Shown one piece after another: positions 1 to 64,000 of a DNA stretch of 64,000 nt. Each line of letters starts with the position of its first letter. The stretch's first letter is position 1. The notes beneath the pieces are model-generated. The model ran no database searches. It saw only the letters and a list, made by a program, of their open reading frames with translations, and was not told where the DNA came from. Made by a program: the position numbers and the translations under genes. Source of the stretch: Saccoglossus kowalevskii (Eukaryota; Hemichordata; Enteropneusta; Harrimaniidae); assembly GCF_000003605.2 (NCBI RefSeq), contig NW_003108087.1:176771-240770 (forward strand), read 5' to 3'.

Positions 1-2195
1 CGTTTTCCGTGTTGGTTGTCCCACCCGACGCGCTCAAGTGCGGCATGGTATGCGGGAATGCAAGTCTCACATGGCTGGACACTGGAATGCACAACATAGC
101 GGGCCAGGACTGGTATGCTCCAATATACTTAGCGACTCAGTCAAGATTTCAAGAACTATTCTCTTGACAAAATACTGCTAACGAGAAAAAATATGTGTCG
201 AAATTCTACAACTTAAAACAAGTACCTTGGTATTTAGGGGGTGAGTGACGCCTGTGTGGAGATGTGAAAGACAGCCCCCCCCCCCAAGTAACACAGGTAC
301 ATACCCATCGGCTAATACAGATGGATTGAGGTGCCTACTTCAACTTGCAATTTACGGTGATTTGGGTGGTCTTGACTGGTCTGCGTTGATTGGTAATGTA
401 AACGACTACAGGTCGATAATTTCTAATTCAAACAAGGTGGGGTAGTGCTTGATAAGACGGTTTGTTCTTCATTGTTATGCTGTTTGTTATGTAAGTCGTT
501 GGCACCCCTCTGGCTAATAGAACAGTACATGGTACAATCAATTAATTACCATTCAAGATGGGTTTGTTTTTAAAACACGATCCGTGTAGGGGTGGGAAGA
601 GATAAACTTGTTGATTTTTCTAAGTGCCGAATGACGTGACACTGTGCAACTATTGTGAAATGGACAATAGTACGATTCTAACCTTGTTAATATCTTCGTA
701 CCTTTATCGCTATATAAATGCGCTCTGGTAGGTTATTAATACGACTCGTACCAGGGAAGTTTGCGAAATAATTCAGCGTTTATAATAAAACAAATCCAGA
801 GCAAAAAAGATATCCGAGAGCGACAGTCGTCATACACGGGTTATAATGATTGCAAACTTTCACATCTATGGACTTGTAAGATCCCACTACTCAACGATTT
901 CAATACGAATGAGACTCGACGATTGCAACCTCTTTATGTCACGTGTTTTGAATGTTTGCCATTATAGAGAATGGCACTGAGTGGCTGTTGGCAAACGCGT
1001 TATGTCAGAAGCCACTTCACCCTAACATAGGTGAACTTCACAGTCGCGTCAATGAAAGTCCGGAATGTGCGTATTTTTCCCTGTCATCTACACTTTGCGT
1101 TTAAATTCTCTAGTATCTCATACCATCTTAGAGTATATGTCCGTTTTTATTAAAATAAACAATCCGTTCTGACACATATTGACGCCGTGGTGTACTCGTA
1201 GTCACATGCCGGTACAGACGTTAAAAGAATTCCGATTCATCATGGCCACGTTACTTTCAAAGTAATGCGGAAGACTAATAATGAGCATAGTTTTTTTTTT
1301 ATAAAACGATAACAAAAAACCAAACCACTCTTTTCTGTCTCGGCTTAGCGTCCCACTGTGACTGTTTCACTTGCCTAATTAGCGTTGCTATCCGACAGTG
1401 TTGAGGACAACCCGATTCTACACGGAGGTGATAATGTTAAGCCCGCGGTGGGAACCTGTAAACAAAGAGACGACTAGTGTTGGCGGAGCATATTGACTGA
1501 AACAAACATTCGCATTGTTACTAATGGAGTGCTTACTCATTAGGGCCTTTTCTTTCTCACTCATCTTCCGTTGACAGAGGAGGAGTTAAAAAGGCTTACT
1601 AGGACCATTTCCCGCCTACATTTGATTATCGGATAAACAGACCACGGAGCATTATTCTAGTTCTCGGCGCCGGGGGACAAATTTGGCAGCCCTACCGATC
1701 TAGATGAATGAATATGGATATGAATCACCATGCAGGTTGCGTAGAAACACTTTATTTTAGATGTCCAATCGGTGTACGGACCCCAAACTAGCAACTAGAC
1801 TATTTCCCTCCACCGAGGGGGTCCCGCGCAAAGCTCCCTTATCCTATTGGCGATTACACCAGATCGAGGTCGAGGGAAGCGCCCAACTCGAACATACGGA
1901 GCGAATTGCGAAGCGCTTAGAGGGTATTGTGGGTAATTGCATTAACAGTGTGTTTTAATGCTAGTAGCACACAGGGCATCACCAATGAATCAATTGTTTG
2001 GCCGCCTTGATTGACAAGTGATCGCTTTAAAGAAATCGTACACATGGATTGCAGTGTTATTTGGTATTGAGACCACGGAAGCAACGTCGTGTACGTATCT
2101 GCATATACCTTTGCTCTGTTGTATACGTCCATCGCAGTTCTACAACAGCGGACGTGCATACACTAACACTCGGCACCTAAATATTCCAAAAAGAT
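1..2195. other. Upstream DNA of hbn, non-coding
   Basis: I see no convincing coding exon here; the open frames are short and resemble no family I know. There is a C homopolymer at about 273-285 and a TATA-like site at 711-718. A CTAATTAG-type homeodomain site sits near 1376-1383. An in-frame stop at 2178-2180 separates this stretch from the hbn start codon. The DNA probably holds the hbn 5' UTR and promoter, but the transcription start cannot be read with confidence. Confidence 0.6.
711..718 (+). promoter_or_regulatory. TATA-like element, possible hbn promoter
   Basis: A strong TATATAAA match is followed by G/C-containing DNA. If used, transcription would start about 30 bp downstream and leave a 5' UTR of roughly 1.4 kb, or a spliced 5' exon, before the hbn ATG. 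TATA-like strings are frequent in AT-rich DNA and many developmental promoters lack a TATA box, so this is only a candidate. Confidence 0.2.
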
Positions 2196-2544
2196 ATGAC
2201 TTCGGAAGTACTACGTCCGACCGTCAGTATGGATGCTATCACTAACCCGTCGAAACCACTACAGTGCAGCAGCATGCTCTCCCCACCGCTACACCGAGGC
2301 AACTCCGCCGTATCAAAAGCCAGCGCCTACTCCATAGACAGTATACTGGGAAATCGACCGTCTTCTCCGCCACGTTCCCCTCTCTCCCGGTCACCCCAAA
2401 TAACATTGAGCAACATGGAAAACAGGCTAGGCGAGGCAGCGAGTCCGGCCGCGACCGAGTCACGGTCCGAAACGGACCGGTGTGCTGTGAATGACGAGCG
2501 AGCAACGCCGCCGCTAAACCGTGGATGTACACCAGCAATCGACG
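2196..2544 (+). CDS. hbn: hbn coding exon 1 (octapeptide exon)
   Basis: This exon encodes residues 1-116 plus one base of codon 117. The ATG at 2196 is the first Met after an in-frame stop at 2178-2180; a second Met (residue 12) is a possible alternative. The eh1-like octapeptide YSIDSILG at 45-52 is the Groucho/TLE-type repressor motif of PRD-class proteins. A Ser/Pro-rich stretch and a charged stretch follow it. The donor is GTAGGT directly after 2544. The frame stays open for 35 bases into the intron, so the junction is set by the donor and by phase matching with exon 2 (1+2 bases giving Asp). Confidence 0.85.
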
Positions 2545-5500
2545 GTAGGTTACTCACTATGATACATTCAGTGGTTTAATGTGTCCAGACAAAAGAAAAT
2601 GCATTAATTTGAAACATGTTCATTGTAAATTCGGAAATATTCTATATCACCAAATATCAAAGCGGTAAAAGTTCATCAAATTATATTTTGTGCTGGAAAC
2701 GGAATATGCGAAGTACCTGCATTATTGGCACCGCGGTGCTCATGTACGTTCAGTTCATTGACGCAGTGGTATATTTCTGTATGTGTTTATTTGTTTTAAC
2801 TAGTGACACCGGCAACAAATATACCTCCCCTGGCGTCGCTTGTTGCTGAATCCTCCGCTCAAGCCTTGCTGTATCATGTGATCTTTCCCCAGCCTAGCCC
2901 GAGCCTCCATGGTGTGCGTTCTTTCAGCTTTCTAAGCGCGGCTTTCTCGTATCATATTATTATGTGCATTGTATTTAAAACAATGATACAAACACAGTAA
3001 TTGCAAAACGTTGCGCTAATAGACTTCAGAACAGGATGCTACACGAGTGTTAGTCAAGAGTTACGACGAGTTACCGCATCACAAGCTGACGCGAACAACA
3101 CACGGGATGACGATTTGTTTTCACTGTACCCACCAAGGGACGAGAAACATACTACATAAGCGATATCATCAATGTAAATAAAATCCACGTCTTCTAGTTT
3201 TACATCCGTCAAATACTCCACCCAATTTAGTCGCTTACACGATAGTAATAATTTTATTTCTTTGTGACTGTGTACGATAGTTGCACGCACTATTTCCACC
3301 TCAATAGACACATTCAGTTTTGTCACAACTCTTAATTTGACGAATGATTAATTAATTAGTTCATTCAGGCGCCGTTTGTTGACATGATATGATATTAAAT
3401 TAATTTAATATGTCGCGTGTCTGTTTCACTACTTTGCCCCGTTTTACAAATGAGTGAATATACTAGGATATTATGCGGCATCTTTATCTCATTGTACGCT
3501 GTTCTACGTTTGAACACTACGATGTCATGTTAAAATGTGTCTATCAATCAGTGAGTAATTTTCTTTATAAGTATTTTATTTGCAGCTTTTTGTTGTGGCG
3601 ATTCACTAGTTTCAGTAATAGCCCCGATTAAACACATTACGTTTTATTCTTCAGTATTGGGCTGATAATAATATCACAAGAAATAAAAAAAATAGTTTAA
3701 TTAAACAAATCCCCCGGGGTATTAGCTGATATAGGCGGGATAATGGGCCTTTATTAACTCAATTTATTATTTGGCTATTCACTGTCAATTCCTCCCTTTG
3801 TATGCAATTGATAAATTCTCGGTTCGTTCAGAATTAATATAAACAGGGCAAACATAATGACACCCGTATTTACAAGCTTTCATCATCTGAAGTTGGAGAA
3901 TATGTATTCTATTGTATAATCTCCGTACCAGAGTGTAACACTACTATTAATTTCGCAGACGGTTTTATTTAATATTTAGTTAAATTGAGAAAATGAGGGA
4001 TAAAATGCCAGAAATTTGAGTAGGTGTGAATATTACGCGCTGACAGCTAAAACGCCATTTCAGTTACACGTGCTCGAGATGCCCCACACTGCCTGTGCGT
4101 TACTTTCAAATTATCAAGTTATAACGACGGAAGATTGCTTCCTTGTTTGTTATCTCATTAGTTGTCAAAATCTTGCGCGTCTCGTGTATATTGAAATGTC
4201 AGTTAACATGTCGAAGTTGGTTTCTGGTTGTGTCAGTCATCCACTTTTTTATTTCGTTCTCATTTCCATTCCCTCACTTTCCAGATGTCGAAGCGAAAAC
4301 ACCCTCAAGAAGCGTTAGTGGTTCCCCGGTTTGTGAACACTTATTGGACGAGAGTATTGAGGCGAGTTCCAAAGACGGCGACGATCAAAAACTAGAACCA
4401 AATTCGGAACAAGATAGCCCGTCGGAGAAACCACGAAAAGTACGACGCAGTCGCACAACGTTCACCACCTACCAGTTGCACCAATTAGAAAGGGCTTTTG
4501 AAAAAACACAGTACCCGGATGTATTCACTCGAGAAGAACTCGCTCTCCGATTGGACCTCAGCGAAGCCAGAGTACAGGTAAACAATCACAAATTTAACTG
4601 TTTTTTAACTTTTATTCTCATTTCTTCGCTGCTTTTGCGAATTTTTACGGAAGGAAACAAGTAGATGATGATTGTTTTCAAGCCAGAAATTTTAAAATGT
4701 ATAGTCATCCTTCAATAATGATAATTTTTAGCTTAGCGAAGAGTAGAAATATACGATGTACACCGTGGCAACCATTATGAATGTTGAAACGAAAGAGAAG
4801 TAATGTCTTGCCATGAAACAATATACATCATCATATAGTCTCTATGTAAACTGATAACTCTCTCAAAATGATAAAAAATATATCCCAAGAATCGCACCCA
4901 TGTATGCGCGGCGTCCGTATCAGAGAGGGGAAAGTTGATTTTCCGACCTGTATAAGAAAGCACTCTGTCTAGACTTAATTTCTTTTTTATTCCAAGGACA
5001 ATCTAAGGTACGGTCAACATCGCCTCCGGGAAACGTTATTTGACTTAATTTTTCTGTACCCTTCTACGTAAACAACACGCAAAATAGATAATTGCTGTTA
5101 AACACGTGAAATGGGCTTTGCTCTGTCGTTTGCATCCAATTTTGAAAATGTACGTCGATTCCACGGCTCCCCTGCGTCACACTCAGGTAAAATCTCAATA
5201 TTTGGACTTGCATAGGTGGATGGACGCGGGGGTACGCCATTATGCTTATGTATTATGACGTAATACCGACGTTATTACACGAAATACGGGACTGTTTTTC
5301 ATTTAAAGGTTAGTTGTCTATCTGCGACAGGGTAGAACTAGCAATAGTATGATTGGAACTTGGAAAGGAGAAACAAGTACTTAAACATTTTCTTGAATGA
5401 TCACGTAGATGGCGCCTATGACTATGGGAATATGTGGAATACTTAGACGAGAATATGTGGGCGCGTTGGAACGCAAGTCGCGTGCTTTTCCCTGTGTGTA

Positions 5501-8500
5501 TTACGAGTGCAGAGAAGGGTGGAAATCTGTCGACGTTCAATTGAAACCTCTCCTCATATACCATTTTAGGAATTCCTAACACAATCCCCAATTTAAAGTG
5601 TTTTGTTCGGTAAATTGCCAGCATCTACGCTCCACTTGACGACGCCTTGTTCAGCGTCAACTCTATATCCAATCTCAGCAAGTGTTGTGGGACATACGTT
5701 AACATGGCCCCCGTAGCGTGACCGCATCGGCTCGTAGCTAAAAGCCTCGATATTCCTGGCATAGTCAATCCAAACCAGCGGAAATAATACGTTGTCACGG
5801 TGATACAGTTATCTGAAGAATCAATATGAAAAACAATACGACAGAGAAAAAAGATTTTTACATGTGAAATATACATACACATTGTGTATACACATAATTC
5901 GGCGCCATGTAATTAATGAAATTAACTACAGGTGTGTAGTAGCGATAATCTGTACAACATTATGATAGCCAATACTTCTCCACTGTTAGAATACTTAACC
6001 ATTCTCACACATATACTGTATTTTCTCTAAATTACAAACAGTCATCTAAAGGTTTAACAAAATATTTTTAAGACAAAGCAAATAAAACCATTAATATTTA
6101 TAGCATTTTGTCGAAAACAACTGAAACGTTAAGAATTAGACGCCTACACATAACCTTTTTTTCCTTTGTCGTGACAGTATTAACTATAATTTCACCAAAA
6201 ACACAAATCTGAAATAAAACTGTTGTATCTTTTTAAACTGTTAAAAAAGAACATGTCATGATGACTACTAGGCAACCCAGAGTCTTATTTTCCGCTCATC
6301 ACGACGCACCAGTATCTTTACCAACAGTTTACAAACACCATGCATTTGCCACGAAGTAACAGGGTTATGAGTTTAGCCATCCGTGCGATTCCTAAAATAA
6401 ATACTAAACGATCTTAGCTAGGGATTGAAAACGTTCATTTATTAAAACCAAACTATGCCCAACCTGTATAAACAGCAGTGTAATTGTTGGGCGATTAACA
6501 GATTTGCATATTTTCCCCAGAGCATCGAGATCGTTTCCCATCCCATTTGTTTTCTATGTTTATGCGAAAAGGGATTATTTTCGAATAAATTGAATTTTGA
6601 AATCATGGATTATATGCTTCTGAAGCCCATATTGGCCACAATTAAATTAATTAAAGAACGGGATTGGAGATATTAGTGTAACGCTATACCGCACCGAGTT
6701 TATTCTGGTTGCACTGAACAACAGTATAAATTGAAGTGGAATTGTTACGGGTAGTTCCTTTTAAAAATACTTGTTGGTGGTAGTCGACCGGTTGCCATTT
6801 TAATTACCAAGTTTTCCCTGTCCATATGTATCTAACTTCCAATTGTAAAAAATAACATCTCTGCCAATATATGTTGTAAGGTTATATGTTTATACATAAA
6901 TATAAGGCTATTTCTGTCGACCATGACTGAAAAACACGCATAAAATAACACTTGCATTGCTTGATGTTTTCTCTTACAACAACGCCGTCATTATTATCAT
7001 CAATGGTAAAATATGCGATTATTTCCCCTTCCCTCTGGAAACATTCACTCATCGAAAACGTTGCATGATGAGGCATGATATTTTTTTTAATGTTCTAGCG
7101 ATTAATTAGGGATATCTTGTCGTTCCCATGGTTTTATTCAATTGCCAGTTTACTTACATGGGGACCGCGAACATCGTAGTAAACAAATATCAAATTAAAG
7201 TAATAGATATATATTATTTCAACACACAAAATACGGTCGATGTCACATTATTCCATTACACATGTAGGGTGGAGCTTTTATTAAGTATGAGTTGTTGTTT
7301 CTCAACATCACCGATAAAATGTCAATTCTCGCTCAATTTATCACGAATGGTGAACACACTAAGGATCATTGACGAGGTCTGACCATGTGGTGGCCCGACA
7401 GTGAGCAATTACCAATACGTACCCGCCCTGTTTTCGACTACTCCGCACATAATGTTGAGTGAAAGCCAACAATAACCCGGATAACTCTTTCACGTACTAA
7501 TACCCGGCTCCATACGGTATAGTGGACCGAGATTGAATCGCATACATGCCGGCCATGCGGATCCCCCGTCTGTGCAACGCTGATACAAACAAAAGAATTC
7601 AATATTAGTGCCAATTTAGAAGGTAGTAAAAAGAACAACATTCGGTGGGAGCTCTTATTATAATAGATCATTAAACCAATCAAGTTGGTGAATATTGGTC
7701 TTCTATCTCAAAGAAACATTTTGTTTCAACAATATGACATAATCCACATAGTTTATCAGTATGTATAGTTCTCTGAATAGACCCTATATGCTCTGTTGAG
7801 AGGTTGCTACCAGACGAAGCTTGCACGCTATCTAGGGCTCTTCGCCTGACATCCGGGCTATGTATCTTGTTTCAGCAATTTTAAAAATCTTTTGTTGGGC
7901 TTCTTTTTTTAAAACCTGTTTCCGATCGGTTGCTGCAAGTATGCACCGTATGCGCGAACACACCATAGGAAGGAAAATACGTACTTGCGTGTGCGTGTTA
8001 GACCTTGTTGACATACAGGCGCTTACAAATAGACTTTTAGTTAAAATGCTAACTTGTTGCGTGTTAGTGTTGCCCAAAATTGCGTGGGTAAGCATTAAGG
8101 TTTACATGTATTGTATTGTATTGTAAATTTAAAGATAAATGTAATGACAATTCGGATCACAAAATAAATAAAAGTTTGTCATATCGCTCTCAGTTGAAAT
8201 TAAATAGTCAGTGGCCGCCATCATCACTCCGTTCCCGGTTCGGGTCATTATGATTGGCAGGTACGACAGTGTACTAAAATAGCTATGTTAGATGGTTGCG
8301 TTGTCGCCTGACTAATTAACACAAACACACACACGGGTAAATTGTTTGTTACTCAATTATTTTCGTCCGTTATAAATTAAGTGCTTCCATCGAGGGATGT
8401 TACCGTCAGATCATATCTTCTGCCCAGTGCCCACCGAACGCCACTCACATTGTGCGACAGTAGTATACTGTAGTACAAACCAAAAATGCACGCCAGTAAC

Positions 8501-11500
8501 TGTCGGTTAGCACACATTCCGTTCTGGTTCTAAAAGCGCCAATTGGATTTATTAATTTAATTAGTACAATTGTTAAAACTCACTGCATTGGCCGTTAGAC
8601 ACATTAACACATCGTTGCAATAACAGGAGTGGTTGTTGTCGGACGTTTTAGGGGCCTTTTCTGTAATTAAACAATTCACGATGGCAGTTACTTCATTGGA
8701 CTCTTGTCAGACTAGTCTGATAGATTACTTCTTGCATTCATCTGACCCAAAGTGAAGTGAATCAATTTACTCCAAATATTAATTGACATGTGAAACAAGT
8801 TGTTTAGGTTAATACCCTATATATATATTTTTTTAAATTAAAAAAAAAAAACACAGATCGTACTGTATTTATCTCAAATATTGTCAACTATCAATTCATC
8901 ATCAGCCAACAGGATTTACACGCAGTTATGAAGATACTCGTCATTTAAATGGTGCATGATTGTCAACGGAGCGCGGATGGGGCAACTTACCTACATATAT
9001 ATACTGGTCGATGTTTCGTGTTTCCTCGCGTCGGTGTGGGTCATGCACGGACACAGGAAATATGATAGAACACACTTAACCTGCATCATTTTCCAAAAGA
9101 AAAAAGTCTCTTTGTTTCGTTCACAGTAATTACATCGCATTCCAATATTAGCCGAGTAATTGAGGGAAGTCATAGCCTTTATATAGGCAGCCAAATTTCC
9201 ACGGGTTTGCTCGATTCTGGATTTAATTGCCATAGCCAATTTTGTCGAAAAAAAAAGAAAAGAAAAAAAGAAACTCACCGGGGTAAAGAGTTCAATTTCC
9301 TGAGCGAGCAATTTTTATTGTGAGAGGCTGTTTGATATTAACCATAGTGTATATTACATCGCCCTATTCACTTTTCGTACCCCTTTTCTGCTTCGTTGCA
9401 ATGAAATTAACACGATATTGCCACCAATTTGACGAGGGTATTGAGTGCAGGCCTGCGAATGACTTTTGACAGGCTTGGTTGGCGCTATTACCAGCATCAT
9501 CATCATTATCACACTCCAGTGAAAGTGAAATGAAATAAAACCGACGCTCGGTGTGTTTTTGTGACATGTTGGCGAAACCGACAATCAACTCACACAATGC
9601 ATGTCAAGTCATAGTGGTTAATTTCACTTCTATAATGGCAAAGTTCCTCTCGACTCAATTTAAAAAGAAATTTATATAATATTCTCAGACAATGTCATAT
9701 AAAGTTGTTAATTCAGTCTTTCTTGCCATAGCCTCCTTTGCTTATTTTTCTCCATTTTCACAATTTCGACCAGACCCCTTTTTTGTCATTAAATTCTTCA
9801 CAAGTGAGCATTTTATGAAAGACTCTCAAATTTTCCATTTCATTTTATTGTTGATTTGCTTTAAAATATAAATTGGTTCAGCTTAATTTACAAATGATTT
9901 TTTTTCTTCGTTTTGCTGTTCGGTAGCTGTTTTATATTATCTTTAAGCAACACGTAAGATAAACAGAATATAATATAATATGAGCAAATAGAAAACGTGT
10001 ATTTAAACTCATTTCTGAATAGCAAAGTCAATTTTCACAAAATGTAAATATTTTTTTGGTTAAAACAATTTTGACCAAGCCCCGTAAGCAATGGAAAATT
10101 ATGACCGTTTGGATCAACATTAGCGTAGAAATTCTGAATGCTAAAAATTCAGGTGTAAACGTTTGCACCAGAATGTTGGCAAGAAGACAATTATGGCGCT
10201 TAAAGAGAAAAGAGTTATAGTGTAGACAAACTTAGACCCGTCTAACTGACATTTAAATTAGATGTTTATCGATGGCACCCATCACTGCGAGGCTTGTACG
10301 TGATGCCTCGATGTCTACACGTCCCTGCCTGCATCAAGTCCACATCTAGTAACCATCGACAACACGAAACCAACAAATCAAATAGTTACACCTTCTCCCC
10401 ATTTACCAGCACCGTGGCTCACAGACGTTCCTAAAAAAAACTCATTCAACCGTATGTCTGTACGGTTCCTATAATATATCTTGAATATCATCTTTGTTTA
10501 AAATCGGGGAATAGGGGTGCGCGGACATTAAATTACCCGGTTGTATTGTACAATGTGCCTATGCTGTATTATATTGACTTCTTGTACCGGTATGTTGGCG
10601 AGTACTGCGGCTGCGTCACACACGTGCTCAACGGTTCATGCCAGTTGTATTATCTCGTTGTATTGCTGTATTCACCGTCGCCTACACCACCGCTGTACTC
10701 GTGTGTATTCACGGTTGCCTACACTACCGTTGTACCCGCTTGTTGATGTTCTAGATATAACACTTGATTACCTGAATAAACAACGACATAGGTCAGCTGT
10801 ACAGTCATATTTTATTGTTATTATTAAAGGCAAGATATTTATCACCGACACGCGCTGTTGAAGTCATGCTTGTCAATATCATTTATACGACCACCGCCCC
10901 GCCATCACGTGCACGTTTCCGCACCGAGAGCGCGCGCATTTAATTCGTACCCACATTTTAATATCCAGTATATAACAAATATATTTTAAAAACCACATCG
11001 GATAATGCCGGCATTATTATTATATTCCATATAATTATGTTGTGGCTTGATACCAACAAAAATGACGAGTACAAACAAAAATGACGAGTACATTTCCTCG
11101 ACAAGCACATGCTAGGATCAAATCAAATCAAATTATCGTACATGTATTTATAAAATCAAGGAAAATTAATGATCTCAGTTGTATGGAATAACAGTGATGT
11201 GCGCAACCAATTAAAACAGCTCTTTTTTTGTCCGACAAATTGAAACCCCAAACCGAAAAGGTGACAGTCACGTGACACCACGTCAGTGAAATGAACATTG
11301 GTTGATACCAGCATATTGACAACGACACAAGGTTAAATACAGAATAGCTCACCGAATTACTACAATTGCTTTCAAAGATAAAAAAAAATATTTCAATTAG
11401 CTGTAAATACTGGCATATTACTAGCTAAATAGAGGTTCCCATGAGTGTAGTGTTTTTTTCCCATCAAACCTGGCGTGTGCATGATGCTTTTCGTCATGCT

Positions 11501-13129
11501 GTATCCTGTCTTTTAGCAATTTGCGCCAATTTGAAAATCTTTTGCTTAAATTGTCGAATTCCACGTGTCAATTATCACTCCATTTGATTATCTCTGTAAT
11601 TCCCCCTCATTATGGACAATTTGGCTCATTCGCAGTGCATTCGGGCTTTCTTTCGCTGTACTTACCAAAAGGAGAGATTTTTTTCCCTATTTTTCCTGCT
11701 TGTTCTTTTTTCCCTAGTTTTTTGTTAAACGTAAACTACATGCATTGTCATGGATACGTGTTGTGTGCATACTACTGCGTTCCCGGCTACTCATCGGCTG
11801 GACTGTATAACTCAAAACCTGTTCTTATTTGATTTGAAACGCGGCATTTTTAATCTAATTCCCAGCCAGCCTATTGAGTCTATAACTGAATTAGTGGCTG
11901 TACGATTCACATGAAAAGTGTACATGCTTTTTCCATTAATACACTGTATCCTTCCTTAATTGTGGCAATTATTAGTAGTTAAAAACAAATCATTCGCCTG
12001 ATTACAGTTAAAATAGCATTTTCACGTAGTGTATTTGGGGTTATAACTATCTTTATTGGAAAAGAAAAACATGCTCACACGCGCGCCTTACTCGCAATAT
12101 CATGTTCCAGTTTGAAAACAACAATGCGGATATACAGAATGTTATTTTCAGAGTGAAACGGGCAAACGCACTGCTATATTAATTGTTCTCAGAAACGGTT
12201 TGAATAAAATATTGGGTTGTTATAATGCTTTTTACGTCATCTAAGCTCATATAAGAAGTATAAATGTATGTTTCGATAATTGTTCGTCTTATCGTTGGTG
12301 GTATTTACCAATAATTTCGTGACAAGTGCACAGGGGAACAAAACGACACTTCTTCAATTTCGTTTCTTCACAATATTATTTTTTTTTTCATACTATGTTC
12401 ACATTGAACCCTGAATTATAAAACAACGCAGACAATTTCTTTAATTTCGGTTATTGTTAATTTAATTTGTTTTCTGAGAAATATATTTAATTTTCAAAAC
12501 ATTTCACCCGATGAAAATCAGTTTAATTCCGGGTGAGAAATTTTGCTTTACTTTGTTTATAATTTTAAACTCATTTTGTACGCATGGCAAATTATCCCGG
12601 TATTGATATTTCATATTATGTTCTCTTATAGGTGTGGTTTCAGAACAGGAGGGCAAAATGGCGGAAGAGAGAGAAAGCACTCGGCAGAGAGAGTCCAAAT
12701 TTCCTATCTCCATACAATGGCGACTTGAGCCCCGTCTCTGAACTAAATGCTCATTATTCAAGTGCTGAAAGATTGTGGGCAAACAATTTAGTCGCCAATT
12801 TGCCGTATTTGACCGGTGTAGGTCCGATGCAGGCACTCACCACTCCTCGGGGGCCGTTTCTTCCAGCGCCGGCGCCCTATTTCCACGGTAAATCAATTGA
12901 TGGACTCCTGGCCAATTACATGTGTAATGGTCTCCCAGGCAGTTTGCTGACGGCGGCGGCGACGTCTTCCGCGTCGCTTCACCAGCTGTCTTCGCCACAT
13001 TCCTCACTGCCAGTCAGCGCGGTCTCACCGATAGATATAGCAGATGCATACGGAATAAGAAAATCAAGTATAGACGCTTTAAGGCTGAAAGCCAAAGAAC
13101 ATTCGACGACGTCGCTCGACAGTTCCTAA
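2196..13129 (+). CDS. hbn: Homeobrain (PRD-class homeodomain transcription factor), whole gene span
   Basis: Coding exons are 2196-2544, 4285-4577 and 12632-13129, giving 379 residues plus stop. The order is octapeptide YSIDSILG (45-52), an acidic Ser/Glu/Asp-rich linker, the homeodomain (about 169-228) and an OAR motif (about 359-371). The homeodomain opens [20 protein letters not shown] and has Gln at position 50. From memory it matches insect Homeobrain almost residue for residue, better than Arx or aristaless, which read RRYRTTFTS near the start. Intron phases are 1 and 0, and all splice sites are GT-AG. The product should be a nuclear DNA-binding protein recognising TAAT dimers. Known hbn genes are expressed in anterior neuroectoderm. 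The octapeptide resembles that of Arx, the main alternative, but the homeodomain and the rx neighbour favour hbn. Confidence 0.9.
2545..4284 (+). other. hbn intron 1 (1740 bp, phase 1)
   Basis: The intron runs from GTAGGT to a pyrimidine-rich acceptor ending TTTCCAG at 4284. Short open frames inside it look like chance. Around 3340-3420 the DNA is rich in TAATTA/ATTAAT strings, possible homeodomain sites or simply AT-rich background. Confidence 0.8.
4285..4577 (+). CDS. hbn: hbn coding exon 2 (linker and homeodomain residues 1-46)
   Basis: The exon contributes two bases of codon 117, then residues 118-214. An acidic linker leads to a basic run (EKPRKVRR) and the homeodomain from about residue 169. 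It contains the N-terminal arm, helices 1 and 2 and the start of helix 3, ending ...LSEARVQ. The donor CAG|GTAAAC at 4577/4578 leaves a complete codon. Only VNNHK and further non-conserved residues would follow if the intron were read through, which confirms the boundary. Confidence 0.93.
10668..10741. repeat. Imperfect 37-bp tandem duplication
   Basis: Two adjacent 37-bp units begin GTATTCAC and share the core GCCTACAC.ACCG.TGTAC. They differ at about seven positions. A weaker resemblance extends leftward (GTTGTATTATCTCGTTGTATT), suggesting an older small minisatellite. Confidence 0.6.
11054..11090. repeat. 19-bp tandem duplication
   Basis: The string CAAAAATGACGAGTACA occurs twice, offset by 19 bp, with near-perfect identity. 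It looks like a recent replication-slippage duplication inside hbn intron 2. Confidence 0.75.
11267..11276. promoter_or_regulatory. GTCACGTGAC palindromic E-box
   Basis: This is a perfect 10-bp palindrome identical to the extended CACGTG box bound by USF/MITF/TFE-type bHLH-ZIP factors. Two further copies lie at 14300-14309 and 14497-14506. Function is inference. Confidence 0.3.
12632..13129 (+). CDS. hbn: hbn coding exon 3 (homeodomain residues 47-60, C-terminus, OAR)
   Basis: The exon encodes residues 215-379 and stops with TAA at 13127-13129. It starts [15 protein letters not shown], the recognition helix with Trp48, Gln50 and Asn51. A Pro/Ser/Ala-rich region follows with [16 protein letters not shown] (around residues 277-292 by rough count), resembling the LPNFHTLLSQYM segment of insect Homeobrain. 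The OAR motif [13 protein letters not shown] lies near the C-terminus, with only a short tail after it. The acceptor is CTCTTATAG|GTG. The exon is unmistakable; the OAR is complete. Confidence 0.93.
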   Translation: MWFQNRRAKWRKREKALGRESPNFLSPYNGDLSPVSELNAHYSSAERLWANNLVANLPYLTGVGPMQALTTPRGPFLPAPAPYFHGKSIDGLLANYMCNGLPGSLLTAAATSSASLHQLSSPHSSLPVSAVSPIDIADAYGIRKSSIDALRLKAKEHSTTSLDSS

Positions 13130-13260
13130 ACGAGGGTGTTTCATTATCGGAGAAAGCTTTATCCGGACTATCCTTTTTCAGGGAACAAGCACTCACGTAG
13201 TAAATGTAGTATATAGTATACTTAATATATATAAATAACGTATGGGTGGTGTAACCGCAT

Positions 13261-13300
13261 CGTACCGAGTACTGCAGTAGCGTACCGAGTACTGCAATGG
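13261..13300. repeat. 20-bp tandem duplication in the hbn 3' flank
   Basis: The unit CGTACCGAGTACTGCAGTAG is repeated immediately with two mismatches near its end. It lies about 130 bp past the hbn stop codon, probably within the 3' UTR. Confidence 0.75.
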
Positions 13301-13768
13301 TAGAAGAAAAGTACCACTACGCCCTTCAAGTTCCGTCGCCGGGACTGTTGGTAGCTCATCCGGAGTGCCCGAAAGGAAACTGTGATCAAATGTTGGGATT
13401 GTTGTTACCATGGTATATTGTGTCAATTTCAGTGTACTTTTATAGAATTTGTTTAACACTCAATAATACCCTTCTCAAGTTATACGTACAGCAATTGCGA
13501 TTGCAGCAATGTAGTCATTACGCCGAAATGACAATGGGGGCGCTATAGCACCAGTGCGGCTCAAGAACTCGGTTACTGAGTGTCCATTTTTGTTTGCGGC
13601 CAGACTAGTTCACTTCAAAATGTAACATTTCTCTCAGGCCTTGGTATGCGTTTCATTCCGATTTTTTTTCCTGCTTATATTTTCAAACTCGGTGATACGT
13701 TAGTACAACTTACACAATCTGTTTCGACAGAGTTCACTAACTTCGCTAGTGAACGTTTGAAATTGAGA

Positions 13769-13774
13769 AATAAA
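13769..13774 (+). terminator. Candidate hbn polyadenylation signal
   Basis: This is an AATAAA hexamer 640 bp after the hbn stop, the first canonical one I found in that flank. It would give a 3' UTR of about 0.66 kb. AATAAA is common in AT-rich DNA, so this is a guess that transcript ends would settle. Confidence 0.3.
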
Positions 13775-14298
13775 CCGCAGGGGTGTCTTAATGAAAAGAT
13801 GGTATCATCTGAAAATGTGTAATTTATTGGGAAGTAATAATAACCTGTGTGTAGATTCAACTTTTGCAAGCAACTAGTCGGGTCGTTTCCTATCACATTT
13901 TTCCAGATTTTCAAACCAAATTTACCCGATATCACATGTTATTCAACGCGTGCGTTAAATTTATTAATTCCCAACAATTCCCAACTCAAAATTTAAGACA
14001 AAATGAATGAATCTATTATATGCTCACTGACAAATGCTCCGGGGGCAAATTGTTTACACAAGTTGATTTATAATTCAAAAACCACTTTCAAGGTATAATT
14101 TTCTACATGAAAACCGCCAGGCAACTTGAAGGTGCCGACAGCGCCTCTCAATATATCAAAATAAAGCATCAACTCAATATGATTGCATTATGATGATATT
14201 CTATCTGGTAATTTGGCAGTTGATCCATGACGTCATACATTCACACGTGTCGTTTTATTCGGTATTAATTTAGACTGATTTGCCGAAGGGCGTGCTAG

Positions 14299-14310
14299 TG
14301 TCACGTGACA
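14299..14310. promoter_or_regulatory. TGTCACGTGACA palindrome
   Basis: This is a perfect 12-bp palindrome centred on a CACGTG E-box. A second copy of its 10-bp core (14497-14506) lies 197 bp downstream with a partly similar left flank (GGCGT.CT.GT), so the two may be an old duplication. Confidence 0.35.
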
Positions 14311-14496
14311 TCAATAGATGAAATTGTTAATTTCCCCTTTTCAGACCGATGCGATTACATCTGATTGGTTTTGATCTATTTAATAACACGGGCATCAAGT
14401 AGCGCATGAACGAACATCGCCACAATTTCATTTTCCTCGCTAGGTTAAAGGCGGTGTTATAATAGATAGTGTCTCACACCACCGCTAGGCGTCCTC

Positions 14497-14506
14497 GTCA
14501 CGTGAC
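14497..14506. promoter_or_regulatory. GTCACGTGAC palindromic E-box
   Basis: Third exact copy in the window of the extended E-box palindrome, preceded by GGCGTCCTC, resembling the flank of the copy at 14299. Confidence 0.3.
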
Positions 14507-15753
14507 ACGGAGTTAGACAGTGTTGACCATATATGGAAGATCATTCTGTATATCTGGGCTATTAAATATGGCCGCCAACGCAGGAATATTGTAACTATAC
14601 TATGGTAGATTTTTATGTAAATATAGGAATATTAACTAAAGTTAAGGCCATTATTTTGCATATATGAGGTCACCGTCGATATACGGTATCTAAGTTATTA
14701 TTTTGTGCAATAAAATGTTGTATGACACATTTATTTTCGCGTTTTTCTTTTTTTTCCCACACAGATATATATCATTCTAAACTAGTTGAAGAGAATTCCC
14801 AAAGTAAATCATTATCTCAAATTGTTGATAATAATTTCCATTTTAAAAAGACAGTCAAAGAAGAAACAAAATTAGAATTAAGTGCAGTTATTGTGAAACG
14901 GTCTGCACTCCGAGTAGAATGTACATGTCTATATTTACAAAATATGACAATTATTCGATGTATACTATTACGGGCTGGAAAAATATCTGTGAATTTGAAA
15001 TTATGATTTTGCGATCCCACGAGATTAGTGACCTATCGCGCAGGTGAAGGTCAAATGCGCATGCGTAGTACCCCTTTGGCCGCCAGTTACTGAATGCCTT
15101 GTTTTTATCAACATTTGGGGGGTTATAATTTAACGTGGACAAAACAATGACGCGCTTATGTGACCCATGACATGATGCATTAGTTAATTTCACGATTGTG
15201 CGACGAACAGTTGTAATTAATCTGACTAACACACGATATATGCAAAGCCGTTTTTTAAACAACTCTTATCCCATTTATTCATTTTGTTATAATTGAATAT
15301 CATGTATAAGTACTCAGAATTTATGAACCAGGGTGATATCAAGAAAAATGTGTCAATATTCATCTTGACAAGTCACTATAAATAGTAGAAAATGAAATTC
15401 ATCAGTTCAAACCAACATCAGTTCAACACCAAGCAATCAAACCAATCAGATAGCAGCTTTTATTGTTTGTTGACATTTTGATTTTTGACGTATACAATTC
15501 GGCCTTGCATATATGCTTCGACACTACTGCTATGTGAGGCTAAATATTGGTCCCCGAGTCGCGAGAGTTTAAATGACGGGTGATAAGAAAATGACATCGC
15601 TTGCGTTTAACTTTCCAAAAATAACAAATTAAAAAAATTTGATTACGAGACCCTGTGTATTGATACAAATTGTGATTCGTCACTGAAAAAGTGAAAAAGT
15701 TTCCCACTAATGGTTTTGTTTTATTTTCTATATTTATTGAATAGCGCAGTCGT
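14507..15753. other. Intergenic DNA, nothing identified
   Basis: AT-rich sequence without a convincing exon. A single CCATATATGG site in the context TTGACCATATATGGAAG (14523-14539) resembles one unit of the minisatellite at the right end of the window. A GCGCATGCG palindromic core occurs near 15056. Confidence 0.5.
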
Positions 15754-15838
15754 CATGTGGCGCGCGTTCAAGTAAACAGTATATTTTGCACGCGTTGTAC
15801 ACGTCGCATGGAACTCACATCGAACGCTACGTGTTTTG
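15754..15838 (+). repeat. Dispersed CpG-rich repeat, copy A
   Basis: This copy aligns by eye with the copies at 19871 and 23151. Shared blocks in order are CATG.GGCGCG.G, GTATATTTT, CACGCGTTGTA, ACGTCGCATGG, then ATCGAACGC and ACGTG. There is no coding capacity and no recognisable tRNA or 5S boxes. The family is unknown to me. Confidence 0.55.
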
Positions 15839-18119
15839 AAAAATGTTCCGCTTTAAATGACAAATCAGAACTGTGTAATTAGACCCTTAAACGGACAGAC
15901 TAAATTCCGCAAAAATGATAAAAAATATTGCCTTCAAATAATTAAATTAATTTTGTCTATAACCCCATAAAACGTGAGTTTAGTTATACAGTCTAATAAT
16001 GGTATCTCCATATAGATTTACAGTCGAACAACTCCCTTTCTTGTCAATCAGATGGCTGCCAACTAACGACAAATTCAATAAATATCCGATATAAACAAGA
16101 TTCTAAAATAACTAGCAATGGTTTTGCAAGCTTAATCTACTTTCACGATATATTATACTATATTAACACAGGGTTCCAGACTGTATGCTTATATGTTTTC
16201 ACATTTATCGACATTTTCCGCCAATAATGATAAAAACTCGATCTGGGACTAAATTTAAATGAAATCAATCATCAACACAGTCTTCAATAATAACACGGAA
16301 TGACGTGCACTTGGTAATTTGAAAGCAAATTATGTTCTCTCGCTACAACTCTAGTTAACTTCGCATTTATTGCAATCACAGAGCGTAATCAATCTAGCTG
16401 TAACTCAAACAGACTTAATAATGACGTAAAACAAGTTGAAATCTTCCTAGCTGCACAGTACTTACAAATCGGATTAGTTTCGTGTTCAGTTGTTCGATAT
16501 AATTTTTTTTTTTGAACAAAATTTCAGCCATGGAGTTTGTTAAACACTGCTTCTATTATTGGGACATTGAAAAAATAATACTGCTAAAATTGTTTGAAAT
16601 GTTAATGAATTAATTCGATATGAATAAATAGTTGATTCTTTTGGGCTCAGTAAATCTGAAATGAATACAAACGGACGAACAAGTTGGCTTTCTACCAACA
16701 ATTTGAGGGGCGTCCATTAAATATGGCGAGGAAGTCATATTATGCCGTAAACACTTAAAAATAAGTCCCGCGTTCCAACGGACATACAGGTCTGTCATTG
16801 CAGGGGTATTTTTAAAAATACAGCCAAACCTGTTTATAGTGGCCATCCTGAGGTACTTCATTAAAATGTTTTTTTTTTTTAAATAAACAAAGCAAAGCAA
16901 AGCATTGATATAATATCAGAAAAATGATGTTATGTTGCAAACAATGACAATAAGAATTTAAAAAGTTGATTAAGAACAAAATAAAATAATTTTGACACGG
17001 GGAACTTGATCAGATTCGCCTAATAATACGAAATACATCACATATGTGAATTGTAATTTGGAACAACAATTGTCTTCAAGATTGGTTGAATTGTATTAAA
17101 GTAATGCGGTTGTCTCCCTCGCCAAAAACCAAAGAACGATTCTGTCTGATATTCACTAACCATCGTTTGTTTTTTGGCATGCGCCCTCTTAGTTCTTACA
17201 AGACGTTTTCGAGTGATTCTATTAGATGCTCTGAATGCAGAGTGCTACACACCTGCAGTATAAACGAAGTAAACCGCGTACCACACCACATGTTATCAAT
17301 CGCAATTTCAACATTTCAAGACAGAAAAAAACAACGATTAGACCCACACTTCTCCACGTAACGCACTAATTGGATACACGCTGGTGCCGCAGTCAGCGCA
17401 TATGAAGACGACTGGTTTGGTTTAAAAGTATACGTCCTTACGGTAAAACATATAGTATGTTAGCTAGCCCGCTATATTCCGCTAATTCATTGTTGGAATT
17501 TTAGCTAAATTAAGATCCTATTCATTCGCACATTCAGCAAAATACACTTAAAAATTACATGTTTTGGAATTTTACGCACTCCTCATCCGGTGTGATAAAC
17601 ATCTTTTGACGAGCTTTACCAGTTGCATCTCCACTGCTGCGTGTGTATTGTATAATCGTAATACACTTTAATTTATGAGCTGTCGATATGTATTTCACAG
17701 CCAGGCAGAAAACCATTAATTTGGGAAACTAGCTTAAAATATAAGCGCATGCCAACAAGAAACAGAGTTGAGCATCTCTGTGAATACAACCACTGTTTGC
17801 GTCAGTGTTCAGTACACGATTGGATTGATTAAAGCCAACTTCGAAACCAAAATAAAGAAACTGAAAATAATAAAACACATTGATGCTGTTGGCAGTGCAA
17901 CAAACAAGAAACTATGCGAACTCACTGCCAATTACCTACAATCAAAGCAACGGGGGGCGCAGTCTTTTTTGTAAGCCACTGTCACCAACAAAACTCTGCC
18001 GATTCTTTTAGAATCTCCGTTGTTGATGGTTATTATTATTCGCTTCGCTCTTTTTGCACAAGAAGCAAAAAAAAAAACTACTATACGTTAAATTGATTGG
18101 CAGGGTGCCCGACGCTAAC
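15839..18119. other. Intergenic DNA, nothing identified
   Basis: AT-rich DNA with scattered short open frames that resemble no family known to me. No repeat, RNA gene or strong palindrome was noticed. Confidence 0.5.
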
Positions 18120-18660
18120 ACACACTGGTGTATAAATGGGCTAATTAGTCACGTGGGCTCTGTTCTCGGACGGGGTCCCGGTCAGCAACACTAATCGCCA
18201 TTCAATGTAGTTTACATTCGTACTAATTAAGGAATCAAACAATCGTTTAAAATGGTAAAAAAACATAAATACTGAAAGCATTCATTTGATATGCTGTCTC
18301 TTCTTGAATAAAAGATAGCTTACCCAGTCAAGTAGTTTGTCAAACTATCCCCGATAGTGTTTAATTCGTTCGCACCCGTATGATTTGGACAGCGAGGCTG
18401 CGGGCACACACCACGAAGATGTACGTGTGGTGGGGGTTGGGTGCACTCAGCCTTAACGCATGGTCTTTACTAAGGAGTGTTAACATAAACAGGAAAATCA
18501 ATGACTGCTTTCAACTAATTAATATCCCCTAATTAGGCCTTGAAAGGGGAGAAAAAGAGGGCTGCATTAGCGGTGAAGAGGGCGGTCATTTTGTCGCTAA
18601 TGGGGCGACGAACGGTCAAAGAGACAACAAACTGAATTAATTTACCGAACACTCTTTCTC
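18120..18660. promoter_or_regulatory. Candidate cis-regulatory region with TAATTA sites
   Basis: Four TAATTA cores lie in about 400 bp, at 18142-18147 (CTAATTAG), 18224-18229, 18516-18521 and 18530-18535 (the 10-bp palindrome CCTAATTAGG), with further TAAT cores near 18190 and 18596. TAATTA is the core bound by Q50 paired-class and other homeodomains. The intervening DNA is less AT-rich than its surroundings. It lies 5 kb downstream of hbn. Enhancer function is inference. Confidence 0.3.
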
Positions 18661-19549
18661 TTGTATTATTTGCTCGACTGAACAAACACAGGGTGAGTAG
18701 TGGGAAGCATTATGTCTTCAATGATTTGTTGGTATGTCATCGGATAAGCTGGCCTTGCACTGTCTATCTTTTTTAGGTGAACGTGCAAACATTTGTGGAA
18801 TATACAAATAATACAATTTGAAAATAATAATATAATTCATGCCGATGAACCAACAGACTATTGCTCGTTCAGATTAGGTGTCAACAGACCAATGAGCCAA
18901 TTAAATACCACATTCCGTCACTCGTGCTATGACGTCACACTGAAGGAAGCTACAGACGACTCAGACCATGTATCAGCATCTTTAAGATCTTTCTCCAGTC
19001 GACACTTGTTGGCATTTAAATGGTTTCAGCATCTCTGTAATGGTTTCTCTTCATTCTCATGGAATTTGTCAATTACCTCCCACCGGCACGCTGACGGTTT
19101 AGCTAAGGGCGGGAATTTTTGCTGTAAGAAATCAATAGATTGTCCATCGAGCAGCGGGAGATGTAACGTCCTATTGTTGGGTGCTATTCAATTTTCAATA
19201 TAGTCTATGGGGACAATTCTTTGCTCTTCAATCCCCTTAATGCGACGTCCTTGGGGACCATTCCGAATGCTAAGTGTCAAGACAAGTAGAAAAGAGATGT
19301 TAGACTACATTTATTTAGCAAATTTTCTTCATAGTTTAAGAACTTGGATGAAAATATCCCGCCCTTTAAGTGCGTCGTTGCATTGCAAGAACAATTTAAA
19401 AGTAAACAAACACATTGCGACGATTAAAAAATAACGAGAACGCATTCTTATTTAGTGACATGGGCGTCGGATAGTACTTGTACAGTGAGCAATGAATTGC
19501 AGATTAATACGCCACACTAATCACATCGATCGCGTTACGATATTATATT
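18661..19549. other. Intergenic DNA with a 136-codon open frame of no recognised family
   Basis: The frame at 18793-19203 (+) is long for this window, but its composition (many Ser, His, Phe and Cys) and lack of any motif suggest chance. No splice context or neighbouring exon supports it. Confidence 0.4.
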
Positions 19550-19625
19550 TACAGAAGAACGTGTATATTACATATACATTGTATACGTCGTATGCAACTC
19601 CTATCGAACACGACGTGGCGAATAG
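19550..19625 (+). repeat. Dispersed CpG-rich repeat, copy B (partial)
   Basis: This copy carries the right half of the family: TTGTATACGTCGTATG, then CTATCGAACACGACGTGGCG. It lies about 320 bp before copy C in the same orientation. A C homopolymer run follows at about 19655-19664. Confidence 0.5.
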
Positions 19626-19870
19626 TTTTCTGTTTCCCGGTGTAAACTAGAATACCCCCCCCCCTCACGAACAGTGACATGTTTAATTTGTATCATAATA
19701 ATACATGGATCTAGCAGCAGTTGAAGACATCTCAGTACTTGTATTAAACGCTTAACATGTGCAACGAACATAGCGCCCCTTTCGCAGTCAATATACCATT
19801 TCACTAGCTCCATTTCACAATGCTGGCTGTAAATTATGAGCCAGTAAGGCCTAAACATTCGTGATAGTCA

Positions 19871-19985
19871 CCATGCGGGGCGTGAATTTGGTATAAACAA
19901 CGGTATATTTTATTACACGCTTTGTGTATGTCGCATGTGTAAGTGTGTCCCGTATCGAGCACGACGCGGCGCGACGACTTCGATG
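19871..19985 (+). repeat. Dispersed CpG-rich repeat, copy C
   Basis: This is the fullest copy: CCATGCGGGGCGTGAATT, GTATAAACAACGGTATATTT, TACACGC.TTGTGTA.GTCGCATG, then ATCGAGCACGACGCGGCGCG and ACGACTT. It is unusually CpG-rich compared with the AT-rich surroundings. Confidence 0.6.
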
Positions 19986-22246
19986 CTTAAAAAAAGTCGC
20001 CTCAGAGCCGTACACTTTGTTCAATAACTCTTTCTAAATTGCCTGTAAATTTACTCCGCCTTTTTAATTATAAGTGCATCTCCATAAAACAACAATTCTC
20101 CACTTGTCTCCCGCAATGTTGTTACAATTGCGTGCGCGCTTATTTAAGCAATAATCTAACATACTGCCCGACAAGAGTAAACATTTACGTTTTTTTTTCA
20201 TTTCGATAGCACTGACTGAACAGTGCATGTGTCGTACACAATACGACACAGCTCATCACAAATCAATATCAGGGGATTGCTAATAAGGTTGTTATTTAGT
20301 TCAGAAAAAAAAAAACCGAAACATTTTGTTATTAACTGTCACTATAGCTCCGTGTTCCAAAATATTAATTCAGAAATGCACAGAAACGATGTCAACCTAG
20401 AGAGGTACATTAAAACAGAAACAGCTGTAGATATACTTATTATGTCATTTGCTTATATTTCATTTTCGTGCTACTGGCGCCGCAATATTCTGAGAGATTA
20501 TGGAGGTATTAAAACAAAACACATCAAATGTATTAAATTGAGAAAACAGAACGTCTAATTAAAAAAAATAGTGTTGAATCTCGGATTTCAGAATACTATC
20601 TCGTTCACGACCTGTTTTTGAGTTTCCAACCGTGATCTACGCTGGGAGACATAATGACAGGGGATAATTATGATAATAGTGGAACTGTATTATGTTTCCA
20701 TGGAGATCATTACATCACAATTACGTGATAACATATCTCGATTTAAGCTGTATTTATTATGAATATTACGTGTAGTAGATTGTTGCAACATTAAGGAAAT
20801 CGACACAGGTAATGCTGCACGCTGTATAACGTCTATGGTCAACGGAGAAACAATTCACTTATAAGCACTTTCAAAGCCATTACAGAAAATTCGAGTTTCA
20901 TACTACTTTTTTCTCAACTAAATTTGAGATTTACTAATCTAAGGTTTCATTGATAACGCTGGTGATTTATTGAGAGCAGCATGAAAGACAATATGCGTAT
21001 TAGAATGAGGTTTGTTGTTATGATGGGTTTGACTATGTGTTGTATCCGTGCTGTTACAGACCTTAATCAGATATAGAGTAATTATACTCGGTTCACTGAT
21101 TTCTAATCGCATCTCGGTTGTATTGTTCTTCACGTTAACAAGCTGGCAGTGCGTAATTTACAAGGCGGAAAAGTCTTCGCTCTCACGTCAAATTGGGAAC
21201 AATTTGGCGGCGAGATAAGCCGCGGACGAGTTTTGCAGCTCAATCAAATAGTGCTTCCCGTAGTTTAATAACGCTTTAAACTGTTTCCAATTTCCCGTTC
21301 GTAATACGACTGCAATTCGAGGGCGGGATTTGTTGGATATTCGGGTATCGTCGCAGCACAGGGATGACGCAGTGTGAGATATCCATCACGGATTGCTATC
21401 ACGTGCCACTGTCGCTGGTGCAGATAATGTTTTGCATGCTGAATAGGACTACAATCAGTTGCACTATTTTAATAATAGACTATTTACCCGAGATAAAGCA
21501 CTCCATTACGCTGCTAATTGAATTTGCCTACGTACTGACAGAAAAAAATCAAAGCAAAGCGAGCCTTGATGGGATCGACAAACTCAATTTTCCCCGGGTA
21601 AATTTTATCAAATTTTCGTATTGATGAGAATTGATAGGAACGAAAGGTGACGTTGGCTGCGGCGTAGAGATGTTTTAGCGCGTTGACGGTAAGTGGCTAT
21701 GATAGTGGCGGTGTTGTAGTTTCTCGAATCACGATTCGACCTCACACATTAGCAAATAAATTCGCCCAAGAGAGACTGCTATAATTATCGGGTCTTTGTC
21801 AGTAAATACGCATCTGTGTTCGTCGCAATTAGGTAGACATAAATTGGGAGCGATGTTGAGATGTATTTGGAGTGTGTTTTACAAAGAAATAACATATTTA
21901 TTTGTGATCGACATGCAATAAAAGATTAGAAAGGCATAGCTCATCGCCACCTCTGCCTACCCATGCCTGTCTAGACCTTGTATTAACACGGCATTATGTA
22001 TCCAACATCCCCACAAATACAAGGAACACTAAATAAGATTGCCCTTTCGATTTATTCATCTGTATGTTTCAATTTACAGTTGAAGAGCCAGTGATAGGTC
22101 ACTTCGGGGTACCTAAGGGAAATGATGTATTTTACGCCGAGATATTGGAACAAAGGCGCCGATAACCAATGACGTAAGAACAATGAGAAGTATTTGATTA
22201 GGTGGGGACAGGAAGAATCTCAGTCGATTTTTGGCGCAAACAAACA
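19986..22246. other. Intergenic DNA, nothing identified
   Basis: AT-rich sequence without a convincing exon, RNA gene or repeat. Short open frames resemble no family known to me. Confidence 0.5.
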
Positions 22247-22248
22247 GA

Positions 22249-22541
<293 letters not shown>

Positions 22542-23150
22542 TCGACAGTTCGACATCGCCTCAGTAGTTTCGTTTCAGTGACACGTGCTTGCGGCCAACA
22601 CAGGTCGCATATTAAGAATATTAAAAAACTGTGGGTTCCATCAAGCATTGTTAACATCATATTTTCCGAACACATCGCGGCAACACGTGGTGGTACGTCA
22701 ATTCGTGAGGTTACGCCGGCGCTTTTGTTGACGTGGACTTTTGATGACATTGTGCGTAAACAGGTAGATTATGACGCTTACATTTCCTCTCAACCCGGTC
22801 CTTCCGCAGATGGAGAAAAAAGGGGTCTTAACATTATGTACATTTCATTACAATGCGTTCACCGAATGATAATCTGAGTGTGGTACACCATAGTTGATCT
22901 CTGATGGCACGGGGCACATGTTTTAATAGCTCTGACATCTGTGAATCCGGTGCCGTCTTTATCACGAAAGCTGTGACCATGGATGATGTACATTCAAATA
23001 AAATCCCTCAACCGAATTTCAACTGAAATGACCGCAGCGCACACGATGTAATGCAGGTTCGTTGAAACGAATGTACTTAGTGGTTTTTAAAAAACATATC
23101 AAAAAGCATTCTTACGAAAATATCTTTATGTATAAGTAAAGCGCCTAGCA
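22542..23150. other. Intergenic DNA, nothing identified
   Basis: No gene or repeat is recognised here. The open frame at 22578-22877 (+) has no family resemblance. Confidence 0.5.
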
Positions 23151-23280
23151 CCATGCGTCCGAATTTCACGCAAAAAGACGCGTTCGAATTCCACGTAAAA
23201 AACAACGTGTTACACGCGTTGTAAACGTCGCGTGGGACACTTACGGGACAAGACGCGATGTGACGTCAGTGACGCTTTGA
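23151..23280 (+). repeat. Dispersed CpG-rich repeat, copy D
   Basis: This copy starts CCATGCGTCCGAATTTCACG and continues with TACACGCGTTGTAAACGTCG and CGTGGGACAC, then ACAAGACGCGATGTGACGTC. The left part contains a small internal duplication (GAATTTCACG / GAATTCCACG). It ends near GACGCTTTGAAA, matching the end of copy A (TTTTGAAA). Confidence 0.55.
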
Positions 23281-24692
23281 AACAAGTTGCACAGATACTT
23301 TTGTCGCTACTTTGCGGATGCTGTTCCATTTCACTTATGCCCTATTGCGGTTTCCTCGTTAGAAGCAAGAACAGAAATAATATAATATCTATAAGAATGA
23401 AATTCGCATTTTTCATTCTATCACAATTATTATATCGCTGTTTATATAAGGAATTGTGAAGATATACGTCTGAGAGGGTAGTTATGTTATCCCGCCCAAT
23501 TACTCTTCAAACTACATTATATCTCATTGAAAAAAAATGCTATCCAAAAAATAAAATACATCTACTTTTCTTGTTCAAATTACACGAAATCATATTCGTA
23601 TAGTAGTGACTCGGCGCATCTCTGATGAATATTTCTATAGACAAATATGAGTTAAAATGTGAATGCCTCAACAGAACATGCGACGGAGAGATCAAAACAG
23701 TTCTTTTTTTCACACATTGATTGATGAAAGTGGTCGGCTGAAGAAATCACACAATAAGTGCATAAATGTCATCAACGAAACGGAACTTGTCGAATTTTTT
23801 CCTCCATTAGTTAATGCCCCTTTCCTTTTTGTATTACCCGGGCATAATGGCATTAAGCTACTATTGTGACAATTTTAATTTTTCACCAGAACTAAATCGA
23901 GTTAGCCGCGCTGCAGACGAGACGCAGTTCGTGAGCTGTGTATTGTCATCCGTCGAATTTCCATTGTTTATCGGTCAGGGGGAAAACACGTTGAGCATTG
24001 CGTGTCAATGTTTTACATCGAAACGAATTATTGCATGTCTGGTGATTGAAGAGGATTTTTAAAGAGAGGCTCACCGCGACGAAATCTGAGGCAATATTCA
24101 TTAAGCGGTAATTGTACAATGATAACTTGACAATTTGAATAATATTTGAATAATATCATTACGCAGTGACTATAAATAATATCGCTTGAATGTTACTTAT
24201 TAGTAATACGACCATTTATACCAACGCTTACTGCTGGCATTTTTCTGGTTGAGATTTTTACCAATTTTTAGTCTTCGATTATTTGTAAAGAACCCATAAT
24301 ATTTTTACTTGTTTTGTTTCTATTTTAGTATCACAACTCTCGGGGAATTTTCATATCATATTTATATTTTAAATTTGTCATTCATTGCAAACATATTTTT
24401 TTCAGTTTCATCCCCTGTATACATCCGTACAAACTGCCCTTATCAAAAACACGCTGCAATATATAAACTATATGTGACACAGGTAGAACACACTAAAAAA
24501 TAAAGTTACACATGTCTTATATGAATTTTCAATTTTTTTCAGTATTTTGGTTCTATATTTTCCTGTTCTCACATCATCAAAGGGACACATTTACAATACT
24601 GATGCGACGTGATTCTGTCTCGAGTCCATCGGGACCTTGAGTTCACTGCTTCTACCAGAAATTTAACACACATTAAAACAATCGTGTTCGAT
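23281..24692. other. Intergenic DNA, nothing identified
   Basis: AT-rich with a small direct repeat (TTGAATAATAT twice, around 24135-24158). No exon is supported. Confidence 0.5.
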
Positions 24693-24722
24693 CATAGACC
24701 CTCTATTTTTAGAGGGTCTATG
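24693..24722. repeat. Perfect 12-bp inverted repeat (hairpin)
   Basis: The arms CATAGACCCTCT and AGAGGGTCTATG are separated by a 6-base A/T loop. There is no obvious host gene; it may be the tip of a miniature inverted-repeat element or a small structured RNA. Confidence 0.8.
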
Positions 24723-27700
24723 GTTCGATTTATTCACATGTTACATTGTATTTAACCTGATTTTAGGACACGTGTTTAGTTATCGTTTAGAAATCTTTTA
24801 TACAAAAGTCAACCTTCACCTCGAGGAGCACCATTGTAATAAACAAACTTAGGCAAGGACTTATCGTGGCAATACTAACATATGTGTTCAAAGATGGAAA
24901 AACATGTACAAGTTAGTAGTGTTATTTGATACTTTATATTGATAAATACATGTAACTACGATTTATCGCTGTTCTTGTAGCACACATCGATGAAACAAAG
25001 AAATAATACGCTTGTGCACTGGTTGTTTCGGTACGTACAATAACAATAACTGCGCATGCGTATTAGTGGTTTTGATTTTTCATCTAACGTGTCCTGCAAA
25101 CTCAACATTTTTAGTTTAACGAAGAATCATGTTTCAGTCATGTTGAAAATAGCTTTTTATTGCTTTTATATACAAACCTAATGATATAATTGTAGTATAG
25201 TATATTATTTATAAAGTAATGTGTGTTATTTATATTTAATTACATACAGGGGATCAGTTTCATTATTTGCTAAACTTCCTAGATGTGCACATTTACAGAA
25301 TATAGTATAATATCATTATTTATCCACAAACGACATTAAATACTAGCAACACATTCTTCACTATCATAGGCAAGGATTGTATCGATGCACACCCTGATTT
25401 CACATGAACAGTGTAGATCACAGAATTCAAATCCCAGCGATAATAGAGACAAACACTTCACGAAATCTAAGATTAGGAAATTATTTAATTGTATATTGTA
25501 TCACAGTGACCTTATATTGTACACCAGTCACACGGCTCTTGGATATTTTTTTCAGATATATAAATGTATTAGATGTATAAAATGTAATAACTATAACAAG
25601 TACTTGATCCTTATTCAGTAATTATATTATAAACCATGCTGTCACTAGGGTTTTGAAAAAAAGATAAATCCAAGAATAAATCTCATATTCAAAAAACATA
25701 AAATATAAATAAATGTGTTGATGTTATTAAGATCTTTATCAAATTCACCTCACAACTAAATACTAGTACGTCTCTGCTTTGAAAACCGTAATACAAATGT
25801 ACTTACGTACGAAACGAGTATTTCATCTCGTTACCACAGACTACCTAAATATAATGTCAACGTCAAATGCGTTTTATGAAACGAACACGAACACGTCGCG
25901 ATGCGACGACCGCGTCCCTTTAAATCATAATTCAAGCCTACCAAGCACTTCACACTCAACTGAAATGACTTTGTAAACACTGTTGCTGAGTTTATCGTTT
26001 TCTCAAGACAAATCATTTTGTTTCCATAATTGTTCTATAACTTTTCTATAGATCACATGACATGACACAATAACCTAGTTTTAATGTACGAGGAAGAAAC
26101 CACAGAAGTTGAGTTCACACAGCGTGCAATGTGACAGACACGAGGCCTATTAAGCTATCTGGAACCACGACCTCAGACAATGGCTTTTGGATTATATAGT
26201 GTTTCGAATTTACTCATGAATATTCATAAGTTGATCCTCATGCAGATTTTGTATATAGGATCCACCTGCCGCAGAGTATTCTAGGAGTAAAATATATTAT
26301 ATTTCTTATTAAAAATTTCGTGCAGAATAAATAGCAGCATTCACCAAATGAATAAAACGTATAATAATATCTATATAATATATATATAGAGAGATTAGAT
26401 AGATGGTTTGGGAGGTGAGTTTTGCCAACAATAGAATATGCTGCTACGCGAGTCGAATTGTATCACAACAGAGTCCGCATAAGAGGACTTTAGTCTGCAC
26501 GTTATCAATTTGGACAAAATCAGTACATACATGTCATGTGACGCTATGTAATAAAATTAAAAGAACGGTTACCATGGCAATGTACCCTTTACCCCGTTAC
26601 TGGTAACATCAAATCCCAACCAAGCCTGGTTTACGCGTAACATCAATTTCAACAAACGCTACAAATGAATTATTTCGGATATATATTTAGAAAAGTTGAA
26701 TCAATTTGACCTCCACGTATATTTGAGCATATATAGGCGTGACAATATTTCTTATCAAATAATATCTATAATTCATTATTTTAGTATTAGTACGTGGTTT
26801 GTTTATATTCAATTTCAATCTGGTTAATCTCTTTTTACCCTCATTTGAATTCAAACTAGCATATAATAAGTTAGTTTGAGAACAGGGCTATGAAAACGAG
26901 AAAACTCAAGGAGACGATTTTCACTATCTCTTTGTATCAATGATATAATCCCATTCCATTGTTATGAATTGTCTTCATTAAAGAAATGATATCGGTAATT
27001 AGTAGAGGACTTCAGTGTTATGATGAGCATTGTCAAGCCCGGGTATTAAGCCACACCACTTAGCCCGGAACAATGCACATGAAATACAGTAGATGTCTAG
27101 GATAAATATAGCCAATCACCAATATTATAGTCGCAGTTTGACTGTTTATCCAATTTGATGTTCATATAATATGATACTATAATTCTACATCGCCCTCATC
27201 GAGATCCTGTGCAAAATCTTGTGGCATGTCGACATCGCGAGAAGTGGTTCTAAGATATAACAGTCAGAACAAGTAATTTAGTTCACACCCATAGTTCATT
27301 TATTTAATTAATCGTGTTCTGTTGGTTTAAGCTGAAAAAACGAGTTATATTACAAACCGCTTAGCTGAAGAATCGGACACATTTAAATTTTCGGAAACTG
27401 TGTGCCTGACGTAAAATCCCATCTATATGTTGATGTATTCATGGTTAATCTTTGTGAGACATCGATTAAAGTTTACTGTGTAGAAAATGCTTTTCCTGAT
27501 ATTCTGATATTTGGGACTTGAATGTACTCTCACTGCCCTTTTTGCTTATCGGCAACACATGTAAGTTGTGACCCACAGAATATTTTAGTTAATTGTGCAC
27601 AAACTATTTGCAGTGGCGGAACGGTTCAAGGAAATATAAATGCATTGAAACTCCAAAAGTATTTATTTCATTTTTTCATACTTTAAATATATTAACTGAG

Positions 27701-30700
27701 TTAAATTTCATTAATCTCCGTCTTTGAAGTTTTAACGTAAATTAGCATATATACATGTTCACGTTCATGTCGATTTAGTTTTGGAAGATTTCATTAATCA
27801 TTGAACAAATTGAACAAGTCAATTTGTCGGAGTAGATCGAAACATGTTTTGATGGAAAATTGTATTTATTGGTTTCATACCTATGCTGTTATTGGCCACC
27901 ACAGTAACATGCTAAAGATTGTTTTTCTGGTAACACTTGGCTTATTTTTTGCGATGTGGCGGAACGGGGCACACAGTTGCGGGGCGCATGCGCCAAGTTT
28001 CTAGTCAGCAGCAACAAAATAACGTACAATTATCTATATATATAATTATATATATATATTCAAGGTAATTTTAATGCTCAAATAGTCAAATGTTTGCAGA
28101 TAATCTTCCTTGAAGTAAAGTACAATGTCGTATCTCAAGAAATTGCATCAGTTTGTAAAACCTAGCGTTTGCATGTTGTTATTTACATTGTAAATATAGT
28201 CTAAACATCAAGCAAATTATTGTATTCAACCGAGATTAAATTGAATATTATTTGCTACCTGTTGTTAAAACATCAGTATTTGCACATTATGAAACTAATC
28301 TTTCATTTAATGTACTGAGTAATTTCTGTACGTCAACCATACTGAGATCATATAATTGAGGGTGCCAAAGGGTGGGGTGCGGTAGGGTCATTATCCAACT
28401 CATAATGCATTACAATTTCAGAAGACTTGAAGCCTCACTTTGAAACAAAAAACATTTCAGATTTCCAAGTTGGCATATTCTCTCACTGTAATTTACAGCC
28501 ACGTTCGCAACAACGTTACGACATGTGTTTGTTCGTAATCATGAAACGCCGCCGTTTGCATATTGTATTGACGATATTATGATTTAATATTATTATTACA
28601 CAATAAATCAGAATCACCTTTCCATGCGTCAGTGCTCGGCTATGGGCTTCGGCGTAGCACAATGTTTAGTTAATATGAAACATAGAATGCGGGCGTCGTA
28701 TGTATTGTAGCCCCGTAGAAGTTCGCTATGACAATACATGTCTGTGTTCTTTATATTCACTCATTTTTTGTCCACATAAAGAACAAATTTCTTAGAATGC
28801 TGTTTACAATGCTAGGCACCATCTGCGTGTAGGGGTCCTTCACCTTCTAATGTTTGTTCATTTCACATTGCGTTATTCTAATGGCGTACAGATCTGCCGA
28901 TTCCCGAAAAAAAAAACAATAAAAAACACAAGAATCGTATGGCTACGGTGCAAGTCTTGTTCGGGTTTGATATCAGCGATGTAGCTTGACTATTTATTAT
29001 GATTAGCGTGGTTTTATTGAGTTCATCGTAAACACTTTGATTCCCCCAAAATTACTTAATCCTGTAACTTGTTGTAAATTACAGTTTGTTTGAAAAAAAG
29101 ATTAATCTCAAGAACATCAACAATCGACCAATCAATCAATTATTCAATCACTTGTAAATTAACAGTCAGTGTTCGAATAAGTATACGCGTCCTGTGGCAG
29201 TTCCTGGACTCATTGTTTACGCGCAGGCTTCACTTTCACCCGTGTCCGGGATAAGCACAGATGTATGATTTTCAATGGGAATAAAGAGTGGTATCACTTA
29301 CGATAATACTGTTTGCCCGAATAGAAACGTCCGGCAACACGTTGTGTGGAAACTATAAGTTGAGTTATTCCATTGATATTCCATACACAGTATGTTTGAA
29401 TGTAGCAGCATGCTTTTTTTAAACAACGAGTGGGACACGAACAGTAAAACGTTGCTTTTAGCTGCTAAGTAGTTTTTCTTTGTTTTCCAACTGTGAATAG
29501 AATATATCGAGAACCCCCATCCCAACAAGAACATAAGAAAGAGATGTTTGTGGTAATTCCAAGCTCCACAGAATGACAGTATTACGATTTCGTTCACAAC
29601 ACATCAATAATTGTTATCTGGACATTAACAATGTTTTTTCTGTCAATTTACTTTTTCTTTCTCCGGGCGATGGGAACAGCCGGCATTTTCTCAAAAAGTG
29701 AGAACGTGAAAGGTCGTTAAGCACATCTCTCCAAAATATCACACTAAAGCACTACTAACCGAAAACAAATTCAGATTTCATCGTCAGAGGTCACGCCAAG
29801 TTCATTTGCAAACGCCGCCTGTGTTTTTCCCTCATGAATGAAACCACCGTAAGTTGTGGTTTTGATCGCCATATTCAATGCCATCGGATCTGCCACCATA
29901 ATTACGTCGGTTGCACGACATTGGCGGGTGTATATAATAAATAAACAAACAAAGTTTGCATTACTAAACGGTATGGTATCTGAGTGTGTTTTATCAGACT
30001 GTTCACATGTTAATACATCTAATTCAAAAGACTAACGTTAATTACCAAATTCCCTCAGTTTAAATGTTTTTGTTCCAACAAAATACCATACCGGTACAGC
30101 CAAAGTAAAATGAGTGACGCATTGTTGCCTTGGATCCTTTGTTAATTATTCAATAAAAAATCTAAATAAAGCTTTTTATTGAAGCAAATAATCAATTAGA
30201 TAATTATAGCCAGTATGTGCACGCTAAATTAAATTTAAAATATATTTACAATCAACTAATTAATTAATTAACAAGCTAATCTTATTAGTGGAGTGATATT
30301 TACTGTCGTCTGTAAAAATATGACACGTGCAACTTGTTTGCAACAACAGATTCAGAATTTATTCCAATTCAGGACCGATGCAGATCATCGATGCAGTTTG
30401 TTTTGTAAACTCTTGCCGCATAACAATACTAGCGAAATTGATCCGATGTATTTTACATCCATCAAACTAGTGCCAACAATGGCAATTTACGTAAAAAGTT
30501 CTAATTATAAATATATTCAACATGTTAAATTAATTATTTTTAATTTTATTACATATTATTGATAAATGTGGAACCCATGTGATGTATTGCCATGTTGGCG
30601 TAAATTGTTCATATCAACATAAATATTTCATTAATTGGTGTTTACGCCCTATGTCATCACAGTAAGCTTTCCAGTAAGCCGACGGCCACACCGGGGTATG

Positions 30701-30999
30701 ATTAATTACAGCGTGGTTTTGACATCACCGAGCGACTACGAGCAAAAGAAGCGCTTTCCTTCCCCAGTTGCGATGCGTGACTATCGGCAGAATACGCCTA
30801 TTGTGGAGGCTATGGTTATTGACTCTTATACATGCTGTTACACCGGCCGACATGTGCCCCAGTCTTTACAGTCATATCACATCGGTGTGGGAAGCTTAGG
30901 TGCAACGCTCCATATGTTAGCGACCATTCAAACCATATTGTTGTAATATTCACTTGCACAATTGAAAAATGATATGTGGTTACAGCCGCAGTTCTGTTT
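24723..30999. other. Intergenic DNA, nothing coding identified
   Basis: Long AT-rich stretch. I noted short AT-alternating runs near 26370-26390 and 28033-28058, and a GGCGCATGCGCC palindrome at 27983-27994. At 25875-25915 a short CpG-rich string faintly resembles the end of the dispersed repeat. The remaining open frames show no family features. Confidence 0.5.
27983..27994. promoter_or_regulatory. GGCGCATGCGCC palindrome
   Basis: A perfect 12-bp palindrome containing the GCGCATGCGC core bound by NRF1-type factors, in a locally G/C-rich patch. Related GCGCATGCG cores occur near 15056 and 25053. No gene start is recognised beside it. Confidence 0.3.
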
Positions 31000-31971
31000 T
31001 CGGGTATGCACATTGATGTCTCTGACGCTTGCATCGAACGTCAAAAACACAAAACACAGTCGTCTTATTATTCTGTCCATTGCAGATGCGTCAAATGATT
31101 AATCGTCATTAATGATCATCAATAGATATTCAGAATAATGAAAGAGGGTAGAAATGTCTGACATACAGCAGGCAAGTGACAGTGAATTATTGTGATATCA
31201 TCTTGAAAACAAATATATCTGACTCATGTTTTCTGTCAGCAAATCTTTGGAATGGCGAAACGAGCTTAAGACTTAATCTAGAAAACAAAAAACAAATGGA
31301 AATAGTAATCTCATCTCATTTGTTAAAAACCGATCACTGAATCAAATTCAAAGTAAATATTCTGTGGTTTTCAAATCTCAAGTTCAGATGAATATTTCAC
31401 TAGAATTTAATAAATAAATGTGGGAGTTTCGATGGATACAACATTATCATTATATATAAATGTGAAATTGAAGACTTTAGCTTTCCAGTATAGTGTGTGT
31501 TTAACCACATCAATAAGAAACAACTTACTTCATTGGTCTTATGGTTTGTAACGATGCATTCAGTCGATTCTAGAAAAGATATACAGACAATGTAATGTTG
31601 TTACTATTACTATTGACTGCTCTATTGGATATAAATGATTGTGTTCCTTTATGAAACGTCGAGGACAAATATGACAGGACGTATAGCAATATTACCCAAA
31701 CAATATTCATGTCATTAAAGCGAATTTACAAGTCTAAGAACTTGAACAAATGACTGACAATCGTCATTCCAATCATTAAAAAAAGTACACCACAGTCATT
31801 GCCAAACCAGTAAACAAGAGATATAAGTCTTAATCTAAACAGGAACTGATGTCAGCTGTTTTGATAAGAATGACAAATAATTACTGAGTTGTCATATTAA
31901 ACCACAAGCATATTAACACATTATGAAGGTTGAGTCTAGAAATAGATTATTGTCCTTTAATTTTTATGTTG

Positions 31972-32197
31972 TTTCCCAACTTCGAATACCCCTCACTAAC
32001 CCCTGTGAGCATAATAAGGGTTTCTGATTGTGAAATAGTTCATTCAATGTAATCATGACATCGAATTTAGTTGTACTGTAATAAAATGGCATTGAGTAAT
32101 TGCACACAATGAACAAGTATGTGGTTGAATTGGTGTGACGTAGTATCACATGTCTTTAAATATATAAAGTCACCTAATGTTTCAGGTTCCCAATCTG
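31972..32197 (+). repeat. Left copy of 226-bp direct duplication flanking the gap
   Basis: The copy is identical to 32248-32473 apart from one substitution that I could see (GAGTAATTG here, GAGTTATTG there). It ends exactly where the N run begins, as expected when two contig ends or haplotypes overlap and are not merged. Confidence 0.95.
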
Positions 32198-32247
32198 NNN
32201 NNNNNNNNNNNNNNNNNNNNNNNNNNNNNNNNNNNNNNNNNNNNNNN
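32198..32247. other. Assembly gap (50 N)
   Basis: Exactly 50 unknown bases. The flanking 226-bp duplicates abut both sides, so the gap is probably an assembly artefact and not real missing sequence. Confidence 0.99.
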
Positions 32248-32473
32248 TTTCCCAACTTCGAATACCCCTCACTAACCCCTGTGAGCATAATAAGGGTTTC
32301 TGATTGTGAAATAGTTCATTCAATGTAATCATGACATCGAATTTAGTTGTACTGTAATAAAATGGCATTGAGTTATTGCACACAATGAACAAGTATGTGG
32401 TTGAATTGGTGTGACGTAGTATCACATGTCTTTAAATATATAAAGTCACCTAATGTTTCAGGTTCCCAATCTG
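32248..32473 (+). repeat. Right copy of 226-bp direct duplication flanking the gap
   Basis: Second copy at an offset of 276 bp, starting at the first base after the N run. See the left copy at 31972-32197. Confidence 0.95.
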
Positions 32474-35400
32474 ACACCATAATCTTCAGTGTGCCAATAT
32501 TTCCGGATATGTGGCTAATTCAACTGATTTTTATAAGTGTTCATGATGACCGCACATCAGTGGTCTACGTATAATGCAAATCTAAAAATTGACTGTTAAT
32601 AGGTCGGAAAGATTGCAGTTATCTCAATACATAATACACAGTTTACCACTAATTGATCCGATAAAATGCCTTCTATGACCATAACAGTTAGGCACCAATA
32701 GGTGGATCTTTGTCAAAATATAAAACTTCATAATATATTTTTGTATAAGTGGCTGTTCTCATTTTAAAGAATAATTCTAAACCACGTCATATTTTGTTTA
32801 CATCGTAATGCAAAATATGTTTATTTGTTTGTTATATATTATCTCACAACTCGCTGACGGTGATTCTGCACGTATAACATTGACGCCCATTCACACATGA
32901 GTAAGTGGTCACACAATTACACAGTGTGTACGTTGGCTAATGATGCATCATGATGCGCCGCATTTCCAATAAAAATAAGTTAATTATCTAATTAGCTTTT
33001 GCTACGCTACAAAACCAATCAATATTTGTAATCAATTGCATTGTGATGTGAAAGACAGATGCCACAATTTGACAATGCCGCGAATATATAATAGTCATTA
33101 TTACATACTTCACTATAGGTATCTTGTGAACATAATATTCATTATTTACGTTAACTGTTATATTTATACATAGTTTTATAACAGGAATACGCCAACCTCA
33201 GACTACTATTTTATATTGATCTGAGCGCCAACCATTCTACTTCCTGTTCTCACTGATCTACTTTCTGTTCCCGTGACCTTAAAACAGTTCCGGTTAATTG
33301 AACTAGGTAATACACTGACAATATCTTTTAATAAATTATTTATTTCTTTGAGATTTGATTTGACCAGTATCTGATGAATGGCTTGAACGTCGGTGGTAAT
33401 TATGATATGGCCTGCATGGAATTCATGTTGTAATTTGGCGTCGACCATTTTCGATTTGCCCATAGCAAAACAGTACCAGTTTGAGTTGGTGTGCAAAAGT
33501 TCACAGATAATGACGTCTCTAACAATCGATGGATTACATGTGAATAATTGCGTATTCAACAATCGTTTTGCTCAACAACATTTTAAATTAGAGATATTAC
33601 TAATTGCTATACTGCCCACAATATATATACTACTGGTATTGTGCAATACAACGACTTGATTGGCATAGACCTACAGCGCAAGAACATATACCCAGTATAT
33701 CGTTGAAGACAAGTCACATAGAATACAAAACAAATCGAAAAAGACATTCCACAAAAACAAAACAATTAACTGACAAGTACATTACGCAATATAGACAAGA
33801 ATAAATATATGGACCTCATGGTTTACATGAAGCCAGGTGTTCAGAAATGAATGAGCTCATACCGCTCCACGTATAACACCCACCATATATCTTTCTGAGT
33901 CATACTCATATGGTTTCTGTTTGAAAAACCACAGGGTGATTATTTGCAATTGTATGACAGTGTTATTGTATTCAACCACGGAATACAATGTAAGTTCACA
34001 TACTAGTACACACTACAACTATCAGTAGAATAACGATATATCGGAATAATTAGTAGCTTTTCATTGGCATGACACTGTCATTGCTAAAGGACATTATTGC
34101 GTTAAATTTGCATTGCTCATCCAACCGACTCTGCAGTAACACGAACCCAACCCGTTGCCAACTTTCTCAATGGTTTGGGGATGAGCAAAGAAGTCAATGA
34201 ATTGTTCTTGGTTATGCAAATTAGCTTCAGCCGTTAAAGTCAGTAGTGTCGTATTGAGACCAACTGTTTATCCCAAATCTCGCGTTTGTGTGTCGTCGTA
34301 TAACTCGGTAAATGCTTTATATAGCTTATATAAGCTTATAGCTTATATTATAAACTATATTGATGTGGGTAGAGTTTTGCCACGAGGCCCACTATAGTCA
34401 TTTCATTAGTCATTTTATTTGAGGTCAATTTTAGTGAAATCGTCCGCTAGCACCAGTTCATTTTCGTCAAAGATTAATTTTTTTGGCGCCATCTCATACT
34501 GGTGAGCATTACGATTGTTCGCTTTTTATTTGGTTGTGTCAAACACAATATATTTACACGTGTGTTCTATAATGTACTATGTATGTGGACAATAAAACAT
34601 TTTTATTGCACCCGTTGGGTAGCTAAACGAATGTATGCTCATATTTATCATACGACCAATTATGTATGTGTAAGATATTAATGTAATCGGTCTGTGATGT
34701 ATATGTATCTCTGTCTGACCACCAATCTGATATGAGAAATATAAACTAAAATACACACCTATATTCAGGTGAAAAAGAACACTAGTACCCCCTGCACTGA
34801 GATATGCAACAAATGCAGCAGGATACATTATTATCCGAGACAGTAGGGTCAATGTTAATTGACACTAAACATGTCGGTAAATATACGTTCAAAAACGTAG
34901 ACTACGACGGTCGATCGTAACTGACAATCTTCTTTGAGATTAGTTAACCAATGATTGACAATCAAGTACCAATGTATCATATATATTCATGTCAGTTTGA
35001 AAACATTATAACATATTGTATTTCTATGAACTCATGTACGGCGTTCTAATTATTTGCTTTATCAATTACTTAAATATAACAACAGTTAACTTATATGTTT
35101 AAATGCTACCTGTACTTTTCAAATAAATAAATAAATGATATATTTATAATGCTCTCATTAAAGGCTAAATATAGATTTGTGATACATGAAATACATGTAC
35201 AAGCATTGTCAGCCATGGTAGTTAATGGTCAACCATTGTCACATAAACATTGCCATTTCCAACTAACCACGTTTGACTAAGGTTTGTGTGATATGCATTG
35301 GTCTACCAATGACATACACTCGTGGACCACCAACTTAGTTGACAGTCGGGAATGTTTTTATTGATATGGCTTGATGCACACAATCAGTTTTATACTTCAA

Positions 35401-35497
35401 AACATGTTGGATATTTGAATTACAAATTGGAAATATATGACTTCATTCTTCCCAAAATATTTGTAAATTGTTTTAATCGTTACAAATCAAGATCAAT

Positions 35498-35523
35498 AGT
35501 TGGTAGGTCTGATTCTACCAACT
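35498..35523. repeat. Perfect 9-bp inverted repeat
   Basis: The arms AGTTGGTAG and CTACCAACT surround an 8-base spacer inside the CpG-poor block. This is a small hairpin of unknown meaning. Confidence 0.6.
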
Positions 35524-37553
35524 TTATTAAACGTTTCTATACTGAAGATTATCATTATTAGTATGCTGGAATTTTTGCGTTTGGAGGATATAATTTTCAA
35601 AACATTATCGGTATTTCAACAAATTGCTGGCAATAAAAAAATTAGTTAAAAACAAAAAAGTACAAAAGAAATGAGTCCTTCAGTTTTACGTCCTAGTCAT
35701 ATTTTTTGTAATTGTATTTCAATTATACATTCAGATGGAATTGAGATCAAGAAGTCTACAAAACCTACATCTTGAATATGTGCCATCTGACAAAAAAAGG
35801 ATTATTTTACTTTCACCATCATCAATTGTCCATATCGTCATAGAAATATCTCACTCTTTCCTACCTATGAGATATAAATTCCTCATTCGCTATACCCGGA
35901 CCTGTAGTACTTATGTACAAGCATTATCTTATTTCGTACAAATTATAGGCTTGTGGTTAAATATAATAACACTGTTTCAGAGATGATCTCAGATGGCATT
36001 CATGTAACTTGTCTGATGTAGACCTCACATTCCTCAAAGTTTAATTATGATGCGGACTGATAATGCCACATTTGGAGCAGGATGTGTTCACTGATTTTGA
36101 AATACCTGATAACTCTTACTGGTTGTATACCTCAAATACCATGTGCCGTACTTTCACTGATTTGACAATGTTTTGTAATCTATTGTATGTTTGTTTGGTA
36201 GCTGTTTTGTGTCCGTGAACTTGTATTATCTATGGCACTTGTATTCTTGTATTGTTTTGTATGTTATTTCCACTTTTATTATTTGTTTCTGATTGTAATG
36301 TAACTTACCTGATTAATTTATCAACCATAAACCAATTGTTCAGGTCATTCTATATCAATATCGTTACTCTTGCTTGAATAGGAAAGTAATACATTTCGGT
36401 TGTTGTCAGGACAACAAAACGGATTAGGTTGTCTTCTGTTTATCAGATTCCTTGCGGTTGCTATTTTTGTAATATAAACTGCAGTAACTAACTTTTCTTG
36501 AAAATTGTGAAATGGACTTTAGCGACGTTTTCGCTAAGACATCATTACTATGACAATTTACCAATAACTGCTCAGTGAGAAGACTTAATGTCAATGGGAC
36601 TGTTGATTGCCAGTTAAGTCTCGTATATAATACTTTTTCTGAACTTAACGCTTCGTCACTGATTGATCGTTTAGATTACTTATTTCTAAGAAAACAGTTG
36701 ACTTCTTTATAAAAATACATCTTATAACTGTACAACATACATTTAACAGTTGGCTGTTGGTAGATCAGAAGATGGAGATAATGTTATATCTCCATGGTCA
36801 AACAGACTATTGTTCTCCCAACGTAGAGTTGACCACTGATATACTGAATGGTTTCATTTATTACAACAATTACTGTTATCATTGCTAGTAGATTTAACAA
36901 TGTAATATATTGGTTACATATTTGTCTGTATCTTAACGTAACATTTACCACTGATAGTGAGACTATTGTTCTATTAATGTAACAGTTCGCCAATCATGGA
37001 AAGACAACTGCAATTAATCACCATTGGGTCGGAAAATCACCTTTCTGTCAATGTCAAAGTTGTCCACTTGGTCGATATGTTACATTGATACTCTTTAAAA
37101 CGCCACCGTCAAATATCAGTCTTAAATATAATTCAATATTGATATTAAATCTAATAAATGATAAATCCCTTTAAATCGCAAATAGAACGGCGCCAGATGG
37201 CCATGGGGGCTTTTGGTGACCGCCAATGTATGTGGAAATCGCACCCGACGGAGAATACGTGGTTCAAATAGCTTTTCTTTTATAAAAGTAGAAACAAAGA
37301 AGAATAAAAGACAGAATAACAATATGATAAACTAATCCATGTGTTTCTGCATCACAGTTGTTCGATGTGTTCATCCATAATTATGATATCAACAGCAAAT
37401 GTCCTGGGTTTGCTTAGTTAAATGTTGGGAAATTGCAGAATACTTGGTTGGTCTCCTACCCTTACTAACGTGTTTTATATTTCAACTGCTAGATGTGGGA
37501 CAATTCGAGTGAGTTGGGTGGGGAACACAAGTTCAGCTAATATTAGAGCTCCA

Positions 37554-38137
37554 AGTTATAGGCCACGCCCACTTTTAAGTTATTTTTTTTGGATCGACCA
37601 CACCTACTTTTACCCAATTATCAAGGCAGAACAAAAGTTCTTTAATGATCAATTCCAATGAAATCGCTTGACTGTTCCATTTTGAAAACTTTCTTACATT
37701 ACTTTTTAAATCTGACAACAGTACTTTAATAGTCAACATCCCAGCATTTCACACACTACACACAAAATCCCTTATGGATGGACTAACTACCATTGCAGCC
37801 ACCTTTACTGTGCCTCACAGTGAGGGAGCAGTTGTTAGGAGAACACACTCACTGTTGTTATGTGTAATAGATGGCTCATTTACGGTGATGAATGTGATTG
37901 GTTCAAAGCTGCAATCACATTTTGTGTACAATTCTGAAATAGTGCTTTAGTGTTCTGGTCAGATTTAAAAAAAAATACATTTTCGAAAAAAGTGGCGTTG
38001 AGTTTAGTTACACACTAGTGTCAACGTCGCGAAATGGTCTTCATGAATTCCGGGTTAAAATTGTGTCGTTCCCCATTAAAAGTGGGCGTTGTAAGGTCAA
38101 AAGTGGACGTGAAATGTTTAACTCGTGGCCTATAACT
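37554..38137. mobile_element. Foldback / MITE-like element with long imperfect inverted repeats
   Basis: The ends are a perfect 14-bp inverted repeat, AGTTATAGGCCACG at 37554-37567 and its complement at 38124-38137. The arms continue inward imperfectly. CCCACTTTTA and GTCCACTTTTG occur on the left and right arms. A block around 37678-37732 (TTTTGAAAACTTTC...TTTTTAAATCTGAC) is matched in reverse complement by 37945-38000. The arms are about 180-220 bp around a unique centre with no coding capacity. This fits a non-autonomous DNA transposon; no clear target-site duplication was seen. Confidence 0.55.
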
Positions 38138-38400
38138 ACACCAATAAAGACTACACAAGTTGTCTTCTGAATCTTTGCTTAAATGACATCGACTTGGTGA
38201 TATATGGCATTGCATTCCACTGGTAGGTACAACTGTGAAAAAGAAGGAATTGTTGCTGCGCAAACCTGTGAAATAGTCACTGATAATTTCTCCCCGGTGG
38301 TACAAGATAATCTGCATACTTACAGAATAATGCCCATGCAACTGTTTCATCTAACTTGTCGTTTTCCACTAAAGCCAAAATTAAAGAGAACTCGACACTA

Positions 38401-38422
38401 AATAAATCATTAATGATTTATT
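38401..38422. repeat. Perfect 22-bp palindrome
   Basis: The sequence AATAAATCATT is followed directly by its reverse complement. Each strand therefore carries an AATAAA hexamer, and the centre is CATTAATG. Confidence 0.85.
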
Positions 38423-38715
38423 AAAGCGGTTGCACATTTCAATTGCCGGGCTCTTCATATACACTGCAAGTTGGAGGACAACGCCAAGATAACAATAGGA
38501 AAAGATCAAACAAAAGGTGGAGACAGATGGCATGTTTGGGAGGACCAAAACTAAAATCATGCATACATTTGTTTTTACTAGAATGTCGTGAAAGTTATCG
38601 GACCAGTTACTGGTCGGCTACTTCAAGTTGGTTACTTGCGTACTATAATACCATTTTATTGAATTTTATTTTCGGTATATCTCATTTCATGTCTGGTACA
38701 ATTTTCGTGGGCTGT

Positions 38716-38797
38716 ATGGCGATTTTCCTGTGACCGCCGGCGAAATATGATCGCCATTCTGCGCGGCGTCTGCTTGGATAGGTCGAACTAGACGCCG
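38716..38797. repeat. Two adjacent perfect 8-bp hairpins
   Basis: ATGGCGAT (38716-38723) pairs with ATCGCCAT (38750-38757). CGGCGTCT (38764-38771) pairs with AGACGCCG (38790-38797). The patch is G/C-rich. It could be a remnant of an inverted-repeat element or a structured RNA; no evidence decides. Confidence 0.5.
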
Positions 38798-40985
38798 ATG
38801 AGGCGCTTAAGAATACAAGGCAATGACACAACTATCGGAAAATTTGTTTCAGCTCTCCATATTTGTAAGTTTCCACGTTATTCCAAATATGGTTAGTAAT
38901 AATAACATCGTCCACTTGCACGGTTTCGCATCCGTTCATCCATCTATCAGCAAACTGCAGCTGGAACATTACACCTTGCAAATTCTACATGTTGTAACAA
39001 CAAATTTACTAACGGTGGCATTACCATTAATAAGCGCACCTCTTTTAACAACGTACGTCCAATAAAATGCTTTAATTAAAAGTCAATCATCGCCAGAGAA
39101 AACCAGTCACTTTTTACCGTTTTGGATCCCGATTTCTAGTTCCCTTTCAAAATGACGTTCTATCTTCAATTTTGATTTGTTTTGATAACATAACCCGCAT
39201 CGCATTCCCATTATCCTCTAGCCATTTAATAATCGAGTTGTATTTTTATTTTATGTAGAAGCTAAATAAATAATATGTGCGCAATTACTACTGAGATAAG
39301 TTTCTTGTAACCAATGCTTTGTATGAAATGGATCTTACATAAATTCATCTGAAATAGGTATGTCGGGTATAATCACGTGTAGTCGGAGAAGTCATGTGTT
39401 AGGGTTGACAAAAACAGCAGATCTATCAAACTTCGAAGTAGTGTATAATTAAGCATCTTGGGCGAAAATAATGACGTACTCGCACGTCAGTATAGTTGTT
39501 GAATACCATGGTAACGTTATGTTACAATAGCTCAAGATGTTGTATCACGTGATGAAGACATATTCTCTTGGACCGACTGAGATGTTAGTGTCAATATTTC
39601 GAGAGATCGAATCGCTCTTGCCAGATTCGTAACAATACTAGATCATTTCGAATAGCTGTACTGGTTGTGATCAGCATATTGCACTAGTATAGGTAGTCTG
39701 ATTGATGCGTCCGCGTTGGCAGATAAAGATGTCCTCCCTCATGAACCACTCACCATCATCAGCTGACCGGTTGTCCAATTTGCAAAACCCGGCGCCACAG
39801 TTCTTGCTTATCGTCTATAGCAAGTACTTCAGGCTGATCGGAAGCCCTCCCCTCTTACCAATTTTCCATTGATTGACGATGAATGAGAAGCCTCCTCCCA
39901 CTTTCACACACTGGCATTAAAACTGAGTAGTGCACAATACGGCGCTAATAGGCTGCTTTCGGACGCTTAATAAGCGCTGCAACAGCAGTCGAAGTCAGAA
40001 ACCTCGACTATTTGGGCAGCTTGAGTATTCATACGACACGCTATATATCCCTTCCCCTTAGCTATATACCGAGATCAATGAAACTGACCCTTCAATGGGT
40101 TTTCATGCGTTGATCAAAGACATTGTTCTGGAACAGACCTCTCCGTTTATAAGGAAAAAAATCACAGCATTCCATTTTCGTATTATGTGTCTTGGCCGGC
40201 AGTAAACACGCCGGTTCGAGTCGGATTGACAGATTTGGAACGAGCTTGACAAATAAAGCTGACTGGGCTAAAGAGACCGCAATTAAGAACGCCACGGTGC
40301 AAGCTGCCTCGAGTCTTGGGGCAAGGCGGGTCACTGTATACAGGAGAGGATTGGGAAACGTTTAATTTATGAAGTGGCACCTAAGTTATTCATTCGTTCT
40401 TCACCTGCCGGTAAGTTGAAGGTGCGATCAAACTTGCCCGGGTAAGGATAATGCCAACCCACGAGGCAGTCGCTTTACCAGATGTCCACTGTATACTCGT
40501 TCCACTAAACCCTTCTAAGACGTGGTTATAGAGTTTGTTCTTGTGTCGACTAACTTATTAATCTTATTAATATTCCCAACACGACAAATATTAAGGTGTA
40601 ATTTGTCTATCTTCACAAAGCTGTCTCTAGATTTGCGGGGAGAATTTTGGGGCATTTCCAGTAATAACGGGATGTCATAGAAAAGTAGTAAAAGGGAGTG
40701 GAGATACGGGATCACGGTTATGACTGATTATGTGATAGACTTTTTCTTGATATTATATTATGCACATGATGTAAAAATTAACCTAATTTTCGCCATAGAA
40801 ATTAATAATTTAAAATAATTATTAGTTAAATGTTTAATAAAAAATAAACAACAGATTCTATGCCAGAAGGGAGTGTGCGTGAAGATGCGGCAATCGTACC
40901 AGTCAACAACGTGTTGCGGGCATACTACTATATCAAGAGTTATCTTCTAAAACTGCCAGGTTAATTTGATTTTGTTAATATATTT

Positions 40986-41110
40986 ATTTTATTTTATTTT
41001 ATTTTATTTTATTTTATTTTATTTTATTTTATTTTATTTTATTTTATTTTATTTTATTTTATTTTATTTTATTTTATTTTATTTTATTTTATTTTATTTT
41101 ATTTTATTTT
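40986..41110. repeat. (ATTTT)n microsatellite
   Basis: About 25 uninterrupted ATTTT pentanucleotide units, followed by GCCGCTG. Perfect identity suggests recent expansion or homogenisation. Confidence 0.97.
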
Positions 41111-44100
41111 GCCGCTGAAAAATAGTATATATTAATAACGGGGGTTTAGACTGATGTGATCTGTTACATGGCAGGACAGTTGACATTCTACTACGCTTTC
41201 CACACAATCGAATAGAAATGAGAAATTCGCTCGTAACACATTCTAACACGTCTGCAACGTTTTCTAACACGTCCGTAGGGTAATTTACAGACGAATGGGT
41301 GTCATCATTCTCACCAGTGACTTATGTAATTATCTTCAATATTTGACATTAAAGTGCTGAGCAGCTCCATGTGTGATGCGAGTAATTTAATAATTTGTCT
41401 GTACATGAAAAAATATTTTTATGATTATGAAAAGTAGGGATTTCTTACGCTGTGATATTGTAATATTGTGTGGAGTTTCTCCCATAGTATTCGGTCAACA
41501 TATAAGACCATCGCGTCATTTCAATACAGTTTGCGGGAGCCGTGTAATTGAACGCAGATTAATCACAGATGAATCGCCCCACCTCTGACAAGACTGTGAA
41601 CACATTCAGCAACTTACATAACTCCAATATGTGTATGTCGTCTTTTAGACCATTAACTGCGAGATCCCGCGTTTTGCGTGAAACCGAACTTAAAAAAATG
41701 TGCTCAGTATTTTCTATTTCTGTGGCAGACGGACGGGTCTCGCCTTTCACGCAATGTGCGAGAAATCTTACAGTGAACTAATGCTCTTAATAGTCACCAA
41801 GTGATTAATTCTTTTTCTAACATCAATATATAACCCAGACAAACACATTAGATATCTCAGTAATGATCACTTAGTTTATTCCATTCCAAAAAATGTTTAA
41901 ATAATAAAATTCCTTCCAAATATACAGTAAAATACTTATTTTTTGTGATACAGAAAACAGTATTTAGAAAAACAAAAATATACAGACAAAAAATCGTGGA
42001 CTTGTATTCTGTGGTCGCTTATGAAAAAAACAAAACATGCAATGACAGTCGATTATGGCATTTTGGGTAACACCGTATTAAAACAAATACAGTGATTCTG
42101 TTGGTTTTTCAAAACAAATAACGGTAGATTAATGAACCCCGATTCGTTAAAAGATGCATTTGGATAATTATCTATTTAATATGGCAGATTTCTTTTTATT
42201 GGAGGGATATTTATAACGATATATACAATGTGGCTCATGTTCAGCATTTAATCGTTGATGTAGTGAATGTCGGCATGACCAGGTTTTATAATCAAATAAA
42301 AATATCGATACTAAACACTAAATACTTGCCAACCAATTTGAGTTCAAATGTATCTACGAACATTTTCTCGACAAACTCAACATCTATTGTCAAAAAGACA
42401 TTGGATTTGTATGCGTCTCTCGAACTAAGCACATAAATGTCGCGTCGTCTCGCGAGATTTAGCCCCCGTTAGGGAAAACAAACTATGACATTAACTTTGT
42501 CTTCTATTTTCACTTCTCCTGAATAAAACAACGGCCAATTGGCCGGGTTATGTTGCAAGTGAATGTATAAGCAACATAACTTGCACCTTTCACTATCGGA
42601 ACCCTTCATGCAATATGCAGTCGCCGTCCGCATCCTGTTGTACTCTATGCCCAAACACCAGTGGGTTGGTTAGCTTTGGTTTGAAGTCGTGAAAAACCGG
42701 TATCAAATATTACTGAGTTCGGGCTTGCCTGGAGAATGTATCACTAAAAATACTGTTATTTTCGCTCTTAAAAAATCTGAATTACTACGAAAATATTTGA
42801 ATATAAGAATGACCTCAAGTCCTTGAGTTCGCCGTTGAATGAATGTCGATTTCTTGAACTTAGTTTCTCATCGTTTGCCAATTTCCTGTCTATAATTTGA
42901 AGGGTTTCTTGTACTATATGTCGGTTTCAATAAATGACACGTCGTATTTCATCCGCTTCGACGATAACTTCCTTTTTAATGAAACCTCCATATTTTAGTT
43001 GCCTAATACCCTATTCCCGTATTCCCATCCACCTTTCCCGACAATCCCCAGAAGGCGAAATCGCCTCCGCTAATTGATCAGAAACTTCCGGTTTGCATGC
43101 ATGTCTAGATATGAACATGGTATATGTATTTCCTGCTATGAGTCCATTCCACTCACATTTTTAATTCCTTTCTGAAATAAGATTTTTTTTTTGAATTTTT
43201 TTTTGCTTGGCGACATTTTACTATCGTTCTCCCCATACTTGACAATCGTATTTCGTCAAAGACAGAAGATGGTGAAAATCAAACTGGTTTTATTAAATAC
43301 TAAAAATGTTGAAGACTCACATTATGCTAGATCTTAATCGGACAATGTTTTTTTTTATCTAATTAAGGATCATGTTCATTCTGGCTTTCTCTTCCAATCA
43401 GGCGGTTTAGTCACTTATTCATTGTCCCAACTTGTCAAGTTCTGAAACTGGACGCTTGTAATGAAATTAAATAAACCCGATTTTAAAGTTTACAAGTCTG
43501 GCTATAATTTTATTTAAAGTTACCCGCAGATTAAATAAACAAATATGGCAGTATCAAATATGTTATTAATGCAAAAATGGCATTCAGACGAAAATATGAT
43601 CAGGATATCCCTTCATCAAAAACTAGAATCTCGGGTATTCAAACTAATTACGTCGCTGTTTTCTGTTATTATTGACGCGGGTGCATGTTGTTCATCGACA
43701 AGTCGTCGTATGAAAACGATAAACCCATAATCCATTACAACTAATGTTGTGCCTTATGGCAAATTAATAATCATTAAATTTGCATTTCGGTCAATTAACA
43801 ATATTGCAAAATTCTCTTCATTGAACTATAGACCTCTCGGTTTTCATACGTTAAACAAATCGACGTAATTGTAGTATTGTTCATTTCCGATCTACTGTTC
43901 TTTACAATGACTATTTTGATCAGCTGGGACCTGGCACTCACGAAGGGATGGTATTGATGGGTATTCATCCAAAGACAGCTTGGAAGATGGATGGGTTCTA
44001 TCTGTTTTCAAATTCTCGTTACAATAGACTGCATAGACATCATTAAATTACATTATTCGACATATGCATTAAATAGTGTCATGTGTTAAGAAGCCATTTG

Positions 44101-44435
44101 TGTTAACATATAAATCCTTGCATCACCCATTAGTCATTTCGGGCCAGTATTTCTTATTGACTATGTTGTATGACTTTACTTTCTTACATAGCTCAAACTG
44201 CTTAGCCATTATGCATGTACTTATATATATATATAAAAAATAACCTTTTCTAAAATATACAGTGCGGAGGGTTCAATTTTCTTACGTAATCCTTTGCCAT
44301 ATGTATGAGTAAAACTAACTAAATGCCAAAATACACGAGAGTTTGCCATTTGTACACATCTACGTTGTTCAAACAGTGATCGTTGCCACCCTATCGTCAA
44401 TAGCGCATCAAAACCACCTGTTCACCCAGCATGCA
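41111..44435. other. Intergenic DNA downstream of rx
   Basis: This is the 3' flank of rx (minus strand). No exon is seen. The nearest canonical polyadenylation signal that I found for rx is TTTATT on the plus strand at 43509-43514, about 0.9 kb past the stop codon. Confidence 0.45.
43509..43514 (-). terminator. Candidate rx polyadenylation signal
   Basis: AATAAA on the minus strand, about 920 bp after the rx stop. No closer canonical hexamer was noticed. It is a weak inference in AT-rich DNA. Confidence 0.2.
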
Positions 44436-44927
44436 TCAGTGAGCTACATCATTTCCGCTTTGCCAAGGCGTTTTTCCGAGATTCTCTATATGTTCTTTTG
44501 CTTTCATCCGCAGAGATACGATGCTAGAACTACGCGGATCATTGTCGTCTAGTTTATGATCCGAAGTCGGCGAGGTCGGCGGTATAGCAGTGACGGTAGT
44601 GGGGCTGATGGAACTTAGTTTTGGATTCAAGTTGATTGACCCTAGCGTTGTGTTAAAGTTCGAATTGAGGGCGGTTGACGTCGGTGGCATGAGAGGATAA
44701 GTAGAGATTCCCGGACCTAGTTGAGGCAGGTAACCGGGCAACGCGTGAACTGCGGTGGTATTAGCAATAGGTGGAGTAAGCCATGGATCCATGGGCAAAG
44801 CGTTGCTGTAGTTCGCAGGGGCGTGGTTTCTCTGCAGTGCTGTCATCGGATACTCCTGCAACTTCATCTGCTGTGCCTCCATCTTCTCTTGACGTCGCCA
44901 CTTCGCTCGTCTGTTTTGAAACCATAC
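44436..44927 (-). CDS. rx: rx coding exon 3 (homeodomain residues 47-60, C-terminus, OAR)
   Basis: The exon encodes residues 191-353 and ends with TGA at 44438-44436. It begins [15 protein letters not shown] (Trp48, Gln50, Asn51). Next come a Pro/Thr/Asn-rich region with [14 protein letters not shown] and ALPGYLPQ segments, and the OAR at about 323-336. The acceptor is TCCCTCCACAG directly before GTATGG. The open frame runs a further 45 bases into the intron, but those residues are not conserved. Confidence 0.95.
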   Translation of the reverse strand, partial: VWFQNRRAKWRRQEKMEAQQMKLQEYPMTALQRNHAPANYSNALPMDPWLTPPIANTTAVHALPGYLPQLGPGISTYPLMPPTSTALNSNFNTTLGSINLNPKLSSISPTTVTAIPPTSPTSDHKLDDNDPRSSSIVSLRMKAKEHIENLGKTPWQSGNDVAH

Positions 44928-47900
44928 CTGTGGAGGGACAAGAAATGAAAGACAGTCAGCATAGCCATTCAACCATACGCAACAACAATAATCAAAAATA
45001 TTAAAAATTAATACAGTATGTTATGTGTATCTTTGCTCCGCTTAAATGCAAAACATTTATAATATCAAATATTTAAAGCTTGCAACTAAAATGACTTAGT
45101 TATAATAGTGACAGGAAGCGGAGAAATGAATGCACGATTACAGATAAAGGTGATGGGCGTGTTGTGCTGGAGAAGATGCTGAATACTGTCCCGACTTTGG
45201 AGCATTATACATTGTCAACCGTCGTAATCCACAGTAAGTTGGCTGTTCTCATTGCGTCACAAAAAAGGTAAATCCTTTTCGTCTGAATAAAACATTACAG
45301 GGTAAAACCGAAGCTGCGGACAATTAACTGAAAAACCATAAAACGAACGGCAGATCCCAAAATCAGTGTGCGATGAACTTGAAAAGTCGCCATCGTGTGT
45401 TTGATTGCCATGTTTGTTTTTGTGGCATTTATACACGTGTACATGAGAAGCTCCTTGAATCGTAAGCACCGCCACCAGGTGGATATCCTCAATACCCGGC
45501 ACCGGTTAATTACGTTTTCAATCAGTGCATTTTGTATTTAAATTGAGGCCCTTGATGAAAAATTACTGTTTCTCGTTATATTACCGGGTGGTGTATATGG
45601 TTTGTTGACCTGATTACAAGCGAGATTGTTTATCTGTCTAAAGTTTTGTTTAGATAGCGATAATTCTTCATCAATAAAACGGTTAAAATGACGATGAAAC
45701 ATTGCGTTAGAATAAAATACCCGACACAATTTGTTTACGTTAGAAATACGACAAGTAGGGCACATTTGTTACAGAGCTTGTGTCTATTTCATGGTAGCAG
45801 GATGAGAAAGAAGACACGTGAAATGTCACTGGGCCTGCTTATAATATTCGACGTGCGTCATTCTTTTACGAAACGCACATAACACATTTGAGACGGTAAA
45901 CAGTGGTAACATTCATACACTAATTCTTCACACTCTGCTCCATTGTCACTAGGGATGGCGAACGACTCGACAGTCAAGCGTCATGAGACCCAGACCCACT
46001 TCCGTTTTAGATTGATTACCCAGTGAATAGCAATGAAAGAAGGTTTTTAAAAATTGATTTAAAATACAATTAATTATAAAAGGATACCCCTTCCTTATGG
46101 CGCGTATTTTTTTTACTTTATTCTGATCGGCATCAAGATAAGGTGGGAGACTACTAGACTTGAAGTCGACTTCACCTGCCCCCTAATTTGTTCCAATTTG
46201 TGTAAAAGAGATCCAACCCGACGCCTACATGCGTCGGCGATTGATGCAGGGTGACGTCACTCAAGGAGATGAAATATCCAACATATTTTCAAATCATATT
46301 TTTACTGAATTCCGGTAAATAGAAAAACACACAGGCCTGGAGTGAAATGTAATTTGACGTGCTCAAAGAACCCCCAAACCGCGCCTATCACCCGACACCC
46401 GGTAAATTGATTACAGAGTGTTCGTCAACAACACATTAGTGCCCATTTAAGTTGAGAAAAATCTTTTTTTTCCACCCACGACCTCTACGCATTGATCATA
46501 CTGATATTGAGTCGAGATTTACTACTGTTGAACTTAACAAAATAGTATCTTCTATGTGTCGGGGTTTGTTAGCGTCATTTTAACACACAAGACGGGTAAT
46601 TTATGCAAAGAACAGCAGGGATTTAATGCGTCTGCCCGGTGATTAGAATTGACGAGACGTTTGCTGGCCTCCGTCATTCCCACGTATTCAGTGTTGCCTT
46701 CCGCTAGTACTTACTGTGTGGTTGTTAAAAGGCGCTTCAAGAGTCGGCTTTATTTAATACTAAAAAGAAAATTATGCCGATGCGTTGCAATAGAAAGCTT
46801 GATTTTTCCATCTTCAATAGAATTCTGTGGACAAAAACAGTACACATAGCGTCGTTCTTGTTCTATTCATACCGAACTGTTCCTCCACCACCCTAATTAA
46901 TAGAATGGTGCTGACAAAACTTCCAACTCTATGTACAACAAATAATCACTGTCCTTACAGCATACTTTGCATCGAACTCAGAGATTATCACCATTTTAAA
47001 TAAAATTATCGTTTTACGTATAATATTTATATATATATATATATATATATAAATATAAATTAAAATCGCGCATTTTTTGAGATTTTGTCAACTCAGTATG
47101 ACGACATTGATATGATACGTTGTCTATTCATTTGGCTACACGTGTCAGGTGGTCGCGATGTTTAGATCGCCTGTCTCCAACTCTGGCTCCATTTAATACA
47201 GGCCAGTATTCAGACTCTATATTTAATGTTTGGGGTCGCCTTGTCTGTTTATGATAGTTTTCTGCGCCGTTACTAATTATCCTAGCCTTCATAGTGCAGC
47301 CATCGGCAGATGCAACCTTTTTGTCTACCCAGACTTCGACAACGTTTACATGAAATCGATGCCATCTGACTGAAATCGACACACATAATTTCGCTTTTTA
47401 GAGAATCAAGATATCGTAACACACAATCCCGATTTGCCATGGTATTACAGCAACATTAAGACAAACATCTGCGAAGGTGCGGGAATTAAAAACTAAGCAC
47501 AAGCCAACCAAATTTCAAGAGGACTATAATCAATTTTTAAAAAATCAAAAACGATTTCTAAGTGGTGAACTATTCTATGTGTTCTCAAGTCGCCGCTCAG
47601 TCTTGAAAATTAATCAGCAATTTAGTGAAAATAGTGCGCGGTTTAAATCTTGTGGGAGAGGGATCTGTGTGAGGAGCGGTGTGATATAAGAACTGCCCAC
47701 ACTAATAACAGTAATCGGACTAACGCGGCAACGGTACCCTGCTGGTGAAGCTAACGGGTAAATATGATCATCTGTATAAATATTATGTTTAGATATTAAA
47801 AAGTAACTCGCAAGTAACCAGCGTTAATTCCTAAGTGTATACGTAGAGCGATTGTGTGCGTGGGTATGGCAGGATAGCCTCCAGCTAAGCAATGGTGAGA

Positions 47901-50900
47901 GTTGAAAATATAGCAGTAATACATACAGGTAGAGCTATTATCACTATCAGCCCGACAACGGACCACTTTCCTAATCATTGTTTAAACATCACTAATCGAA
48001 ACTCGATAATGTAAATATAATCTAATGTTTTGATCACCCTGAAGGGATAGTTCGAAATTGGATTCCCAGTTCTCCGCTCAGAGCTGTGATACTGTTAACG
48101 TCGGCACCGAAAATAACACAAAAAGGGAATCTTCTCTAGGTGTTTGTTTTAACTTCATTCTGTATTCGTCGTGATTGAACTTTTGACGGCACATATATTT
48201 ATATAATCCCTGTAAAGCTGCTAACGATATTGAAAATTGATAAAAATAATCGACTATATTCTGTTAGTCGGTATATGAATACATATACTTACGATATCTC
48301 CACAGAAGTGGGTTTTCGTTCTTTACAAAAATAAGTTTTAGGTTTAATTAACATTTATTCCTAACACATATTGGAAAATTTTTAACTTTTTAAAAATAAA
48401 AGTATCAGTTATTTAAATTTATTTGAATTATTTGCGCTTCGTACTACGCGTAGTAATTGTTTTGGGGTTGGGGCTTCCCATTAGGGCGGCTGTGTCACTC
48501 TTCGCTGCCGTATTAAAGGCCCAATAATATTATATGCTACCATTCGCCCGTCACCTCATCAGTAATCAATTACAATAGGACATGTATATGCATTTGGCAT
48601 GAAAATCACATTTAAAAGCATTGAATTCATTTTGTATTGCGCGAAAATTGAAGTAATGTAATAAAGTCCGGGGGAAAATAGTAGCGCATCACCCCCGTTT
48701 CGACTTCATTAAAACTCATTAGGTCTAATACAATGTAATGTCAAAGTGATGCCAAATATTGCAGCTTATTGGAACGAGCCGAGACTCAATTGGCGATAAG
48801 CAAAATACAATATTCGTAAGAATTTCGATTTGTATTACAGATCCCTGTCTTTAAATAATACAGAATGCGACATAACAGAGTTATAAAAACATATCGAGCT
48901 ACCTTATAAGATTATACTACAATTTCCGTTAGTTGTGTTTCTGAGGGGAGTATTCGAGGAATTTTAATGGGAGGGAGAATTGTAAGATGCTGAAACTTTC
49001 ACTTGTGTTCGATTTTCGACGGTGTCACATTCTGAATGGCAAACTATTTAATGACCAAACTAAACGTGTGATTTCATTAAACTCGTTGTTTGTATATGTT
49101 TGTCTTGAATTACAGATTTGCTTATTGGGAAATGGCATATACTGAGCTGACTTTACGAGACTCCGGTCGGCAGGGCATCTCTGTTTCCGGGGCTAGCCCA
49201 AAAGTTCGGCATTTCAGCGCCGTGCCACTAACACCAGGATACAATTAGCCTCACACGCGGAAGATTTTTAGTTCTTAATGTATTTGTGAGGCGCGTTCTC
49301 TACTCTAGGCGCTTGAAATCACTCCTATCCACCGACTTCTACTAACGAGATGTAATACCCCCCTTAATGGTGTAAATTGGAAAATGGCGTCCATACCTAT
49401 TTACGCGAACCCAGAATTCAATTTATCACTTTGTCTTGTTGCCTCTACATAAATTTGGTTATGTTGCTACCCAAATCACATTATGCACCGCGCATAAAAG
49501 CTTTCTCCGTTTCAAAACTAATATTTTGGGCTTCGTTTTAGCTAACAATTATCATGAAAGACTGAAAATTGTCGAGCTTTTGTGACACGAAGTGTACGAC
49601 AAAAGCCGAAGTTTTTTTTCAGTGTTGGGGAGTTGTCACACAATTCACTCTCAGTCAACGTCTCCCGCTCGTCATTGAAATCGATCAAGAAAAGAGCTAA
49701 TTAATAGCCTCAATGAATGCCGAGTTTTTACACTGTAGTCTTTTTGCAAAAAAATTATATTATGATTTAAAGTCAATTTGGATTTTATACGAATACAATG
49801 AATAGATTCCGGTTAATTTTTTGTTGTTAAATCAATGATTTGACGGTTTGACGCACAGAATGGAAAAAAGCTATTCATTGACGTTGTTTTATTATTATTC
49901 TGGATTCAGCTTTGAAAGTAGAAGAGAATGTAGATCCCGTTAACTAGCACTATAGAATAGTTATACAGACTCAACAGATTTTGTTATAGATCTAACCGAC
50001 AAATCTTAGCCAAATAAAATGATGCAATAAAATAACGTCAATCCGTGTAGCATCAAGTGAGAGAGACGGCTTGCACTTAATGCTTAATATTAGTGTGACA
50101 TAGGGGATGAGGGATTGTTCGATATCAACGGCAGTCATACTATTGTCATCACAGATTCTCCACTCTAAAGAGCGTATCCATGACTTAGTGTTAGAATCTC
50201 GATTCGACTCTGAAACTAAAAATGATCTGTTGGAGAAAACTAAAGATTTTGAATACAACAAATGAAGTTTGTCACGTTTTTTCCGATTTGCAGATGTGGG
50301 ATTGGGAGAGGGGGGTCGATATCAAACCCAAACTCATGTAAGCATCCAAACAAACGGTTCGCCGATTAAGGTTATTGTCATGCGATTTGACAAATGTCCT
50401 GAGTTGCTGAATGCGACTTGCTTTGTGTCAGCCGGCTGACTTTGGAAAATTGCATACAAAATTGGCGCGATTAGCTGGTGAAACGAGCGATGAAAAGTAA
50501 AAAAAAAAGTATGAGCTAAAATATAATTAGATGAAAATGCTGGAAATCATGAAATGTGACATGAAGCTTTCAGCGTGGTAATGAACGGATGGAATGAAAT
50601 CTACCTGACACCAGTGTTTTTAGTTTTAGAAATTCTCGTCTCTTGTTATAAATATTAAATGTAAAAACACTTGAGAAGATATTTCTTTCCTTACCCCGGC
50701 AGTAGTAAATGTGATGGAATAAGAAGAGGTATCTTCATTCGCGCTCTGAAATGAATACTACGAGGTATATTAAAACGACACCCAATTGGCACTCGTAAGT
50801 ATGCATACATCCATATATCGAAACATTCCATGGGCTTCGGTTTCAAGCAAGTGTATAACACGGGCATGACCGCGATAAAAGAAAATACAGCACCTCCATA

Positions 50901-53900
50901 ATATGCATAGAAAACTGCAAATTATTTTATTTTCCTTAACATATTGTATTTTTGTGCTGTTATGTAGGCAAAGAGGCCATGCACACAGCGAACCAAACGC
51001 ACTGCTCATAGATGACAATGCATTCGTGACGAAGTCGTGAAAAATGCAATAAACACCGTAGAATGATGTATTTATAAACACATTGAACAGGTTTCTCCCG
51101 ACTGAGCCAAATTACTACCATCGACAACTGCTTTTATTATTGCCTATACAAACGCGATATTCTTATCATCAATTGTTAAATTATAGCTGTATATCGATAC
51201 ATTCCCGCTGTCTCGCCACGCCGTGAAGCTGAGCGGGAGAGAGACATTTCTATGGCCGCAATAGGAGTCGCCCACCGCGAAGTCACGCTGCGATACTCTT
51301 ACTAGACGGGGAGATTGTCGAGGGAAATAGGGCAATCGTTCTTACGAGTATACCTCATTCCCAGGTTATAAATTATGGATGGGTATATAAATAATAGAAG
51401 CAACTTGTTTTTATTATCTCAATTGGTCTTCAAACGGTGAGGTGAACTCCAGAATTGTAATACACATTGTTCGACACGGTAAGCGGAGTCCCCAGGTCCG
51501 TCCACATGGTCCACAGAAATGTACCCTTGCGTATGAAATAAAACGATAACCAACCACGATGTGTTTCGAAAATGTATGTATGTTCATATTACTCCTCTCT
51601 TCCGTACACCAGTGTAATCTCCCAACTAAATAGTTTCAAGTTCGTATCCTTTCTATATCGAGCTTGAAATTGTATTTCTTTTCTTTTTTTCTAGTGATTA
51701 CAAAATTCACTAATCCACTTTGCAGGGGTTTAACTACCTTACCTCAACCACCGACCTTAAAGAACGGCCAGAAATGAATGGTTGAGCATTTAATGTTGAT
51801 GGAATTGGTAATGGGTAGATTTAATTGCAAAGAATGATATTCAAGACACACATTGTAATATTAAGTAATGGCCTTTACCTGCACTCGTACTTCCGGCAGG
51901 TTTACTTTTAGCGCCAGTTCCTCTCGACTATACACGTCTGGGTAGTGACTCTTCTCGAAAGCTCTCTCCAGTTCGTGAAGCTGAAACGTGGTGAAGGTAG
52001 TCCGATTTCGGCGGTGTTTCTTTTTTGGCTCGTCCGAGTTATTATTATCGTTGCCCATCGAGTCATCGTGTGAGTGCTTCATATCTTCGTCGGAACTGTA
52101 ACCCAACTTGTCGTTATGCTCACTCCGCTCACCCTCGTCTGTCGCTGAAATGTTAAATACCATGTGATGGTGAATGTGTGACCCTATCGCACCCTTCGGT
52201 ATGATACGGTAGTTAAGTGACATCAGTTGTGCTGTTTGGGAATTTTACAAGACTACTACATGGGCTGCATGCTACAAGAACTATTTTAAGGGAAAGGGAT
52301 AATTTCAAACTAAAATTCAATTCAAGATGCAGGTGACTAAAGCAAATAAATAAAAACTGCTCTTGCACATACTAGTATTACCGCGTCATAGTGCCACTTA
52401 AGAATATATTATGCAAAAAGGGGTCATGATTATGACATTCTAAATCACCAACCAGATAACTCGGTATAAAGTAAAAACTTCTGAATTAGTTCAATATTAT
52501 TTTAAACTTTTTTCACATCGTTTTGTGTTGGCATCTTTAAAAATCTCAGGCAATATTGCACCCGTGTTGGGTTAACCCTTGGCATGGTATCGCTTACACC
52601 CACTTCATTGTCATCGTACCCAGTGATATCTTCATCTGCAATAATATATTTGGATGCTAAAAAGAATTAAACCCGTCCAAAAATGCAGTTTAAACATGTT
52701 TTAGTATATATTTACTGTAAAATATTCAACTCAGAAGAAGGCAAAAGTAAAATCGTAAAAGTGCTTGAGAAGTATGCATCTGGGACGTCATGTTACCTAT
52801 TACCGTGCCATGCATTGACGTGGCATCGCTTATAACGAGTACATGCACTCCATCGTATACTGCTTTCCGTAGCCACCTATCTTAGTAACTTTGTGCATCG
52901 GCGTAGAAGGGATAGTCATGCATATACGCAAGAAAAACATTGCACTTAGAACGATAACATCGATGGTAGCTGTAACAGCTCACTGGGGGAGAGACCCGGG
53001 GGATTCGAGGGATGATACTGACGAGATTTCGACGCCGCCTGACTGATCGGTCGATTCTGTTGTATTTCACGTTCGTAACTACCCAAGCATGGGGATTGTT
53101 TGTATCAATTTATTGTTGTTTTTTTCGTGCCGTCCTACAGTGAGTATGCTTGGAGTATACGCAATACTGACAAACATTTAGATGCGTTTCAGCAGGTCGA
53201 AGCTTCCAACCACCCCCATGTGTACATGCCTGAGTTTTGAACCATATACAAGACAGACGCGTATTACTACCGAACTAATTCAGTATTCCCCACTATGTTA
53301 TTTACGACTAATTAAGGAAATTGAAAATAGAAACACACATTTGATAATAAATGTTATCATATCACCAAAGTTATTTTTCAACAAAATATCCACGTCGAGG
53401 GCACGGAACTCGCAACATGGACCGGTTAAATTGTTGTTGACAAACTTTAATTGTAGCCGGGTATCTAATCTAATCACAACACGTATCATCTACTAATAAT
53501 TTTATTATACGATGTATATTTCACTTCGTCATTTCATAAAATATACCATAGCCTGCTTTTAGCTGCAAAGGATTATGACGAGTCGGAAAACCGTGTATCC
53601 TACTCGGGGCCAGCTGCTCGATATTTCCGACCAATTCAAATGGTGCATGACCGGTTGTCAAAATCCAATTTTAATAAATATTTTAATAATATTTAGGAAA
53701 ACGCAATTTACAAATAGCCCCAATACTGGTGCAAATGAAGGTCAATAGTAAGGGTGGCTCGTCCGGTACAATCCGTGGTATCGTGTTGGTGAGTTGTTGT
53801 CTGAAACGTACCGATCGACCACACTGCAGCAAAGACCATGTCGTTGTTTTTCAACATTACAATACCAGTGGTATTTCTTCGTTCAGGTTCTTTCAGAAAT

Positions 53901-54621
53901 AAAACAATGTTTTTGTATCAAGCTAGGTTATAACTCTAACGGAGGAATCTTTTTTGAGGAGACAGTTTTAGATAGTTTTGTTTACGAATTTGTAATCCCT
54001 GGGACAAGAACTCGGAAATGCCACCAAGCGACCTTACGAATGGTGTCTAGAACAACTTATCTAAAACCGTATTTTATAAGATAATGCCTAACCTCGAAAG
54101 AAGCCACATATCGCCCCTAAACCCAACGAAAATTTTGGGACTAGCTAACATTGTTGGACGTGGATTGCGTCAATTAAAAGTGTTATAAAAAACAATTGAA
54201 TAATAAACACTACACACGTGTACATTTCATCACCAAAACAACTAGCGAAATGTGTGTAGTTTGAGGAGAGAAGAGTGGAATGGTGAAGTAGTTAAAAATA
54301 AGGTAAATATGACGTACATGTGACGTGTTCCTCTTCCAACATACTGTACTTATCGTCACATAGCGTGTTCTGTGGAAGGGGTGACGTCGTGACATCTTCG
54401 ATGGGACTGCTTACGCCGTTACTCCCTTCGTGTAGTATATTGTTCATCTCTTTCCTACGGAAACCGAGGCCCAGGATAGCGTCTATAGAGTGGCTCGGAC
54501 TGCTGTGGCTTGTCGGAGGGCATGCCGGCGTGTTTGACGTCCTGTCTCCCGCAGCGAGGCAAGCTCCGTCGCCGTTTGCATTCGCTAACGGTGATGTGAC
54601 GGAAGCCGGGGCAGTGCTCAT
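44436..54621 (-). CDS. rx: Retinal homeobox protein Rx (PRD-class), whole gene span
   Basis: The coding exons, in transcript order on the minus strand, are 54621-54318, 52144-51879 and 44927-44436, giving 353 residues plus stop. The octapeptide HSIDAILG is in exon 1. The homeodomain (about 145-204) starts [20 protein letters not shown] and continues [20 protein letters not shown], a near-perfect Rx signature also found in vertebrate RAX. The tail after it, [15 protein letters not shown], and a PMDPWLTPP segment are Rx-like. The OAR motif [14 protein letters not shown] is at about 323-336. Intron phases are 1 and 0, as in hbn. The product should be a nuclear transcription factor; the family acts in eye-field and anterior neural development. 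Confidence 0.94.
47029..47051. repeat. (AT)n microsatellite
   Basis: About eleven AT dinucleotides inside rx intron 2, flanked by AAATATAAAT-type sequence that extends the AT-rich tract. Confidence 0.85.
48442..48455. repeat. 14-bp perfect palindrome
   Basis: TACTACGCGTAGTA reads the same on both strands and lies in a locally less AT-rich part of rx intron 2, 15 bp before a G-rich stretch. Confidence 0.7.
51879..52144 (-). CDS. rx: rx coding exon 2 (acidic linker and homeodomain residues 1-46)
   Basis: The exon contributes two bases of codon 102 and residues 103-190. It starts [11 protein letters not shown] and passes through an Asp/Ser/Asn-rich stretch to [10 protein letters not shown] and the homeodomain, ending LPEVRVQ. 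The donor is CAG|GTAAAG. The acceptor AACATTTCAG precedes 52144; a second CAG six bases further in (exon start 52138) would also keep frame and remove two residues, so alternative tandem-acceptor use is possible. Confidence 0.93.
52145..54317 (-). other. rx intron 1 (2173 bp, phase 1)
   Basis: The donor is GTACGT after 54318 and the acceptor TTTCAG at 52145. Nothing coding is recognised inside. The open frame at 53182-53496 (+) has no family resemblance. Confidence 0.8.
54318..54621 (-). CDS. rx: rx coding exon 1 (octapeptide exon)
   Basis: The exon encodes residues 1-101 plus one base of codon 102. ATG at 54621 ([10 protein letters not shown]) is the only Met codon in frame before the octapeptide; upstream in the same frame I read no ATG before a stop at 54741-54739. 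[15 protein letters not shown] is the Rx-type octapeptide with its usual downstream GF. The chosen donor GTACGT fits consensus and gives the phase that exon 2 needs. A possible acceptor (CTTTTGTGTACAG) at 54655 suggests that the 5' UTR could be spliced. Confidence 0.85.
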
Positions 54622-54775
54622 GGGTGGATGGGGTGCCAGGCTGGCTGAGGATCTCTGTACACAAAAGAAAAGTAACGTTGGCACTGACGAGTTGTGCGTT
54701 CCGTTGGATTCCGATGGGGGTTTGCAAGCTTGTTTCGTTCAGTTCGTTCGTTGCACAGCGGATTTGTATATATGG
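54622..54775 (-). promoter_or_regulatory. rx: rx 5' UTR / promoter-proximal region with TATA-like site
   Basis: On the minus strand a CCATATATAC string (54775-54766) lies about 145 bp before the ATG; transcription would start near 54740. A polypyrimidine tract plus CAG at 54672-54655 could instead be a 3' splice site of an upstream non-coding exon. The two readings are alternatives and the sequence does not choose between them. Confidence 0.3.
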
Positions 54776-57075
54776 TCGACCTTGTTGCAGCTGAGCGCTT
54801 ATAGGTGGATCGCCTGTCAGCTAGACTACCCATTGTCAGATACCTCAAAACTAAACATGTTTTATTAACTAGCTGGGCGGGACTCTTGTTTATAGTGACA
54901 TCCTATGATAGACAGTTGCACCAGTCTGGGAAATGTGGCAAACGAGCTCCGTTGTACTGAGTAATATATGTATATTCCCAAATGGTGACATTCTTATAAC
55001 CCTCTAACAGCTAGCACAGTTTTCTTTCATTATTCGGCAAAATATAATTAATAATAATTCAGATTATGAAAATATTCACCGTAAAATACCGTTTGTATGT
55101 GTGTTTTTGCAGGAACAGAGATAATGCTATCACCGTATGTGTTTATTTCTTTTTATAATACTAAGCACTGTTTTCTGGTGTGTATTTCATTCGTTGAAAT
55201 GCTGTGGGCAGGGTGTTCACCGCGCCCGTATGCCCAATTAACGAGACTGTGCATTTAATACGTTGACGCAACGGGAATAGACTTGGCAATGCGCATAGCC
55301 ACACGGGCTGTAAGTATAAGAAACAATAGCAGTATGAATGACAGGGCACTGTGAATGTTTGGCTGTATTGATAAGCCATGTTTGTGTCCGTATTGTTTTC
55401 AATGCTAAACGAATGGGAGGAGCCTTTGATCCGCTCATTATCCGTTTGCTTTGATGGGTCTCATAATAAACAATACGTGAAACGAACGGGAATTCGACAA
55501 ACTTTTCTCAAAGATTGTAGTAGGTAAGTCGAAAGAGAAAAGTAAAAAATACTGAAAATAAAACTGTATATAAAATTGTTTACCCATTCGGTATATTCGG
55601 GACATGTTCAATGTCACGAGACAAAATGAAACCATAATCTTTAACACGTATAAGTGCAAATTTGGGGACTGTCTTAACGAAAGGTACCCTGCCCACTTTG
55701 AATTATCACGTCTTTATGTTTACACGGTCACTGCTTTCTCACCTTCAATAGCAGTTGGCCAGAGGCGACAGTCATCCTCGCCAATCCTGGCCAATGCCAC
55801 AGCCACGGCAACTATACTATCTAGTTCGCGAATGATGTTGTTACATATACTTGGCCCAGCTTGCTCACGAGGAGAAACAAACCTTGCAACGTCAACACTA
55901 CATGGGTCCCAGTGAATTGGGAAACCCTGGTTTATGTGTTGCAAGCTATCTAAAGACTTCAATGAGATGGCCATTAGCTATCACTTTGTGAAAAAAAAAT
56001 AAGCTTGTTTCATGAGGGCTCGGCGAAAAGACTCGGCTAAATGCGTTTCTTGAATCAGTACTGAATGGATTTACTATGGAAAGAGTACAAACAGAAAAGC
56101 TTTGATATGTCTGGCATTGTGCAGATCTCCTCTATGGGCACTGTACCTGGTGTCATGAATGGGAATTTGTCAGCTCTGTCTTCGTCAATCTTAATACATT
56201 GCAGCATAAAAAAAGGATCTTGCAAACACTATAAACTCTTTCTAAATGCATCAGGACGGTGCCTCGGGACGGCAGATTGTTTAAATCAGTCAGGAGGGGG
56301 CATATTTGCCAACACTATACTTGGTTTAAGTACGGCAATTGATACGGGCATATATCGGGGACCTATTTTGTTTTGATACTGTAGCGAAATCTCGCCACGT
56401 TGTCGAGTATTCGATGTGATGTAAGAACATTGAAGGCGTAATTAAAATTCCATATTAATTAATTTAGATTAACAATGAATTGAAATGTATAATAAATTAA
56501 ATTATTACGTAATATTACCACCATAAAATGGTATATTTATGTCAACAGCTTTAAAGAACGATGCTATAAATAGTTCAGAAAACGTTCCAAAATCAATACC
56601 ATTACGAACGCTTCTGTTACATTGAAGTTCACATGCGTGGCACATCGAAAACACGCAATAGGATTGGTATTTCATGACTTGCCCGAAATGGCCTCGGGTA
56701 GGTTTTACCGTACACGATGTAAACCAGCTGAAATATTGTTTTGTATTCATTTTGAATTCAAAAGCGACCTTAATTGCTCATTTTTTTACGATTGACTTCA
56801 TACTGATGTATATTTGCACACAAGTGAAATTGAACAACATTGACTGTGTGTAACGTACAACAATGATAACGTAGCGACCACTTACTCACATAAGTACGTG
56901 ATAGTACATGTCATTTTCAAGTCAGATTCAGCTGATCCATGCGAGCCAGTGCTTGACCCGCGTGTCTGATTACACACTAATTTCAGCAATGTGATATAAT
57001 TTTATTTTACAAAGAAGGAAATTTATCTACTCCAAAGCAATATTTTGTTAAATGATTACTAATTGCCGACGATTG
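54776..57075. other. rx upstream DNA, nothing coding identified
   Basis: Several open frames of 60-105 codons occur, for example 55604-55915 (+) and 56065-56376 (+). None shows a domain, signal peptide or conserved motif that I recognise, and none has a convincing gene structure. Confidence 0.5.
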
Positions 57076-57185
57076 TTTTACGTTACGACATTGGACATCT
57101 ACGCTAGAAGCTTCAACTTCTCGGGGATAGTTTTACGTTACGACATTGGACATCTACGCTGGAAGCTTCAACTTCTCGGGGATAG
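57076..57185. repeat. 55-bp tandem duplication
   Basis: Two adjacent 55-bp units start TTTTACGTTACGACATTGG and differ at only one position (CTAGAAG in the first, CTGGAAG in the second). The unit contains AGAAGCTTCAACTTCT, which is partly self-complementary. The high identity points to a recent duplication, 2.5 kb upstream of rx. Confidence 0.95.
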
Positions 57186-57639
57186 TTTGTGTTTATCAAT
57201 ATGAATGATGTGAGGCGGGTTTAATAATTTACAGATCAAGTAAAAAAAACAGATTACAATTCATGTTTTATACTAATTAACTCATGTAAAACACCGCTAC
57301 TATATCATGCATGTTTTTATGTCGTTATTCGCTGAGCGCTGTCGGGCACTGTGAGGCCATTGGTGCATTCAGTTTGGCATCAGCGTTAGACAGCTGCTTG
57401 GTAAGAGCCATGGGCCAGTGTAGGTGTGGGCAAAAAACGGACATGTAATACTATTATGTCCGCTGTGGAGTCAAACAAAACAAAACCAACATAAGCACTT
57501 GTTTAATTTTACTTCGATTGGCGCCACCAGCATAGTAGAAATCCCACTAGCCAATGCAGAGTGCATTGTTTTGTCCGTGGTAAACGATTGAATAGGGAAG
57601 AGCTATTCTTTTGAAGCATGAGTAAACCAAGCTAAAGCA

Positions 57640-57970
57640 GCCTATTATGAATCATTAAGTCTTAAGAAGTATTCATTAGTCTGCCATTGTCCGTCCCTAA
57701 TTAATTAGACCTTTAAGCAGCAATTAGAAAAGTACAACTGGGCTGGTATTAGCCCACCTCCCTACCACGTAAATATATCAAAACCCAACAAACCATAGTT
57801 GTATCGTATATATAAAAAACATATTGTTGTTTTAATAAGTCTTCAATTGTTCGTCTTGTTAAAGAATCATAAACACGTTTGGAAGCAGTGCGGGGTGTCT
57901 CTCGCTGTTGTAGTCCTCTTTAAAAGACTACCATAGCAATGTCAAGTTTGTGACGCAAGGGATTAATCTA
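57640..57970. promoter_or_regulatory. Candidate rx enhancer with homeodomain, Sox-like and Otx-like sites
   Basis: CCTAATTAATTAG at about 57698-57710 contains a P2-type paired site (TAAT-TA-ATTA). CCATTGTC, a Sox-type site, lies near 57683-57690, with other TAAT/ATTA cores around it. GGATTAATC at 57959-57967 is an Otx-type (K50) motif. It is about 3 kb upstream of the rx start. Regulation of vertebrate Rax by Otx2 and Sox2 is known; applying it here is inference. Confidence 0.25.
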
Positions 57971-59210
57971 CGCGAAAACGTCTTGTGATAGTAGTCTATA
58001 TGATATTTAACTGCCAGGATGGGAAACCCTGTTTGTTGAATACAATAAAACATTCAAACAAGCCACATGCGAAGTCTCGGGAATCGATCCGCGCCCTGTA
58101 TCCGTGCACATACACAGACAGTGAAATCGCTCGCTTTAATGCCAATCACTGTACCTTTCTTTCACACCGGTAATGTTGTCAATATCAGAGGAATTGTCAG
58201 TTTCAACAGTACTGCTCTCTTCCGTTCCTTTGTACATTTCACTTTTAGTGCTTACTTTATTTCATATCGAACACACCCTATTCAAGCAACGAAGCGTTCT
58301 ATAATCAGACGGCATCTTTCGGAAGCCTTGCATTATAGTCTCAATTTATAGAATACTTACCGAAGTATTGACGCCAGCCCAATCATAATAGGCAAGGATT
58401 TAAATTTTTTAAATATATTTATATATTTAAGAATATTAAAGGAATAATAATGGAACGGTGGCCGTATGTGTCATGTTTATTGATGGTAATTGTTGATTTT
58501 GCCGTAGTACTAGTAACTCGTTCATTCCGAGACTACAAACATAATGTGAATTGTTTAGTTTCCGCTGTTTCAGAGAGCCGTACGCGGAGAATACACATTT
58601 GTTTTTATTCACATTCCAATTCTTGTTTAATTGTGAGTTTTTGTCAAACGGAAAATAAAAGTATTCTGTAATTTTACCGATATTTTTTTTAAAGTCACCG
58701 GAAAACGTCGTCAGACACGATATACACGGTCGCGCATGCCATAATTGTAACGTTTGACTGCGTTAAACTATAAACTACAACCATATACTTAAATTATGAT
58801 GATAATGTGTATGACACCTCAGTAAAATAAACATTGAACAACATTGTTTATTAACTTAATCATATGACCTATATGGTATATAGCTTAATTTAATTTCCCT
58901 CTGGGTCGACTCAGACGAGCGTTCGCAATTATATAAATATGTATAGCATATAATACTGTTGGAGGGCTTTTGTTTGTACCCCAATTACAGTAATTGCCCG
59001 ATCGTTTTGCACGGCTACAATGACCGAATTTTCCTTCCAATAATGGCGATATGTTCCACCATTTTAGTAGAATTACTAATAATAATATATCTTACGCATG
59101 AAAAAAATGTGTTGTTCTCGGAATTGCTACAAACGGACTGAAACACGAAAGAAGGAATGTGGCATTAATAAGTGCAGCACATCACGCTTGTCGTCAGCCG
59201 GACATGAGAA

Positions 59211-59227
59211 GGGGTGGGGAGGGGGGG
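59211..59227 (+). other. G-rich run with quadruplex potential
   Basis: GGGGTGGGGAGGGGGGG can be split into four tracts of at least three G separated by single bases. No gene is recognised next to it. Confidence 0.4.
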
Positions 59228-61133
59228 TTGCAATGCTCTATCGTGAGACAGGCTGACTGGCCTAATGAAGCTGTTTTGTTAAGTAAGAAAAAACGCTGAC
59301 CAATTAAAGCCCTTATTGAGATCTATTGTGGGGTCATAGTGTCACCTCCCGTCGCGGTTGACCACCTCCACTGACTGTAGTGGAAACCCCCCGTTGATAC
59401 CGTGACACCACCACCTTTGCTACCGACATAATGTTGATTACTGTGAAAACAAAAACACCCGTAGCATTTTATGTACGATTTCAATTTCAATGGTATATAA
59501 ATACTCAAATATGATCGATTGGAGCAATAGATAGTTCCACTTTTCCGATGATACTATTTTCTTTACTTGAATGCTCGAGTTTAACTGTTACAATGACTAG
59601 AATTGGCCATGAAATTGACATGATTGGCGAGGTTTTTTTTTGTTAATGAATACCCCCTTTGACGCACTCGACTTTGATGGTTTTTTAACGGGCTGTATTA
59701 ATCCCCATCGTTTTCTAACCTCCCCAGCCTTCTCGTGTGTACCCGACAATAGGGCGATTTAGTAATTGGCACAAATGAGGAAGCACTGTTCTGTGGGCGA
59801 AATAGCTGAATCGAGGAACCGATGTCTGTCATGTGTATACTTGTGGCGTTCTCTATTTCCTTTTCACGTAAAATCGAAATATCAAGCACCGGTCGCCTGC
59901 TTGGTATTAGCCGTTTATTCACAGTCCATATTCCGCTTCACTTGACACGTCACGTTTTGCTCGCGGTGATGATGATCGGCATCATCACGTGTGTTGCCAA
60001 GGTGATAGCTTTGATTGACAGCTGACAACTCGGTCATCAAAGAGGTGAAATGGTGTAGAGGAGGGTGGTGTGCTAGTTGGCCGCTGGTGTCCAGGTTCCA
60101 AAAGGACTTATGAAAGGCGATCACGCAAACAGTCCCTGGTCAATTTATGCCGATAAATGGATGATAAATGAACTAAGAAAGCCTCCTATTTAATAATACC
60201 CGGCAAAAACCGTCCTTGGAAAAGACAAAATGAACAAAAGTTGTTCTGAGCTCTTTTACAAAACAACTTTATCCGAGACTTCCGTTATAGTCGCAACTGA
60301 TCATTGGAAACCATGTATCCGAGTTTACAAAACGCCTGGAGTGAGGATTAATACACACTTTCGAGTTGGTCACTATGTTTTTCATCATACCCTGAATACC
60401 ATTCTGAAACTTTTAAATTAGGACAATGGGAAGGGGAAAGATTGCGTGGTATCGACGATAACCACCCTGAGACTATTTTACGGCATCATCGCGCCGGCAT
60501 AGGAAATTAACAGCGTCGGCTTTTCTCGCAACTCGAGCTGATACGTAACTTTTCGATCTCAAAACAAAGCTGATAAAGAGAGGTATTCTCAATAGATCAA
60601 CTTCCATGTGACTAAATCAACTTTTTGATTGATGCAAACCGTTAAATAAATATCTTACCCAAACAATCGTTAGTGTCTTGCGGTGAATGGGTACTGTATT
60701 TGACTACTGTGCAAGACGCACGACTATTTCTCACATATGCGAATCCAGCTAGGGAGAAACCCGGATAAATTCGCGGTATGTTCACCGCCAGTAAAATCAG
60801 CCTAACCTATTGAGGTGTGTATATTAGTATACCCTATTGTCTATATGAATATGCGCTCCAGTCTGTCCGATCCGTGAGAATAGAGGTCGACGAAAGATCA
60901 TACTTTAATACTGATAACGGTTTGTTTGCATATGCTAACATCGCTCATTAAAAATCGCCGCACCGTCAATTTGTAAGGCAATGCAATTTTAATGGGCCAA
61001 TGTGTGAATAACTTTCAGCTCACTGTTATTAAGCAGTCCGTATACACATTGTTATCTCGTACTGGGCATAATCGAATCATATGCCTACGATTAACACCAC
61101 AGCGTGTCTGAATAGACGTATCACCACGTTGAA

Positions 61134-61160
61134 ATATATATATATATATATATATATATA
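61134..61160. repeat. (AT)n microsatellite
   Basis: About thirteen TA dinucleotides. The plus-strand open frame across it simply reads Tyr-Ile repeats. Confidence 0.9.
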
Positions 61161-62024
61161 TCGTCATTTAGTTAGAAACTACTTCACCATATCACATGTC
61201 AAATCTGAAATTAATCGTGGGACCGATCACAAGGAACAAACAATCACAAGATTGGATATACCATTCACATCCCGTTGAGTAAATAACAATATTTTTCTTA
61301 TTTGCTCGCGATGAATGCTTTACTAATGTGGCCTCGATAATCTCGCGTTATGTTATTAACACGTGTTAAATGAAATGAATTACGATAGTTCATCCAAGGA
61401 CTATGTGACGTGCGAAGAGTGTCAGCCCGGAAAGTCTCGGTACTATGTGAAGCTACATGAGGTACTTGAGTTCACTTAGAACTAAGTTAATACCTAGTAA
61501 TTTAAAAATCAAGACAACCAAGCCTGAACATGGGTTATTTAAGTAGGCAGATTTATAAGATTATATAACCAAAATGAAAACTGTTTTCCAAATTTGCAAT
61601 TAAGAATAAAACCAGCGTCCGTTACCCATACAATATTTGTTTAGAGTGATTCCTAAAACTGTGTGACATTAGCTCAACAATGGTTTCAAATTATACTGGT
61701 CATTGAGCATGGTGTTTTTATTATATAACACAACACAGAAACCGAGTTTGCATCTGTGATAAGACTGGCTGGGATTCTTCACACATGTTTACGCGTTAAA
61801 CAGAATATTCCATCTAATTGATTTAGCTTAATATGAATCGTTATTAATTTGTTGCACTAAATAGTGCATTGTGATAAATTTAATTTCACTAATATGTGAA
61901 ATATTCAAGTAATTATTCATAACTACTAAACTAAAACCAAAAATAAGGCCAAAATGGTTTTAAACTTGGTGTTTTTTTGGTTAACTTAAGAAATCTCTAT
62001 ATAGTAATTTATTTATAAATTGTT

Positions 62025-62120
62025 TACAATTCGTGTAAACATACACTGTACATTCAACGCGATGTAAACATCACATGGGACCCATCTCGAACGCGACGCA
62101 GAGCGACGACTGTTGGGTTT
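62025..62120 (+). repeat. Dispersed CpG-rich repeat, copy E
   Basis: The copy includes CATACACTGTACATTCAACG, GATGTAAACATCACATGGGA and TCGAACGCGACGCAGAGCGA, followed by CGACT, matching copies A, C and D in order and orientation. This copy is in the rx upstream flank, so the family is not confined to the intergenic desert. Confidence 0.55.
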
Positions 62121-63240
62121 GATTATTTTTATTGCGAGAGTGAAACGCAAATTACTTGGGACAAACAAGAATGTGGTTGTTGATACTGAGAAAAAACAAT
62201 ACATTTCATGAAATCAATTATAACACCGTGTTATCATACGCGAGTGATTATGAAGTTTGGAAAGCGAACAGGGCATTCATCCATCTTCAAAAAAACGTAT
62301 AAAAACAAGCTTTGTAGAACATGTGACATTCATTCAATTATATTAAGCACAATGTGCGTTACTGTTCCCATATGACAGTGATACTTATATTATTATCTAA
62401 TTAATAATTCAAGGTTTTTGTTTAATTACTTAATAGTTTATTATTGTGTTTTTTCAATATATATGTAGACGTTGATGAACCCAATTAATTAACTATGGAG
62501 ACATCAATGCTGTAGAATTGTATTAACATAACTTCAAATAATACATGTATCATTAACCGATTCAGTTAAACACGTATTTGTAATAATGAGAGGTATTATA
62601 GCAATATTCACTTTCATATTTCTTTGTTATGACAGTATATGAGGATATAGAAAAAAGAATCTTAATAACTTTTGTTGTATGTAACCAGTTTGGGTTAATT
62701 AAGATTAACAAATCCACTACAAGGTGTTACCATAGTTTCGAGAACGTCGTATATATAGAGGATGGCAGAAAAATAAGAGAGTGCATAAATACATCATAGG
62801 TACTTAAACAGATTCACGGACCGTTACTCGTATCAGCGACAGGACAGCACCTTGAAATATAGTATCCCATCTTTGTTATCCAACACAACAACCAGACCGA
62901 GCAAAGAAACCCTCAAATAAGATACAGAAAGAATGGCCTGCTGGCCATGGCCTACACGCTTCTACAAATCGGAATTTACCAGGTTGTTAAATGAATTACG
63001 GTAGAAGTCGAACATTAATCTCAGTTTACAGAGAATTCCCACTTCATATAATCTGTAGAAAAATTTCACTAATCCCTGTAACTATAATATTGGCTTTGGA
63101 TTTTGCAAACCAACTGATTTTATCATTGCCCATGGTAATCAAAATAATCACTTGATGTATAATGTAACTTTAAAACGACATTGTTTTTTACTAAATCAAA
63201 ATGTGTTTTCATCGTTTGTTTTGAAAGATATAATGAGTTA
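62121..63240. other. Upstream DNA, nothing identified
   Basis: AT-rich sequence between the dispersed repeat and the minisatellite. No gene or structured element was recognised. Confidence 0.5.
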
Positions 63241-64000
63241 GTGGACAAATATATGACCATATATGGCAGTGTAATTCCATTGATTTGACCATATATAGTA
63301 GTGTACTTTCAGTGATTTGACCATATATGGCAGTGAAATTCCAATGATTTGACCATATATGGCAGTGTAATTCAACTGATTTGACCATATTTGGCAGTGT
63401 AACTCCATTGATGTGACCATATATGGAAGTGTAATTCTATTTATGTGACAATATATGGCAGTGTAATTCCACTGATTTGACCATATATGGCAGTGTGATG
63501 CAACTGATGTGACCATATTTGCCATGTAATTTCATTGATGTGACCATATATGGCAGTGTAATTCAACTAATTTCACCATATATTGCAGGGTAATTCAATT
63601 GATTTCACCATATATGGCAGTGTAATGCAACTGATGTCACCATATTTGGCAGTGTAATTCCATTGATGTGACCATGTATGGCAGTGTAATTCAACTAATG
63701 TGACCATATATGGCAGTGCAATTTCATTGATGTGACCATTTATGGAAGTGTAATTCCATTTATGTGACCATATATGGCAGTGTAATTCCACTGATTTGAC
63801 CATGTATAGTAGTGTAATTCCATTGATGTGACCATATATGGCAGTGTAATTCAACGGATATGACTATATATGGCAGTGTAATTTCACTGATTTGACCATG
63901 TTATTAGCGCAATTCCATTGATGTGACCATATATGGAAGGGTATTTTAACTGATGTGACCATTTATGGCAGTGTAATTCAACTGATGTGACCATATATGG
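63241..64000. repeat. 32-bp minisatellite, about 24 units, running off the window
   Basis: The unit is approximately TGATGTGACCATATATGGCA plus GTGTAATTCCAT. I counted 24 units, with spacing close to 32 bp throughout. Most units contain CC(A/T)6GG: 12 have exactly CCATATATGG and 4 a permitted variant, 16 in all. The array reaches the last base, so its full length is unknown. The two minus-strand open frames over it are repeat translations and not proteins. Confidence 0.97.

Follow-up and report, generated by a model that had tools for sequence, protein, structure and literature searches.

Gene models of hbn and rx

The window, the whole 64,000-nucleotide stretch of DNA analysed (scaffold C257:176771-240770), carries homeobrain (hbn) on the plus strand and rx on the minus strand, and orthopedia (otp), SCAMP and islet (Isl) lie farther along the same scaffold (Table 1). 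The hbn model comprised three exons (2196-13129; 379 aa), as did the rx model (54621-44436; 353 aa). Both were clean gene models that combined a homeodomain with an octapeptide and an OAR motif. The hbn homeodomain was split by an intron after the codons for RVQ, and the intron in the rx homeodomain was found at the identical position. All four introns of the two genes had GT...AG borders and kept the frame. The span of the pair proposed in the first-pass annotation, 2196..54621, began and ended exactly at the first bases of the hbn and rx start codons. Both homeodomains, which had been called directly readable and diagnostic, were matched by the Pfam Homeodomain profile (E 1.5e-24 for hbn and 1.1e-23 for rx), and these and the OAR matches are far above chance.

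Table 1. Features of the hbn-rx locus and of the linked genes on scaffold C257 (window coordinates unless prefixed by C257)
Feature	Position	Strand	Remarks
hbn exon 1	2196..2544	+	start codon; GT donor after 2544
hbn octapeptide YSIDSILG	2328-2351	+	in exon 1; by eye in translation
hbn exon 2	4285..4577	+	first part of homeodomain at 4443-4577
hbn exon 3	12632..13129	+	rest of homeodomain (15 residues), OAR, stop
hbn OAR motif	~13058-13108	+	Pfam PF03826, E 1.8e-5
hbn stop to rx stop	13130..44435		31,306 bp between stop codons; no recognisable gene
Assembly gap	32198-32247		50 bases; inside hbn-rx interval
rx exon 3	44436..44927	-	rest of homeodomain, OAR, stop
rx OAR motif	~44540-44487	-	Pfam PF03826, E 1.2e-7
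rx exon 2	51879..52144	-	first part of homeodomain at 52013-51879
rx exon 1	54318..54621	-	start codon; octapeptide SIDAILGL at ~54489-54466, by eye
otp exons	C257:427320-427883, C257:435186-435472	-	one homeodomain exon, one OAR exon
SCAMP	C257:562300-564395	+	4/4 genome matches on C257
islet	C257:663596-666387	+	LIM, LIM, homeodomain; ISL-1 best match

The two genes faced each other across the approximately 31 kb that had been estimated. The window has 61 open frames that are 90 aa or longer. Pfam was run on 30 of them, including all 23 that lay wholly between the two stop codons, and none of these 23 was matched. An Rfam search of the window likewise gave no matches.

Identity of hbn and rx

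To assign the two genes, their translations were compared with the Nematostella peptides encoded by published primers. The window hbn was identical to the Hbn peptide at 31/31 positions, and the next best matches among 17 other homeodomains of the genome reached 15/18 and 24/31. The window rx matched the Rx peptide at 27/29 positions (next best, 15/19), and its homeodomain was of the Rx type (LPEVRVQ). Residues that we take to be diagnostic of Hbn, a stretch of 18 and then DLSEAR, were present in the plus-strand gene.

Trees were built with 18 homeodomains of the genome, chosen from the PRD-like ones fetched rather than from the full set of at least 95 matches of the underlying search, in which 150 of 209 candidates were scored. 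In the tree without presumed reference sequences, the window hbn formed a clade with Nematostella Hbn (97/91), and rx was paired with Nematostella Rx (97/93). When the presumed reference sequences were added, the window hbn grouped with Nematostella Hbn and the presumed Drosophila Hbn (96/87). Forcing hbn together with Arx was rejected (p-AU 5.4e-7 with the presumed sequences, 0.041 without), and the rejections obtained without the presumed sequences were modest (0.041 and 0.019). The names Gsc, Otx, Arx and Hox for the other homeodomains are ones that we presume to apply; among these homeodomains, a separate Arx-like one was located on contig C1272. Considering the complete match to Nematostella Hbn and the presence of this Arx-like homeodomain elsewhere, the plus-strand gene is identified by its sequence as Hbn and not Arx. 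The naming of the pair as homeobrain and rx held, and the grouping with Arx that had been proposed as its refutation did not appear.

Linkage of otp, SCAMP and islet

The third member of the HRO group, otp, was reported earlier as not seen. It is indeed absent from the 64-kb window, which ends short of it, but the description of a missing third member was incorrect: the search that had been suggested first, beyond position 64000 on the rx side, located otp on C257, on the minus strand (427320-435472), so that absence of otp is ruled out. Its stop codon lies 196 kb past the rx start. The OAR exon was matched by Pfam (E 1.5e-8), and the homeodomain was identical to a presumed human OTP sequence at 57/61 positions, with which it was paired in the tree containing the presumed reference sequences (88/94). 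The match to the Nematostella Otp primer peptide was 15/20, a slightly lower fraction than that of a fragment on C1502 (13/17), and Nematostella Otp was left unplaced in both trees. Therefore, the identity of otp rests on the OAR exon and the presumed human sequence. Exon 1 of otp was not recovered.

Thus, hbn (+), rx (-) and otp (-) follow one another on C257. The stretch between rx and otp was interrupted by six runs of N, five of them large (63,213 N in total), so the rx-otp linkage depends on scaffolding. C257:240771-440000 has 58 open frames that are 105 aa or longer (frames with N or YLFI repeats excluded; a few of the 58 fall in or beyond otp), and a scan covering 10 of them revealed frames for galactose-3-O-sulfotransferase, DNA polymerase phi, ZU5, LRR and reverse transcriptase. 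Since C257 constitutes 0.155% of an assembly of 4830 contigs, the chance that otp, Isl or SCAMP would be linked to hbn and rx is ~0.0016 for each, if genes are evenly spread.

Genes for TBCA, AP3B1_C and Adaptin_N are presumed to lie near human OTP, and one of them, a tubulin chaperone, presumably lies near amphioxus otp as well. Profile searches of the whole genome gave no matches for TBCA or AP3B1_C, the latter being unmatched in every control genome as well, and none of the 11 Adaptin_N matches in the genome was on C257. The zeros for TBCA and AP3B1_C say little because these families were seen nowhere in the genome.

Comparison with known clusters

The locus was compared with HRO clusters described by Mazza et al. 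2010 (PMC2938728) and in a study of spiders and a tick (PMC10726417). The arrangement was shared with Nematostella vectensis, in which the order is hbn-rx-otp, otp and rx are on one strand, and hbn is on the opposite strand with its stop codon facing that of rx (PMC2938728). However, the Nematostella cluster spans 34 kb, whereas the present one, counted without otp exon 1, covers 256 kb or more, and the Nematostella otp-rx interval is 12 kb, compared with 196 kb here with other genes inside (PMC2938728). In Drosophila, honeybee and flour beetle the gene order is the same, but otp is on the other strand, and the intergenic distances in the fly are ~17 and 21 kb (PMC2938728). In Lottia the three genes are linked as here, although in the order otp-hbn-rx (PMC2938728). 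The oyster also has this order, with other PRD genes interspersed, and resembles the present locus in the linkage of the three genes and the synteny of Isl.

The sea urchin, a probable fellow ambulacrarian, has an hbn-rx pair ~22 kb apart, but both genes are on one strand, and otp is on another scaffold (PMC2938728). In amphioxus, the linked genes rx and otp are ~162 kb apart, much as here, and SCAMP is close by; however, SCAMP lies between otp and rx rather than beyond otp, and hbn is reported as not found (PMC2938728). Isl is linked to HRO in spiders and a tick; in spiders the genes have been rearranged to R-H-O and Rax is duplicated (PMC10726417).

The orientation of the pair had been considered informative about cluster evolution. 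The locus does inform the ancestral arrangement, but tail-to-tail orientation is not unusual, since it also occurs in Nematostella, and in a centipede hbn and rx even overlap in opposite orientations.

Discussion

The HRO membership proposed in the first-pass annotation was borne out: all three genes lie on the gapped scaffold C257 in the Nematostella order, and Isl is linked to them. Close spacing without other genes was observed for hbn-rx and not for rx-otp; Nematostella and some insects have such spacing, but mosquito and amphioxus lack it, and hence it is not strictly defining.

In the mitochondrial code of the genome, judged at sites that we take to be conserved, ATA is read as Ile, AAA as Lys and AGA as Ser (one codon). 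The combination of ATA for Ile with AAA for Lys is ambulacrarian; a brachiopod source was set aside once this code had been read, and AGA for Ser and AAA for Lys spoke against a cnidarian or an echinoderm. Mitochondrial cox1 is inverted relative to nad1 and cox2. The published mitochondrion of S. kowalevskii has a like code and a like cox1 inversion, and the host is most likely a Saccoglossus-like hemichordate. It is very probable that the locus is an intact but stretched HRO cluster of PRD-class homeobox genes with its usual companion islet, in a Saccoglossus-like enteropneust. It adds a good further representative to an ancient cluster that has been described before.

On the gapped scaffold, hbn and rx are transcribed towards each other over the gene-poor 31-kb interval, and otp lies 196 kb past rx on the same strand as rx, with ordinary genes and retroelements in between. 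Each product would be a homeodomain transcription factor that patterns the anterior ectoderm and brain, as suggested by a glutamine at what we take to be homeodomain position 50, the octapeptide close to the N-terminal end of the hbn and rx proteins, and the OAR tail. Hemichordate rx and otp are expressed in the anterior ectoderm (Lowe et al. 2003, via PMC2938728). The tight hbn/rx pair may be kept together by shared or interleaved regulatory DNA, and otp may be held only by slow long-range linkage.

That the linkage reflects inertia, with no shared regulation and no functional meaning in the tail-to-tail arrangement, falls just short of an even chance. The genes and retroelements between rx and otp, the dispersal of the cluster in a sea spider and partly in a snail, and the urchin genes on one strand (PMC2938728) all fit inertia. 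However, hbn and rx stay close here with no recognised gene between them, as they do in Nematostella, where they are 3.4 kb apart (PMC2938728), and in the overlapping centipede genes. It is very improbable that HRO is truly broken and that otp was placed on C257 by a scaffolding error. Gaps totalling 63 kb between rx and otp, the fragmented assembly and the separate urchin otp scaffold (PMC2938728) would allow such an error, but otp, Isl and SCAMP, each HRO-linked in other animals (PMC10726417, PMC2938728), share one contig of 4830, and a random misjoin would not select these three. An Arx/aristaless-like gene standing beside rx by chance, outside any HRO cluster, is scarcely credible: the trees and the AU tests reject it, and the 31/31 match to Nematostella Hbn, the presumed Hbn-diagnostic residues and the Arx-like homeodomain on C1272 speak against it, even though hbn is the genome's best match to a presumed human ARX homeodomain (83% over 46 residues; 52/61 identical) and ALX4 and aristaless rank first in a PDB sequence search, in which no homeobrain-named chain was among the best 60 of 82 matched.

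Mazza et al. 2010 described HRO in Cnidaria and Protostomia and did not identify it in deuterostomes; they had no Saccoglossus assembly, so linkage there was not assessable, and they expected echinoderm and hemichordate assemblies to show how much of the cluster the deuterostome ancestor had (PMC2938728). At the present locus HRO and Isl very probably form one intact cluster, in an animal that is probably a deuterostome. It is possible rather than probable that hbn (+), rx (-) and otp (-), with Isl and SCAMP nearby, represent the cnidarian-bilaterian ancestral arrangement without change of order or strand, the hbn-rx interval being a shared regulatory block that resists inversion while otp drifts outward. 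If the taxon is right, C257 supplies the test anticipated by Mazza et al., since all three genes and Isl are linked and their order and orientation are those of Nematostella. On the ancestral reading, the otp inversion in the fly, the gene order in molluscs and the strand change in the urchin would be the derived states.

Gene models of hbn and rx

In the first-pass annotation, homeobrain (hbn, plus strand) and rx (minus strand) faced each other across about 31 kb. The positions given there coincided exactly with the starts of the gene models, and the distance from stop to stop was measured as 31,306 bases. All four introns of the two models started with GT, ended with AG and kept the frame. 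The homeodomains were matched with E-values of 1.5e-24 (hbn) and 1.1e-23 (rx) and were split at the identical codon, by an intron between RVQ and VWFQ. Both proteins contained an OAR motif, and an octapeptide near each N-terminus was read by eye from the translation. Hbn and rx are real genes.

Coordinates of the features, numbered on the window or on the contig named
Feature	Sequence	Start	End	Strand	Description	Source
hbn	window	2196	13129	+	three exons, 379 residues	gene model
rx	window	54621	44436	-	three exons, 353 residues	gene model
Assembly gap	window	32198	32247		50 bases, hbn-rx interval	
Tandem array	window	63254	64000		32-base unit, 23.4 copies, 81% matches	
otp, homeodomain exon	C257	435183		-		genome homeodomain search
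otp, last exon	C257	427883	427320	-		
SCAMP	C257	562300	564395		beyond otp	
islet, homeodomain	C257	666046		+		genome homeodomain search
Homeodomain taken as Arx type	C1272	127324	127443		near end of 127,493-base contig	genome homeodomain search
Four homeodomain matches	C4455	13120	15526		about 2.4 kb	

Identity of the plus-strand gene

Nematostella homeodomain peptides were obtained by translating the primers printed in Table 1 of Mazza et al. 2010 (PMC2938728). The Hbn primer peptide represents 31 residues of the homeodomain, all of which were identical in the window gene; the next best of the 17 other homeodomains of the genome compared gave 15/18 and 24/31. The Rx peptide agreed with the window rx at 27 of 29 positions (next, 15/19). 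The Otp peptide agreed with the orthopedia (otp) of this genome at 15/20 and with a fragment on contig C1502 at 13/17, and therefore it was not decisive for Otp identity.

A first tree comprised 28 homeodomain rows, of which five were background reference sequences. In it, the window hbn, Nematostella Hbn and the Drosophila Hbn reference formed a group (96/87), and grouping of the window hbn with the genome's own Arx and the human ARX reference was rejected (p-AU 5.4e-7). In a second tree, whose 23 rows excluded these reference sequences, the window hbn and Nematostella Hbn were grouped at 97/91; grouping of hbn with the own Arx was rejected at 0.041 and with Arx and aristaless at 0.019, both modest values. 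Many inner branches were without resolution in both trees, in keeping with the short alignments (47-61 columns). Identity with Arx, the outcome named beforehand as overturning the Hbn assignment, was thus rejected by AU tests in both trees, and the plus-strand gene is Hbn. A separate homeodomain, which we take to be of Arx type, was found on contig C1272. Its frame left the homeodomain after FTR, owing either to an assembly fault or to an intron at another position than in hbn, rx and otp.

Orthopedia and islet on the same scaffold

In the whole-genome homeodomain search, 150 of 209 candidates were scored and 95 matches were obtained, four of them on C257, the 889,210-base scaffold that contains the window at 176771-240770: hbn, rx and two further genes. 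The third is otp. Its homeodomain was identical to that of human OTP (a background reference sequence) at 57 of 61 positions, and its last exon contained ...GTSIAQLRRKALEHSV and an OAR motif (E 1.5e-8); a search for its first exon found none. The third cluster member, which the first-pass annotation had listed as missing, was therefore located where that annotation had proposed to look, beyond the window on the rx side, on the minus strand. The fourth gene encoded two LIM domains and a homeodomain, and its best relative of solved structure was ISL-1 (E 9.8e-36; next, 2.3e-13), which identifies it as islet (isl). The order on the scaffold was hbn> <rx <otp ... isl>.

Intervals and neighbouring genes

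No gene was recognised between hbn and rx: Pfam matched none of the 23 open frames that had 90 aa or more and lay wholly inside the interval, and the window had no Rfam match. The rx start and the otp stop were separated by 195,928 bases, 63,213 of them N. Beyond rx, the scan covered ten of 58 open frames (105 aa or longer) from C257:240771-440000, each of the ten situated between rx and otp. Five of them matched galactose-3-O-sulfotransferase, DNA polymerase phi, ZU5, leucine-rich repeat and reverse transcriptase families, and the other five had no match. Hbn and rx therefore still form a tight pair, with other genes lying between it and otp.

All four SCAMP matches of the genome lay on C257, possibly marking a deuterostome-wide otp neighbourhood. 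TBCA (a tubulin chaperone) and AP3B1_C had no match genome-wide, and none of the 11 Adaptin_N matches was on C257; we take the latter two families to belong to the surroundings of human OTP.

The tandem array extended to the window end, and its open frame was repetitive and matched no Pfam family. Long AAAT and TTTAT microsatellites were present at 22250-22541 and 40983-41110; the AAAT array yielded long YLFI open frames, and similar frames occurred beyond the window.

Mitochondrial contig and other homeobox loci

On the mitochondrial contig (C4830), TGA encoded Trp, and ATA and AAA occupied conserved isoleucine sites of COX1 and conserved lysine sites of NAD1, respectively (judged from the general conservation of the two proteins). 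In cox1, nad1 and cox2, AGA encoded Ser (one codon) and AGG was absent; nad1 and cox2 were encoded on one strand and cox1 on the other. Neither the flatworm code (AAA=Asn) nor the cnidarian code (AGR=Arg) fits this contig. The genome's posterior-type Hox homeodomains are presumably ambulacrarian. ATA=Ile is reported as an ambulacrarian trait, AAA=Asn as echinoderm-specific and AAA=Lys for Saccoglossus (PMC2697986). Compared with Balanoglossus, S. kowalevskii is reported to have COX1 inverted and ND1 or ND2 transposed (PMC3121625). We take the genome to belong, with high probability, to an enteropneust resembling Saccoglossus.

Contig C2714 (10,208 bases) carried six regularly spaced homeodomain matches on alternating strands (88+, 1941-, 3878+, 5943-, 7762+, 9818-), a pattern that suggests an inverted homeobox pair repeated in tandem. 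The C4455 locus is a multi-homeodomain gene, three of its four matches lying in one 1098-residue open frame. On C2916, a contig separate from the homeobrain-rx-orthopedia (HRO) cluster, two PRD homeodomains, which we take to be of Otx and Gsc types, lay 41 kb apart (647461 and 688963). By contrast, an oyster paper reports linkage of Otx and Gsc to HRO, both in the oyster and in amphioxus.

Comparison with other animals

The Nematostella cluster has rx in the middle, with otp to one side and hbn to the other; otp and rx are encoded on one strand and hbn on the opposite one, and the hbn and rx stops are 3,437 nt apart (PMC2938728). The order and all three strands are equal at the present locus. 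According to the same paper, flies have this order with otp inverted, Lottia has the order otp-hbn-rx, and sea urchin has hbn and rx on one strand and otp on another scaffold. In amphioxus, rx and otp are about 162 kb apart with seven genes between them, among them SCAMP, N-acetyltransferase and tubulin chaperone (PMC2938728), whereas on the present scaffold SCAMP lies beyond otp. Rx and Hbn of a centipede overlap in opposite orientations (PMC4244043). Facing hbn and rx on opposite strands thus occur in other animals as well, and this orientation is plausibly ancestral. Linkage of Isl to HRO has been reported for spiders, tick, beetle, oyster and snail. A sea spider reportedly has a dispersed cluster, in which Isl and Rax are the sole members found together.

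Mazza et al. stated that Saccoglossus linkage was not assessable, there being no assembly then, and that the extent of the cluster in the deuterostome ancestor would become apparent from assemblies of echinoderms and hemichordates (PMC2938728). No published description of hbn-rx-otp linkage in a hemichordate was found among the matches listed (titles, abstract openings and passages), and the main text of a 2024 hemichordate chromosome paper contained no use of otp, rax, hbn or HRO (PMC11175523). According to the oyster paper, the cluster has also been found in deuterostomes, for which it cites Chipman 2014, Mazza 2010 and Ferrier 2016, and therefore the linkage may already be noted in print; the Chipman table names insects, cnidarians and molluscs (PMC4244043).

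In Saccoglossus, rx is reported throughout the proboscis (prosome) ectoderm save the apical pole, and otp as punctate in the proboscis and collar (PMC2938728). Hbn, rx and otp would be three homeodomain transcription factors acting in anterior ectoderm. Hbn and rx might have been kept together by interleaved regulatory DNA, an explanation that we prefer to simple inertia and to which we give roughly an even chance.
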